Of a stretch of 64,000 nucleotides of DNA, positions 1 to 64,000 are shown piece after piece (position 1 is the stretch's first letter; each line of letters opens with the position of its first letter). The notes beneath the pieces are model-generated. The model was not told where the DNA came from. It saw only the letters and a list, made by a program, of their open reading frames with translations, and did not search any database. The DNA lies in assembly GCA_031213475.1 (NCBI GenBank), contig JARUPZ010000015.1:9204528-9268527 (forward strand), written 5' to 3'. A program made the position numbers and the translations under genes. The DNA comes from Nereocystis luetkeana (Eukaryota; Sar; Phaeophyceae; Laminariales; Laminariaceae).

Positions 1-666
1 GATGACCTCTGCGGGCTGGCCGTGTCCCTCAGCGCGGTCATCCGGTAGTCTAGCAAGGCCTCGATACTGTAAAAAACTCTCAGTTCGCCGTCCCCTGGAA
101 GCAAGCCCCGACGGCTACCGCCTCCGCCCCCACCGTTCCCGCTCCCACTCGCACCTGCAATCCCATTTCCGAACTGGCGCTGGCCCTGTGACTGACACCC
201 CTTCCGTACGGGCGCCGGCGTAGACGTAGAAGCAGCAGAAGCAGCAGAAGCAACAGAAACAGAGGTAGCAGCAGCAGCAGCAGCAGAAGCAGGACCAGAA
301 GCAGCAGCAGAAGCCGCAGTAGCAGCAGCAGTAGCAGCAGAAGCAGCAGCAGCAGCGGAGGCAGAAGGAGCAGAAACAACGACGGTGTTGATACCGTCGT
401 GCGAGTGGCGCGCTCGCTTATTGGAGAACAGCTTGTCCCCACCGCCCCCACCTCCACCGCCTCGTCCACCTCCGCCGCCGCCTCCACCACCGGAAGACCT
501 TCTGCTCCCTCTCGCCCCCGACATGATCGGCCCCGTGTGGTGCCGCTGGTGCAGCGACTCTCGCGACCGATCGTCCCCAGCGTACACCGTTGCAGTTGCC
601 GCCGCTGGGGCCGTAGCAGCTGCAGCCGCCGCAGCAGCTGCCCCAGACGCGTCCTCCCTGCGGTCC
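1..666 (-). CDS. Partial exon of an unrecognised Ala/Ser/Gly-rich protein, running off the left edge
   Basis: On the minus strand a frame stays open from a good acceptor (attatcag, just above 666) to the window edge, over 220 codons. It starts with an Ala-rich segment, continues through a poly-Gly stretch (around 430-500) and a long Ala/Ser-rich segment (around 235-380), and ends in a less repetitive part containing GELRVFYSIEALLDYRMTAL (about 20-90), which looks like a folded region. The opposite-frame poly-Leu and poly-Pro ORFs are shadows of the GCN/CAG repeats. I recognise no family. The exon needs an upstream exon ending in phase 2, whereas the next exon found upstream (7580-8427) ends in phase 0, so either an exon was missed between 0.7 and 7.5 kb or this is a different gene. 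Confidence 0.5.
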
Positions 667-924
667 CTGATAATGTGATGCGGGGTTGCCGGCCAGAAGC
701 CTGACTGTCCCGGGAGGCGAGCGCTCCTGCGCACGGGAGAGTGCTCGAGGAGGCCGTGTGAGCCCTTCCCCGCATGGTGGTTGCTCTGGTGGCGCTGCTG
801 GTTGAGGAATGCAGTGGTAGAGTTGTTCAATTGGGGGGGGGGGAGGGGGGGGATTAGTCTGAATACATTCTGCATGTAAGAAAAGGGTGAAATGGGACAA
901 GGTGCTCATCCCCCTCCTCCCCCC
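667..924. other. Gene-free stretch
   Basis: No exon recognised. It holds a G-rich run (about 831-851) and a short stretch related to 1165-1215 and 2212-2245 (aaaaggg..gggacaagg), part of the diverged tandem duplication described below. Confidence 0.4.
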
Positions 925-1150
925 GGGATTTTGGCTCAGGGGTATAGCGACCGATTATGTACTCCAAGTCGATGGTTCACGCACCACCTTTCGTTTTTGT
1001 TTCGCGTTTTTAATTGTATGGTTTTGTTTTTTTCCGCTTTCCGTTTTACGGCATTTTAATATTGTCATACTAAAAAAACAAATAGGATGTGCATACACGC
1101 ACTTCTAGAGTAAGTATCGGTACGTGGATGGGTGTGGTGTGGGTGTGGGC
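925..1150 (+). mobile_element. tRNA-headed SINE-like repeat, family D, copy 1
   Basis: The head has a tRNA-like pol III A box (TTGGCTCAGGGGTATAGCG, about 940-960) and a degenerate B box (GATGGTTCACGC, about 981-992). It is followed by a T-rich body with an inverted pair (cattttaatattg / catactaaa) and the tail motif gtgcatac-gcacttctaga shared with copy 2. This is the most decayed of three same-strand copies in the first 3 kb. It is not a functional tRNA gene because no cloverleaf can be closed. Confidence 0.6.
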
Positions 1151-1379
1151 GGAATGTGGAATTAATATGAAACACATTCTGTGTGTAGGAAAAGGGATAA
1201 CTGGGACAAGGTGCTTGGACGCAGTGTGGGCTAGTTCTTTCAGTGGCAACACCCACGGTTTGGGTACGAACTACTTGGAATTAGTGTGAGATAATTTATG
1301 ACGGTATCCTTATTGTTCAATACGCTTACGTAGCAGTAGTAGAGACGTCGCTTTGGATACAGTATGTAACACTATATTG

Positions 1380-1640
1380 GTTTCAGTATGCCCCGCGGGA
1401 CACCGGCTCTCCCGAGCGCAACCGGACCTCCCGCGGTTGAACGGCGGTGCCATGTCTCCCTCAAACCGCAGCCCTTGGTGTCCCCGGCGAAAGAACAGGC
1501 GCCGTCGGCCAACTCGGTGAGTGGGGAGCGCCGAAAGGCGCCCCCACTCGCCCCCGCGGGGGCGGGTTGCTCACTCCAGGGGAAGGGGCGGGGGTACCCG
1601 CTATGGTGGGGGGGGGGGGGGTCCACTACTTGAGGATGTG
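1380..1640. repeat. GC-rich tandem unit, copy 1 (pairs with 2300-2560)
   Basis: The block begins TTTCAGTATGCCCCGCG and shares conserved islands with 2300-2560, including AACTCGGTGAG. Its + frame (…AKEQAPSANSVSGERRKAP…) aligns with the copy 2 frame (…PKEGAPPANSASRGGRKVP…), and the minus frames also align (RGILKP). It contains a strong hairpin with a GAAA loop at 1519-1549. It ends in a run of G. It could be a decayed coding remnant of a mobile element; the family is unknown. Confidence 0.5.
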
Positions 1641-1734
1641 CTTGCCTCCCGTCTTTGTTCGTGTCCCCTCTGTTGGGTTTGCGTTTATATGAAAGGCGTT
1701 TTATTTCCGGGGATGGAACAACATGATCCCCCCC

Positions 1735-1975
1735 CCCTCCCCCGGGATTTTGGCTCAGCGGTAGAGCGCTCTACTACGTACGCCAATTCAAAGGTTCGCG
1801 CGCCGCCTTTCGTTTTTATTTGCTCATTTAGTTGCATGGGTTTTAGTTTTTCTTGCGATATACTTTCATGGCATTTTAGTATGGCCATACTAAACAACCC
1901 ATAGGATGTGCATACGCACACTTCTAGAGCTGGTGCCGGTACATGGATGGATGGGTGGGGTGGGTGGATGGCTGG
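1735..1975 (+). mobile_element. tRNA-headed SINE-like repeat, family D, copy 2
   Basis: Best-preserved copy. GGCTCAGCGGTAGAGCGCTC (about 1751-1770) is a near-perfect tRNA D-arm/A box and AAAGGTTCGCGCGCC (about 1789-1803) is a B-box-like T arm. The body is T-rich with the inverted pair cattttagtatgg / ccatactaaa, then the shared tail gtgcatacgcacacttctaga and a GGATGGGTGG-type G-rich end. Confidence 0.7.
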
Positions 1976-2096
1976 AGGGGTAATTTTTACGGACTGCAAT
2001 ATTTCCGTACACCGGGGCTGGGTGGGTCGGTTATGGGTGGGTGAAGGTGGGTTGGTGGGTGTATTTCCGGCTGGAAAAGTAGCGGTCGTACCACTA

Positions 2097-2200
2097 TTAC
2101 GGGGGGGCATAGTAAATAGGACCTACGGTACACACAGAAACCTATATTTTACCTATTTTTACCCTCAATAATTGGTCCTATTTACTATTGTCCCCCGTAA
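2097..2200. mobile_element. MITE-1 copy (TA target, TTACGGGGGACC-type inverted repeats)
   Basis: 104-bp element with long terminal inverted repeats (TTACGGGGG..ATAGTAAATAGGACC and its complement) around an A/T-rich centre. It is flanked by TA at 2095-2096 and 2201-2202. The same family occurs at least seven more times in the window. Confidence 0.85.
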
Positions 2201-2299
2201 TAGTTGGTATTATAGGAAAAGGGTTAACGGGGACAGAGTACTTGAAATTAGTCGTGGGTAGCAATCATGACGTCGTCATATATCTTCGAAGCCTCTTCG

Positions 2300-2560
2300 G
2301 TTTCAGTATGCCCCGCGAAGCGCCGGCTCCCGAGCGCCACCCGACCCCCCGCGGCCGGGTGACTGGGCCACACCCGCGCCCACACGTAAGCCTTCGGATG
2401 CCCCGGCCAAAGGAAGGGGCGCCACCGGCTAACTCGGCGAGCAGAGGGGGTCGAAAGGTACCCTGCTGGGGAAGGGTCGCTTGATCCCCGGGACTGGGGG
2501 GGGGAATCCCCGGGGAGGGATGGGTTTCCAACATTTTTCGAGGCATTTCCCCCCAGGGGA
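2300..2560. repeat. GC-rich tandem unit, copy 2
   Basis: Diverged copy of 1380-1640, in the same order relative to a family D SINE downstream, so 1.38-1.98 and 2.30-2.91 kb form a degenerate tandem duplication. The hairpin of copy 1 is represented at 2440-2467, again with a GAAA loop but different stem bases. Confidence 0.5.
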
Positions 2561-2624
2561 TGTTTTGTAGAGTCCCCTGCTTTATATGTCCGTTGGTATG
2601 GAAGGAGTCATGTTCTACTTTCCC

Positions 2625-2905
2625 CCCCTCGGCTTTTTATTCGCCATTCTTTTCGGCCAGCGGTAGAGCGCTCTATTTTGTATGCCGAGTTCAGCTGTTC
2701 GAGCCCCGCCTTTTGAGACGTTTTTTTTTCAGCCTTTTTTATTTGGTCAAATTCTATGGGTTTTCGTGAACCTTCGTTTTCGTTATCATTGTATAGAAGT
2801 TCAGTATGGTATTACTGAAACCCATACGTTTTTTAGAAACACTAAAATGCATGCACTTTTTGAGTAAGTACAGATACGTGGATGGGTGGATGGGGTGGGT
2901 GGGTG
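2625..2905 (+). mobile_element. tRNA-headed SINE-like repeat, family D, copy 3
   Basis: A box CAGCGGTAGAGCGCTCT (about 2659-2675) and a well-kept B box CTGTTCGAGCCCCGCC (about 2696-2711). A T-rich body, inverted pair and GGATGGGTGG end follow as in copies 1 and 2. Confidence 0.65.
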
Positions 2906-2989
2906 TATGATCCGTTTGCACAGTACAACACATATCTGGTATACTTTTTGAGCAAGTACGGGTACCTGCAAAGGTCATCAGAGTACGGG

Positions 2990-3375
2990 TACCCGTCCTG
3001 AGGACTCAGTCGACGAGTCGCCAGTACCAGTCCCTTTGGGAGGACTCAGTCCTCAGGCTACCCGGGGGTCTGAAAGGACGGAATCCTACCAGTCCATAGG
3101 GAACTCCGAGGGCTGAAACGACAGGGTCTCGCCAGTCCTCACGGTACCTGCCGGGCTATAGGACTGAGTCCCACCATTCCTTAGGGTACCTGGGGGGCTG
3201 AAATGACTGAGTCTCGCCAGTCCTCAGGGTACTCGTGGGCCTGAATGGACCGAGTAACGCCAGTCTACAGAGTATCCGGGGGGCTGAAAGAACTGACCCC
3301 CGCCAGTTCTCAGGGTACACTGGGGGCTTGAAGGACTGAGTCCCCCCAGTCCAAAGGGTACGAGAAGTCAAAAGG
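2990..3375. repeat. Minisatellite, 43-bp unit, about nine degenerate copies
   Basis: Successive units carry ctcagggtac…ggggggctgaa…gactgagtc…gccagtc. Four adjacent units around 3200-3370 can be laid out at a regular 43-bp spacing. Units contain internal complementarity (ggactgagtcc). No coding sense seen. Confidence 0.75.
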
Positions 3376-4164
3376 ACTACTGCTGTAGTACCTGGAGGAC
3401 TGGTACTGTGACGGCCTTTGGGTACGTACGGGGAGGTGGGTGGGTGTGTACCACGTTATTTTTAGTCCACTGGGGGGTGCGTGTACGACACGGATTTTTT
3501 AGGCCACCACTGGTGTTGCAGCGAACCACTACATTTCCGGAGGAGTTTGCCACCCGGGTTTTTTTGTTGGGTTCCCGGTTTGGGACTTCCGTTTGTGTGG
3601 AGGATTTTCTTTTTGGGGGCTTTTGATGTATTCCTCCCCTCCCGGAGGTTTGCCGCTCGAATCCACGTTGCTTTTTTCTCGTGCATACAGCATGCTGCAG
3701 TAGGTGTGTCCTCGGCGCTCTCTTTTGTGTATAGGTACGTAACGCACACCAGTACATAGGTACGGGCATCATATTCCTACACACGTACAGTACAGCGGTT
3801 TCATACTCTGTAGCTGTATTGTTAGGTGCCGTACAAGAGTACCTGGCTGGATGGGTGGGTGTTGGGTGGGAGGCTGGAAGGGTGGGTGTTGGGTGGGAGG
3901 GTGGATGGGTGGGTTGGTAGTTGAAGTACATAGGTGCATACGTAGTCGTTTTAGCCGTTTTACGTTTTGCGTTATACGTAACGGGTTTAATAGCACGCCG
4001 GTTGGTGTTGCGGCGTACGACTAGATTGAGAAAACAGTAAAAGGGTTACAATAGGTAATGGTGAATGGGCGGAATCAACTGTGAAATCGAAGATCTCGTC
4101 TTGGCAAGCTCTTGCTTTTTTCAAGTCAGTAACACCCACGCTTTGGGTACGAACTGCATTACTA
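3376..4164. repeat. Gene-free stretch with a G-rich minisatellite
   Basis: Contains a short tandem repeat of GGATGGGTGGGTGTTGGGTGG type (about 3847-3925). The overlapping open frames look like shadows of the repeat. Nothing else recognised. Confidence 0.4.
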
Positions 4165-4269
4165 ATACGGGGGGCCATAGTTAACATGACCCATGGTATA
4201 CATAAAAACCTATATATTTACCCATTTTTACTTACAATACTCGGTCCTGTTAACTATGGCCCCCCGTAA
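4165..4269. mobile_element. MITE-1 copy
   Basis: Same inverted repeats as the other MITE-1 copies (…GGGGGGCCATAGTTAACATGACC and complement), with TA at 4163-4164 and 4270-4271. The left terminus reads ATACGG instead of TTACGG. Confidence 0.85.
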
Positions 4270-5562
4270 TAATAGGAATTGGAGTACAAAAAAAACGCAG
4301 TGGCAACACTACGACCATTTGGGGACAAATCTCTTACATCTTAAATTAATGTGAGAACAAATCATGATTTCTACTGGAGTAGAAGAGGGTTATTGGGGGC
4401 GAAGGAACTTGGATATAGCATGGGATTTGTTTTTCAAACAACAACACCCGCGGGAACAAACTGAATTCGGACTAGGAGTTTTCTTGCCACCCGCGTTCCA
4501 GGGGCAAACTGCTTGGGATTGGTGTAGTAAGGTTTTTCTAGTAACAACGCCTTCCAAGGTGGCCCAGGTATTAGGAAAAGGGACCTTTGGAAGAAAAAAT
4601 AACGACACGAATATACACCCCCCAAAAAATAGCACGCTAGCTCAATACCGTTAATCGCAACACCCTACGACCTATGACCCATAGAAAAAGTTATCTCGAA
4701 AAAAATCCCGCAAAAAAGTACCAGGTGTTCTCGAAAATTAGTCAGTTTTCTGTCGACTACGCAACCCTTTCGAAACCGGGGGGGGGGGGTTGAGGTCTGA
4801 AAAACAAATCACGACTTACTAACGGAACGTACGAGATTCATATCACAAAAAAACCCATCAAAACCCGGACGTGGTCCTGGGTCCAACCGGTTTTTACGGG
4901 ACCCGTATGGGAAATTCAGCCGAACGCAGAAAGCGGGGATGGGCTGAAAAACTCCCCGGGTGAAACAAAAGCCCAGATCAAGCTGAACAATTCCGGGTAT
5001 AGCGGTTGCGTGGGGTGGGGATCACGGATCTGTGGCGTAATTTTGTGTTAAGGGTTGTCACTTGGTACTGGGATACAGACACGCAACTTCAGCGACAGTA
5101 CAAAGTACGCACACTCCATGTTTTTCACATCAATTCCATATTTTTTCCCTGGAAAACAGTTCGGTGTTGCGGCAAAGGCTACGACCACATACAGAGTTCT
5201 AAGGAAAACAGTGAAATCCGCGAAGAAGAAAAAAAAACACACTGCTCATAATCATAACCACACCACCACCACAAACTCCCCACCCAAAACCGCGGTATCC
5301 TTCGATAACCCTACGCAACGCCATACCCTCAACATTTATCCTGGAACCCTACCCGAACCCTATCCTGCCCGTTTCCGCCCGCCCCAGCACGAAAGCAGTG
5401 ATCATACGTTAGACTACTGTTGTTTGTGTACCTGGCACCTGGCACAGCAGTTTCCCGCATAATTTTAGGGTTTTACGGAATTAAAGGCGTGTTTATACGT
5501 CTCAAAAACCGTGCCGGCGGCCCCCTGGTAGGAATAGCAACCAATGCTCGTGTACAAGTACG
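4270..5562. other. Gene-free stretch
   Basis: Mixed composition, one run of G at 4779-4789 and no exon-like frame with splice sites. I see nothing I can name here. Confidence 0.35.
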
Positions 5563-6150
5563 AGCACATGTGGGAACAGCTATCTATGGCAGACTGCACG
5601 AACAGAAGCCGGTAGCCCCGGTGGTATATTAATAGTGTAGTGGTTACACTCGGACGCTGCGAGTGTTGATCATGAAGCGAGAGTGTGATTGCTTTCATTC
5701 GCAAAAAAAAACAGGAGTTACCTGCTGAGAGCGCCAAACGTGGGCAGGCGCAACAGCACATGTGGGAACAGCTATCTATGGCAGACTGCACGAACAGAAG
5801 CCGGTAGCCCCGGTGGTATATTAATAGTGTAGTGGTTACACCCGGACGCTGCGAGTGTTGATCATGAAGCGAGAGTGTGATTGCTTTCATTCGCGAAAAA
5901 AAACAGGAGTTACCTGCTGAGAGCGCCAAACGTGGGCAGGCGCAAAAATTTAACAAACGCGAGTCGACGAGGGACAAAAGGCCTGATGTTTTTTCGCGAT
6001 GAAAAATGCGAGGTTACGTGAACCATGTAGGGGAGAAGGGGGGAGAGAGCCTGCTGCGTGACGCCGGATATGAGTTACGACTACTTATAGGAGGGAGAGA
6101 GTAAAAAAGGGAGAACGAAAAAAAAGGGATAAGCAACAAAAAAGAAAGGT
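5563..6150 (+). mobile_element. SINE family C with a 192-bp head duplication
   Basis: 5563-5754 and 5755-5946 are nearly identical 192-bp direct repeats. Each holds a head with a tRNA-like A box (AGTGTAGTGGTTACAC) and the start of a core (gagagcgccaaacgtgggcaggcgca). After the second repeat the core continues (gcgagtcgacgaggga…ggagagagcctgctgcgtga…gagttacga) and ends in an A-rich tail (about 6100-6150). The core matches SINE family A closely. The B box is degenerate, so the tRNA origin of this head is less certain than for A and B. Confidence 0.65.
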
Positions 6151-6483
6151 GGTACCTGGTATTGAACATGGTACCGGGTACTTGCCAGGCTAACAGCTGT
6201 CGTTGCTGCGCTTTGATGTGAAAACAACAACAGCAAAAGCTCACCAAAAGGTTCAAGGAAAAAAACCATACTAGACCCCACAACAACACCCGAGACCTAG
6301 ACTCGGGATACACAAAAATCAAGTTGAAAAAATATTTCGTCGGTTGTTTGTTTTTCAATATTGTAGAAACTCCACCTCTTTGTTCGTTAAATCATTGTCC
6401 TGCTCTTTTTTATCGCGCACGCATTCCACCCGTCTTATGATATTTTTGTTTTGTATCATGGTATTGCTCATTAAAAAGTCGCC
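6151..6483. other. Gene-free stretch
   Basis: Contains the first TACCTGGTA motif (6153-6161). No gene recognised. Confidence 0.35.
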
Positions 6484-6835
6484 CCCGGTGGCTTGGTAGG
6501 TGGTCCGCGTGCCTCTCAAGATCAATTTCGTGGGTTGAAGTCTCACCGAGTGCATGCTCCTAGGGGCTCTCTCTTGCATAAATATATATATATTAGCGAA
6601 AACGGCGAGAGCGTGACTTAGCTACATTCGATGAAACTCGACGAGCTGTGGGAATGCTGAACTCTATGCGCGACAAACAATAAAGGCACGTACCGAGGGG
6701 GAGAAGGGTAGACACCTATGACCACGGCCTGTCCAGAAGCTCGTTGAGGCTAAACCTTCCTATGAGCTAGGCTGGAAAGTGAAAGTGATGATTGAAAAAC
6801 AAACAAACGAACAAACAAACAAACAAACAAACAAA
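6484..6835 (+). mobile_element. SINE family B, copy 1
   Basis: tRNA-like head: A box GTGGCTTGGTAGGTGGTC, B-box region GTGGGTTGAAGTCTC (the usual GGTTCGA has become GGTTGAA). Then a body with the A/C-type core (gagagcgtgac…attcgatga…ctcgacgag…aaggcacgtaccgagggggagaaggg) and a (CAAA)n tail at about 6795-6835. A second copy is at 45419-45762. Confidence 0.8.
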
Positions 6836-7579
6836 ATGTAGAGAAATCCCAGCTACCAGGCTTGTTTCTCATTTTGAACAGTAGAGGTGTTACCCGCCTA
6901 GCACCCGTACCCAATGGGTACCCGCTAGTTGCGGGGGAGAAATACCGGGTAATAGGCTCCCGGGTACCCAGGTACCAGATAGTTTACCCTGGAACCCCGG
7001 GGATGGTACCATACCATCCCCTGAATCACATGCCGTCTGGAAGTGTTCGCACTCGTTTGCTGCATGTTCGAGGTTGAGGTTGGGTCGACGGATCTTTGCG
7101 AACTCCGGCCTTCGCCCTCTATCGAGGTACCCGGTAGACCCTTGGATGCTGGACTGGGGATCGGTGTTGGGTATCATACACCGAAGCATTGGCAGTGGGA
7201 TACCTCGTGCCATGTGTGTGTGATTCGCTCGTTGTAATTGTGAGAAGGAAAGGGGTAATTCGCACCAAGTGCTGCCCGGCGCACGTGATCTGGGGGATGA
7301 TAAGATTGCGCTTCCGGGGTTTCCAGGTCACATTATCGCGTACCGTGCGCCCGAACACCCGGCGAATCCTACTCGAACTATAACCCTAACCCGAGAAAAG
7401 TATCGGCAGGCTAAGTGATACCCGCAAGTACCCAGACAATGGACAAAAAAGGGCAACACATATACTGGACTGGGAGAGAGTGTGGTGTCGTTCTCTCTTC
7501 TTGTCGTTTGTCGATCTCACAGTCGTTGAGTGTTACAGCTATTTTATTCCACAAAAGCAAATCAAACGTCCTGGCTCAC
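6836..7579. other. Gene-free stretch downstream of the last recognised exon of the left gene
   Basis: Rich in GGTACC/GGGTACC palindromes (about 6900-7015) and with one CCCTAACCC (7382-7390). An exon linking 7580-8427 to 1-666 might lie here or further left, but I could not find one with acceptable splice sites. Confidence 0.3.
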
Positions 7580-8427
7580 CTCGGTGTCCACACACGCGGC
7601 CGCCTCTGCTGCCATCCGTGACGCCTGTTCGGTCCGCGCATGACTCTCCACCGCGGTGTGCCTCTCCTCGTTCGGAACAGCTCTAGCAGCCGATCGCATC
7701 GCGTCTGCTACCACTTCCTCCGACGCAGCGAGCAACACCTCCATGTCGTGCCGTCTCCGAAGCTCGCTCGACCTTGCCTCGGCCTCCCTCTCGCGCCTTT
7801 GCCTGATTTCCACCTGCTGATCCGACCGGACGGCGTCGTCGGCAACGGCGGGAACGAGCGAGAGACTCCCCCCTCCCGCCACGCCGTTGCCGTTAGCCGA
7901 GGCTTTTCCGCTGCACGTCCCAACCTCGGAGCCGCTCGCTGCCGCCACCGCAGCCACCGCAGCCGCTTCCCCCAGTAGGGGGGCGGCAGGCCTCAGCTGC
8001 GGCGGGGGCTGCCTCTCCTCTGTCCTGTTACTAGTCTCATCCAATCCCCCCCGCCCCTTCCTCCCCTTCCCCCGCTCCAGGCGCTCCTCGCGCTCCTCGT
8101 ACTCCTGCAGGAGGTCCGCGCGCCGCTGCTCCCGCTGCCCAGGCCTCTGCTGCTGATGCTGCCGCTGCTGCCGCTGCTGCCGGGGTGGTGGCGGCGGCAG
8201 CGGCGGCGGCGGCGGCGACGACGACGGAACCTGAGGAGAAACATCATGCGATCTCTTCCCGGCAAGGCCTGGAGGATTGGGGGTTCCGCTCGGCCGGTCG
8301 TCGGCGTCCGCTGCGGCCGTGCCAGAGGTAGCGTCGCGACGAGTCTCGACCGATCGCGGTAGCTCCTTGTGCCGGCGAGGAGGCGGCGGCGTTGGCTGAT
8401 GTTGCTGCGACCATGGTTTAGCTGGCA
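7580..8427 (-). CDS. Exon 6 (of those seen) of the unrecognised left gene
   Basis: 848 nt. Acceptor ccatcacag just above 8427, donor GTGAGC just below 7580. Encodes a Pro/Gln-rich start, a charged helical run (LLQEYEEREERLERGKGRK), an Ala-rich part and a second helical run (EIRQRREREAEARSSELRRR). It takes one base from exon 5 and ends in phase 0. Most likely the protein continues in an exon not found. Confidence 0.65.
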
Positions 8428-11400
8428 CTGTGATGGCAGTAGCGTGGGGGCGTCGGATGGGGGTGGTGGGAGGAGGGTCAGAAGGGGAATAAGGGAGGTT
8501 AAAAGGGGCGTTATTACATCGGAGAGCGTGGGGTTATAGCACAAAGCGTGGCCGCTTGCAGTTATTAGATTCCAAGCAACAGCGCCATTTATTATTTACC
8601 GCCTTCATGGTTTCGGCTTCAGCTGGTAGGCGTCTGTCGCGCGCACAACGAGAGCAACGACCACAACAACAACAGAAACACCCAAATCACACACCAGCGC
8701 TAACGCCAGGACCAGCACAAACACCAACCCCAACACCAAACCTGTAGTCTTCAGGGCTTTACATGGATCATCACCCGACCCCCGGGTCGGGCTAATAGGT
8801 GTTCAAACTGTCACGGATCGGGTCGGGTCGGATCAGGAGGCACCCAACATCTCACGGGTCGGGTCCGGTCAGCTCGATTCAGGAGGTTTCAAAATCTCTT
8901 GGGTCGAGTCGATTCGGGTGGGGTCCATAATTGTTCAAATCTCACGGGTCGGGTAGGGGTCAAAAGGTGTTCAAACCCTCACGGGTTGGCACGGGTCACG
9001 ACACGCGAGAAACGGGTCACTCGAAGGTTAGGCCAACATGAACCGCGACATGTTTTTGGTTGACTCGCGGGTAGCGTACCGGCCCGCGGGGTCGACACCT
9101 GAAAAACCTCCCGCGTTTTACCAGAAGGTGTTTGTCAGATCAGTACTCAATAATACTCATTTGGTGTCAGAATCAATTACAGAACCACAAACTCTCTATT
9201 CGCATGTCCGCACCCATCCATACCCACTTCAGCCAGGACATTCGTATCACGGTTGGGTACAAAAATGACGATTAAATCGCTCTTCAAGAGTCGACCCACG
9301 GGCCAGATGCGCGGGTTGGACCCAAGAGAAATGTTCTCACGGGACAAGGTTACCCGAGCCACGACATGACCCGTATCTCACGGGTCAATCGGAATCTGGC
9401 GGGTCGGGTTGGGTCGGATCAGGAGGTGTTAATACCACGTATCTTACGAGTCGAGCCTGGTCGGGTCAAGAGGTTTTGATTTATAACGGGTCTGGTCGGG
9501 TCGGCTCAGAAGGTTTTCAAATCTCGTGAGTCGGGTCGGGTTGGTTCAGGATTTTTTCAAATATCACGTGTCGGGTCGGGTCAGGTCAGGTCAGGAGGTC
9601 TCGGTCGGTTTGTGTCAGGTCAAGACGTCTCAAAAGTTTCACAGGTCGGGTCGGGTCAGCTGCTCCAACCCGACTCGACGTGCCCCGTGAGGCTTGATCT
9701 GATCAGCGAACAATCCTGCTAATCTTCGCCCCCACCGTGCCCCAGCCGTGTCCATACCATGTCACTCTCCGTAAGTACCTCTCACCGTGTGAGATACGGA
9801 CGCGGCGCCCCTGCAGGACCGTTGCAGCCAATGCTTCCCTCTCCGGGGAGGTCAGCATGAGATTCGGCTTGTCGGGCATTTCCTCGCGACCAGAAGTTCC
9901 CACCTCGACCTCGGCTCTGCCCCCAGAATACACCTCGCGGTTCCCCTGCCCGCCTTCCCACTCTCGCGCGAACGGATCGCAGTACCGTTCCGGGAACGGT
10001 CTCGGTCCAAGTGCTGTACCTGGTCCCGAGACCGGTTCCGAGAACCTTTCCGGGAAAAACAGCACTTCCTCCATGCCACCACGGTAACCTTCACCACCAC
10101 GACGGCCGTCGTCAACGTCATGCCGCTCGTCCGCGGGTGCCCAGCGCCTTTTCGCCGCAGCAGGCCCGGTCCCCTTCCCGAGGTGACCGTACGGGATAGG
10201 GTGTGCGGCGGAACCGTTGACGGTTCGATCCCCGCGCAGCCGGGGGGTGTTGACAATCCCGTCGTCGCGCCTGCCACTAGACTTGCGCGGTAAGCGAGGG
10301 GCGGCAATAGCGGCAGCGGCGGCAGATGCTTGGCGAGACGTGCCTCCGCTGACCGTGGAACTCCTGCCGCGCCTGCTCAAGGAGCGCACAGGTCTCGGCC
10401 CCGGTACCGGCGGCGCCGCCAAACGGCTTGGGAATGACATGCTCTGTGAGAAGGAAAAGTGTTGCCAGGTTTTCCGGCACATACATGCGCCCAAAAGAGA
10501 GGGTTGGGAGCGGGGGCCGGGATAATGGGAATGCCGTGGGGGGTGGCGACAGTGGGAAAAGGGAGAGACAACGACGAAAAGAGGGGGGGGGTGTAGAGAG
10601 GTATAGAAAGACATGTAGAACAGACAAATAGACAGGCGGAAATACACAAAGACAGGTGGGCAGGCGATTTTGAAGACGGATATAAAGACAGACAAATAAC
10701 AACGCGTACAGTACAAGCCCCTACTTGTCACACCTACTGACTGTACAGTTCATCACGCCCCAACCAACCACATGCACTGACTGTACAAATGTAGTACAGC
10801 AAGCCCCAGCCAATCACATCTACTGACGGCACCTCAGGCCCCAACAAGCCACATCTGCTGACTTGCCAGCCCTAAACAACCGCCCCCACCGACCGCCCGC
10901 CCATCCGTCACGGCCTCCTTACCCGCCCCGCCCGCGCAGCCGAGGAAGAAGGGACCCTCAGCTTCACCCGCCCCCCACCACCACCGCCAACATCACCACC
11001 ACCACCACCTCCACGACCATCCCCGCCTGACCTCCCCCTCCCGACGGGCACGGACGAAGAGACCCCCGCCTTCGCCCGCCCCCCACCACCACCGCCAACA
11101 TCACCACCGCCACCACCACCACCACCACCACCACCACCACCACCACCATCCCCGCCTGACCTCCCCCTCCCGACGGGCACGATGTGGGAGGGACGGGGTG
11201 GTAGCCGCGCCGGTCGTGGCGGCAGCGACGTAGAGGCAGTAATGACCCTGGGAGGCCTGGCGCTGGAAACGTGGGCCGTGTCCTTCGAACGCGATCGGAT
11301 AGGGGGCTGAGAAATGCGGCTCTTGTAGTTTCCTTCGAGAACCTGATTTGCACCGGGCGGGGTTGGGTAGGATGGCGGGAGGGGGGAGGTACTCATTACT

Positions 11401-14400
11401 ATGCATGGCCGTGTAGTACGACCATATACCATAGACCTTGGCATCCCTACAATGTCGGGCAGATGTTTCTTGCTGAAGGGTGAGATGCATCCTGCTATCG
11501 TAAAAAACACTTGTGAGGCGGATGCTCTTGCATATTGATATCAGTGTCAAATTCATTGATTTGCTATTTCGTGTGGGGGGTGTACTCACTGTCATGCACG
11601 GCTGTAGACGGGAGGAGGGGGGGGGGGGTTAGTAATCCTGGCAGGTCATTGGTTCGCGGTACGGACGTAAAGCAGTGACTGGTTGAATCGCACCGAGAAA
11701 GATGAGACTTTGCACTTAGGGTAGTAGTTGGTATTCTGCGAAGTTTTTAGGTTCGCGGTTCCGATGTAGAGCCACTATTGATTGGGTCACACGGAGAAGG
11801 GAGAGGCTTCGCACAAAAGTGTGACGGCGGCCGGTACTACTGGAAGCTCATTGGTTGTCGCTGCCCACATACGTACCGTCAGCAGCGATTGGTTGAATCG
11901 CACTCAGAGAGAAAGAGAAAGACAGACGGGGGCGGGTAGAAAGAAGGGAATCCTCGCTTGATACACACAAAAACGGTAAAATCAGGTATGTGCTTCCCAA
12001 ACCTGAACATTCAAATAACGGCAACCGCGACATCAATCTTGCCTCTAGCGCACGCCTCAATCTCTCCGCCTTCTCCAGCTCTGCTTTCTCCTCCAGTCGC
12101 TTGGCGAGGGTAGCCTGCTGCTTTCGCCTGGTAATTTCAGGGGGGCGGGAGCTGGAAGTTTGATCCGGCGATCCGTCGGCTGGTTGACCGATTATTATTT
12201 TGATAATTAATTGGTTGGTTGGTCGCTTGCCGTACCGAAGACCCCCAAGCGTACAAGCGAACGGTGTAGCAAAAAACAGACGGAAACATACCCCCTCACT
12301 ACTGTTTGCCTGCTGCCTTCTTGTTGTCTGTCTACAGTGTACCTACGTCTTGCGTGTAATAGGGTATGGCTTGTTCCCCTTCCTATTGTCTGCCTACTGT
12401 TTACGTATTGCCCGACTTAAACTATTTTCTTTGTAGTGCCTGCGTCCTTCAATTCTACTGCCTTCCTACTGTCTACCTACTTCAACTATACTGCCTATCT
12501 ACTGCCTATATACGTACGAGTACTGCTTGCCTACTTGCACCTACCTCGCCATAAACGCCAGCGTCTCGCGGCGGCGCTGCTCGGCACCCTCCTGAGCCTT
12601 CCGAGCACCATCCTTCTCGTGGGGCCGCCGCGCAGCCGCCTCGATCCCCTCCCACTGATGACGCATATCCACTGCACTATCACCACCACTACCACCTCCA
12701 CCACCACCACCACCACCACCACCACCACCACCACCACCTATGCCTCTGCCGGCGCCGCGACCACCTCCGTCGCCGCGACTGCGGCCGCGGCCGCGGCCGC
12801 TGCCAACCCCACCGCCACGGGAGGCAGACCTTGCCCGGGCAGTGGAAGTGGTAGCGGCCAGCGGCCGGGCGGAGGCACCCCAAGAAAATGACACGTGCCG
12901 GTTGCGCTTGTCGGTCGCAGAAGCAGTGGTTACGTCGTCATGTCTGCCAACGCCGGACAAAAGGCAGGGTGGCGAAAACGCGGAGGGACGGAGTCGGGGG
13001 GGTACTCATGCCAAGCATGGTCGTAGTCGTATGACCTTAAACGCTCGCATCCTTAGGAGGGAGGGGAAGAGGAACATGAGGTGTTTGCATGGCCGGAGTC
13101 TTGAGGCCATAGACCCTCGCACCCCTGCCATGCCGGGACGGAGCACGCTGGGTTTCACTAACGAGGCAGTATTTGCTTGCATCAAGCGCGAATCGCTGTA
13201 AGATGCTCGGCGAGTTGCATGGAGAGTGAACTGCATCCTACCAAGAACCGCTTGTGAGGTGGATTTAAGCAAAGTTTGCAGTACCTTCTTGCGTATGAAA
13301 GGCAGTTGTTGAAATCCTTGCGTTTTTCCGGTGAGGCAACTTCCAGGGACAGCAATAGGTATACTGTGTACCTGCTGGGGGGGGGTACATATATCATGAA
13401 TGGCCATCGTCGTAAGAGCATAGACTCTCGCATCCCTACTACGCGGAACGGAGCACGACGGGTTTTCACCGACCAGGCGCAGACACTGCTTGCGCCAGTC
13501 GCGAAGCGCGGTAAGGTGTTCGGCCAAACGCATGAAGGGTGAGCTACTGGGGGGGGGGTCGACGAAAATGAGGCGTTTTCGATCGGCAGACACCGCCGTT
13601 ACCGTTTGTACACCGGTACACCGAACAGAGAAAACCGAAAAATGGGAACGAAGCCTAAAATGAGAACCAAGCCGTATCTCCAAAACCATGTGGTGTATCA
13701 GAGAACCAAAACGATCCTGCGAAACCCCTTGGCCAGTCCTGTGAGAGGAGCTCGTCAGAACGGTCATGCTCCATCTCGTGCCTTCGGGTGCGCGCAAAAA
13801 GCGATATACGCTGGCTCTATTGTGATTTCTCTAGATGCTAGCTACCGCGGCGATGCCGAGGACTTCCAGCCTGAGCGACAGCTCATTCGAAGGCTGCTGT
13901 ACAGCCCCACAGGACTGTCAACTTTTTTCTTCCGATTTATCTGTTACCGGTATATGCGTGTGTTTGAGTTCTGTATTTACCGGGATGGCCGGTCGGCCCA
14001 TTCGATCAATCGAACCGTTACACTCTACACGGTGCTACCTAGATACCCGGTGAACGATAAGAGTGTTCCCGAAGAATTTGGTTTGGACCAATTTGTTTGG
14101 GTTTCTTGTAGTCTCTTTCTTATAGATCAGCAATCCCAACCCACAAAAAAATAGGAGACCGAACGACGTTTTAACCGAATTATCATAGGATTGGGCTATC
14201 ACTCTTCGGGCTGGGTTAACTCTGTTGTCCGGATTCAACTATTCAGCTAACCAGCTCCTCATGTTCATTGGTTCCAAACATTTTCATGAACCCAATCAAA
14301 ATTGATTATCGCAAACAAGCAGGTGATGGATATCGAACAACCATTTCCATATGATACGATAGCGAAAAGCAACACGAAAATCGATGCGAACTCGGTATTC

Positions 14401-15644
14401 GACGTATACCAGAGTTATCGAAGGATTCGTTCTCCGAAAAAGAGGAACAGCACAAGGGGGCGCCAAAGGATGGAGGGGAGGGCAAAACAAGGTTCGACAT
14501 TTCGAAAAACCCAAACTTCGCTTTTTGTTCTTGTTCGATTACATCAGACGATCGAAAATGTTTTGTACCATGTCTCTCACCTGATGAAAGGCCGCCCAGC
14601 TCCGGCAGTGTGCCCACGCCCGCGTTCCCGCTCACGCTCGCCGGTGCCCCTACCCCTTCCATCGTTCCCCGTACCCGCACCAAGCACGCCCCTCGTCAGA
14701 CTGGGCTCCTGAGGTTCCCCGACGCAAGTCCGACGAAGGCCTGGTTCGACCAGGTGAGTCGACGAGGACCGCGAGGGACGGTGGGGGTGCGGGTGGGAGG
14801 GGTCGCGGCCGCGGTTTCCACCACCGCCACCGCCACCAGCACCAACACCGCCCGCACCCGCCACACCAATACCACTATCACCGTAGTCTCCAACACGAAC
14901 ACCAACGCTAATACCACCAACACCAACACCACCACAACCACCACCACCACGCACGCCACCAACACCAACACCAATACCACTAACCGCACCACCACCATCA
15001 CCACCACCATCACCACTGACACCGTCCACCCGGACCGTCTCACCCACTCGCCGTTGCCGCGAGCCCGACCGAGGCCTAGGGGCGCCGCGTGTGGACGCCG
15101 CCCCCGACCCGAACCCTGCTCTCAACCCCGACCCCGATCTACCTTTCACCCCGCACCCCGATCTCGCACCCACGGTGGCCTGACCGCGAACACGACCCCT
15201 ACCCTCGCCAAAATCGACGTATCCGCGCGCGTCTCCGTGCCCGTCTCCCCGAACCCTAAAACCGGCTGCAGTGGCCGCGGCGGAGCCAACCTCCAACCGG
15301 TCTGGGTCCCAGTGCGGCTCACGGCGAGGGGGGGAAGACAGCGCCCGCGAGAGGCCTCCTCGTCCTCCTCTTCCTCCTCGTCCGGCGCCTCCGGTGATGC
15401 CCTCAGCGTTGACCTCACGGGGGACTCCAGGCCTGCGCCCGGCGCTGTCTCCGGGGGGGTTGCCTCCAGCGTTGCTCCTGGTGTGACCGGGGACGCTCCT
15501 CGACCGCACGCCGTTGGAGCGGGGTAGCGAGGACGAGGTTCGGCCGGACTTGGGCAAGAACCGGGCGTTGAAGGCGCGAGCTCTATCGGCCAGGTTCTTC
15601 GCTGCCTCCTTCCGGCGGACAGCGTCGTCCTTCCTCTCCTCCGC
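7580..15644 (-). CDS. Unrecognised multi-exon gene, low-complexity protein (six exons, at least 1,146 codons)
   Basis: Six minus-strand exons, in transcript order 15644-14581, 12943-12545, 12127-12043, 11306-10923, 10443-9786 and 8427-7580, join with matching phases (0/2, 2/2, 2/0, 0/0, 0/1, 1/0), which would be unlikely by chance. Introns are GT-AG apart from one likely GC-AG intron. The product alternates charged, Ala/Glu/Arg-rich segments that look helical or coiled with Gly-, Pro-, Ser- and Arg-rich disordered segments, including RGG-like repeats. No catalytic or binding domain is recognised, so no function is offered. The start codon lies upstream of 15644 and the stop downstream of 7580; neither was found. 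The exons are GC-rich, unlike the AT-richer surroundings. An hAT-like element sits in the last intron and two X repeats in the first. Confidence 0.6.
8428..8751. other. Intron sequence
   Basis: Polypyrimidine-rich on the minus strand near the acceptor (8430-8520). The rest is unremarkable up to the hAT-like element. Confidence 0.5.
8752..9718. mobile_element. hAT-like non-autonomous element, copy 1
   Basis: Starts CAGGGCTTTACATGGATCA and ends GATCAGCGAACAATCCTG, an eroded version of the terminal inverted repeats of the copy at 28244-29113 (CAGGGTTTTTCGCGGGTCA). Both ends carry long subterminal arrays of CGGGT/GGGTC repeats, as many hAT elements do. The inner 300 bp is also shared with copy 2. 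Flanking 8-bp sequences gtagtctt (8744-8751) and ctaatctt (9719-9726) agree at 6 of 8 positions, fitting an old 8-bp target duplication. It has no transposase frame. It lies in an intron of the left gene. Confidence 0.75.
9786..10443 (-). CDS. Exon 5 of the unrecognised left gene
   Basis: 658 nt, phase 0 to phase 1. Acceptor ccttctcacag above 10443, donor CG|GTGAGAGG below 9786. The encoded segment is Ser/Arg/Ala-rich at first, then a more ordinary stretch (…EEVLFFPERFSEP…, …PNLMLTSPEREALAATVLQG…) that may be the best part for a homology search. Confidence 0.65.
10444..10922. repeat. Intron with a short tandem repeat
   Basis: About 10720-10880 holds three degenerate units of roughly 60 bp (cacatctactgactgtaca…gccccaaccaa). 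The rest is purine-rich intron. Confidence 0.5.
10923..11306 (-). CDS. Exon 4 of the unrecognised left gene (poly-Gly)
   Basis: 384 nt, 128 codons, phase 0 both ends. Acceptor atttctcag above 11306, donor GTAAGG below 10923. The second half repeats a module VPVGRGRSGGDG followed by Gly-rich tracts encoded by GGT/GGC runs (about 10975-11150), so length variation between individuals is likely. Confidence 0.6.
11384..11555 (-). repeat. Repeat X fragment
   Basis: Diverged copy of the X repeat (ctcat…atgcatggccgt…accatagacc…gcatccctacaatgtcggg…gatgcatcctgc…cttgtgaggcggat) with an internal deletion, inside an intron of the left gene. It ends next to a run of G at 11617-11629. Confidence 0.65.
12043..12127 (-). 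CDS. Exon 3 of the unrecognised left gene (short helical exon)
   Basis: 85 nt encoding a highly charged helix (RKQQATLAKRLEEKAELEK…RLRRALE). Acceptor aattaccag above 12127. The donor that keeps frame with the next exon is GAG|GCAAGA, a GC-AG intron. A GT donor further downstream cannot be excluded, since the frame stays open to about 11848. Confidence 0.55.
12128..12544. other. Intron
   Basis: CTAC/CTGCCT-rich simple sequence (about 12300-12530) that acts as a long purine/pyrimidine-biased stretch. No gene seen on the other strand. Confidence 0.4.
12545..12943 (-). CDS. Exon 2 of the unrecognised left gene
   Basis: 399 nt, phase 2 in and phase 2 out. Acceptor gcgttggcag above 12943, donor GCGAG|GTAGGTGC below 12545. 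Encodes a Ser/Arg part, a Gly-rich tract (GGN repeats at about 12680-12735) and a charged helical end (…ARKAQEGAEQRRRETLAFMAR). The frame continues directly into the exon 3 helix. Confidence 0.65.
13003..13275 (-). repeat. Repeat X, truncated copy
   Basis: Matches the right half of X in reverse orientation (ggggtactcatgccaagcatggtcgt…ccctcgcacccctgccatgccgggacggagcac…gcttgcatcaagcgcgaa…cttgtgaggtggatt). It carries a 60-bp insertion not seen in other copies. Located in intron 1 of the left gene. Confidence 0.7.
13376..13552 (-). repeat. Repeat X, second truncated copy in the same intron
   Basis: Starts at a G run (13378-13386) followed by the X right end (tacatatatcatgaatggccatcgtcg…catccctac…ttttcaccgaccagg…gtgagct). 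It lies 100 bp from the previous copy in the same orientation. Confidence 0.65.
13553..14580. other. Remainder of intron 1 of the left gene
   Basis: A 182-codon + frame (13606-14154) exists but shows no domain, no start context and a composition like the intron. I do not call it a gene. Confidence 0.4.
14581..15644 (-). CDS. Exon 1 (first seen) of the unrecognised left gene
   Basis: 1,064 nt. Acceptor ctgtccccag above 15644, donor CATCAG|GTGAGAGAC below 14581, ending in phase 2. It begins with a charged helix (AEERKDDAVRRKEAAKNLADR), then a long Gly/Arg/Ser-rich region with RGG repeats (about 15440-15490) and a Gly/Val repeat tract (about 14870-15030). The opposite strand is a Thr-rich shadow of the same repeats. 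At least one upstream exon must exist to carry the start codon. Confidence 0.6.
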
Positions 15645-18546
15645 CTGGGGACAGCAGTGGTTGGTCGAATAAAAGGTGGCCGTATATAGCAGCAAGGTGA
15701 CGGAGGGTACGCGGCCGATAAAAAAATATACGGTATGCATGTGTTCGAGTGGGGTTAGGTGAATACGACGTAGCAGGACGTGGATAGAGGAAACAAGCTT
15801 TGGGAACCTGCTGTACGCATAGATATTGCCCTTGAAAAAAAGGAGTTTTGAGCTCTTAGGGATCCAGGTACTGAGCTCTCAGGGACTCAGGCACCACGAT
15901 CAGAACCGTGAGAACTGCGCTCGCTTAGGCCCAGGTGGTTAAAGATTCCGAAACCAGGTATCCGGACAACTCGAATCGCCGATTAGTAGACCGCATACGA
16001 ATAACACCCTCGACGATGAAGCAAGCCGAGGCCGTCGGACTACGGTTAGATGGCGAAATATAGACATAGTTGTGTCGCTACGAGCGAGTCCCCGTCATTA
16101 TACTACCGTACTTATCCCCTCTACTCTACTTGCGATCGAGCCGTTGTTGTTCCTTCAGAAAGAGGGACCACTCATCGCTTCTGTCACAAGACAATCCGGG
16201 CGAGGCAAAAGCTAAAAAACATCAATTTGCCACGTGTGAGTGATCAAACTATCCAAAGGCAACCTGCACAACAATAGTAGTCGGGTCCGTCCCATACGTT
16301 CTGCCTTGTCTTTCTCTGGTGCCTCGAACATTGGTCTCCTAACTTGAGGACTGCAATACCACTTCGGGCAAGTAACTTGGAATGAGAGTTGGATTTGTTT
16401 CGTAGTGTAGACCCAGTAGGTTATTATATTCAAAATTTAGTTGTGTGCCAATGGGCATCAGCGCATTCCCCTCCTGTGTCATGACCATATGGCCACGTCT
16501 AATCCTCGACCTTTCACATCAGGACACCAGCACACATTAAAAACCGACAACAGGTGGCATGCACAGCAGACGTTTAGTGGAACAAAACGCGTCAAATCGG
16601 CATTTTTTTCGCATAAAGTTTGGCCGACTTCGCCCTTTAGTCCTCAAATTTGCCAATTTCCCTGTCCGACGTAAGGAAGGCTTCCAAAATTGCGCGCTGA
16701 ATTCGACAGTTAGGCAATGAAATTCAGCGGGACTTTTCTTCTCACAAAAGAAAAAGTATCGCTGGCCTTTCTTGTAAAAACACGACAAATGATTAGTTGG
16801 GGACCAAAACGAGTGAGGATCTCAACACAAAAATTACAAAGTACGTGCACAGTACTCAAAAACGCTGCCCCAGATACTAAAAACCCTCTTCTAAAGGCCA
16901 CAAGCGTTTTCTTTAATCGCGTATTCCTGACAACATTCGTTTTCCAACTGTCGAAACCAGCGTACACTTTCGCGAAAAAGGAATCTACTATTGACAGGTC
17001 TGCGTGAAAAACCAGCTCGCACGACTCCGTCAACCATTTCACACATCAGAGTGGTCACGATCTACTGCTGTACACTGCTGTACAGCAATAGATCCTCTAC
17101 AGCAGTAAGTTCTAACCGGTTTTAAATGTGCTACGTATGCTAGATCATACAGATCAGGAATCTATTTAATACCAGGTATAGTTTGCCGTGATGCCCACTT
17201 GAAATATTGAAAATAGAGTTGAGTTTTGATGCCCACTTTTTTTTCTGCGTATCGTTTCGAAAATAATACTGCCATGAGAGGTCTAGATCATCACGTGGAG
17301 GTCAGTGATACATGTCCAACGTGTGATTCCTTTTGGGTATTGGGGCTCGGGAGGAGACTATGATCGAAAAAAATGATCATGCCAGCATTATTAGCCACAT
17401 GTCGCAAAAAGGCGCTGCTGGGTTAGTGGGTGCCGAATATTTAATGTGGTGCCCAAACGCGAATCCAAGGAGTGATATTTGGTGTTGGACATCGTATCGG
17501 ATGTTCCCATATATCGAGAATCGTGTCGGTTATCAAAAAGCGGGGAATGACTTGTCCCGAGATCCGATAAAAATGCCGTTCTTCTAGCTGGGAGGGGGCA
17601 TCACTCTACCGTCCCTTCCCCCCCCCGTTGAAAATCCAGGGTAACAATTCGTCGCGAGAAGTCAGAAGGAAATAACCCTGTTCTGTGAGCTCCTCGGCAG
17701 TACCATGACCTGCAATTCCTTACTCCCGCCTCGCATATCGTTTGTCCCATCGGCATTGCAGTTTTCATCGATCCGATCCGATCCGATAAATATCGGATTG
17801 CTTCTCGGATACCTGGTACTGGTATGTTTTTTTTTCCATATCGGATCGGAATCGATTATCGTCCCGACATCCAAGATTAAAGTGTGATGCATGCGTGCAA
17901 ACATAACGGCCACCCGTTACCCAGCGAGCACAATTTTTCAGACGCGTGGTTTCACATCGCTTTCCATGTTCCTGCTCGATATAACGGGGGGATTCGAAGG
18001 GGGTGCTGGGTACGCACTGGATATGGGTGTATTGTATACCTTCATCCATGAAACACAGCAGTGGCATGCTCATGTGCGCTATGCGGCTTCGCCTTGGATG
18101 GCCGCGTCGACTCAAAAGCGAGAAACATGAAGAATTAAAAAAAACTGATGGGCGGGGACAGCAATCAATGGGAGATCACGTGTGAAGTTCTACAACATAG
18201 AAATATACTCGTATCGAGCTTGACCGGAGGACGGGAGGTACCGGGTAAGCTGTTGCGAGCGCAGTAGACATATTCGAGGCAATTGATGTATGTGTGCACT
18301 TGGTTTACCTGTATATTGCCGGAAGGTACAGTGCGGCGGTGTAAGTAGATAATGTCCTTCCTATATTGTTAAAAGAATGAGTTACAACCCCAGAAGCATG
18401 TCCTTCGCACAGCCACAGCAGAGGCGAGCAACAGCAGCAGAGGTTGTTCTATAAGGGCGGCGGCTGGCTCGGAACGGCGACGAGCAGCAGCAACGCGAAG
18501 GAACAGTAAGAACTTTACTGCGTTACGCGTTTACGGACCGCACCCA
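15645..18546. other. Gene-free stretch
   Basis: No convincing exon on either strand. It holds a MITE-2-like fragment (about 16335-16390, gaggactgcaatacc…acttggaatg) and two TACCWGGTA motifs (17170-17178, 17810-17818). A run of GATCCGATCC at 17768-17790 is simple sequence. Confidence 0.35.
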
Positions 18547-18774
18547 ATGAAACCCCCTTTCCGCTTCTCGGAGAGCAAGTCGTTGGCGGATAAGACCGTT
18601 GACGAGATCACGAAGATCGGGAGGTTGAAGGCGGAGAACGGAGCGAATTTCTACATCGGACCGACCACTTGCACGCAGGCCCGACGGTCAAAAGAGGAAA
18701 CGGGACAAGTGTTCCCCGACCGCGAACGTGCTGCCACTGGCTGTCTCCAGCTAGCTCTTGAGTCAGTTTTCTAA
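18547..18774 (+). CDS. Possible small gene or exon, unrecognised
   Basis: 75-codon frame from ATG to TAA with mixed, non-repetitive composition (…SLADKTVDEITKIGRLKAEN…), more coding-like than its surroundings and preceded by a CAG-rich GC stretch. There is no recognised domain or promoter, and it could be chance or a decayed fragment. Confidence 0.2.
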   Translation: MKPPFRFSESKSLADKTVDEITKIGRLKAENGANFYIGPTTCTQARRSKEETGQVFPDRERAATGCLQLALESVF

Positions 18775-19892
18775 CGGCTGATTACCGTGATGACGTTAAC
18801 TCGAGATTAACCGCGGTATATAATTGTAGGAAGCATGGCGTATAGATACGAGTACATAGCAGGTAAAATATCTCGGTAAATGGTGGGGGTGCATATTCAA
18901 GTGAGTATACGAGTACGCAGGGAAGGAGAATTGGTTAGATGAAGTTAGTGGTATTCGATGAATTATGTCAGCTTTTTCATTTTGAATGAATAACGCCCTG
19001 CACATTGTCAGAAGGCAAATATATAATTAAAATTGTTATATCTGCTCGTGCTCAGTCCTAAAGGGAAGTAAGTAGGGCTCGAAGCCCACGGAGCCACGGA
19101 ACCCACCTTTCGTTTGTTTACATGAGTGGTTTTAAACACTCAACGATGCACATAATATATGGATGAAAAATGTGGAAAACAAAATCTACCGCGGTAATTA
19201 CCGAAGACAGCCCTGATTTTTTTGTCCAGGTTTTACGAGTGAAGCTTGAGGCCGAAAATTGTCCCACGAAAATCGCAGGCCTTCAAAATGGTGAATACTG
19301 TTACTGGTCGAAAGAAACCATTTATTTCCCCAATTTGTTTTCTGGACGAGCCGCTTCCAGGTACCCTAAGGCATTCCCACAATTGTGTTCCCGCAAGTAT
19401 TCGGAGAATTGATTTTGCGCAAGTTCAATATCAAGTAGAATATAACGCCAGAAGTCGACCACTGGAACTGCTGTTGTAGGTGATTGACAGGTAAATCTGA
19501 AAATGAAACGTTTTTTCTGGCCAAAACTCAAATATTAACGCCGGCGTCGGGAGATAAATCCTTGGTTTTCCGCACGTTCTCTTTGAGCCGCTGCCCACCC
19601 GTATACGAAGAGGTGTCTTTCATTCTATTATTTAGCCGAGAATTTGGATTCCTTAAGGCCCAAATATTCGAAAAAACAAGAAAGCGAAAACGACCGAATG
19701 TTTTGGTGAGACGAGTAGAACACCGTCCGGTAACGGGTCAAGACCCAAATATATGCCAAAACAAATACACGACCAAAAAACTTGGCGAGAAAAAAAAAAC
19801 ACCGTCCGGTGAAGGGTCGACAAGGAGGTGTGTCTTCCAACGACAGCGTGAACTTGCGAGTCTAAAGTTTTATGCCCGATGTTACCGTCATC

Positions 19893-19983
19893 CATAGGAC
19901 TGCAGTTCGGTTGTGGGGACAAACTACCTAGAAATTTGAATGGTTAGTCCCAAAAACGGGACTGCAGTACAAAAAGAGTTAAA
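19893..19983. mobile_element. MITE-2 copy
   Basis: Palindromic element: ggactgcagttcggttgtggggacaa … ttagtcccaaaaacgggactgcag. The outer ends are eroded. Same family as 20998-21104 and others. Confidence 0.7.
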
Positions 19984-20997
19984 TCAGCATGTAATTCGAG
20001 GATAACGATGATTGTTATCTTTCGCCAGTCACATCTACCTGGGGGGGGGGGCTATCAATAGTGCTGTGAATCAACAATCAACGCGATGTTTAAACACGTT
20101 TTTTTATTACTTACAATCATAATCGAATCAAATTTTCTTTGATTTATTGATTAATAATCAAATAATCATGATTGAATCAATCACCCCGAAAAAAATGTTT
20201 TTCGTTGATGGTTGTCCTAAAAAATGTTTTTTTTCTTAGTTCAAAGGCGCCCCTGCACTGCTGTGAAGCGATTAATAGCAGATACCTGGTAGGCTTTGTT
20301 TTGCATATATATCTGGACCGACCGTGCACCCCATTCGGGGCTGTGGACGCTTGCATGGCGATACTCTGGAAAAACTCCGCCCATTTTGGGGGAGGCGGGG
20401 ATTGTAGTGTGTAGTTTGGGTCCTCGATTGTTTTTTGTGCGTCCTCGACTTAGACAGAGATAAAGTAACCGCGATAACTGCCCTCGACGCATAGAACATA
20501 CCAAAGCTAATGGGTGGAGCACACCCTCAAAATCAGACCTGTACCTGGTATATTGTCACATAACTACGTATGTATCCCGGGGCGTACACAAAATAGAAGT
20601 ACTGGTATGCCATGGAGGAGACGGGTATTGGCGGATGGAGGCGCAGAAGCAGAGTCACCTCTTACTCGCAAGATAAAATTTTTAGGGAGGTTGCTGGCCA
20701 TTGCAAGGAAAACCCCATAACAAAGCGTTCGCAAAATATATTCCTGCTTCATTACCCATCCCTCTGCTGAGCAATGCTTAAGGCCACGCTGGCACCGAAG
20801 CGTCTCCTGGTCCCCGGCTTTCCGGTGACTGTAATTTCTAGATGTTTTACCGGAACAGGAAAAAAACATCGCTATCTTAACACGCTGCGTTTATTGGAAC
20901 TTGGGCTGGTTGGTGCTTTTACCGGAGAGCGACGGTGACTCGAAGAGATTCGTCACATAAACTCGTGGTTCTCTCGAAATTGCTCCCCCACCGGTTC
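19984..20997. other. Gene-free stretch
   Basis: AT-rich, with runs of aatcatgatt-type palindromes (20110-20190) and two TACCTGGTA motifs (20283-20291, 20542-20550). No gene recognised. Confidence 0.35.
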
Positions 20998-21104
20998 TTA
21001 ACCCTTTTAGGACCGCAATATCATTTTGGGGACAATTGGGGACAAATTACTTGGAATTTGAGTAGTGTGTCCCCAAAATGGGACTGGAGTTCTAAAAGGG
21101 TTAA
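20998..21104. mobile_element. MITE-2 copy with TTAA ends
   Basis: Fold-back element TTAACCCTTTTAGGACCGCA … CTAAAAGGGTTAA. TTAA at both edges (20998-21001, 21101-21104) may be the target duplication or part of the inverted repeat. Almost the whole element pairs with itself. Confidence 0.8.
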
Positions 21105-21535
21105 CAAAGGCGTACACCTCGACTAAGAGGTGCTCCAGTGGTAGAAATTGGTCGCATTTTGGGATGCACAAATTGAGATAGAAAGCAACCCCCCCCTGAA
21201 CGTTTGCACTTCACTTGCGGATAGCTACAGTCCACCTCTTCACAGGAACCTGCAGCCCCGCGAAATTGAGGGATGCTCCGGATGAAGTTTGTGAGGTCGT
21301 CGGGTGCGTCATACGGTAGTCGTGGGCAGCGAGAAACGACTCACAAGATATTTTCGTGTATTCAGAGTTGCGAGCGAGTAGGACAAAAAGCTCACAAAAA
21401 CGCCAAAATGTTTCGTTTCACGCGAGGGTGCTGGGTAGTGTTCTACCCGGGAGTTTCGTGGTCGCTGAAAAATATATCCCTGCATGAAAACCCCTTCCAT
21501 TTCTTTAAAAAAAAAAACTAATCATGATTGATCAG
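21105..21535. other. Gene-free stretch
   Basis: No exon or repeat family recognised apart from an A run just before the next SINE. Confidence 0.3.
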
Positions 21536-21885
21536 GCCGGTCGCCCCGGTGGTTCAAGTGGTTAACCTCGAATTCTACTTGTGTTTGAGTCCTTGGTTCG
21601 AGCCCCAGGTGGGTCGGACATTTGACTTTATTTGCAAAAATAAAAATAAAAAAGGATTCAATTGTTGAGAGCGCCTTGCAGCGTGGGTAGGCACAATTCG
21701 ATGCGAGTCGACGAGGAAAGAAAAGGCTGAAATCTTCTCGCGACAAAAATGAAGGCACGTACCATAGCGGGAAGGGGGTAGAAGAGCCTGCTATGTGACC
21801 CTGGATCTGAGTTACGAGTTGCAAGGAGAGAGAGAAGAAGATGTGCGAAGATAATGAATGGGATGAGCAAAAAAAAAAAAAAAAA
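21536..21885 (+). mobile_element. SINE family A, copy 1
   Basis: tRNA-derived SINE. Head begins GCCGGTCGCCCCGGTGG, A box TGGTTCAAGTGG, B box GGTTCGAGCCCCAGG. Then a linker (tttatttgcaaaaataaa), a conserved core (gttgagagcgccttgcagcgtgggtaggcac … gcgagtcgacgagg … aaggcacgtacc … agagcctgctatgtgaccc) and an A-rich tail. All six copies lie on the + strand. Confidence 0.9.
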
Positions 21886-22589
21886 GCAACTATCAAAATC
21901 ATCATTTAATCACGACCATTTTTAATTTTTAATAACAATCAATATTAATCAATGAAAAAACCCCAAAATAATCAATAATCAAATCAACACGGTATTTTAG
22001 TTGGTTCGCAACACTGGGGGAGACGACACTATTGTTTTGTTTGTTTGTTTCGATTCGATTTTGTTCTCTGTTTCTTCCGACCTTCCTCTCTTTCAAAACA
22101 TGCTAGAATACGTACGGTATGTCGTGCTTGTCGTATCCAGTACGATACACATGGAATTTACGCTGTCCACATTTCTTACAGAATAAAAATGATTTTGGTA
22201 TCTCTGTGTCGTGGTTTTGTGACCGCAGGGCTTGAGCTTGGTCTTACCGGTACTATTTATGTTTTTTCAAGTGCTCTCAGAACTGTTTTTTTTTTGCCGA
22301 AAACCCTCGATTTACTCGACGGGGCTGTCAAAAACAAGGGTAGACTCCTCAGGATGCTCCCCTCTGTTTTCCGAGAGCTTTCTTCAGCATTTTCCGTCTC
22401 TTTCAGAGTCGTAGTCGCACTGTTCGTCCATATAGCCAAGTCTGACGACATCATGATTTTTCTTCAAAAGTCTTCAAAGATTCATTATTTCTAGCCCCAG
22501 GTCTGACGAACAGCCTTATTTTTGACCCTCCAGAGAAAACTGATTGGCTGCTCCAAAAATTAAACTAGGACTCTTGAGAAGAGGTCCAA
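21886..22589. repeat. Decayed copy of the 26-29 kb fold-back family
   Basis: About 22085-22235 reads tgtcgtgcttgtcgtatccagtacgata…ttttgtgaccgcagggcttg, clearly related to the arm sequence at 26220-26300 and 27420-27520. The rest is unremarkable. Confidence 0.5.
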
Positions 22590-22715
22590 TAACAATAACA
22601 ATCTGGGAGATCTAGGATCTTTAGGTTGGTAGGATGTTCAGGCATTTTGGTTCCTGTTGGGATCAAGGAACAGGCGAAGACCCAACCCGACCCCTGACTC
22701 TAACCCTAACCCTGA
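22590..22715. repeat. Dispersed repeat with CCCTAACCCTAA, copy 1
   Basis: gggagatctaggatctttaggttgg…attttggttcctgttgggatcaagg…gactctaaccctaaccctga also occurs at 52940-53065. The CCCTAA units look telomere-like but there are only two or three, so this is a dispersed repeat and not a telomere. Confidence 0.65.
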
Positions 22716-22734
22716 GGCCACTTCTTATGCTGTC

Positions 22735-23213
22735 GGATTTGCAGTCAGTTGGAAATGGTGCTATCGGCACGATCGCACGAGTTTTCGCCCCGAAAAATGT
22801 GCGAAACTGATGCCTCTCGCCTCATAATGAGTTGGACTTGTCTCCTATTGTAGACCTATCGAGAGCTGTTTCCCGCTTCTCCAGGTGCCCAGTAGCAGGA
22901 AATAACCCCCGGCACGTTTTAGATTCAACTGGGACAAATACGATCATAATCCCCGATTGGATCGGAAAAAAACGTTTTTTCCGACCCGATCCCTGATCGT
23001 AATCGTAGTTGACCCGGTTGGATCGGAAAAGTACCGAAGGTGATTTTCTGCAACTGGGCATCTGGAGAAGCGGGAAACAGCTCTAGATAGGTCTTGGAGA
23101 AAAGTCCAACTCGTTCTGAGGCGAGAAACAGCAGTTTCGCACATTTTCGGGGTTGTAGCTCGTGCGAACGTGCTGATAGCACCATTTTCAACTGACTGTA
23201 AACCTGACTGCAT
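22735..23213. mobile_element. Fold-back element, arms about 175 bp
   Basis: The left arm (about 22735-22905: agtcagttggaaatggtgct … gagctgtttcccgcttctcc) is the inverse of the right arm (about 23035-23210). The 125-bp centre also folds (GATCGGAAAAAAACG/CGTTTTTTCCGACC type). No frame of note. Looks like a fold-back or long-TIR MITE. Confidence 0.75.
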
Positions 23214-23636
23214 AAGATGTGGCCTGACACCAAACCGCAGCCAAAACGGGGCGAACTGGCCAGAAACGCGGCTGCGCCGCGCTTGCATCGAACCAGGAAA
23301 TTTATCAATTGCGGACGACGATTCCGAAGTAAGTGCAGACCGCGCTACGCAATTTTCAAGTCAAAAACACCCATAAAGATCCCCTACCTCCCAGATTGCA
23401 AAACCTACTCCTTGAGAAAAGGGAAACTGTTCCTGAAGGCTCTCGGAAGCCGGGCAGCATTCTGAGAAGTCTACCGGTGTTTTTTGGCTGTCCCGCCCAG
23501 TAGAACGCGTATATTCGATCCCAATAGCCCAGTTCTGAGAGCTCAGAAAAAAAATCCCATGGAAACAGAAAATAGTTATAATAGTCGGTTTGAAGAATTA
23601 TTAGCACGGACAACTGGGTGTGCTGAATACCACTAA

Positions 23637-23984
23637 GCCGGTCGCCCCGGTGGTTCAAGTGGTTAACCTCGAGTTCTACTTGTTTGAGTCCTGGGTTCGA
23701 GCCCCAGGAGGGTCGGACTTTGACTTTATTTGCAAAAATAAAAAAAAGGGATTCAATTGTTGAGAGCGCCTTGCAGCGTGGGTAGGCACAATTCGATGCG
23801 AGTCGACGAGGGAAGAAAAGGCTGAAATCTTCTCGCGATAAAAAATGAAGGCACGTACCGTAGCGGGAAGGGGGGAGAAGAGCCTGCTATGTGACCCCGG
23901 ATCTGAGTTACGAGTTGGAAGGAGAGAGAGAAGAAGATGTGCGAAGATAATGAATGGGATGAAAAAAAAAAAAAAAAAAAAAAA
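23637..23984 (+). mobile_element. SINE family A, copy 2
   Basis: Complete head, core and a 22-nt A tail. Differs from copy 1 by a few substitutions. A box and B box intact. Confidence 0.9.
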
Positions 23985-24600
23985 GATGGCGGAGGGTAGA
24001 AAGAGCGGTTCCAAGTTCAGGACACACACATGCCCTTTGCAAGATCCAACGACACACGATTAGCAAAATCGCCCTTCGGCTTTCAAATTCTAGGCGTATA
24101 TGCATGTTGGAATACATATACAGGCAGCAGCAATAGGCGAGGTCCAACGTTTTGTTATGTGTCGTACCGAGGCTCGGAGCGTATGGAGGACTGACTACTG
24201 ACTGCGCTATTTGCCGGTCAGACGCGCGCCGCGTCCCCGTGGTACAGAAGTTGCAGCAGCAAAATATTCTACGCACGCTGTAAACAAACACGTAGACTAT
24301 ACATGTCATGTTGATAAACGACATCGGACGTGGCGCGTGAATCGGTTGGGGGTATCATGCCCACATGAAAAGCATAAAGAAAAGACCCGTTGGTGCCCCA
24401 ACATGGGTACTACGTCGTATGTACCGAATGCCTCTGAATATTCAGTAAAATGTGTACGCCCAGTGAACATCAGAGAGATAATCCCGCTCTGGCCGGGAAT
24501 ATAACCCCTGTTCGATACTCAAATCAGACTGCAAACGGTGGTTTATAATACCGTATTAAGTGGTATGTATATTCCCGGTATACCTCTGGTATGTTTATAC
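23985..24600. other. Gene-free stretch between SINEs
   Basis: No exon recognised. Composition is average. Confidence 0.3.
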
Positions 24601-24928
24601 GGCCGCCCCGGTGGTTCAATAATTATACTTGTGTTTGAGTCCGGGGTTCGAGCCCCAGGTGGGTGGGACTTTTGACCTTATTTGCAAAAATAAAATCAAA
24701 AGGATTCAATTGTTGAGAGCGCCTTGCAGCGTGGGTAGGCACAATTCGATGCGAGTCGACGAGGGAAGAAAAGGCTGAAATCTTCTCGCGATAAAAATGA
24801 AGGCATGTACCGTAGCGGGAAGGGGAAGAGCCTGCTATGTGACCCCGGATCTGAGTTATGAGTTGGAAGGAGAGAGAAGAAGATGGGCGAAGATAATAAA
24901 CGGGATGAGAAAAAAACAAAACAAAAAA
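24601..24928 (+). mobile_element. SINE family A, copy 3 (damaged A box)
   Basis: As other copies, but a deletion removes part of the A-box region (ccggtggttcaataattatact), so internal pol III transcription is probably lost. The B box and core are kept. Confidence 0.85.
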
Positions 24929-25480
24929 ATACCAAGAGATTCACCGTCGAATGGAAATCCGCGAGCCACCCCGGCTGTTCGACCGCGAACCCGGCAAGAC
25001 GCAAGAATTGCAATCAGCATGCAGTTGCAAGACCCTCCAGAGGTATAAGACACAGGCATTAATAGTAAGCCCCAAAACCCACCGCACCGAGGGCCACGGG
25101 CACTACAGCAGTAACAACATCAGTGCTGCAAGGAAAAAACAACATGGTGCAAACGTGCAGACACACGCACACGAAAAGAAGGCGCTCAGGGGCGAAAGTC
25201 CACCGTCAAACCGTCCAGAAACCAAACAATGTTTCCGAGTCAAACAGAGAAAAGCGTACGTACCTCGGGGCTGTGCGGACGCAGTGCCAGACGCTGCAGG
25301 CGACGTCCGACCGTGTACTAGGCATAGTGAAACCTCTTAAGTTGTTAACTTTCGTGGAGGTTTTTGCGGGAACAGAATACACAAGTGGCCCAGTTTCCGT
25401 CCTCACCTCGTCTCTACGCTCCGAGGAGAGCTTACTTATGATACTTCGATGTTTCTCTCTTTCATCGCATGCTATACAGA
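24929..25480. other. Gene-free stretch between SINEs
   Basis: A 142-codon + frame crosses this region and enters the SINE. It has no recognisable domain and is not called. Confidence 0.3.
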
Positions 25481-25858
25481 GCCGGTCGCCCCGGTGGTTC
25501 AAGTGGTTAACCTCGAATTCTACTTGTTTGAGTCCTGGGTTCGAGCCCTAGGAGGGTCGGACTTTGACTTTATTTGCAAAAATAAAAAAAGGGATTCAAT
25601 TGTTGAGAGCGCCTTGCAGCGTGGGTAGGCACAATTCGATGCGAGTCGACGAGGGAAGAAAATGCTGAAATCTTCTCGCGATAAAAATGAAGGCACGTAC
25701 CGTAGCGGGAAGGGAGGAGGAGAGCCTGCTATGTGACCCCGGATCTGAGTTACGAGTTGGAAGGAGAGAGAGAAGAAGATGTGCGAAGATAATGAATGGG
25801 ATGGAAAAAAAAAAAAAAAAAAAAAAAAAACAAAAAAAAAAAAAAAAAAAAAAAAAAT
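25481..25858 (+). mobile_element. SINE family A, copy 4 (long A tail)
   Basis: Complete element with the longest A-rich tail in the window (about 50 nt, 25805-25858), which suggests it is the youngest copy here. Confidence 0.9.
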
Positions 25859-25879
25859 AACAGCAGTAATATAATCTGT

Positions 25880-26088
25880 ATCTCGTATCCATGTGTGTGT
25901 TCTTCACGTTAAACAGTCCTTTCTACTTGTGGGCATCCAGCACGATGCGTGTGCCGCTGTGCCGATTGTTCATCCTACTCGTAGGGGATACAAGCTCTCT
26001 GTGGTCACAAAACCACGCCGGGGAGACAAGATTGAAATGAAGTGAGCAGTGTATGTTCATCGTACTGGATACGACAATCACGACATGT
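25880..26088 (+). repeat. Direct repeat of the outer arm of the following fold-back
   Basis: tgtgtgtgttcttcacgttaaacag…catccagcac…gtgccgattgttc…gatacaagctctctgtggtcacaaaac is a diverged direct copy of 26089-26230, so the left arm is preceded by an extra partial unit. Confidence 0.7.
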
Positions 26089-27593
26089 ATGTGTGTGTGT
26101 TCTTCACATTAAACCGTTATTTCTACCCGTCGACATCCAGCACAACCAGTGTCCGTGCCGATTCTTCCCTAGAAGAGATACACGTTATGTGGTCACAAAA
26201 CTACGCCACAGAGATACTACGTTGCCACGTATGCAGTAAGCACAGCAGTGCAATGCCATGTCATCATACTTGATACGACAGGCACGACATACACATTCTA
26301 CGAAGTAGAGAAACGAAAGGAAACAATCAAAGAGAAAAAAAAAACAAAGAAGATAAATCGAAATAGAAAAAAAAAAGATGAAAGAAAAACTGGAAGAAAC
26401 AATCTGTCGTGCCCCCCCCACGCAGGCGAGGTGGGACTTGAAAAAGAACGAGCTGGAAAAAAAAAGGAAGAAAAAACTAAAACGCCACTGACTGCTTGTA
26501 AACAGAGTAAGACAATGAACCAAGGAAAAAATAACAAAGGGAAAATTACAGGTAGACCGAAGCCCAAAGCACCCTCCAGGTGGCGGCAGCAGTTTGTGGT
26601 ACGAGTAGTGTAGCCAGGTTCTCCCTGCTAACCCGCCTGGTACCTTACAACCCAGACTGCCGTCTCCGCCCTGCGTTCGTCAACTATGCCCAGCCCCTTG
26701 GCGTCAGACAATACGAAACGAACGAGCAGAGCAGGTTCGTCATCCCACCACGCCACACATTTTTTTTTATTTTTCTCTTCCTTTTCTGATTGATAAGCCG
26801 TACTGAAGGAGCCGTGTGGCGTGGTTGGATGACGAACCTGCTCTGCTCGTTTCGTATTGTCTGACGCCAAGGGGCTGGGCATAGTTGACGAACGCAGGGC
26901 GGAGACGGCAGTCTGGGTTGTAAGGTACCAGGCGGATTAGCAGGGAGAACCTGGCTACACTACTCGTACCACAAACTGCTGCCGCCACCTGGAAGGTGCT
27001 TTGGGCTTTGGTCTGCCTGTTATTTCCCCTTTGTTATTTTTCCTTGGTTATTTTTTTCCTTGGTTCTTTGTCTCACTCTGTTTACAAGCAGTGGTGTTTG
27101 TTGTAATTTTTTTTCTTTTTTCCAGCTCGTTCTTTTTCAAGTGTTGGCCACCTCGCCTGCGGGGGGAGGGCACGACAGATTGTTTCTCCTAGTTTTTGCT
27201 TTCATTTTTTTTCTTCTTCTCTTTCGATTTGTCTACTTTGTTTTTGTTTTCTCTTTGATTGTTTTTTTTCGTTTCACTATTTCATAGATTGCATATCTCG
27301 TACCTGTCGTATCTAATTGTTGTTGTTCTCACATTAACTCACAATACAATGCAGTCCGTGGTCGCAGGACAGGCTCCAATAACTCTGGAGTGGAAGAAAT
27401 CTAGTATGATGGCATGGCTTCGCATTGCACACTGCAGTGCATACTGCACACGTGGCAACGTAATATCTCTGTGGCATAGCTTTGTGACCACAGAACTTGT
27501 ATCTCTTCTAGGATTGGAGAATCGGCACGGACACTGGTTGTGCTGGATGTCGACAGGTAGAAAGAACGGTTTAATGTGAAGAACACACACTAC
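26089..27593. mobile_element. Large fold-back structure, arms about 670-780 bp, 55-bp loop
   Basis: The left arm (26089-26758) and right arm (26814-27593) are inverted copies. The inner 180 bp (26575-26758 against 26814-26990) are nearly identical; the outer parts are more diverged and contain A-rich (left) or T-rich (right) tracts. Outer ends read tgtgtgttcttcacattaaacc and its complement. Related single-arm fragments lie at 22085-22235, 28036-28243, 29114-29460 and 45335-45390. Frames in both arms mirror each other and show no known domain. It could be a fold-back transposon or the product of an inverted duplication. Confidence 0.75.
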
Positions 27594-27908
27594 TCCTTCA
27601 ATACGGCTTATCAATAACAGCAAATAGAGTAAACAAGCTGAAAGTTGGCACGCAAGGGAGGTAGACTTGGTGCATGGGTTTCCTTTTGTTTCCGAGGTTT
27701 TCTTCTTTCGGGAAAGTTATGAGTGATCCAAGTTGAAGATCATGCTGCACATTGTCGGATGGCAAGAGAAATAATAATAATAAAAAAGGAAGAGAAATAA
27801 ATAAAATGAAAATCACGGAGAATCAGCGCAATAAAGAGAAAAACAACTAAAAGAGAAGACAAGGAAAGACCACGTTCGAACCAGCTGCGCCAGTTGGTGG
27901 CACTACTA
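27594..27908. other. Gene-free stretch
   Basis: ctccttcaatacggcttatcaat (about 27592-27614) is the inverse of the fold-back loop sequence at about 26789-26811. Otherwise A-rich and unremarkable. Confidence 0.45.
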
Positions 27909-28012
27909 TTACGGGGACCATAGTTAATAGGACCTATGGTATACATAAAAACCTAAATATTTAACCATTTTTACTAACAATATTTGGTCCTATTAACTAT
28001 GGTCCCCCGTAA
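27909..28012. mobile_element. MITE-1 copy
   Basis: Inverted repeats TTACGGGGACCATAG … CTATGGTCCCCCGTAA, left TA at 27907-27908. The right TA is mutated to AA. Confidence 0.85.
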
Positions 28013-28035
28013 AATAGTAGTATGGTCATGTGCTA

Positions 28036-28243
28036 CTTCCAATGCAATGCCATGTCATCAAACTGGTTAACAAAGGCACAAGTTACACATTCTAAAATAG
28101 AGAAAAACAAAAGAAGCATACGAGGAACAAAACGAAGAACACACACAAATAAATAGACAAATCGAAACAGCATAAATAAAAATATAAAATGAAAAACCTG
28201 TCGGGGCTCTCCTCAGGAGATGTGGCTAACACTTGAAAATAGC
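28036..28243 (+). repeat. Left part of a fold-back-family copy split by an hAT-like element
   Basis: aatgcaatgccatgtcatca…gagaaaaacaaaag…aacacttgaaaatagc matches the left arm of the large fold-back (about 26245-26450). The copy resumes after the hAT-like element at 29114. Confidence 0.7.
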
Positions 28244-29113
28244 CAGGGTTTTTCGCGGGTCATGACCCGATCCGCGGGTCGGGCCACGTGGTGTTCAAAA
28301 TGTCACGAGCTGGGTCGGGTCGGGTCAGGAAATGTTCAACATCTCACGGGTCGGGTCGGGTCGGGTCACGAGGTTTTCTAATCTCGTGGGTCGGATCAGG
28401 TCGGGTCGAAAACTCACGGGTGGGGTCGGGTCAGGTCGGGTCAGGTCGGGTCAAGAGGTTACGAAAAGCTCACGGGTTGGGTCAGGTCATGACCCGCGAG
28501 GAAGCGGGTCACTCGCGGGTCGGGCCAGCATGACCCGCGACCTCTACTGATCCGCGGGTCGGACCCGCGCATTCGGCTCCCGGATCCGACACTTGAATCA
28601 CTTCCCGCTCTCTTACCCAAAGGCTTTTCTCGTACCAATCAATACTCAATAATAATACTCCTCCTTTGGTATTATATTCAAACCTTAAAACACCGCCAAA
28701 TTATTATAAGCATGCCCGCATCCATCTATATACCCACTACAGCCAGGTCATATTTCGCTGCGGGGCACGAAAATGAACATTAAATTGTTTTTGAAGTGCC
28801 GACCCACGGGCCAGATCCGCGGGTCGAACCTTCCGGTCAAGATAAATGGTGTCGCGGGCCAAGGTGGCCCGACCCGCATGAACTCGTGTATCACAGGTCC
28901 TTCGGAAATTTGCGGGTCGGGTCGGGTTAGGAGCTTTTCAAATATCACGGGCCGGGTCGGGTCAAGAGGCTTTCAAAATCTCGCGGGTCGGGTCGGGTCA
29001 AGTCAACATGCCTCTAACTATTCGTGAGTCGGGCCGTGAGTCGGGCCGGGTCAGCTGGCCCGGCCCGACCCGACCCGACCTGTGAGGTTGGACCTGACCC
29101 GCGAAAAGCCCCG
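28244..29113. mobile_element. hAT-like non-autonomous element, copy 2
   Basis: Terminal inverted repeats CAGGGTTTTTCGCGGGTCA and CGGGGCTTTTCGCGGGTCA (right end, complement). Subterminal GGGTCGGGTC arrays (28310-28490, 28915-29085) flank a 300-bp unique middle shared with 8752-9718. Flanks aaaatagc (28236-28243) and aaactaac (29114-29121) agree at 6 of 8, as expected for an aged 8-bp target duplication. No transposase. Confidence 0.8.
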
Positions 29114-29460
29114 AAACTAACGAGCGAATGAAACTGACTACCAGGTACGGCTGTAGCACCACACTATTAATATCAATACATATCAACAGAGTAAAAATAC
29201 TAAGAACCAAGGGAAATAAGAAATACCAGGCAAAACAAAGCACAAAGCACCCTCCAGATAGCGCAATGCCATGTTGTCGAACTGGATACGACAGGCACGA
29301 AAACATTTTCTATGGAATTGTAGAGAAACCGAAGAAACAGAAGAAAAAACTCGAAAAAGAGAAAAAAAAAAAGAAACGAAAAGAGGGGATAAAGGTGCCG
29401 TGCGCCCCCCGTACAGTAGTAGGTGCGACCATGTGACAGACAATACAGAGCGAGCATACC
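29114..29460 (+). repeat. Right part of the split fold-back-family copy and a second unit
   Basis: Continues the interrupted copy (aaccaagggaaataag … caaagcaccctccag) and then starts again (gcaatgccatgttgtcg…gatacgacaggcacga), so two units lie in tandem. A TACCAGGTA motif (29139-29147) interrupts the first. Confidence 0.6.
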
Positions 29461-29561
29461 ACCACAAAAAAAACAGATTAAATAAAAGAAAGAGCGAAGC
29501 ATATTTACCTGGTATATCATATTAGCACGACCAATCCTGAGTAAAGGACAACGATATATTT

Positions 29562-29747
29562 ATACCTTCTCGGCCTTTTGGCTAAGATCATGTGTAGTAT
29601 CTGTTCTAATCAGTGTGAAAACTGATTGACGCTCATCGAGCGTCATTTTCACACCTGTTTTTGAAATTGCCGGGTTTAGCGCTGCTTGCAGTGTTCCGGC
29701 TGGATTTCCTCGGCATTTCACTACCGCCTTGTGAGGTCCGTCCCCTC
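29562..29747 (+). ncRNA. U2 spliceosomal snRNA-like gene
   Basis: U2 base-pairs with the intron branch site in the spliceosome. The sequence begins ATACCTTCTCGGCCTTTTGG, then GCTAAGATCATGTGTAGTAT with the branch-site-pairing GTAGTA. It has a stem IIa (AATCAG…CTGATT), a stem IIb (GACGCTC/GAGCGTC), an Sm-like site (GTTTTTGA, about 29659-29666), a stem III (GCCGG…CCGGC) and a terminal stem-loop IV (CCTC…GAGG with an inner GGC/GCC). About 186 nt, the usual U2 length. A TATA-like ATATATTTATA lies immediately upstream. A family A SINE starts four bases after the end. It could be an active gene or a full-length retrocopy. Confidence 0.85.
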
Positions 29748-29751
29748 GGGA

Positions 29752-30094
29752 GCCGGTCGCCCCGGTGGTTCAAGTGGTTAACCTCGAGTTCTACTTGTTT
29801 GAGTCCTGGGTTCGAGCCCCAGGTGGGTCGGACTTTGACTTTATTTGCAAAAATACAAAAAAGGATTCAATTGTTGAGAGCGCCTTGCAGCGTGGGTAGG
29901 CACAATTCGATGCGAGTCGACGAGGGAAGAAAAGGCTGAAATCTTCTGGCGACAAAAATGAAGGCACGTACCGTAGCGGGAAGGGGGGAGAAGAGCCTGC
30001 TATGTGACCCCGGATCTGAGTTACGAGTGGGAAGGAGAGAGAGAAGATGTGCGAAGATAATGAATGGGATGAAAAAAGAAAAGAAAAAAAAAAG
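29752..30094 (+). mobile_element. SINE family A, copy 5, abutting the U2 gene
   Basis: Complete head (GCCGGTCGCCCCGGTGG), A and B boxes, core and A-rich tail, same strand as U2. No clear target duplication separates it from U2. Confidence 0.9.
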
Positions 30095-30475
30095 ACACCC
30101 AAAGGAGCGGTAAGAATGTACGAGTTTAATATACATGATAATATTTATAAAGTATATACGAACGTCGAGATCGAGCTATTACAGGCATTTTTCTGAAGAT
30201 ATTTTCATCAAAGAATGAATTGTCATAGACAATATAATAGGCGATGGCTATCGAAAGATAATCGAGTTCCGTACGATATCGATACACGATACATTTGAAA
30301 AAAAACGATTAAATTCGTTCATCCAGCGTCAGCGCAATATATAAAGTGTGATGAGGGTAAGACGCGCCCGATCCGATGCATCGGTAGTTCGACATTTATT
30401 TCGGCACAGGGAACAGTAGTAGTATGTTGAAACATTAGATACGATATGATACGTAAACAACACTGCCATCAATTT
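30095..30475. other. Gene-free stretch
   Basis: AT-rich with several ATCGATA-type palindromes. Nothing recognised. Confidence 0.3.
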
Positions 30476-30545
30476 GCAATGTTACGGTCTCAGTCCGTCG
30501 GGCTACTGGCTGGTATAAGGCAAACAAATCGCCTACCCAGTCTAA
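30476..30545 (-). repeat. tRNA-headed repeat fragment (family E), split by the next element
   Basis: On the minus strand AGTAGCCCGACGGACTGAGAC is A-box-like and matches the copy at 31160-31270. The element at 30546 inserted at a TAA in its flanking part. Confidence 0.5.
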
Positions 30546-30979
30546 GGGTGTGTCTTAACTCCCGCCAAAGAGCATGGGAACGAGCGGAACTGAACGAGGC
30601 TGTTCGTGGTAATTCGTTCCGTTCCTCCTACCTAAAAAAACGTGCTTTGGTCCATGCAGAATCCTGGGCCTCGCCAGCCGAATCGGCACGAACGGTATAT
30701 TTTGCACATGCCAAAGCAAATTGGTGTCCACATTCATCTTCGGTGGTGTCCATGTACATCAAATAATCTGCTATTTGTTCCCGTTCGGTCGGGCCGTTCG
30801 GTCCTCCCAAACAAGAGAAAGGGGTGCAACACTTCTTCTTCCTCTTCCTAGATATACTGTTTTTCTCGGGCTGCACTGAATCTATTCGTTTCCCACAACC
30901 AATCAACACCAATTCATGCGGCAAATAAAATTCCATTCGGTTCGTTCCAATGCTCTCTGGGGGGGGTTAAGACACACCC
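30546..30979. mobile_element. PIF/Harbinger-like MITE
   Basis: 434 bp with inverted ends GGGTGTGTCTTAAC (30546-30559 and complement at 30966-30979), flanked by TAA on both sides (30543-30545, 30980-30982). A 3-bp TAA/TTA target and G-rich TIR of this kind are typical of the PIF/Harbinger superfamily. Related sequence at 31213-31267 lacks the insertion at the corresponding TAA. Confidence 0.75.
30628..30936 (-). CDS. Frame of 102 codons inside the PIF-like element, unrecognised
   Basis: Opens with ATG (MEFYLPHELVL) near one end of the element and covers most of it, with mixed non-repetitive composition (basic KRKKK patch, then …REQIADYLMYMDTTEDE…). Not a transposase. It may be a remnant of an accessory protein or a captured host fragment, or chance. 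Confidence 0.25.
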   Translation of the reverse strand: MEFYLPHELVLIGCGKRIDSVQPEKNSISRKRKKKCCTPFSCLGGPNGPTEREQIADYLMYMDTTEDECGHQFALACAKYTVRADSAGEAQDSAWTKARFFR

Positions 30980-31159
30980 TAAGCCTTGCAACACTCCCCC
31001 CCTCCAGAACACAGCTGGGTCCTACGTCTTCGTATGGAGCCGTACGTACCCACCAGTTAGTTGCCTACTGCAGTCCGATGTCTGGGGACCCAGGAAGAAG
31101 AATGTTTCATCAGATTCTTGACATGAGGAAGTTCCTTTTGATTCTTCAAAAGCGTTTTC

Positions 31160-31270
31160 ATGGTGGACGTGAGATTCGAATCCACGACCAACGACCCGTC
31201 CTACCGATTAGACGTTTCAGTCCGTTGGGCTACTTGTAAAAAGTTAACCAATCGCCTGCCCAATCTAATC
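31160..31270 (-). repeat. tRNA-like (Arg-type) sequence, family E
   Basis: On the minus strand: GTAGCCCAACGGACTG (A box), an anticodon-like region AATCGGT, and GTGGATTCGAATCTCAC (T arm/B box). The acceptor stem cannot be closed and the anticodon stem is irregular, so it is not called a functional tRNA. It is probably the head of another SINE or a decayed tRNA. Confidence 0.5.
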
Positions 31271-31697
31271 CGAAAAGACCTATAAACCGCAACCTACAAC
31301 CAACCCTCATGGGACTTCAGAGTGCGATTTGGCGATAACAAACGACCATTTTAGAGACGGCCACTGCGTGAGTGATTGCGGAGTGATATAAGTAGTAGTT
31401 GTTGGTGTTCGAGTCACAATGGTTGAATGCAGGCAGTCGTACGGAACGGGCGCAGCATTTTTTTTATACCCGAACGGCAAAACGCGCACGCTGCTCGTGG
31501 ATGGTTAATAACACCACCAAAAAAAGGTATCATCATGGTTTTGGTCGCGATACCGGGGTCCCTAAAGGGTTACAATAATCTTGATGTAAGACACATCAGT
31601 TTAGTCACACCAGTAGTATACCACCCCTGTTCCCTCTCCGAACACAACAACTACGAGATGGTGAAAACTACCATCCTCTCGCGCACCCGCTTCAACC
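31271..31697. other. Gene-free stretch
   Basis: Nothing recognised before the C run at 31698-31714. Confidence 0.3.
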
Positions 31698-32230
31698 CCC
31701 CCCCCCCCCCCCCCTCTTGGCGTCGGTTGGCAACGACACTGTAAAGCATGCCGCTCACTACGTGAGCTAGACCACCAGGGTACCGTGTGTTCTTTGTTTT
31801 TTTGGCGGTCGCCCACAGCTGGTTGTCGAGTTAGATCATTCGTGCGAGGTAAAGAACCTTTACTCCCCACAAGTGGGAATGATCGTATCACGTAGTGTTC
31901 AAGGTAAGGCACCCAAGAGGCACTTACATAGTACTCCCATTCCCATTGCTGTCTCTGGAATTGCCTTCACCGGAAATTAAATTAACTCATTGAAGCTGTC
32001 ATCCATATGCAAGTCCGCCTCACTAGCGGTTGTAGGTAGGATGCAGCTCACCCTTCATGCGACCCGCCGGACACCTCACGGTTCTTCGCGCTTGGTGCAA
32101 GCAATGTCTGCCTGGTCGGTGAAAACCCGACATGCTCCGTCCCGACATTGTAGGGATGCGAGGGTCTATGGTCACACGACTACGGCCATGCATGTGATCG
32201 AGTACATCTCTCCTATCGAGAACACCCCCC
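31698..32230 (+). repeat. Repeat X, full-length copy
   Basis: About 510 bp between a C run (31698-31714) and another at 32222-32232. Shared landmarks with 43391-43848: gcatgccgctcactacgtgagctag, aatgatcgtatcacgtagtg, gaagctgtcatccatatgca, gcaatgtctgcctggtcggtgaaa, tacggccatgcatg…atcgagtac. No frame conserved between copies, so probably non-coding. The class is unknown. Confidence 0.75.
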
Positions 32231-32245
32231 CCCCCGTCCTCTTCT

Positions 32246-32345
32246 ATGGTCATACGACTACGGCCATGCATGAGATCGAGTGCATATCTCCCATCGAGCA
32301 AGCACCCCTCCTCCTCTTCTCTGCAATACCCCCCCCCCCCCCCCC
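32246..32345 (+). repeat. Repeat X, terminal fragment in tandem
   Basis: ctatggtcatacgactacggccatgcatgagatcgagt repeats the X right end directly after the full copy, and is followed by another C run (32330-32345). Confidence 0.7.
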
Positions 32346-32709
32346 TCCAAGAATCTCCCCACCCCCGTCCCTTCCTCCCACCCACGCCTTTTCTGCTGAC
32401 CGTCAATTACATTTTTATACTTCGTGCGTCTACATTTCTTACTGTTGGATATTTTTTATCGAAAGTTTCGACATAATATAGAAATATCAACGTTCCGATA
32501 TATCGTATCCATCGCACGTGTCCACCATCCCCTCGCATCCCCATGTTTTTTATGCAGATTATCTTATACTGAACGGAAGATGCGATTATCAAATATCAAA
32601 TTGCATCGATTATTGTTTTGTTTTGTCGATATCGTATCGGCGTCGATCCCCACGCTACTACTCACAGTATGCGTCATACTGTATAATATTAATGAATAGT
32701 CACCCTCAC
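32346..32709. other. Gene-free stretch
   Basis: AT-rich, with no exon continuing from 32710 on the minus strand that I can support. Confidence 0.3.
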
Positions 32710-32905
32710 CTGGGCAAGTTCAGCCGCAACCTTCTGCGTCGCAATCCTCGACCGAATCTTGATCCGTCGCTGGAGCTCTTGCTTTGCCATCGAAGGCATC
32801 GCCGGTCCCTGGTTGGACTTGTCGAAAGCTGCCCCCCCTGAACGCTGTGGAGCGCGTCCTCCCGGGCGGTGCTCTCCGGTAGTACGGGGCATCCGCCTCA
32901 CCTCA
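32710..32905 (-). CDS. Possible orphan exon, unrecognised
   Basis: Minus-strand frame with an ATG near 32890 (MPRTTGEH…) ending in GCCCAG|GTGAGGG, a strong donor. The end is Lys/Arg/Ala-rich and helical (MAKQELQRRIKIRSRIATQK). GC-rich relative to surroundings. No following exon was found, so it may be a gene fragment. Confidence 0.3.
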
Positions 32906-33294
32906 CTAGTAGATTATACACCTTTCGGGGAGGGTTCCGGGCAGCGTGAGCATTGGAGGCGAAGAGCAGCCCGGCCTACTGGGTTAGACTACAGTAGAGA
33001 AGACGATACATTGTCTTTGTTGTCGGGACTTTTTTGTGTTTTGTGGGCAGTGCAACACAGGTGATATTGCGATACCCTTTGTTTGATTCATAAATAACAA
33101 CAGCGTCACAGCAGGTCCAAATATATATGCTCTCACGTAGAAAACCAGAGACCGGCCTTTTTTTGGGCCCGTCAAACCCCCTTCTCGCCTACATATACAT
33201 TTGTTTTACAGTACGCGACAGCAGCTCCTTATCTCCTGTTTTGGTTACGTAAGGCTCGTGGTTTATTGTGTTGTCCGCGTTGAGCATAGGTGAC
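32906..33294. other. Gene-free stretch
   Basis: Nothing recognised. Confidence 0.3.
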
Positions 33295-33536
33295 GCGTTT
33301 TACTATAGAGGTGATAGCACATTTCCGCTAAAATGTTTCTGAAAAACGGGGCTTCTAAACCCAAAATCGTCGGAATGTCGGTCTTGTTTCGAAACATACA
33401 ATTTTTATACTTGGGCAATGGAATCTTCATCGGGATGCATTTTTTTTTCTTCTAAAGTATGCTTTCGGGTGAGGTGTGGAGCTCCTCAAGTGAGGAGCTT
33501 CACAAAAAATAGAGTGAACCTCTACCGTAAAAACGC
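33295..33536. mobile_element. MITE-3 copy 1
   Basis: Ends GCGTTTTACTATAGAGGT and its inverse (acctctaccgtaaaaacgc). The interior (cccaaaatcgtcggaatg…gaggtgtggagctcctcaagtgagg) is shared with 40962-41202 (inverted) and 40204-40455. No coding capacity. Confidence 0.75.
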
Positions 33537-33546
33537 CTCAGGTTTT

Positions 33547-33637
33547 CAACCCTACTAGGACTGCAGTCCCGTCGTGGGGACAAACTACTTATTATCAAAG
33601 TGGTTTCTCCCCAAAACTGCAGTTCTTATAGGGTTAA
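33547..33637. mobile_element. MITE-2 copy
   Basis: AACCCTACTAGGACTGCAGTCCCG … tgcagttcttatagggttaa, palindromic. It lies 10 bp from MITE-3, so two elements abut. Confidence 0.8.
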
Positions 33638-34235
33638 AGGCTACCAGGTATTAAACATCTGGTAGTATTTATAGTGGCATTCCTCAAATGCTTGGCTACA
33701 ATTTTTTTTAATTGAAAAACTCAGATCAGCCTGAAACTCTTAATTTCTAGATTATCAACACTTTTCGCGTACTAAATTTGGTGCAGTCAGTCTAGGAGTC
33801 AACCCGCGGTCTATACGTATATTGTCAAAAAAACTATGTCATCCTACTACAATGCCATCCGTTGCAACGGATTGCACAGAACACGTCGTACGACTTCGTT
33901 CATCAAGCACAATACATGCGGTACATACAGTACCACCGTTGCACAACAGCACGACAAGGCAGTGACGTGCAGCAGTGCAGCAGGGGGCACATAATGATTG
34001 ATGAGAGCCTTCGTACCGTATTTTTGGAAGAAGAGCCTTGAGGTTTTGGTGGCTCTTACGTTCTTCATCAATGAACACTGGAGATGTTCGATACCTGGTA
34101 CCTTTTAGGGATTACCCTCATCGCCATAGTTCAATGGCGCGTGCCTGGTATGTGAAAACTAAGTTTTGTCTTCAATTACCTTGGATCCATTCAAAGTATC
34201 GTGTCCGAAACTCATAAATTGCCCCCCACCCCCTT
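33638..34235. other. Gene-free stretch
   Basis: Two TACCWGGTA motifs (33642-33650, 34092-34100). No gene recognised. Confidence 0.3.
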
Positions 34236-34618
34236 TGTGCGAGGTAAAAAACTCCGCACGAGGGAGTTGGTCGTATCACGTACCTGGTAGTGTTCATGGT
34301 AAGGCACCCAAGAGGCGGTTACGTAGTACTCCCATTGCTGTCTCTGGAAGTGGCTACACCGGAAATTGAAGCTGACATCCATAAGCAAGCCCGCCTCACA
34401 AGCTGTTCCGTGTAGGAAGCAGCTCACCCTTCATGCGACTCGCCGGGCACCTCACGGCGCTTCGTGCTTGGTGCAAGCAATGTCTGCCTGGTCGGTGAAA
34501 ACCCGACATGCTCCGTCCCGGCATTATTGTAGGGATGCGAGTGTCTATGGTAATAACATACGACTACGGCCATGCATGATACCAGGTATCGAGTACATAT
34601 CTCCTATCGAGTACCCCC
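34236..34618 (+). repeat. Repeat X, 5'-truncated copy with two micro-insertions
   Basis: Matches X from gtgcgaggtaaa to the C-rich end. Relative to 31698-32230 and 43391-43848 it carries two exact 7-bp insertions, producing TACCTGGTA at 34281-34289 and TACCAGGTA at 34580-34588. Confidence 0.8.
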
Positions 34619-35462
34619 CCCCCATGCACCCAACGGCTCACGCACGGTCATAGCAGTTTATTTGCACCTAATTTGTACTCCGGGCCAACAACAATAACAA
34701 CAAAGCGGTTGAATTGATTGAATTGATTGAATCCGCCTGAGCATGTTGAGATCTTGAAGGGGAGATGAACGGGTCAAGCCGTATTACACGCATATTATCT
34801 GTTGTGCATGGCTGACAGATGAGACTACCCCTGGGACGAATTTCGAAAATGATTCTCTCGATATGATAGTGGGGAAGGTGCAAACGCCGAGCGATGCATC
34901 TACAGTATGGACATTGAGAATATCTCGTCGAGATCTTTCGAAAGGCACTGCTCGTACGTACGTATTTTCGTTGTTGTGCCCTCCTGGATTTGGAGAAACT
35001 CGGCACGGAAAATTGCCCCAGGGGGGAGTGTTGTCTTGCGTGTCACCAGTTTACGGTAGCCAGCTTCGGATGGTCGCTTCTGGCACCCTCGCACGTGGAA
35101 ACAAGGTGCTGTACTGCAGCAGGCGGCACCACGCACTATAACATGACACGGATGATATGATCAAAGTCGAGACACTTTGTATCCTTGGGCAGGTTCCAGT
35201 ACACGGCAACCACATCACAACTGCAGTTTCGAGTAAGTATTCGGTAATTTACCATCGTCGAAAAGCTGTGATCAGCGCCACGAACTACACAGCAGTTCAC
35301 CTAAGAAGGAGGAAACGAGCAGTAATAAGAAAGGCAGCCTGATATCCGTAGGAAGATCAGAAATAAATCCGGATCGTCATACGACTGAAAGGAGTGTTCA
35401 ACGCACCCCTGCTCAAATAAAAGATCTAGCCTGGGCCAGCTAGCTTGTTCCTTATTATAGTA
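34619..35462. other. Gene-free stretch
   Basis: No supported exon. A 92-codon + frame (34863-35141) has no recognised domain. Confidence 0.3.
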
Positions 35463-35569
35463 TTACGGGGGACCCTAGTTAATAGGACCTATGGTGTACA
35501 TAAAAAAAACTATATATTTAACCATTTTTACTAACAACATTTGGTCCTGTTAACTATGGCCCCCCGTAA
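35463..35569. mobile_element. MITE-1 copy
   Basis: TTACGGGGGACCCTAGTTAA … CTATGGCCCCCCGTAA with TA at 35461-35462 and 35570-35571. A/T-rich centre as in other copies. Confidence 0.9.
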
Positions 35570-36167
35570 TAGGTGTCCTGTACTCCTGTAATGTATGTAC
35601 TGTATTAAGTTGTAATGATGTATTCGACGCGATGGTTGCTGCATGCTGATAATTATATGATGCGCGTGCTGGTGGTTGCTGCATGCAGTAGAGAGCACGG
35701 CACATCGTCTTATCATCTTATCATGCCGCATCATTTCTTTAAAAAGTTGTGTACGACGTGTACACCGGTGCATAGGTCCATCCCCCGAATTCCGATTAGA
35801 ACCAAGCAGTGCTACTCTGTACACAGTAGTAATACCTTGCGCACGTCGCGCAGATCACGATCTATTAACATACCAGGTATCATATTCGTAGTTCCTCGCC
35901 TGTGTTCATGAGGGGTTTTGCAGGATCTGCATATTAATAGTACACATCCAACCCGGGAAACATACAGATGTTAGACCTCATGTGCTGTAGATTGTTCGGC
36001 TCCCACCCGTCAACATGACGAGCTACAGCTCAGTAGTGACATACGTAGATCATGCAAAGCAGGGAGATGTCTTCCCTGAGATATTTAGCTCCTCAAGTGT
36101 CAATCGATTACTTGTCCAATGTGTGAAACCTTCACACGTCAGACACATCATGATCTATCTACATACA

Positions 36168-36345
36168 CCTATCTATCTATCTACAGTAGATCATCTACCC
36201 CTCTCCTCACCTGCCGTTGTTGTGAGAGGTTGTGCAGGATCTGCGTATACAGTAAAAATCTATCTATCTACAGTAGATCATCTACCCCTCTCCTCACCTG
36301 CCGTTGTTGTGAGAGGTTGTGCAGGATCTGCGTATACAGTAAAAA
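36168..36345 (+). repeat. Tandem duplication, unit about 87 bp, two copies
   Basis: ctatctatctacagtagatcatctacccctctcctcacctgcc…gtgcaggatctgcgtatacagtaaaaa occurs twice almost identically. Diverged relatives at about 35905-35950 and 46430-46510 (gttgtgcaggatctg) show it belongs to a dispersed family. Confidence 0.8.
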
Positions 36346-39300
36346 ACTAATAAGGAGCAGGTCAATATGAAAGCCAGGCTGATATTGAGAGTAAAATATG
36401 AAATTCGAGCGCCGTTAGATTGGAACTACCTGTGGTGGTGGTGTAGAAAACACCCCCGCTCAAATAAGAAATCCACTCTGAGTTCGTTTCCCTGCCACTT
36501 GTAATAATGCGCCCTGTGCTGTATAGTGCAGATCCAACCAAGGAAACGTGTGCTTCAGAAAATGCAGAATTTGCGGGTCCCGCCACGGCATCGATCAGGA
36601 ATGTATCTGCCCAGAAATATCTAGACCATGAAGTGGGAAGGGATGATCTATCAGAGGTAGGTAGGTGTGAAACCAGTTCACTCGCACATTTTCGGCGGGG
36701 AAAACAAGCGTTTTCAAAAATCAAACGAAAAAAGAGCAAAATAATCGGTCGTGGTCACCGCAGTCAGCATTGTTCGGCTTTCTTGCACGCTTGTCATTAT
36801 GAGCGGATCTTGCAAGAGAAACGCCAACCCCGTGTCTGCCTACTGTAAACGTTCAGACGGCATGGGCCCGACGCGAACGCAATGATCCCAGCGCTTGTCA
36901 ATCCTCGTATCCGGCTCGCAGATGATCCGAATCCGCACTTCGAAAATCTTGGCCATTTTTTCGTTTTCGTTTTTGCCAACAAATCGCTCTTGTTGTCCAA
37001 ATAGGATCGGGGGTTGGAGTTTTGAGAGTCGTGGAAATACCTGTGGCGCAAAGCACGGCATCGCTGGTTCGCACCCTTCCCGCGCACAGCAGTTACACGA
37101 TCCACAATCGCCGACTAGACATTCATTGCTGGTGGATAATAGTTGAATGCATCCACCACCCGACCCGCGGCGTAGGCAGCAAGAGCCAAGAAGAGCACGC
37201 GAATTGTCATCAAAAACTACCAACCGAAAAAAAAACTGAGCTTGAAACTTTACCTTCTCACTTCTCACTGCTCTCACTGACGAAAAGCGCGCCGTCGTGT
37301 CCTTCCAATAGGAGGACGGGCGGATCTCTTCCCTCGTGTGGCAGCGAAGAATGCACTTCGCCGATCACCCTGTCGTGTGTCCGCGCTCACCGTGTTTTCT
37401 TGCTCACATTTGTCATGCACGCGGGAAAAGCCCAACCCCTGGCCCCTGGTTGTATGGAAAACTTTTACACCCAAGCTTATTAATGGGGGACCCAGCAAAC
37501 ATATGGAATACAGCACCAAGAATTATTTCCCGGTCGGTATATTCCTGTCCAATCACATGCCTTCCTGAAAGGTCAACCGACGGAAAAAATAGACTGTTAG
37601 CTGTAGCCTATCAGCTGTTAGCTGTTACCCTGTCTGCTGCCTGCCGTCGCTATTACGCCGCATGCAGCGGGCTGGGAGCTGCGAGTGAGAGCCTGTATCC
37701 TCGTCCGCCGTGGACGCAGGCATGTTCTTATTGTGGCTACTCGTACGTCCGCATGAGCTGGAGAATCTAAGTGTGGTTAAGTCTCATCATCCCCTTTCGC
37801 TGAATTTGCACGGCCGACTTCCGCGGCTCACACCAGCAAGCAGTATAGCACCGAGCCTCAGCAGCACGTGCGACTGTCGTACGTCTGCTGTTCTCTTGAT
37901 ACTACAAGCAGCTTGTAATGCTACTGCTACCATAAGGTGTTGCACCAACTCGACCGCTTTTGCCCATTTTGACGGCAGCAGGGATGCCAAGTGAAGCTGC
38001 CCGAGCGCCAAGCGGGTATAGGCTGTCAGTAGTCAACTTCAAGAGATTGGACCGAAGTACCCCTCGCAGCACGCGCACCAGACGGCCTTCGCCTAGGCAG
38101 GCGGGAGAGCAGGTGCGACGGCGGGCCGGTGTGCCCAACCGCCGGCTATGGGAGCAGATGCGAGGATCAGCAACAAGATAGGCAGGCAAAGAGGGCAGGG
38201 TCTTACGGGGCGCTTTTCGAACTCTGGCCAGTGGGATGGTGGTGGGATACGGGGTAAATAGCCACCGTATATACTCGGCAACGCCAGGTTATCAAGATGT
38301 TCACGCAAAGCTACTAAGATGTATGAAATGCAGCAAGTGTAAAGTAAAGGCGCGGCGGGCAGGAGTATGATATAATAATAGCAGTGCCCTCGATGGGTTA
38401 GCAGGGCACAGCTTTACTCAGCAAGAAGCTCATCCACCAGTGCTACTTTCTGCGAGTGCCACGAGGAAATCAAGAGGAAGGCGTCCGAGCGCAATACGTA
38501 AATAAGTGGCAAGTCTATATCTATTCCATCAGTAGATTACAAGGCAGCAGGCACATGTACTTTGAGTCTGCACGTACTGCAGGGCTCCGCATGCTCGGGG
38601 AAGGAACTCGGGGTTGAGAGTGGGGTTGCAACCCTCGCCGAAGGGTGGCACGTTGATGAAAATCGCCGCCCCACTTTTGAGGACATTCGTAATTCGTGGT
38701 TTGGGTTTTCGTCGTGACATGCCCCCGCCAACAACAAACATGCCATCTACAAGTAAGTGGGTAGTGTACGTTCAGCGCATGATCTCTCCAATACACATAC
38801 AGTACGTGAAGGTGCGGCCAGGATGCATATCTGGTAAAGTACCACCTCCTATGTGTCATATCGGTAGCGCATGGCACGAATAACCGCCCCGCCGAGCTAC
38901 TGAACGACTGCTCCTGCGATGGGGCACCCTTCGTTTAGGCGGAGTATTTCGGGGCTACCTTGTGATTGGCAGTACCCAGGGCAGACTGTTCGTCTCCGCG
39001 AAGCCCTTCCTCGCCCCGCTCCCCCCTCGGGTTAGAGGTATCGGTCACTGGCAACGATTAGGTTATGGCCTAGTTTCCGCCCGACTCTAAAGCCGCGGGA
39101 TGTGCCTGGTTACTGCATGGCGGAGAAGTCCGGATACCATGTAGTCGCTGACCTGCAGTAATCATTTCGAGGTTCTCGTTGCATGAGCACACCAATTTCC
39201 TTCTGTCCCAAACACGTTCTACCACCCCAAGTTTACGCTTCGCAAAAACTTGCTTGTCATGTTGTCGCGCATAGTGTACCTCCCTGATCCCCCCCTTCGC

Positions 39301-40203
39301 CCTGTGCTTTAGCGGTCCTCAACCTATATAGGACTGCATTCCCGCTGTGAGGACAATACACTTGGTGTTTGACTCATTTTGAGGTTTCTGTAGAGTGCAG
39401 TAGCAAGAGGATAAACTCTGAACAAAAAAACGCCCTGAGGCTGCCCCAGTCGTGTCGGCACGCGGCACCAAGGGCCACATGTCTCGACTTCCCGATAGGA
39501 ATGGCCCTTTTGCCCACTGTGGAATGGTGACGACATTTTCAGCCTCACCACGTTCGTTCGTGTACATGGCCGTATTGGAATCTGCTGTTTGCCAGCAAAT
39601 AAACAATACCAGGTATACGACCCCCATTCGGCTACTGTTGTCACAGCGAAAAAATAAATAAACAACCAGTTGTATTCGGAGAAGCATCGGTAGAATCCGG
39701 TGTAAACTAGTCTGTGAAAGTAGTGATACACCCGACACACCACCTCTAGCAACGTAAAACGGCAACACTTGATGGCAACCACACCGCGAGAAAAAACATA
39801 CCCGATACGTAAGCATATACCGTAGAGAGCGTTGACTTCGCGCAGGGATCCGACCGTTTTTCAGCGCTCGATTTTTCAAGAACAGGAAGGTTGGTAATAC
39901 CGAACAACTCGTTTTCGGAAACTCTGGTCCAGAGTCCCCCGAAAATAGAGCGTTCGGCTTTTACTAGCACTCTTGCAGTTGTCGAGAAAACGAGCGCTCA
40001 AAAACGATTGCGCTCATGTGTAAACTCAACGCGCTCTGCGGCATTTCGAGTTGGAACCCGCGGCAGCATCGTTCGTGCTCCGTCTATGACCGCGCCAGCC
40101 AAAAGGGAGGCGCCCTAATGGTGTTACGTGTAGCGCGGTGACGTTGTGTGTGATGTTGTCAAAACTACTGCACAGCAATAATAGCATATATGCGTGTGCT
40201 AAT
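36346..40203. other. Long gene-poor stretch
   Basis: Several short frames but none with splice sites plus a recognisable domain. A GC-rich patch (37.6-38.2 kb) and another at 38.9-39.1 kb are the only compositional exceptions. Contains a partial MITE-2 (about 39325-39390) and one TACCAGGTA (39607-39615). Confidence 0.35.
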
Positions 40204-40455
40204 TTAGGGGTAGCACTTAATGGCGAAAATACTTTCTGAACGACGGAGCTCCTTGACCCAAAATCGTGGTAGCGCGTTTCTTTTCTTGCGACATTAGTTT
40301 TAGTAGACCTATTGATCGGCCATGGGATCGTTCGCCGGGTTACACTTCCAATTTTTTCAAAAATCAACTTTTGGGGTGACTTAGAAATAGGTTAGAGCTT
40401 CTTAAGTGAGGGACCTCAGAAAAAACACAATCGCGCACCTCCACCTTAGCATGTG
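40204..40455. mobile_element. MITE-3 copy 2 (diverged)
   Basis: Interior landmarks of MITE-3 (ctttctgaacgacggagctcc…cccaaaatcgtggtag…aagtgagggacctcag…acctcc) but with eroded ends. Confidence 0.6.
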
Positions 40456-40961
40456 CTTGTACTACCATAGTTTTAATAGGTTTGCCGCCCGACTGTGTAT
40501 GCGTGCGTGTGTGCAAATAGCAAAAAAAAGACGATTGAAGCAAACCTCAAGACGCGTCTAAAAACAACATCCCGAACCGATTGACGGATATACCTGAGTA
40601 CATCATACATACAAAATTCCTCCCAACCCAAATCGACCCTGTATCACATCCGTCCACATATGTATTGTAGACTGCAACAGGGTGTAGCCTACAACAGGTT
40701 GTAACATTTTTTGTCGTAGCCCCAAGTTTATGGGTACTATATACTCGTAGCATGTATTGGTCCTCGCAGTTGGAGGGGGTAGGGCCAGGAGAGAACAGGG
40801 AGGTGGGTGCAGTTTTTGTAGTTTTTGGCTGTTGGCAAAATTGTTTCACGCTTTTGCTTTTAGTCGCCTGGGTGTTTTGCCTTTCCTTCAATGTTTTTTA
40901 TATTGACACTCACGCTACACATTGTCAGATTGCAAGTGAAGTAATCATGTAGGTAAATGCC
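40456..40961. other. Gene-free stretch
   Basis: Nothing recognised. Confidence 0.3.
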
Positions 40962-41202
40962 GCGTTCTACAATAGAGGTCCACCCTAATTTTTCTGAGGT
41001 CCCCCACTTAACGAGATCCATACCTCACCAGAAAACTGACTTCATCAAAAATCATATTACATCCCTATGAATAATCCCATGGTCCAAAGTATATCAAAAC
41101 GTCATTTTTCGAAACATGATTGGCATTCCGACGATTTTGGGGTGAGGAGCCCCGTCGTTCAGAAAATATTCCAGCGGAAGTGCCACCTCCATCGTAAAAC
41201 GC
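40962..41202. mobile_element. MITE-3 copy 3 (inverted)
   Basis: GCGTTCTACAATAGAGGTCC … acctccatcgtaaaacgc. The interior is the inverse of copy 1. Confidence 0.75.
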
Positions 41203-41270
41203 GTCGCCATGACTTCTTTCGGTGGTTATTTTGTATAGCTTGGTAGGTATTACGTCATTCAGTCAGTGGT

Positions 41271-41700
41271 CATTGGTTGCCGTCGGCAGAAAAGTATCGC
41301 ACGTACTGCAGGCGGTATGTACAATGGCCGTTAGCTATTGTGAGGGGCGGCCGCGCGCGCGCTTGTTGTGGGCGAACAAACCCTGAAAACAAACTAAAAG
41401 CAGCACCCGGCCTTCCCACGTGGCCCCCCAACTGTAGACTATACTATAGCGGTCGTTGGCGTTTGTAAGGGACGCGCCCGAGCTCGATTTTGGGCGGGCG
41501 ACACAAGGATTGAGACGAGGAAAAAAAGAGAGAAAGGGTTTCCCACATGGTGCCCCGCCGTAGTACTGGTCTGGTCCGGCGCCGCTTACCTTCATAGAGG
41601 GGACGGGATGTGGTGCGATCGACGTGGTATGGGCGTCCCTGGTTAGGAACAAATTGCGGCGGCAATTTATAACCCGAGAAGAGCAAATGCCCTTGTAGGG
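41271..41700 (-). repeat. Dispersed repeat (unnamed), copy 1
   Basis: Pairs with 42788-43115: ggtcggcag…tatcgcacg, ggcggtat…aatgg, gagctcg, ccgtagtact, gatgtggtgcg, cgacgtggtatgg, aataacccgag. Diverged to perhaps 70-75% by eye. No conserved frame, class unknown. Confidence 0.6.
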
Positions 41701-42787
41701 GTGGTGCCTTATTTTCTGAGGTACTCACATGGCGAATTCAATATCCCATCCGAAACATGCCTTTGAAGAACGTTTGTTCGCGTAACCCGACCAACACTTC
41801 TAGGCGCTACGTAGTCCAAAGAAAGTGTACTATGTAAAGTGTTATACCAGCAACAGCCTTTAGTTGCTCGGTTGAAGAGCTGAGTCGGTCAGAAATTATT
41901 GCCTCAGGAGGCAAAAAAAAGTGCACCCCACAGCGTAGAAAGAGTCAGAAATGGTACAGTCAGAAACGGTACAGCAAGAAGCGGTAGTGTCGCTCCCCTA
42001 TCCCTTTGGTTTTGGGATTCTCAGTTTCACGATAGTATGCGAAGTGGAAAATTCTTTGTGGAAGCCCGTTTCCGACTCTCCATTCCGGAATCTTGAATCT
42101 CGATTTTAAACAATAACATAGAAATGATTTCTTCCCCCCCAGATGAAACCCTTGTGGAAGCATTACATATTTTTTATTGTGGTAACATTGGGCTTTTGAT
42201 TATCAGTTCGCCGGAGGAATGAAAATATAAAATTAAACAAAATAAATCGGGTGCATCTATATCCACTGTGTTTGGCATGGAAGTTCAATTTATAATTTTA
42301 ATAGTCTCGCTCCCTGTAGGGGGGGGTGGCGAGATTCCAGATTCCTGATTGCGGACTCCCGAAAGTTGTTGTGAACGGGGCTTCAATACTGCGCGACTAG
42401 CTTATGAAGCCCTAGCCACTCTTTCGAGTAGCATAACCGCTCTTCCGAGTAGCCTATTAATAGTGGCCTAAACCCGGTACGTAGTGAACATGGGAGTCTC
42501 CCCCCCTCCGGTGCTTGGGCAAACAACGCACCCATACAATGGGCGTTGTAGCCCCCATACCCTCCCAGTACCCCATCTCGAACGGAAGGCGTGGTCAACG
42601 GTTAAATAACGAAGGTAAGCACCGAAGGAGCACCCCCCCCCACTTCCCCCGCCCCCGTACCACGCGCAGCCTTGTGAGGTTGGCTCGCCGAAGCAGGTGC
42701 TGGTATACTGCATGATGTATTACACGAATGATACCATTCATAATTCTCGTAGCCCAAACAGTCGTAGGAATTGTATACCAGGTATAT
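41701..42787. other. Gene-free stretch
   Basis: Contains pseudo-tandem short repeats at 41945-41980 (agaaacggtacag) and a TACCAGGTA at 42776-42784. Nothing else recognised. Confidence 0.3.
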
Positions 42788-43115
42788 TTCAGTGGTTGCT
42801 GATTGGGGTCGGCAGGGAACTACGAGCGTATCGCACGCACTGTATGTAGGCGGTATTATGATAATGGTCGTTGGAATTTGTTGTAAGGGGGTGCGCGCGA
42901 GCTCGCTTCGAAAAACGCTTTGAGACAAAAACAAAGAGAGCAAAAACACCAGGGCTTTCCCACGTAGCCCCCCACCGCAGTACTTACTAAACCAGGCCGA
43001 CGCCGGTTAACTTCACAGAGCAGACCGGATGTGGTGCGGCCGAGGTGGTATGGCTGTTCCTGAGTCGTAAGAACTTGGCGGCCATCAATAACCCGAGCAT
43101 CGGTACAGTATAGGG
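42788..43115 (-). repeat. Dispersed repeat (unnamed), copy 2
   Basis: Second copy of the 41271-41700 repeat, same orientation. Confidence 0.6.
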
Positions 43116-43390
43116 GACTACGGTTTCGTGTTCCCGACACTCTTTTCCTGTTCCAGCGCCCCTGCCTTTGGCTGAATTTGCTATTCTTCTGAAAATCTGG
43201 AGATGAAGAAACACACCTTGACCTGGCCCATTCTCGCCCCTTCTCCATGTAATCCTCCATGTTGAGTTTTGTCGCACCGACACTTTTTGTTCGTTGAAAC
43301 GCCTCTACTCTAGTTCGGTTTTGCTCTCCTCTTCTCCTAAAGCCACCAACCAAAACGAAACACGCCTCCCCTATTTTAAATGTAGGTTGG

Positions 43391-43848
43391 GTGGGCGTCG
43401 ATTGGCATGCCGCCCACTTCGTGAGCTAGATCGCCAATGCGCCGTTTTCGTCACATCTGGTGATCGAGTTAGAGTATTTGTGAGGGGTGGAGATCCTCTA
43501 CTCCGCACAAGGGGAATGATCGTATCACGTAGTTTTCAATGGTAAGACACCCACGAGGCAGATACATTGTACCCCCGTTGCTGTCTTTGGAAGTGGCCGC
43601 ACCAGAAAAAATAATAGCTTAGTGAAGCTGTCATCCATATGCACGTCCGCCTCACAGGCGGTTTTTAGTAGGATGCAACTCACCCCCCATGCGACTCGCC
43701 GAACACCTCACAGCACTTCGCGCTAGGTGCAAGCAATGTCTGCCTGGTCCGTGAACGCCCGACATGGTCCGTCCCAGCATTATTGTAGGGGTGCGAGGCT
43801 CTGTGGTCATACGACTACGGCCATGCATGATATCGAGTACACCCCCCA
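43391..43848 (+). repeat. Repeat X, near full-length copy
   Basis: Aligns along its length with 31719-32225. It has no TACCWGGTA at the two places where the 34236-34618 copy has one, and so serves as an empty-site reference. Confidence 0.75.
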
Positions 43849-44540
43849 CACCCCGAGCGCGCCCAAGCCTCCGTTCAACTACATTATACTATTAGTAGTA
43901 AGCTGCAGTAGGCCCTCTCACTAGAACGAATACCGAAAAAAAAGCAGTTCGACATTGCCCGGTAAGTAACAACTTCGGCAGCGGTTGCACCTATAGCACT
44001 TTGGGCGGAATGTAAGGACCGTTTGGTGTTCCTATTTATACCCCAACGGTCCCTATGTTTCTGCCCAGAGTTGTATGAGGTTAGCGTGGAAGACACCCAT
44101 TTTTCTCAGCTAAGAAATAGTTAGCCTGGACCCATGTCCCAGTTTCTTTTTAAAGGACCCCGCTACTGCAGTACTACTGTTTAGACGAATGACAGTTCCT
44201 CGCCATGAGACACAAGACTCTGCCCGACACCGACTAGAAGAGGAATACGCAACATACGAAGTAGAAGCACTTTTAATTCATAAATTGGGAGATCAGAAAA
44301 ATCGTTCCGGCTTCGAACGTTTCACGTCTCGGACAAATGATCGACATTTTTATGGCACCCACAGTTCCATGATTTGTGCCTAATCACTTCCTTTGTTGTT
44401 ATCGCCAATTTTGCTGCTACGGCAAAACTGGCGATGGCAACAGCTAACTCCTACAAAACATAGAACTTTCGGGGGTAGGTAGAATACTGATCTCTTATGT
44501 TCTAGCTAAGGTTGCCGGGTGGGAGCTGAACAATCTGCAC
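43849..44540. other. Gene-free stretch
   Basis: A 64-codon frame at 44189-44383 contains EEEYATYEVEALLIHKL, faintly like a chromodomain start, but this is too weak to call. Confidence 0.3.
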
Positions 44541-44639
44541 GATCCCTTTTAGAAGTGCAGTCCCGTTGTGGGGACAATACTACTCAAATTCCAAGTAGTT
44601 TGTCCCCCGAAACGGGACAGCAGTCCTAAAAGTGTCAAC
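44541..44639. mobile_element. MITE-2 copy
   Basis: cttttagaagtgcagtcccgttgtggggacaa … ttgtcccccgaaacgggacagcagtcctaaaag. Long palindrome. Confidence 0.8.
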
Positions 44640-44822
44640 GGCATACTTCCTGACTTGGATCTGCACCACAAAGATCTTGCACAACATATCATAACGGTAC
44701 ATTGAGATCTAGATGATCTACAGATAGATCATGATCTGTCCGAGATGTGAAATTTTTGCACGAATCATACTGTTGCTGTAGACATACATGTACCATACGT
44801 AGCCATACTTTGGTATTGAATG

Positions 44823-45163
44823 CCGGTCGCCCCGGTGGTTCAAGTGGTTAACCTCGAGTTCTACTTGTTTGAGTCCTGGGTTCGAGCCCCAGGTGGGTCG
44901 GACTTTGACTTTATTTGCAAAAATAAAAAAAAGGATTCAATTGTTGAGAGCGCCTTGCAGCGTGGGTAGGCACAATTCGATGCGAGTCGACAAGGGAAGA
45001 AAAGGCTGAAATCTTCTCGCGATAAAATTGAAGGCACGTACCGTAGCGGGAAGGGGGGAGAAGAGCCTGCTATGTGACCCCGGATCTGAGTTACGAGTTG
45101 GAAGGAGAGAGAGAAGAAGATGTGCGAAGAAAATGAATGGGATGAGAAAAAAATAAAAAAAAA
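44823..45163 (+). mobile_element. SINE family A, copy 6
   Basis: Complete copy. A short tgaat lies on both sides (…ggtattgaat before, aaatgaatt after), possibly a remnant target duplication. Confidence 0.9.
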
Positions 45164-45418
45164 TGAATTACCGCATTATATTGTGTAGTACACACCCTGC
45201 CCCACGTGAAAAATAGAGGCTGACCCAACCTAAAATTCGATGTGTGTGTTTCGTTATGTTTCTTGAGTTTCGCCTCGACGAGGGGCCCCGGCATGAGACC
45301 CGGCATGAGAGATGAGGGTGCTGGCGTGTGAATATTTTCCTTGTCGTATCCAGTACGCATGGCATGGCATGGCATTCATTGCATTGTCTACTCTCACTTC
45401 GCTTTCTGCTTTTCAACG

Positions 45419-45762
45419 TCCACGGTGGCTTTGTGGGTGGTCCGCGTGCCTGGTAAGATCAATTTTGTGGGTTCGAGTCTCACCGAGTGCGTATTCGTAC
45501 TCGTAAGGACTTTATCTTGCATAAACAAATGTTATTAGTGGCGGGAGCCGCGAGAGCGTGGGTTGCGAGTAGCAACACTCGATGAAAATCGCCGAGCAGT
45601 GATAATGCTGCATCCTATGCGCGACAAAAATAAAGGGACGTACCGAGGGGGAGTAGGGACGACACCTGCGGCCACGGCTTGTCCAGAAGATCGCTGAAGG
45701 TAAATAAAACTTTCTACGAGATAAGCTGGAAAGCGAAAGCGACAATGATTAAAAAAAAAAAC
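45419..45762 (+). mobile_element. SINE family B, copy 2
   Basis: Intact pol III signals: A-box region GTGGCTTTGTGGGTGGTC and B box GTGGGTTCGAGTCTC. Core and A-rich tail as in 6484-6835. Confidence 0.85.
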
Positions 45763-45884
45763 CCAAACGTAGTCTCTCTGTACAGCAGTGTAATGCGTCT
45801 CTACACTCTTTGTGCCTCGATCTCACAACTCTCACGCTTGATGGACGCGGCGCGCAACGGCACATAACGTGCTGCATTTTGTCG

Positions 45885-46235
45885 TGCTTCTTACCTGGTA
45901 TGTTTATCACGGTCCTTTCCAGTTGGTTGTTGAGTTGTTACTGCGGTGCACACGACGAGCAGGAATACGACGATAGCTACCACCAAACAAGGCCCCCTCA
46001 CGGCCGTCTCTCCGAGAAAAGGTCAGACATGAGCTATTAACAGTGTGGACGCGGGTGCGAAACGACACGTAAAGGGCCTCACTTTTTCAAGCTTGATGTT
46101 TCTCACGGCTATGTCCAGTTCGTTGCTACGTTGCCACTGCCGCGCACGCTAGCAGGAGCGGGACGACAACAGTTACGCCCAGAATTAACTCCATCACCAC
46201 AACAGGGCCCCCTTAAGGTCGTCTCTCCGAGGCAA
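45885..46235 (+). repeat. Diverged tandem duplication, unit about 200 bp
   Basis: 45895-46018 and 46093-46235 share …cacggtcc/cacggcta..tccagtt, gttgttactgc/gttgccactgc, gcacac/gcacgc, gggcccccttaaggtcgtctctccgag. The first copy has a TACCTGGTA (45892-45900) where the second has only 2 bp. Confidence 0.6.
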
Positions 46236-48054
46236 TAAATTCAAGAGATGGAGCCAAACAACACAGTATGCTGCTACCCAGAGGCCGGGAATATTACTCC
46301 CGTTTGATCTTGACATCAGAGCCCAAACGTAGTTTATATTCCTTGCCAGCAGAGTACATCAGAGCCCAAGCGCGGACTACTGTCTACATTCGGTCAAAGT
46401 TTATGGGATTACACTCTACACGTTGGACAGATCACCATCTAGATCATCTACGAGTATAGATCATCTAGGTCCTAACCTGCAGCAATGAGGTGTTGTGCAG
46501 GATCTGTATCAAGTACAGGTCCAACCGAAGAAATGTGTGCTACTTCACCAGGTAGGTATGGATCATGCAGCAAAAATGTACGGCTCCCACCCGACAACAT
46601 GAGCTGTGGATCGCACAGATCAGCAATACACTAATGTATATATCTGTCCTGACATATCTAGATCGTTACCTGGAAAACGATGATATGTCCGAGGTGAGTC
46701 ACAGCTCCCGGCCCGAGTGGTGCATACATACTCGAAATATGTAGGAGACTGTAAGCTCACGAAAACTGATTTCATACTAAAAAGACTTTACCTCTGCATA
46801 CTGGTTATGAGTTACCAGGTATCCTGTTTGTCGGCGCTGATATGGTCTGGTGGGCAGTGCTGTGTGCAACTCGGGTTGCCTGGTACACTCCGACAGATAC
46901 GTAGGTGCGAGGGACGACTCAGCTAGCTTTTGTTGGTGCTCAAACGCAAACCGTTGACTGGCTGCCCCACCCGCACCAAGGCCAGTGCGAAAAGGCAAAA
47001 GAAGAAGAAAAAAAGACCTTGACGCGCCGCAGACAGGTCTCCAAATACGGGGGGAAGCACAGCAGTAAACAGAACCCAACATGGTGTAAACACATATGGG
47101 GGTAAATGATATTTAGGGTCCATCGTCGGTCTCGATTCTTACTACAAATGCCCCCCCCGTACATAAGCGCACCAGAGGGTATCTGCTTGTCGATGCCGCA
47201 GGTCGGCCCCTTGACTGACCACCACCGTGCACTAAAACCAGTATACTGAGGCCTAAAGAGGCCCTGCCGCACCCGAAAAAAGACGGGTCTTCTAGCATAT
47301 TCGATCGGACACACCGGAAACATAACCGAAACTACGATTACGCCGTCGACCACTACTCCTGCTGCAGCCCCCTTAATCCGGACAACGAGCAAGCTATCCC
47401 ACGCCAGTACACCACCCACGTCACTGCGAACACCTCGAAATCGAAGTGTTCTCTTCACTTTCCAATCCCCCCCCCCACACACATCTTGACGAAGCCGAAC
47501 GCAAGAGTCCGGTTGTATTTTTCTTTAATTCTCCTATAAAAAAAACTACCCGAACAAAAAACAGAAACAAAAAGAAAGTACAGAACAGAAACAGAAGGCA
47601 AAATAGAAGAAAGTAAAAAAAAGAGCGTTCCCACGAAACCCTCCCCTCTTAATTTCACACGCAAATAAAATAACCACAGCTTGGGGGGGGGAAAGCGGGA
47701 GGGGGGCGGAAGCAGGGGTGATGAAAATCTCCGCAAAAAAATCCGCCCAAATAACAAAAACAAAAGAGTGTACGGAGGTTTTTGCTGTCATCAGTTTTTC
47801 CGCTGTTTTCTCCGCCGCGCCGAGCTAGCTGCAGTACAGTCGATGTTTCGCAATCGGCTCCGCTAAATAAAAAAAGCCAGGGCGAGGAACAACTGCTGGA
47901 CAAAAATAAGCACATCACCCTCGGACAAGAAAGCGAGAGAGCGAAAAAGATGGGCACCGCGGCACGAGTAGCACAGAGCCACAGCAGCAGCAGGTCCCAC
48001 CTTTTTTCTTTTATTTAAACGGCGCCAGGTAAGGCGGCGAAACTTCTTACAGTT
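46236..48054. other. Gene-poor stretch
   Basis: No exon recognised. Includes a TACCAGGTA (46813-46821) and a T-rich-on-minus stretch (47520-47640). The HMG-CoA reductase transcript probably ends in or before this region, but no poly(A) signal could be assigned. Confidence 0.35.
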
Positions 48055-48335
48055 ACACGCACCAACAAACCGACCGACCAAACCAATCAATCAATCAACC
48101 AACCAACTGACCTGCCGAACAACCAATTAGCCCACGCGCAGCCGTTGATCCAACGTCAACCAATCAACGTCGGTCAACGCCAATCAACCAACCAGAGCCA
48201 ATCAATTAACATCAACCAATCCGCGTCAACCAATCAACTAAAACCAGCTAAAATCAACCAAGCGGTGACCACCAACCAACATAAACCAATCAACAACCAA
48301 TCAACGCCTACCACCCAACGTCCACCAATCAGCCG
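48055..48335 (+). repeat. Degenerate AACCAATCAAC tandem repeat
   Basis: About 25 imperfect units of AACCAATCAAC/ACCAACCAATC. Simple sequence just beyond the HMG-CoA reductase stop codon (3' side on the minus strand). Confidence 0.75.
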
Positions 48336-48471
48336 TGAGCCATACCACAACAGGCAGGGAGAGGGAGTCAAGGCGCGAGCATCTTGACCGGCCGCTCCCT
48401 CATGTCTACCACCCCCCCCCCCCCCCCCCGCTCCCCTCTAAGTAACGTCCAGTGAAGAGTGAGGGAGGTTG

Positions 48472-48607
48472 TCATGTGGAAGACGTCGTCGGCGCCGGCG
48501 GTGATGGCTGCTTGCGGTTGTGCTGCATGTGAGCGCGCACGAGCTGGTTTGAGGCCAGGGCTGCTACGAGCGACAACTCGCCCGCCAACGTCGCTCCCGC
48601 TACAACC
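48472..48607 (-). CDS. HMGR: HMGR exon 11 (C-terminus)
   Basis: Acceptor tttttttcag above 48607, one base completes the AAG codon of exon 10, stop TGA at 48472-48474. Encodes [19 protein letters not shown] and the active-site His in AHMQHNR. After HNR, where many animal and plant enzymes have the phosphorylated Ser, this protein has Lys, then a Pro/Ser/Thr tail ending PTTSST. Confidence 0.92.
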
Positions 48608-51600
48608 CTGAAAAAAACGCAATTATAAACCATGGACACGAACCAAACAGAAGACATGGGACACAAATATTTAATAAACCAAGGCAACCAAACACGCACA
48701 AAAATCACGAACACAGACACACAAAAGCCATGGACACACGCCATGTTGAAAAAAAAAATGGGACACGACACACGACACAAAACACAAAGCACAATCATAA
48801 ACCACAAAATCACGGACACAAAACACAAATAAAACACAATGCACGAAACCACGACACACACGGAAAAACACAGCAACGAAAATCATGGACACGAAGAAAA
48901 GACAAGTCGACGAAAATCATGGTCACACGGCACGAGCAGACCAGAGCAGGCACGACGAGAGCGGGAACAAACACGAGCAAAAAACGAAGGTGAGCAGGAC
49001 GGGACAGAACAGAGCAGAGCGGAGCGCCGAGGGAGAGGGGGGGGGGTCAGTCCGGGTTGTCGGAGGCGTGCTTATGTAAACAAGACGGGGTCTCGAAAGG
49101 CACCATTCAATACAATGGGATAGATCAGCTCATCGTAGCTCGGAGCTACAGTAGCTCATGCTAGGGAACACCAATCGATTGATTGTAAGCGCTACATGAG
49201 CTACCTCATGTTTTGTCGGATGTGAGCTGCAAATTCGATAGCTCTCCTACACCTGATTGTCGGGGGTGAGCTATGGGAGCTAGCTCGGCTCATGCAGCTC
49301 TTACAGCTCACCAATCGGAGAAACATGTACACAAACAGGACAGACCAACCAGCTCACGGCAGCTCGGAGCTGTAGCTCATTTCGGGGTAGACCACCGACT
49401 AAGCGCCAACCTTTAGGCCGATCTGCAGTCCCGTTATGGCGGCAAACCACTCAAATTCTAAGTAGTTTGCCCCCCAAAACGAGACTGCAGTCTTGAAAGC
49501 GTCAAGGGCCGCATGAGCTTCCACATATTTGCCGAGTGTAAGCTACTCTTACGTAACAGGTACCTGATACTCTTTTCGGGGGCGAGCTATGGGAAATATA
49601 CGAGCTAGCTCGTGAGCTATCCGACGTGTGGGAACCAACTTCAGTGCAGTCGCTCACGTACGTACGGACTCACTTATTTTCCCGTGGTTACGTACGAAGG
49701 TGAAATAATTCGGTTAAGAGGTGCGTGCGGTAATTTTGGGAATGCTGCGTGCGTGCATCCGACCGGCGCGACTGTTGCTCGATTTGTGTTATACGGAGTA
49801 TACTTGATTGATCAAAGGCCAAAGTTGCAGCAGTATCATGCCTGGTAGTTCCCTAGCCGACTCTTGCCACCCAGCTACTACGGGGGGCTAGACTACAAAT
49901 AACAGTGATCAAAACCCAAAATGGAGCCCAAAAATCGAAACGTTTCTAACGTCAACCAAACAGAAAGAAATATAAGTTTTGTTACCAACCATTCGAGTTC
50001 GCTGTTTGAAAGTCATGGGCATACCAACGGGTGATCTGCATGTGTTATGTCCTGGCTAGTCGGCTGGAGGGGGGCATCGGGCACTGGCAGTATGATAGGG
50101 AACGAGAAGCAGCGGCCGGGGTCGCTGCTCTCGCCACGCCAGTGAAGTCCCCCCCACGGCGACGTCGCAGAGAATAATACGAACACGACAATTCGAAGGG
50201 CATGCAACAAACCATGCATCCCCCTATGTTTACACACCGACTTCGGCATTCATATTAATGGCCAAACCATGCTTATATTTCGGGTCAGACTGGTATTCCC
50301 TCGTGTTTACACACTATATTTATTTCTGATCAATAGTAAAGAACTGCCCTCCCGTAACAAGAACTATCGATAGCCGTCAAGTCCAACCAGCACACAACCC
50401 TGCCCAAAGAGGTTACAACCCTTTTACGACTGCAGTCCCGTTTGGAGGACAAACCACTCAAATTCTAAGTAGTTTGCCTCCCACACGGGACTGCAGTCCT
50501 AAAAAGATCAAGGTCACCCTTTCGCTATTTTTCGGCAGAAACATAGTAATCAGGACCAAACATGCTCAACAAACATACGGGGATATATAGGTTTTTGAGT
50601 ACGTGATGGGTCCTGATTACTACGGCCCCCCGCGAAAATACTATGAAACGGTGTGCAGTTACATGAACATACCCAAAATCTTATTTTAATAGAGTTTCGT
50701 CCCATCAACGGGAGTGCAGCCTTGAAAAAAAAAACGGATTCAAGGCCAGTGGTGTCGCGTGCTGTTTGCCTACTCACTTGGCCATCTGCTGCGCGTTTTC
50801 CCCCGGTCGTCCCGGCGCCTTCGTCGCGCCTCGGCAGCCCACGATGTCGAGGCACGCCGCTTGGGCGGGGAGACTGGTGCCCCCGCCGATCGTGCCGACC
50901 TCGATGGAGGGCATGTTCACCGATACCTGTGCACACACGAAACAGGCCGGACGAAAAAAACGAAATAAAGCAGCAAAAACGTGAGAACACACAGATAAAC
51001 AAAAAAGAGCACCAACAGCAAGAACAACAACCTCAACAACAACAACAACAACAACAGCAATAACAACAAACAACACAAGGGAAAAGAGAAACAGACCGAG
51101 GAAAAATAAAACTAAAATAGAAGAGCGAAACAGTAAAAAAATAAAACGAAGATAACAAAACAAGCAACGAAATCACTGACAAAAACAGGAACAAGCAAAG
51201 AGCAGAACGGAACAACACGAACAAAAACAGATATTATACATTTTTCGGAACAAAAAACCTGCTGCAGCATCCGGAACAAGAAACAGGAAACCCTGAATAA
51301 CGACAGTATTTTCGACTGAACGCGCTACGGCGCCCGCGGACAGGTACGTGGATTCAAAGGCTAACTTGATCTCTGCCCAAGACTTCGGTACTGCTTTTGC
51401 CTCGTCATCTGGCAACAACTGGTGGTGGGCACCACGCCGCCACGGGACTAGACCATTCATCGATTGTGCACACAATTGATGAATGGTCTAGTCCCGTGGC
51501 GGCGTGGTGCCGGCCACCAGTTGTTGCCAGATGACGAGGCAAAAGCAGTACCGAAGTCTTGGGCAGAGATCAAGTTAGCCTTTGAATCCACGTACGTACC

Positions 51601-54600
51601 TGTCCGCGAACGCCGTAGCGCGTTCAGTCGAAGATATTGCCACGATGGCAATGTCTGAAACCGACTCAGTCACGTCGTTTACGAACAAACACCGTGACAA
51701 GTTTTCCAATTTCCGGATATGCTTTCATCACAAGTGAGGGTAGTGTTTCCGGGTACCAACACTAGAAAAAGAGACCAAGCCAACGACGCCAATGTGGGGC
51801 GGAGCCCCGGGCAGGTTCTCTCTTATGTGGCTGTGGTGTGGAGAACACACCGAGGTGGGTTGGTGTCTCGAGTCTTCGGGGAACGGAGTGAGTCACCTAT
51901 GTTGACCTTGAACTTGTGTGTAATGAGGCGGTACTATCTAGGGGAAGGGGACCTGGTATCCATAAACTAAACAAAACAAAAATCCAAACGAACACGGGTA
52001 CTGAACAACAAATAACCAAAAATACAGCAACAGGAAAACAAGCAAACAGGGATCGATCATGGGAGGGAGTGGAAGCGGAAAGGAGTTGACGTCATCACGA
52101 ATAGCTGTGCGCACGAGAGGGTGTTTTCTAGGGTCAAGCTGAAATATCGACGAATCACGCTCTGCCGGGGCGGGGGGGGGGGGAGGATCAGCTCTGTTCG
52201 ACCGAGATACCCATGCCGACACCCTTCGCACCCAACATCAAAGGTCTTCCACTCTCGAGCAACATATTATACTCACGTACGTACGAGACCTTCGGACGTG
52301 TCATGGCATTTTTTCGATTTCAACACCGTACATCTCGTGTAGGGGGGCGGTCAGTCAAGGGCGGTCAAACCGCAGTCTCCTGTGCATTGCGAAAGTATTC
52401 CTAGTATAGAGGGGCGGTCAGTCAAGGGCGGTCAAACCGCAGTCTCCTGTGCATTGCAAAAGTGTTCCTAGTATAGAGGGGCGGTCAGTCAAGGGCGGTC
52501 AAACCGCAGTCTCCTGTGCATTGCGAAAGTATTCCTAGTATAGAGGGGCGGTCAGTCAAGGGCGGTCAAACCGCAGTCTCCTATGCATAGCGTAAGTTTT
52601 ACCAGTGCAAGGAGGGGGGCGGTCGGTCGGTCTCCATTACAGCTTGCACAGCATTTTTTGCTTGTCACCACCCCCTTCCCACCTGACAGAATAAACACGC
52701 CTTCCAACACCCTACCAACCCGACAAAAACACGCCCTTTGCAACTTACGAGAAGGTCCCCGTCGTCAGTCTGTTCCATGGGCGTGATACAGCTGCTCGAC
52801 CCCACGTTCCGCGCGGAGTCTTGACCCTCTTGACTGACCGACCCCTACACAAAAGCTAGACTTGCTTTCAGTCCTTGAATTATATTCAATACAAAGTTCC
52901 CCTCCGGGAATATTCAATACATGCCCATAAATAGAGGTCCCATCACAATATGGGATTAAAGGATCTTTAGGTTGATGGGCTGTTCAGGTATTTTGGTTCC
53001 TGTTGGGATCAAGGTACGGGCGAAGACCCAACCCAACCCCTGACTCTAACCCTAACCCTGACCCGTTCACGCGCCAGAAAACACCGGTCCCTCTACATCT
53101 ACATCACCTTGGCTCATCCATCGCCACTTGGCTTATCGCCACCCTCCTCACCCGACAACAAAAAAACGACTTCTAACTCACGAGGAGGTCCCCGTTGTCC
53201 ATCTGCTCCATGAGCGTGATGCAGCTGCTCGACTCCACGTTTTGGGCGGGGTCTTGTCCCGTAGCGAGAAAGACAGCGGTGACCACGTTGGCGGCGTGGG
53301 CGTTGAAGCCGCCCAGCGCGCCAGCCATGGCGCTCCCCACCAGGTTCTTCTGAATGTTGGTCTCCACCATCGCCTATTAATAGTATATGCGCGGTGAACA
53401 CGTGTTCGGAGGACAGACAACGAAGAGTAAATCGAATAAATGGCAGAAAAAAAATTAACGTATTCGTTCTGTACCCCTATTAATAGTACACAGATAAAAC
53501 ACCAGGATGTTGGCGAACACCATCGCCTAGGCGACGCGACCGTTTTCTCTTCACAGGCCAAGGAATTACCCTGGTACTTCTTCTTTTTTGCAACAACGGA
53601 AGACAAAAAAAAAATCAACACGAACGCAAACACACACAAGAGGCAACAAAACGAAACAAAACAAGGCAAGGCAAAAACAAGACAAGACAGACCTCATCCA
53701 ATAACTATTACGGGGGACCATAGTTGATACCTGGTAGGACCTATGGTACACATAAAAACCTACCAGGTATATATTTTAATAATGTTTACCAACAATATTT
53801 GATCCTATTAACTATGGACCCCCGTAATAGTACTAGATTCATTACGGGGGACCATAGTTAATAGGACCAAAAGTACACATAAAAACTTATATATTTAACC
53901 ATTTTTACTAACAATATTGGTCCTGTTAACTATGCCCCCCCGTAATAGTGTTAGGAGCCCTCACCTTGACCGTTGTCTTGAGGGTGGCCTCGACGAATTT
54001 GCTGGGGATGCGCGCCTCGCACACGATCGACTTCCCGCGCCCCTCCACCCAGTTGATCGCCGCCGATTTTTTGTCCGTGCACATGTTGCCGGAGATCGCC
54101 ACCAGCTCCATCTCGGGGAACACCTTCGTCATCGGAGTATTATGGATTACATCAAAATCGTTCTTGGGCGAAAAATCGTGATTATTCCGTCATTAATCGA
54201 CCCAGCAAAAAACGTGATCGTAGACTAATCGTTTCAGCAAAACATTAGACGGAGGTCATTGGAAACGAAAAACGTATAGGGGAGAACAGACACACGAAGG
54301 CCGTCGGCGAACAGCTGCCGGAGATCGCCACCACCATGTCGAAGCTGGGCCAAGAAGCATAAACCGAAAGCCACAAAGACTGTAGTACTGTGGCATGGTG
54401 CAGAAATTTTGACAAGAAATAAAAACTCAGTGTTCGTCCTCAATAGCAACTATTACGGGGGACCATAGTTAATAGGACCTACGGTATACATAAAAACCTA
54501 TATATTTGACAATTTTTACGAACAATATTTGGTCCTATTAACTATGGTCCCCCGTAATACTACCAGGTACAGGTATACCCATACGGATTCCCTGCTACTC

Positions 54601-55206
54601 TAAATACTGCCACAAACAGCTATTACGGGGACTACCAGGTACAGGTATACCCATACGGATTCCCTGCTACTCTAAATACTGCCACAAACAGCTACCTGGT
54701 ATTACGGGGAACCATAGTTCATAGGACCAAACAGTGCTAGTAGAAGTGGTTAAATATATAGGTTTTTATGGATGCCACAGGTCCCATTAACTATGGTCCC
54801 CCGTAATACAACTACAGACAGCTACTACTACCGCAAGCAACGACAACAACGCTCATTCCGTTTAATACATTGATACTTTCGTTTTTCTGCCTTTTCCGTT
54901 CGACATCCTCACATCCTGAAGCAGGTCGACCACAGCTAGAACCCCCTTGGACACCATGTTCATCCCCATCGCGTCCCCGGCGAAGCAGTTGAACCGGAGG
55001 TAAACGTTACGCCCGGCCACCGTGGACATCAGCCCCTGCAGCTTTCCTGTCGTGGCGACACGGTCATCCCGGGTGAATTGCGCGATGGTCGTGGCGGTGG
55101 CGGAAGGGGTGGTTCGGGGGAGGGAGGAGGGGGTGAGGGCGGGGTATCGGTAGCGTTGGCGGGGGGCTAAGGGGAGGGAGGAGGGGGTGAGAGCGCGCGC
55201 GGGGGC

Positions 55207-55239
<33 letters not shown>

Positions 55240-58200
55240 GATGTACGCAGCATGGGGAAAAAAAAACATGCTGCCCTACAATCCCACCCGCGTCTAAAAC
55301 GTGTCCCCTCAAGGAGATCCCCGCCCCCGACAGCAGCCAAATTCCCGCTAAATAGCCAGTCACCTCTCTTCCCCCCCCCCCCCCCCCCCCCCCCCCCCGA
55401 CGTTTCCTCTGCGCTCCGTCCCGCCGCCTCTTCGCTCCCCCTTTCCTCTCCCTCCCCACCCCCCCTCCCTTCTCTCCCCTCCCCCACCAGCCTCCTCCCT
55501 CCGACCTCGTCGCTGTGAAGAAAAGGGATGGTTCGTGGTTTGCGTTACTCGAACGAAAAAAAAAAGTAAATCGGGGGCATACGTTCGTAAAATCAACGCG
55601 ATGTCATAAAAGCAAACGCTCCACCTCCCTCCCTCTCTCCCTCCCTCTCTTTTTCCGCCCCCTCACCGAAGCTGGTGGTGGTCTCGAAAGCGGCCTTGAT
55701 GGCGTCGAAGTTCTCCTTATCCTCGAACCATCGCTTAAGGCCAGCCGCCGCCATCGCGTCCGGCATGCGCAGGCAAGGGGCGCGCGTGATACCATCCTTC
55801 AGCAGCGCCGCCCGGCAGCCCCCTCCCTGCCCGATAGCCTTGCACCCCCTGTTGGTGCTGGCCACGAGGCAACCCTGTGTCGGTGTGTTCGAACAGTGGG
55901 GAAACCAAGAAGTTCGAACAAGGTCAAAAACAAGGGCGATGACAGCAACAATGACAACAAGCACCGGAAACTCCGGCAACAGCAACAAATAAAGATAAGA
56001 TAGCCTTGGTGCATCATCGGGAGAACGAACAAAAAAAAACAAAACGATTAAGCGCCATCACCTACAAGAGCAAAGAGAAGCACGAGAAAACCATGCTATG
56101 AACGCCTTGGTCAAAGATATGAAACGGCTCATGCATGTCCGGACAAGAGAGGTGGTACCTGGCGAGTGTTTTGAAACGGAGGACTGTCGCAGTAGAAGCA
56201 AGCAGCAGCAGAGCCACCGGCAGAGCCAATAGCAGCATCGGCAGCTTAGCCGAGCAGTAGCGACATCACCAGCAACAGCAAAAACATTCATGACATCAAC
56301 AGCAGCCCCAACATCACCGATCGCAGCAGCAGCATCAACAGCAACATCAACTCAACATCAACACCAGCAGAAGCAGTCGAACCCAACGCCAACCTCAACA
56401 TCAACACCAAGCGGCAGCCGCCACGACACCAGCAGCGGCTTATCAAGACCTACCCACAACGAAACCCCCCCCCTCTTCCTCCCTCCCTCCTTTGCATCGA
56501 AAAAAACGTAATCAGCGCCGAAAAGTTGGAGCTGACTCTATTAGGAGTAGGAACTGTGCTGTCTCGAAAGGGATACGTGGTCAATGGTCCAAACGACGAA
56601 GGTCCTGGTCAAATGACTAAGGCAACCAACAAGTGCGTACGCCGTCCTCCCCCGCCCCCTGAAAGTCTTATCATCTTACGACGTATGCCCATGCATAACA
56701 TGAGCACACCACTCCCCCATCCTCCTGCGACCGACTCGCCTCGGTGGTGGCCATGGGAACGAAGACCTCAGAGCCGTTGAGCATGAGGGGTCCAACGACT
56801 CCGACGGGGATGGGCACGTAACCGCAAACGATCTCGCAGTTGGCGCCGAAGATGCGCTCGTAATCGTACCCCTGCATGGTGAGAAAAAAAAACAGCAAAA
56901 AAAGGGCCAGCCGTTACAGTAGTATTTCCTTTGTCAAAATTTCAAAATTTGTAGTGAGAATAGGCGTTTCAATGCATATGGCAAATGTTTCCAGTGAGAA
57001 TGGGCGTTTCCATGCCTAAGAGAAGCGTTGCTATGAATAGTGAAAGAACCCGTTTCCATGCCTTTGGCAAATATCTCTTCACGTTTCCATGTATATGGCA
57101 AGTCTTTCTAGTGATATTGGGCGTTTCCATGTTATGTTGAAGGTTGCACAAAAAAGGGGGCGTTTCCTATGCTTCACCTGTACGGGGAGGTTTTCCATCG
57201 ATCGGCCGATACGCCTCTCGAACAAGGTGCGCCGCACCACCACCGCGCGAGCGTGGTCACCGAGCTTCTTCTCCAGCTGGTGGTCCTTAAGCTTGCCCGT
57301 CACCACGCACGCCACAACCTGGAAACAAACGCGCACAAACAAAATACATGTTAACAAAACGTCAGCAACAGAAACAATAGCAGCAGCAGAAACAACAGAA
57401 GCAACCAAAACAGCAACCAACAGCAACAACAACCACACCACAACAAAACATCACCAAAACAAAAGCCTCTTGACAGAAGGAGGAGGGGGGGGGGGTACTC
57501 GATAGGAGAGATGTACTCGATCTCATGCATGGCCGTAGTCGTATGACCATAGACCCTCGCATCCCTACAATGCCGGGACGGGGCATGTGCAGAAGAAGGG
57601 GGGGGGGGGGGGGGGGGGGGCAATAAAAAAGGGGGAACACCGGCTGTATAGACAAACGATGTGCCGAGAGCCATACTACTGAAGCCTCGGCATTGCAGCA
57701 GCATCGGAAAGGGTAGCAAACGATGTGCCGAGAACCATACTACTGAAGCCTCGACGTTGCAGCAACCTCGGAAAGGGGTATAGCACAATTTGCCTCGCAA
57801 GGCAAATGTTTCTGCCTGTCTGATACGCTTCTACACCGAGGAATTACCCAATAAGGCATGCCTTACCGCTGGAATAAGGTGGCGCAATTTGCCTCGCAAG
57901 GAAAAATGTTTCTGACTGACTAATACACTCCTCAACCGAGGCATTGCCCAATAAGGTACGCCTTATCGCTGGAATAAGGTGGCACGATTTGCCTTGCAAG
58001 GCAAATGTTTCTGACTGACGAATACACCCCTCAGCCGAAAAAAAACAACAAGGCACACGTAGTATCGCTGTGAACCTAGACCATGGGATTCTTCCTCTGG
58101 TTTTTCCTCTTCATGTTTCTGAAAGTTATTGCTTCGGTGAGGAACAGGGTTGCCCCCCTCGAGCAAAAAGCCTCACCAAATGTAGGTGCACTCCTATCGT

Positions 58201-59510
58201 ATATAGGAGTAATGTAGGCTACCCCTGCCCCTCTTACCTCTTCGTCGGTCATGTCCGGGTACTCCTCCCCTTCCGGGATGGCCCCCAGAGGAGCCGCAGG
58301 GGGAGACGGGGTTTTCGCTACGGTCGCCAGCTGAGGCGTTTCTTTCGAGCACATGGTGCTCCCTGCCTGAGGAGGCTTGTTGCCTGAAGGGGCAGGGGAT
58401 GCGGGGACAAGCGGAAACAGCGACAAGGAGTGAGTGATGGCCACGGTCAGAGTTTGCATGAAATGATGGTCCAGAAGAGCTTGGGAGGGAGCAACGGACA
58501 ACAAGAACATAAGAAAACCTTGGGCCGATTGATGGCAGAGGGGGCGGGGGTGTATTCATGCCATGCATGGCCGTAGGCGTATGGCCATAGACCCTGTAAA
58601 TCATCCCTGCAATGTCGGGACGGGGCGTGTCGGGCTTTCACCAATCAGACAGACATTGCTTGCATCAAGCGTGAAGCACCGTGAGGTGTTCGGCGACTCC
58701 CATGAAGAGTGAGCTGCGTACTACTAAAAACCGCTTATGAGGCGGATTTTCTTGCATGTGGATGGCAGCGTCGAATGTGGGGGGAGGGGGAGGGGGCGTT
58801 TCTTTAGAACACAGGGTGCTACTCACCTCGGGGGGCTTGTTGCCTGGGGGGACAGGGGACACGGGGGTGACGATGGACACGATCAGAGTGCATATTTATA
58901 CGACGAAGGCCCGGGAGAGGGTGAGAGGGAAAAACACAAACTACTAGGAATTAGTGCGGGGTAGTTTTCGTGCCGTTAAAAAGGGTGAAGAGGGATCAAT
59001 TTCGATTTGAAAAAAAAAAGTGGCAGCAGTTCTACACGGGGTGTACAAGGCCTTCAAAACTGAAACCCCTTGATTAAGGGACAAACTACTTGAAACCACG
59101 ATTGCGCCGTAGTATTGGTACTATGATACCGTATAAAACCCAAATACTAACACCCCCCGACGAATGTCAGGGTTGATTTTTCTCCAGGACATGCCTCAAG
59201 GGGGGAGCGCCCAACGAAAATGGCGGCTTTGGGGAGATCTCGTCGAGATCCTTTTCCATAAACGCGTCGCTTGGGGCTTGCGCTCTCCCCGTCGTCGAGA
59301 AGCTCAGCTATGAAAAAAATACGCCCGGGGGGGTGTGTTATCTCATCACCCTAGTGTGATAGTGTAATTTAGGTAGCACAACAAGCATGGTGGCGAAAAA
59401 AACTCGTACTCGTAGTGGGGAGAGATGGCGAACGCGACCAGAGCCCGGATACGATGGCGATCAGCAAGAGGTAGAAGGATGGGGCAAACAAAAGGTTAAG
59501 AAGACAAAAA

Positions 59511-59549
<39 letters not shown>

Positions 59550-62500
59550 ACAACAACAACAACCTGGGCCGATGACAGCGGAGAGGGAGCGTCTCGTCTC
59601 GTCTCGTCTCTTCTCACCTCCGTTGCCCGAAGCCTTCACAAAGCTTCCGTCGCGGGGCTTGCTGTGCGACGTGTACAGCTGCTCGTCGAGGTGGGACAGC
59701 CCGAAAGAAGAAGGGCTGCGCTCCATCGCGTTTGTGTCCAGGAACGAGATGCCGAAGAACCCGAAAAAGTACGCCATGCACCCGGACCTGTTAAAAGAAA
59801 ACGCGCAAGACACAGGAAGCGTTTCGAACAAGGAGCGGGGGGTACTCATGTCATGCATGGCCGTAGTCGTATGGTCGTAAGACCCTCGCACCCCTACAGT
59901 GCCGGGAAGGAGCATGTCGGGAGTCAACGGAATCGTTCGGCGAAAAAAGACGTCATGCACTCGGACCTATCGAATAAGTGCACCACACATAAATAGACTT
60001 TCCAACAAGGGAGGGGAGGCGACGGAACCGATAGGCAGCAGAGAACACAATGCACCGGGTGTGTCAAAACCCAATATCAAGCCGTGCTAGAGTATACCCT
60101 GGTATACGTTATATACTGGTATGGGTTTTTGCATTTTTGGGCCTAAACAAATATGATTAAAGGCTCCCCCCATACTGGTAAGGGTCTTTGCATTTTTCAG
60201 CCTAAAAAAACATTATTAAGGGCTCCCCCCAACGAAGAATCTACCCAACACTAATAGGGTTCGATGTGATTCACACTATATCTTCGTTAGATAAATATCA
60301 CGTGGGAACATAGTAATCACACCCAGACATTACCTATACAACAGTGAATACAACAACAATCGTGGGTTCAAAATAATATGCTCCCCCGTAATACATAGCC
60401 CATGGGATTGCTCGTGTCTGGGCCTTAACTTCCTATTGTTCTTAAAACCCTTTCAGGACTGCAGTCCCGTTTTGGGGACAAATTACTTATAATTTGACTG
60501 GTTTGTCCCCAAAACGGGGCTGCGGTTCTAGAAGGGTTAAATGTCACAAGAGATCCTCAAGTGGAACGCCTCCGCATAATTAGGAGCTACCCCGACCGTA
60601 GCACGCATCTACGAAAATAACATGTATCTTGTGGGCGCAGCGTATGGAAGCATTTCGACTAAAGGCGGGGAGGGGGGGGATGGGGGCCCGGCATCATCAT
60701 TCCGCCAATGAGTACGCACGCTGTCAAAGTGGGTGTGAGGGTATCTGGTGATGCGCCCGGCCTAACGAACATCTCCACTCATTTGGGGAGGGGGGTGGGG
60801 TGCAAGGTGCAGGCCATACACCCCAAGGTGGAGTCTTGCGGCAGCGGCACGCCCCCCCCCCCCCCCCCTCCCCGCCTACCCCACCCAACCCCTCCCGAGT
60901 GCTTACGAAAGAAGCCAAGACAGACCGCTCATTTTGGGCGCGTCAAGACCTATCCTGGCCTTGACACATCATCACGGAGACCCATCGTAAATACGCCCAA
61001 AATAAGCCCAAAGAACCCACTGTGTTGCGTTTATCTCGAGAACCATTGCGTGAATCAAAAATGTCGTCTGTGCACGACACGCGGTTGATGATGGGCTTTC
61101 CATCGATGCTACATTTTGTAGCCTAAAGAAATACGCTGGGAAGCTTCTCTTTTCTCTCCCCCCGCCTTAGGCCTCTATATATGGGACCACCGTGATAGCT
61201 ACGAGTACCGTCGTGGTTCCTTTATAGTGCCTGTGGAATCGCTTGGCACAGATGAGATGACCAGTGTATCAGTGTGCTATTAATAGTACCGGTTGCCGTT
61301 ACTATAGTGCCGGTATTGTTGACTGGCACTATAGAGGGACTACTGCCGTACATAGTGTATGTAGGGAGAGGGGCGGCAACCCCACCCCACCCCACCCCTC
61401 GGAGTCCCTAACAACTTATCGTGTCACAAAGAGAACGGTCTATTTCGGGCGCGTCGACCCCTCTTTTGGCCTCACTATTAATATTAGTACTGTAGTTAAG
61501 TGGGCGGTCAGTCAAGGCGTCAAGCAGAAAGCACAACGACGCCAGGAGAGACCATAGTTTCATTTTTTTCGGGCGAGTTAATCCTTTCAGGGCAAAAACC
61601 GCGGTCCCGTATTGGGGACAAACCACTCAAATCCCAAGTACTTTCTCCCCAGAACGGGACTGCAGCCTAAAAGGGTCAAGGTCCATTGTGACCTTACTTA
61701 TTCTACGGTAGTTTTAGTGCAGGGGGTCGGACAGTCGAGCGGTCAGACCGCGGTATCCTAAAAATAGCATATCTGGTGGCATCTTTGGACGCGTCAAGGT
61801 CTCTTGTAGCTTTACGGAACTATTTTTAGTGCAGTCGAAGGGTCAAACCGCGGTCTCCTACCACTAGACTAGCTTTTTTGGGCGCGTCAAGGTCTCTTGT
61901 GGCTTTCTTAGACTGTTTCTAGTGCAGTCCAAGGGTCAAACCGCAGTCTCTCATAGCATGTTTGGGCGCGTCAAGGCCTCTTGACGTGGCTATACTATAC
62001 CTGGTAATGTTTTCGAGTACGGGGGGCGGTCAGTCAAGGGATCAAACCACGGTCTCCCACTGGTAGTACATTTGGGCCCGTCAAGGCCTCTCGTGGTCTC
62101 ATCGCACTGTTTTCAGTGTATGAGGGCGGCCAGTTATAGAATCAGACCGTGATCTCCCCTAACAACATCGTTGGGCGCGTCAAGGCCGCTTGTGGCCTCA
62201 TCATACTGTTTTTAGCGTCTGCGGGCGGTCAGCCACGGGGTCAAACCGCGGTCAACTATAAACTAACCCGTTTAGGACTGCACCCCTTGTGGGGACAAAA
62301 TACTTGAGACTAAAATAATATTAAGGTTCATGCTCAGCAGTGCAGTACTATTATTAATAGCACGTTTGGTCCTTGTCCTCACCAAATGACGAGGATCGGG
62401 AACAGCCCGCCGTTTCCGTTCTCCGCATGGCTCATGGTCCGGTAGTTGAACACCACGTACGTGATCGAGCACACGAACAGCGCGATCACGAGGTAGTTGA

Positions 62501-62556
62501 GCATGCGGAGCACCTCCCATCGCGGCCTCGGCTCCGCGGACCGCTGCTTCACCGGC
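48472..62556 (-). CDS. HMGR: HMG-CoA reductase (3-hydroxy-3-methylglutaryl-coenzyme A reductase), eleven exons, 5' end not found
   Basis: Reduces HMG-CoA to mevalonate with two NADPH, the committed step of the mevalonate route to sterols and isoprenoids, in the ER membrane. Exons in order: 62556-62383, 59787-59618, 58383-58238, 57318-57178, 56871-56740, 55874-55667, 55046-54913, 54123-53965, 53373-53182, 50926-50778, 48607-48472. All phases match and give 579 residues. Two membrane segments ([29 protein letters not shown]…[12 protein letters not shown]) resemble the plant-type enzyme. Catalytic residues are all present: Glu in MATTEGCLVAS, Lys in [11 protein letters not shown], Asp in GQDPAQNV, His in [15 protein letters not shown]-binding DAMGMNM and GTIGGGT are kept. 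One intron is GC-AG. The start codon must be above 62556 or in an extension of that exon. No frameshift, so probably functional. Confidence 0.93.
49408..49506. mobile_element. MITE-2 copy in HMGR intron 10
   Basis: aacctttaggccgatctgcagtcccg … gcaaaccactcaaattctaagtagtttgcc … ctgcagtcttgaaag. Palindromic. Confidence 0.75.
50416..50512. mobile_element. MITE-2 copy in HMGR intron 10
   Basis: caacccttttacgactgcagtcccgtttggaggacaa … gggactgcagtcctaaaaag. Near-perfect palindrome. Confidence 0.8.
50528..50638. mobile_element. MITE-1 subfamily copy in HMGR intron 10
   Basis: Ends TTTTCGG / CCGCGAAAA flanked by TA (50526-50527, 50639-50640), interior catagtaatcaggacc … ggtcctgattacta. A diverged subfamily, also represented at 63294-63401. 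Confidence 0.65.
50778..50926 (-). CDS. HMGR: HMGR exon 10
   Basis: 149 nt, acceptor tgtgcacag above 50926, donor AA|GTGAGT below 50778. Encodes [20 protein letters not shown] and CLDIVGC…PGENAQQMA, the segment with the NADPH-binding GTIGGGT. Confidence 0.95.
51297..51640. repeat. Palindrome with arms of about 170 bp and almost no spacer
   Basis: Left arm 51297-51468 and right arm 51469-51640 are inverted copies of roughly 94% identity, meeting at ttgtgcacacaattg. Each arm has an open frame reading …VPWRRG…[19 protein letters not shown]… away from the centre. The right arm has an extra GTAC (tacgtacgta) not in the left. Unknown origin; could be a mobile-element fragment duplicated head to head. 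Confidence 0.8.
52340..52620 (+). repeat. 67-bp satellite, four copies
   Basis: Unit aggggcggtcagtcaagggc…caaaccgcagtctcctgtgcattgcgaaagtattcctagtatag repeats with exact 67-bp period (52343, 52410, 52477, 52544). The last unit is diverged. The core gcggtcagtcaaggg…tcaaaccgc folds into a hairpin and recurs in the array at 61.7-62.26 kb. Confidence 0.9.
52749..52844 (-). pseudogene. Partial duplicate of HMGR exon 9 (potential in-frame cassette)
   Basis: On the minus strand [12 protein letters not shown]…[10 protein letters not shown] followed by a GTAAGT donor matches [12 protein letters not shown]…[10 protein letters not shown] of exon 9 (53182 onward). About 63 of 75 aligned bases agree, no stop or frameshift. 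The first 75 bp of the real exon's upstream half are absent. A possible acceptor (cttttgtgtag above 52844) would make a 96-nt exon, phase 0 both ends. Could be a relic or an alternative exon. Confidence 0.75.
52940..53065. repeat. Dispersed repeat with CCCTAACCCTAA, copy 2
   Basis: Same order of islands as 22590-22715 (ggatctttaggttg, ttttggttcctgttgggatcaagg, gactctaaccctaaccctga). Confidence 0.65.
53182..53373 (-). CDS. HMGR: HMGR exon 9
   Basis: 192 nt, 64 codons, phase 0 both ends. Acceptor tattaatag above 53373, donor CTC|GTGAGT below 53182. Encodes [20 protein letters not shown] and the active-site Asp in [19 protein letters not shown]. Confidence 0.96.
53708..53827. mobile_element. 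MITE-1 copy with two 7-bp insertions
   Basis: TA-flanked (53706-53707, 53828-53829). Compared with other MITE-1 copies it has TACCTGGTA at 53728-53736 and TACCAGGTA at 53761-53769, each exactly 7 bp longer than the consensus at that place. Confidence 0.9.
53842..53945. mobile_element. MITE-1 copy adjacent to HMGR exon 8 donor
   Basis: TTACGGGGGACCATAGTTAA … AACTATGCCCCCCCGTAA, right TA at 53946-53947. Only 19 bp lie between it and the exon edge at 53965. Confidence 0.9.
53965..54123 (-). CDS. HMGR: HMGR exon 8
   Basis: 159 nt, 53 codons. Encodes [20 protein letters not shown]…[15 protein letters not shown] with the active-site Lys. Donor AAG|GTGAGG. The acceptor (gatgacgaag) lacks a clear pyrimidine tract but is fixed by phase and by family alignment. 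Confidence 0.95.
54453..54557. mobile_element. MITE-1 copy in HMGR intron 7
   Basis: Near-consensus element, TA at 54451-54452 and 54558-54559. Confidence 0.92.
54559..54701 (+). repeat. Tandem duplication of about 70 bp
   Basis: actaccaggtacaggtatacccatacggattccc…ccacaaacagct occurs twice. Copy 1 runs into tattacgggg; copy 2 runs into tacctggtattacgggg, i.e. the same junction plus 7 bp. Confidence 0.9.
54702..54806. mobile_element. MITE-1 copy in HMGR intron 7
   Basis: TA at 54700-54701 and 54807-54808. Interior inverted relative to the 54453 copy (ggtttttatgg side to the right). Confidence 0.9.
54913..55046 (-). CDS. HMGR: HMGR exon 7
   Basis: 134 nt. Acceptor gccacgacag above 55046, donor CAGGAT|GTGAGG below 54913. 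Encodes [20 protein letters not shown] and [11 protein letters not shown], the conserved cofactor-binding stretch. Confidence 0.96.
55047..55666 (-). other. HMGR intron 6, with long G and C runs
   Basis: A run of 29 G (55209-55237) and one of 28 C (55371-55398) stand 133 bp apart and could pair. C/T-rich sequence fills 55400-55660. Confidence 0.85.
55667..55874 (-). CDS. HMGR: HMGR exon 6
   Basis: 208 nt, phase 0 to 1. Encodes [37 protein letters not shown] and a helical stretch to AFETTTSF. Acceptor accgacacag, donor TTCG|GTGAGG. Confidence 0.96.
55875..56739 (-). other. HMGR intron 5 (GC-AG)
   Basis: The 5' splice site reads GAG|GCGAGT, the 3' site ACACAG|GGT. Only this GC donor gives the conserved MATTEGCLVAS across the junction. 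The interior is CAGCAACA-rich (56190-56420). Confidence 0.88.
56740..56871 (-). CDS. HMGR: HMGR exon 5
   Basis: 132 nt, 44 codons. Encodes [31 protein letters not shown] and VPMATTE; the Glu at the exon end is a catalytic residue. Acceptor accatgcag above 56871. Confidence 0.96.
56872..57177 (-). other. HMGR intron 4
   Basis: 306 bp, made mostly of degenerate repeats of gggcgtttccatg…tatggcaaat (56940-57145). Confidence 0.75.
57178..57318 (-). CDS. HMGR: HMGR exon 4
   Basis: 141 nt, 47 codons. Encodes [29 protein letters not shown] and [13 protein letters not shown], the start of the catalytic region (N domain). Acceptor gtttccag, donor CAG|GTGAAG. Confidence 0.95.
57319..58237 (-). other. 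HMGR intron 3 with X fragment and two tandem repeats
   Basis: Contains an X fragment (57490-57600) bordered by G runs (57485-57495; 57599-57620), two 62-bp units (57655-57778: cgatgtgccgaga…catactactgaagcctcg) and three units of about 92 bp (57783-58037: caatttgcctcgcaaggcaaatgtttctgactg…). Confidence 0.8.
58238..58383 (-). CDS. HMGR: HMGR exon 3 (linker)
   Basis: 146 nt, phase 1 in, phase 0 out. Encodes a Pro/Ala-rich linker between membrane and catalytic parts ([14 protein letters not shown] … [11 protein letters not shown]). Acceptor ccccttcag above 58383, donor GAG|GTAAGAG. Linkers of this kind are variable in the family, so the exon is assigned by splice phase. Confidence 0.88.
58548..58765 (-). 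repeat. Repeat X fragment in HMGR intron 2
   Basis: ggggtgtattcatgccatgcatggccgtagg…tcgggctttcaccaatcag…gcttgcatcaagcgtgaagcaccgtgaggtg…cttatgaggcggatt: the right half of X, reverse orientation. Confidence 0.75.
58784..58905 (-). pseudogene. Partial duplicate of HMGR exon 3
   Basis: Minus strand: cccccag|GCAACAAGCCCCCCGAG… reads [17 protein letters not shown], matching [17 protein letters not shown] of exon 3, including its acceptor and upstream intron. Homology stops near 58784 and repeat X sequence begins soon after, so the copy is truncated. The mutation CAGGCA to GAGGTGAGT creates a new donor-like site. Confidence 0.75.
58906..59617 (-). other. Rest of HMGR intron 2
   Basis: Includes an AAC/CAA repeat (59514-59562). 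No exon seen. Confidence 0.5.
59618..59787 (-). CDS. HMGR: HMGR exon 2 (second membrane segment)
   Basis: 170 nt, acceptor cttttaacag above 59787, donor GGAG|GTGAGAAG below 59618. Completes Trp at the junction and encodes [20 protein letters not shown], then a hydrophilic stretch to [16 protein letters not shown] is close to the second membrane segment of plant HMGRs. Confidence 0.9.
59836..59940 (-). repeat. Repeat X terminal fragment
   Basis: gcggggggtactcatgtcatgcatggccgtagtcgtatgg…ccctacagtgccggg, only 49 bp from HMGR exon 2. Confidence 0.75.
60443..60540. mobile_element. MITE-2 copy in HMGR intron 1
   Basis: aaaccctttcaggactgcagtcccgttttggggacaaat … gtccccaaaacggggctgcggttctagaagggtt. 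Long palindrome. Confidence 0.82.
61577..61680. mobile_element. MITE-2 copy in HMGR intron 1
   Basis: ttaatcctttcagggc … ggtcccgtattggggacaaa … agaacgggactgcagcctaaaagggt. Confidence 0.78.
61690..62260 (+). repeat. Degenerate satellite array, unit about 80-115 bp, six copies
   Basis: Each unit has gggcggtcagtcaaggg…tcaaaccgcggtctcc, then tttgggcgcgtcaaggcctcttgtggc and tgtttttagtg. The first core is shared with the 67-bp satellite at 52.34 kb in another intron of the same gene. A partial unit also lies at 61500-61530. Confidence 0.8.
62383..62556 (-). CDS. HMGR: HMGR exon 1 (of those seen; first membrane segment)
   Basis: 174 nt, acceptor cgttacgtccag with a strong pyrimidine tract above 62556, donor ATTTG|GTGAGG below 62383. 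Encodes [20 protein letters not shown], the first membrane segment and [10 protein letters not shown]. If the acceptor is not used, the frame stays open upstream to ATGs at about 62645 and 62726, which would be alternative starts. Confidence 0.82.
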
Positions 62557-64000
62557 CTGGACGTAACGGACGAACAGACGGACGTAAGTACGAGAGGACG
62601 GACGAACGGTCGGCCAGGAGGAAGACAATGAGAAAATAGGAACATGGTAGAACAATAAATCCCTATCACAACAAAAAATATGTACCAGTCATCACGATAA
62701 AAACAGCGAAAAGAGAAAGGAAACAAGATGACAAATTTAAGAAAACAAGAAACTCACAGAAGATAAATAAACAGAGACAAGCCTACAACAAAACGACGAT
62801 GCCGGTAGGTTTTGAGAACGATCGGAGTTGGGGCAGCTAGATTTTGCGAATCGACCGCTCGCTTCGGACCCAGGCTCAGCAACCATTAGAACAAGCGGAC
62901 AACTACTTCGAGTACCAATAACTGTGCCGTGAGCGCGCCAAATGGCGCGCCGTGCACATGTCGCAATCCCAGTTGGGAAAGACACTCCATGCAAAAAAAC
63001 GGCATCCCAGGGCCAAGCCCCAGACTGCTCCCCCCGTATGGCTGATACGGTAGTCGGTATAACTGTTGTTATCATGAGGGGGTATTAACTACAAGAACAG
63101 TCACCCTTTTGGGGCGTCAAGGGGAAAACATGGTGTAAAGAAGAGTGACAGCGACTGTCACATGGATCAGGCCGGGTTGCCGAGGCAGAGGGAGAGCACC
63201 TGAGCCACAACGCAAGGAGGTCTCGGACACGTGCGCCGCATCATCACTGCTGTAATCGTACCGCTACTACGTACGTACGTGCTCTCACCATCAATAGGGG
63301 GAACATTGAAATCAGGACCAAAATATGGCGCGTAAACATGGGGGAATATAGGAGTTGAGGGTGCATCGTGGGTTCTGATTGTTACATATGCCCACCCGTA
63401 ATAGCACAGTTGGTGCGACGGTGCCGGGGCATGCAGGGAAATAGTAGTGTTGTATACGTACAATATCGTGCATATAATACTCGGAGAGCAGTAGAGCTAC
63501 AGTAGTACAGCCTACAGCACTTCAACTTGAACATTCGCGGGCCTGGACAGTTGCTCCGTCGGCCCTTTCGGCGCGAGAGCGACTTGGCACTCTAGCGGGA
63601 CTCCCAATGACACAACGTCAAAGCCTGTATCAATAACTGGTACACATATTTTTTTTTGAAAATTGTGGCAGTACGGTATCTACTCACGCTATCAATAGAT
63701 ACACTTAAATCAACACTATTCGTAATACTGTACGTACCGCGTACGTACGTCACTTCGAGGCAAAACCAACACCGAACTGGATGGCCCTCGTAATATTCCA
63801 ACTACTGTACTTTAAGTCAGATCTAGCCATGTTGTCCCCATCCTCCAAGACGGATTATTCTTACGCACCTCTGCGGTCGCCTGCCACCTGCACTTCTGTA
63901 ATCTTCTCCCGCGCACTTTTCGAGCAACTCCCCCGTACTATAATAATGGTTTCAAATGACCTCACAGACAGCGCTTATGAATAGAGCGTATAGAAGAGTC
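62557..64000. other. Region 5' of HMGR exon 1
   Basis: Should hold the HMGR start exon or its promoter, but nothing can be assigned. It includes a MITE-1 subfamily copy (63294-63401) and GTACGTAC-type palindromes (63270-63285, 63725-63755). Confidence 0.3.
63294..63401. mobile_element. MITE-1 subfamily copy (diverged)
   Basis: gggggaacattgaaatcaggaccaaaata … tgggttctgattgttaca…cccacccgta; related to 50528-50638 by interior and ends. Confidence 0.6.

Follow-up and report, generated by a model that had tools for sequence, protein, structure and literature searches.

TACCWGGTA in the genome of Nereocystis luetkeana: a 7-bp insertion at TA and probable excision footprint of a DNA transposon

The window analyzed here is a 64,000-nt stretch of Nereocystis luetkeana contig JARUPZ010000015.1 (positions 9,204,528 to 9,268,527), in which the nine-base word TACCWGGTA recurs in its two forms, TACCTGGTA and TACCAGGTA. 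This raises the question of how so many copies of one short word came to be there. The sites, to which no strand was assigned, include TACCTGGTA at 6153..6161, 17810..17818, 20283..20291, 20542..20550, 29506..29514 and 34092..34100, and TACCAGGTA at 17170..17178, 29139..29147, 33642..33650, 35871..35879, 39607..39615, 42776..42784 and 46813..46821, while the others are described below with their paralogues.

TACCWGGTA as an insertion at TA

The preliminary description of the window had listed 22 copies against about 0.5 expected, and all 22 coordinates proved correct. Markov models of orders 1–4 predicted 0.39–0.85 copies, and order 5, a model that in part absorbs the word itself, predicted 3.9. 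Among the 32 words of the form TA-xyNy'x'-TA compared in the window, the runner-up had 6 copies, five of which fall within copies of the repeat MITE-1. The genome-wide count (465 Mb), which the preliminary description had proposed as a check, was far from expectation, with 182,395 copies of TACCWGGTA versus 1,744 of a reversed-reading control word, an approximately 100-fold excess. The window together with 20 unselected 10-kb stretches contained 98 copies versus 2.4 expected, with at least one in 20 of the 21 pieces and zero in the remaining one (L027). The flanks are unrelated between most sites, and the motif occurs within MITEs as well as between coding segments of HMG-CoA reductase.

Paralogues were compared in a 351-kb set of 47 pieces, which consisted of the window, the 20 unselected stretches, four pieces chosen for motif content (L001–L003 and L007), 20 loci matching the DDE_1 profile, of which three (L055–L057) are identical to each other, and two EsV loci; L004–L006 and L008 were left out because of overlap. 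In this set, an empty paralogue exactly 7 bp shorter was present at 11 of the 22 sites with a spanning paralogue, and 9 of these 11 had a TA at the empty position. The preliminary description had considered that the motif could instead be ancestral in the repeats and lost from some copies; the 7 bp were common to a paralogue at 0 of the 22 testable sites.

Six sites in the window had been described as exact 7-bp cases, and five of them stood. Gapped alignments supported the TACCTGGTA copy at 34281..34289 (six alignments with a single TA; the remaining four were ambiguous or had small gaps of a different kind) and the TACCAGGTA copy at 34580..34588, where the length difference was exactly 7 in 15 paralogue alignments, 14 of them with another dinucleotide at the position of TA and one with TA. 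They also supported two scars within one MITE-1 copy (53706..53829, + strand, with TTACGGGGG ends and a duplicated TA target), which are TACCTGGTA at 53728..53736 (13 alignments empty with TA, 8 otherwise empty, 3 unclear or with another gap) and TACCAGGTA at 53761..53769 (3 empty with TA, 1 otherwise empty, 19 unclear, 2 with other gaps). A neighboring MITE-1 copy (54451..54559, + strand) lacks scars and served as an empty-site reference. The TACCTGGTA copy at 54693..54701, at a TA bordering a MITE-1 copy, was supported by direct reading of the 72-bp tandem copies, AGC-TA-TTACGGGG versus AGC-TACCTGGTA-TTACGGGG, while a MAFFT alignment of the two copies did not place the gap cleanly. The sixth case, TACCTGGTA at 45892..45900, did not stand, since its paralogue at 46.09 kb is shorter by 9 columns, not 7, and has no TA there; in the 351-kb comparison this site was scored as ambiguous. 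At 61998..62006 (TACCTGGTA) all seven paralogue alignments were unclear. Two TACCAGGTA copies lie in 72-bp tandem copies (54561..54569 and 54633..54641), and the latter is a copied event, so that the 22 sites of the window are not all independent. Hence, the TACCWGGTA observation is confirmed as real: the word is an insertion at TA with a TA on either side of the residue, which is the form of a Tc1/mariner/IS630-type footprint.

Irregular forms, polarity and spacing of the scars

One TA inside MITE-1 is filled by a CCWGG scar in 471 places genome-wide (control 0), although scarred MITEs that multiplied may be the source of some of the full or irregular copies there. Both centers occur at this TA, 30 A and 70 T among the first 100 of the 471. 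CCWGG without the following T was found at the same TA 48 times, as CCAGG in 40 cases and CCTGG in 8 (control 1), a ratio different from that of the full scars (Fisher p = 7.5e-10). Four of these 48 irregular forms were read: one is the 6-nt form CCAGGG-TA, while three join the right flank directly with loss of the right TA, joints that are also compatible with ends of 3 or 4 nt. The remaining 44 are word counts, which may include point mutants. For the mirror class, the outcome of which had been predicted in advance, the counts were CCTGG 8, CCAGG 1 and control 0, so that T was found in 8 of 9, although the MITE itself carries CCT at this position, which favors T there. The repair forms place A on the left side, so that the left end of an excised element would begin with CCA, probably as CCAGG.

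Other minor forms were also more frequent in the 351-kb set than expected from a Markov-3 model: CCSGG (16 versus 2.3), CCAGGG (10 versus 0.8) and CCGG (14 versus 4.4), and the shortened CCAG (26 versus 13.7) and CCTG (23 versus 10.1). The 6-nt variant, with CCAGGG or CCCTGG between the TAs, is present in the window at 53567..53576 and 60095..60104, two sites that enter here through the class count and not through paralogues. The scars are changed on average at roughly 6–7% per base.

The CCWGG sites have a flank preference of RTA..TAY, and a further TA at a distance of 7 bp. Such a TA was found at 69 of 234 scar flanks, compared with 6.8% of random TAs, and at 54 of the 234 after CCWGG-like spacers were dropped. 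Exact tandem scars numbered 15,917 versus 2,694 expected, about sixfold more, and among the pairs listed 40 of 59 were of the same type (p = 0.009). For other TA-N5-TA words identical 7-bp doubles are almost absent (one other case in 351 kb). Because each scar makes a pair of TAs 7 bp apart, existing scars may attract further ones. Neither the 70 T centers at the MITE-1 TA nor the excess of same-type tandem pairs would be expected if each scar were resolved independently and at random.

Candidate donors and the second scar type

The preliminary description had reported no intact donor, and this now extends to the whole 351-kb set, in which no element with fitting CCAGG/CCTGG ends was found, nor any with the CCA left and TGG right ends implied by the polarity of the irregular forms. 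TA-flanked inverted repeats 40–3500 bp apart in 351 kb included none starting with CCA or CCT, except for motif pairs and one CCTTA; besides numerous isolated cases, the scan yielded MITE-1 and an ACCC(C/T)TTTAG family. None of the 10 pairs of non-motif TACCAGG with CCTGGTA in this set had an inner match, and all 17 instances of TACCWGG...CCWGGTA with alike inner sequence in a 264-kb sample were pairs of full motifs. The 20 listed clusters of repeated TA-CC starts were mostly poly-C, and also the MITE-1 interior, other repeats and neighboring scars. Profile searches gave no hits for Pfam DDE_3 and none for Transposase_1, for which the controls were silent as well, while DDE_1 gave 28 hits in the genome. 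No CCAGG ends were seen at the 20 DDE_1 loci cut out, two of which have clear ends, CAGTACCGGCC, beginning with CAG. The suggestion that the element is active was not upheld, given the divergence of the scars and a donor not found in 351 kb.

A second scar type, TATTAATA, in which TA has become TA-TTAA-TA, is represented in the window at 35932..35939 (no strand assigned), with an empty paralogue present. In the 351-kb set it was empty at 7 of 14 testable sites and shared at 1. Its flanks have C, A and T at −1, −2 and −3 with frequencies of 0.53, 0.60 and 0.54, compared with 0.65, 0.65 and 0.57 at extant MITE-1 ends. Judged from these sequences, MITE-1, which is still present, is likely the donor of TATTAATA.

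Two further candidate footprints were rejected. TACWGTA is threefold over-represented, but it was shared between paralogues at 20 of 48 testable sites and empty at 6; because it is often common to paralogues, it was not counted as a scar type. The TA-CGAC-TA indel class (8 cases) came down to one length difference against the same copy (L023). In external collections, where records near the genome of the window may be absent, the MITE-1 end gave 0 matches in IMG/VR and a MITE-1 27-mer gave one in GTDB contigs, in a contig of a Saprospiraceae MAG. That piece also contains one TACCAGGTA, at 663. The tandem motif had 9 hits in IMG/VR, which is within chance by rough estimate.

The excision model, its alternatives and known systems

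The reading of CCWGG as a 5-nt excision footprint at TA, made in the preliminary description, gains support from the absence of shared sites, the 100-fold frequency and the repair forms. TACCWGGTA is therefore probably a footprint left at excision by a cut-and-paste DNA transposon that targets TA and has the ends TA-CCA...TGG-TA, most likely TA-CCAGG...CCTGG-TA. Such an element would insert at TA and duplicate it, and at excision its putative transposase would cut with a stagger, so that several terminal bases from either end stay behind next to the flanking DNA. In the favored form 5 nt would be left, and two CCAGG overhangs could anneal over four pairs around a central A-A mismatch, at which repair would retain A or T to give TA-CC(A/T)GG-TA. 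Imprecise repair may yield CCAGGG, CCSGG, CCGG and joints losing one TA. The process would be germline and would have left about 180,000 scars, with a preference for a second TA 7 bp away, a pair that each scar itself could supply to new hits. An overhang of 5 nt is somewhat favored, while 3-nt ends, CCA and TGG, overlapping by one base, could be the alternative.

It is also conceivable, though unlikely, that a TA-directed enzyme writes CCWGGTA directly, by templated or protein-guided micro-insertion with no transposon involved. The lack of a donor in 351 kb, the uniformity of a product present in 182,395 copies and the same-type bias of tandem pairs, which would fit stepwise addition, are in agreement with such an enzyme. 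If it preferred TAs 7 bp apart it would build its own next target, and a self-propagating 7-bp insertion repeated about 180,000 times is likewise improbable. The shortened, 6-nt and TA-losing forms, as well as the left/right polarity, resemble the repair of two ends after removal of a segment, and a likely donor exists for the second scar type found in this genome. Because of the repair forms, the footprint explanation is better than micro-insertion.

There is little probability that the scars come from a family seen here, either MITE-1 or the pogo-like DDE_1 elements with CAGTACCGGCC ends. Both are TA-flanked, but the TTACGGGGG ends of MITE-1 predict TTAA, which is found as a scar type of its own and shares the flank preference of MITE-1 (TAC-TA-GTA), CAG ends predict TACWGTA, and the CCWGG sites have a different flank preference. 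Smaller still is the chance of a conserved regulatory or recombination site under selection, which the near-palindromic, abundant and uniform word could suggest; the empty paralogues contradict it, and the motif, with its 182,395 copies, is inserted into unrelated repeats and also lies in MITEs and between coding segments. Equally remote is the spread of a few founder sites by tandem or dispersed duplication, as in microsatellites. The same-type excess and the duplicated site at 54633 agree with it and a minority of tandem pairs may have arisen so, but it is not viable as the main cause, given the unrelated flanks, the 11 sites with their own empty alleles and the near absence of identical doubles of other TA-N5-TA words.

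Among known systems, Sleeping Beauty leaves the footprint TAC(A/T)GTA with an A/T center, the pogo-type element Passer targets TA, PIF/Harbinger elements make a 3-bp target duplication, and the internal eliminated sequences of ciliates are TA-bounded segments removed in huge numbers with a single TA left. The proposed excision footprint resembles those of Sleeping Beauty and Tc1/mariner elements in the TA target, in the presumably end-derived bases between TAs and in a footprint that would equal the overhang, the latter being 3 nt long in Sleeping Beauty and mariner according to excerpts of PMC7827188. It differs in having 5 nt, in a genome-wide total of about 180,000 copies, and in that the donor and a matching transposase were not found. 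According to excerpts of PMC1925063, Stowaway footprints of grasses consist of end fragments between duplicated TAs, 2–4 bp from one side and 1–2 bp from the other, so that a 5-nt residue is not beyond every described range, and in Australopyrum a TA belonging to an earlier footprint is described as having been used again for insertion. Those Stowaway footprints are few and of several forms, while here a single symmetric 5-nt form dominates, more uniform than the grass excision products in the excerpted accounts (PMC1925063, PMC4423477). Passer is similar as a TA-targeting cut-and-paste element, and pogo-like DDE_1 matches exist in this genome, but its footprints are 0–4 bp in the excerpted source (PMC9976928), whereas 5 nt dominates here and the readable DDE_1 ends begin with CAG. 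Unlike in ciliates, the 7-bp scar stays and carries mutations. The piggyBac type, with a TTAA target and seamless excision (abstract of PMC7351741), was rejected because of the TA target and 7-bp scar, and PIF/Harbinger because empty sites have one TA and the −1/+1 bases vary. A literature search found neither TACCTGGTA nor TACCAGGTA printed as a separate word, a search that longer printed sequences containing either would escape, and no report of TACCWGGTA or 7-bp insertions in brown algae.

If the excision model is true, about 0.7% of the TA dinucleotides of this genome were scarred by an element now scarce or extinct, and a 5-nt stagger would exceed the 3-nt overhang given for Sleeping Beauty and mariner in the excerpts of PMC7827188. 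As a 7-bp insert shifts the reading frame, the process could be a source of small mutations. A target preference recreated by the scar would be a simple positive feedback leading from excision to tandem growth. The history of DNA transposons is usually drawn from surviving copies, while here the excisions themselves could be counted, and each given a date and an exact base position.

Abundance of the motif and its insertion at TA

The preliminary description had placed 22 copies of TACCWGGTA in the window, and all of these positions proved correct, while Markov models of orders 1–4 predicted 0.39–0.85 copies. When the window and 20 unselected 10-kb stretches were taken together, the motif was found 98 times versus 2.4 expected, and only one of the 21 pieces lacked it; given how often TA occurs in these pieces, about 0.74% of TAs bear it. 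Genome-wide (465,085,209 bases in 1,987 contigs), 182,395 copies, or one per 2.5 kb, were counted versus 1,744 copies of the reversed word, which served as the control.

The window, C15:9204528–9268527, is eukaryotic in content, with two segments of HMG-CoA reductase on the minus strand (53929–54189 and 54865–55275, at ~53.9–55.3 kb), a U2 snRNA gene, and two diverged 5S rRNA-like sequences (41526–41640 and 42938–43061, minus strand), which are spaced by 1.3 kb inside a duplicated stretch of 67% identity. Copies of MITE-1, a TA-flanked repeat family with ends TTACGGGGG, and several scars sit among or alongside the two HMG-CoA reductase segments. The EsV-1-7 Pfam family gave at least 150 matches, which were all of those scored among 1,718 candidates in the genome; this family is strongly expanded in brown algae, and the genome is therefore regarded as brown-algal.

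The motif had been read as a 7-bp insertion turning TA into TA-CCWGG-TA, rather than as an ancestral word lost from some copies. The 7 bp were deleted in silico at 116 sites, and paralogues spanning the junction were sought in 351,264 bases, comprising the window, the 20 unselected stretches and selected loci (the 351-kb sample). Such a paralogue was available for 22 sites, and the data show insertion: a gap-free empty site was found at 11 of them (TA itself in nine, equal length with a different dinucleotide in two), and a shared 7-bp insert at none. The remaining testable sites comprised seven with unclear alignments and four at which every gap differed in length from 7 bp. Five of the six cases for which a paralogue shorter by exactly 7 bp had been described (34281, 34580, 53728, 53761 and 54693) stand, while the one at 45892 fails. 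At the MITE-1 TA CATAGTTAATA/GGACC (empty site CATAGTTAATAGGACC) the filled form occurred 471 times (237 + 234), versus 0 for the control. Among the first 100 matches listed, the center base was A in 30 and T in 70, and because both centers occur, filling at this TA happened more than once; part of the filled copies may derive from already scarred MITEs that multiplied.

Polarity of the joints and the proposed footprint

Several minor forms accompany the dominant form in the 351-kb sample, namely CCSGG (16 vs. 2.3 expected), CCAGGG (10 vs. 0.8), CCGG (14 vs. 4.4), CCAG (26 vs. 13.7) and CCTG (23 vs. 10.1). With minor products around a major one, the motif looks like the outcome of break repair. 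A genome-wide search for irregular forms, in which CCWGG at the MITE-1 TA CATAGTTAATA/GGACC lacks the following T, returned 48 cases versus 1 for the control. Forty were CCAGG, followed by G (23), A (15) or C (2), and eight were CCTGG, followed by C (4), A (2) or G (2), so that the A:T ratio (40:8) is opposite to that of the full scars (30:70; Fisher p=7.5e-10). The sequence was read for four of the 48: one was TA-CCAGGG-TA, while in the other three TA-CCAG or TA-CCA(GG) was joined directly to the right flank GGACC and the right TA was gone. These three joints fit GG microhomology and equally well left ends of 3 or 4 nt; under either account the A derives from the left end. For joints retaining the right end, the mirror case, a T, was predicted ahead of the search; at another MITE TA, CATAAAAACC/..., CCTGG was found in 8/9 cases (control 0), although the MITE sequence itself has CCT there. 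The polarity of the irregular forms therefore points to ends CCA...TGG.

With an A from the left end and a T from the right, the earlier reading of the motif as a footprint of a TA-targeting element is favored. The element would move by cut-and-paste and most likely has 5-nt staggered ends. Its ends would be CCAGG...CCTGG, with 5-nt overhangs that would pair at four of five bases; because of this match, such overhangs would be the simplest account of the dominant symmetric product. An element with fitting ends was not found in the 351 kb examined, nor was a matching transposase in searches with Pfam DDE_3, Transposase_1 and DDE_1 (the Transposase_1 controls were silent). As the sample is 0.08% of the genome, a family of up to an estimated few thousand copies could escape it. 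Each jump would leave one more scar at unchanged copy number, so a few copies persisting over a long time could suffice. A pogo-like (DDE_1) family of ~2.2-kb elements with TA-flanked ends CAGTACCGGCC(C/A)GC was observed in two sampled pieces (L048, 234–2422; L051, 167–2399), the copies being ~90% alike.

A second scar type and MITE-1

The word TATTAATA, or TA-TTAA-TA, occurs 63 times in the 351 kb versus 6.4 expected, and paralogues also show TA becoming TATTAATA, a 6-bp gain. Fourteen of 62 sites were testable, seven with an empty paralogue and one with a shared insert. Within the window it lies at 5627, 5819, 29165, 35932, 42455, 53375, 53478, 61278, 61476 and 62352, and only 35932 has an empty paralogue. 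Its flanks favor T, A and C at −3, −2 and −1, like those of 37 MITE-1 ends in the sample. As MITE-1 starts with TTACGGGGG beside TA, TT plus AA between two TAs is its natural residue, which parallels the two bases that Tc1 leaves from either end. Excision of MITE-1 is the most likely source of the TATTAATA footprint. This supports the view that TA-targeting elements in the same genome leave plentiful clean scars, whose flanks mirror the target choice of the donor. A MITE-1 copy and one TACCAGGTA were also observed in the first ~0.7 kb of a contig binned to a Saprospiraceae MAG (JALZWC010000131.1), which is probably algal DNA binned as bacterial.

Target choice, tandems and age of the scars

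CCWGG sites favor R before and Y after (RTA..TAY). A further TA was found at 7 bp in 69 of 234 flanks, counting either side, versus 6.8% of random TAs, and in 54 of 234 when the spacer had to differ from CCWGG by at least two bases. TA was also enriched at 14, 2 and 4 bp, and mildly at various other distances because the surroundings are TA-rich, but the peak was at 7; the flanks of TATTAATA showed no TA peak at 7. A scar, being TA-N5-TA, thus itself provides the preferred spacing. Exact tandems TACCWGGTACCWGGTA numbered 15,917 genome-wide (control 2) versus 2,694 expected if second hits came at the genome-average rate, while in the 351 kb there was one TTAA tandem versus 63 single sites. Among 59 plus-strand tandems listed from one contig, 40 carry the same center twice (p=0.009), which goes against simple independence of the hits; some of these 40 may be 7-bp duplications. 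Mixed tandems among those listed were CCAGG-then-CCTGG in 14 and CCTGG-then-CCAGG in five. In one sampled piece (L028, ~4830–4930) dense TA-C..G-TA words (TACCGGTA, TACCCGGTA, TACACGGTA) flank two scars, as if the region had been repeatedly struck. Either TACGAGTA or TACTCGTA occurs at 13 places in the window, and TA-CGAG-TA is 3.6-fold in excess (47 vs. 13.0, 351 kb).

One-mismatch neighbors of the motif numbered 110 versus 53.6 expected, an excess of 56 next to 96 for exact copies, which corresponds to a mean change of roughly 6–7% per base. Such decayed copies suggest that scars are inherited, against purely somatic excision. Centers altered to C or G (15 vs. 1.8) were above their share, which fits mis-resolved mismatches.

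Among related systems, 3-nt overhangs are given for Sleeping Beauty (PMC7827188) and footprints of 0–4 bp for Passer (PMC9976928), and accounts exist of the ISY100 mechanism (PMC2170065), of grass Stowaway footprints (PMC1925063) and of excisions in rice (PMC4423477). The main text of an Ectocarpus transposon survey (PMC12477816) contains no words starting with "footprint" or "MITE". The case described here is unusual for the uniformity and number of its scars, and possibly for targets that are self-made.
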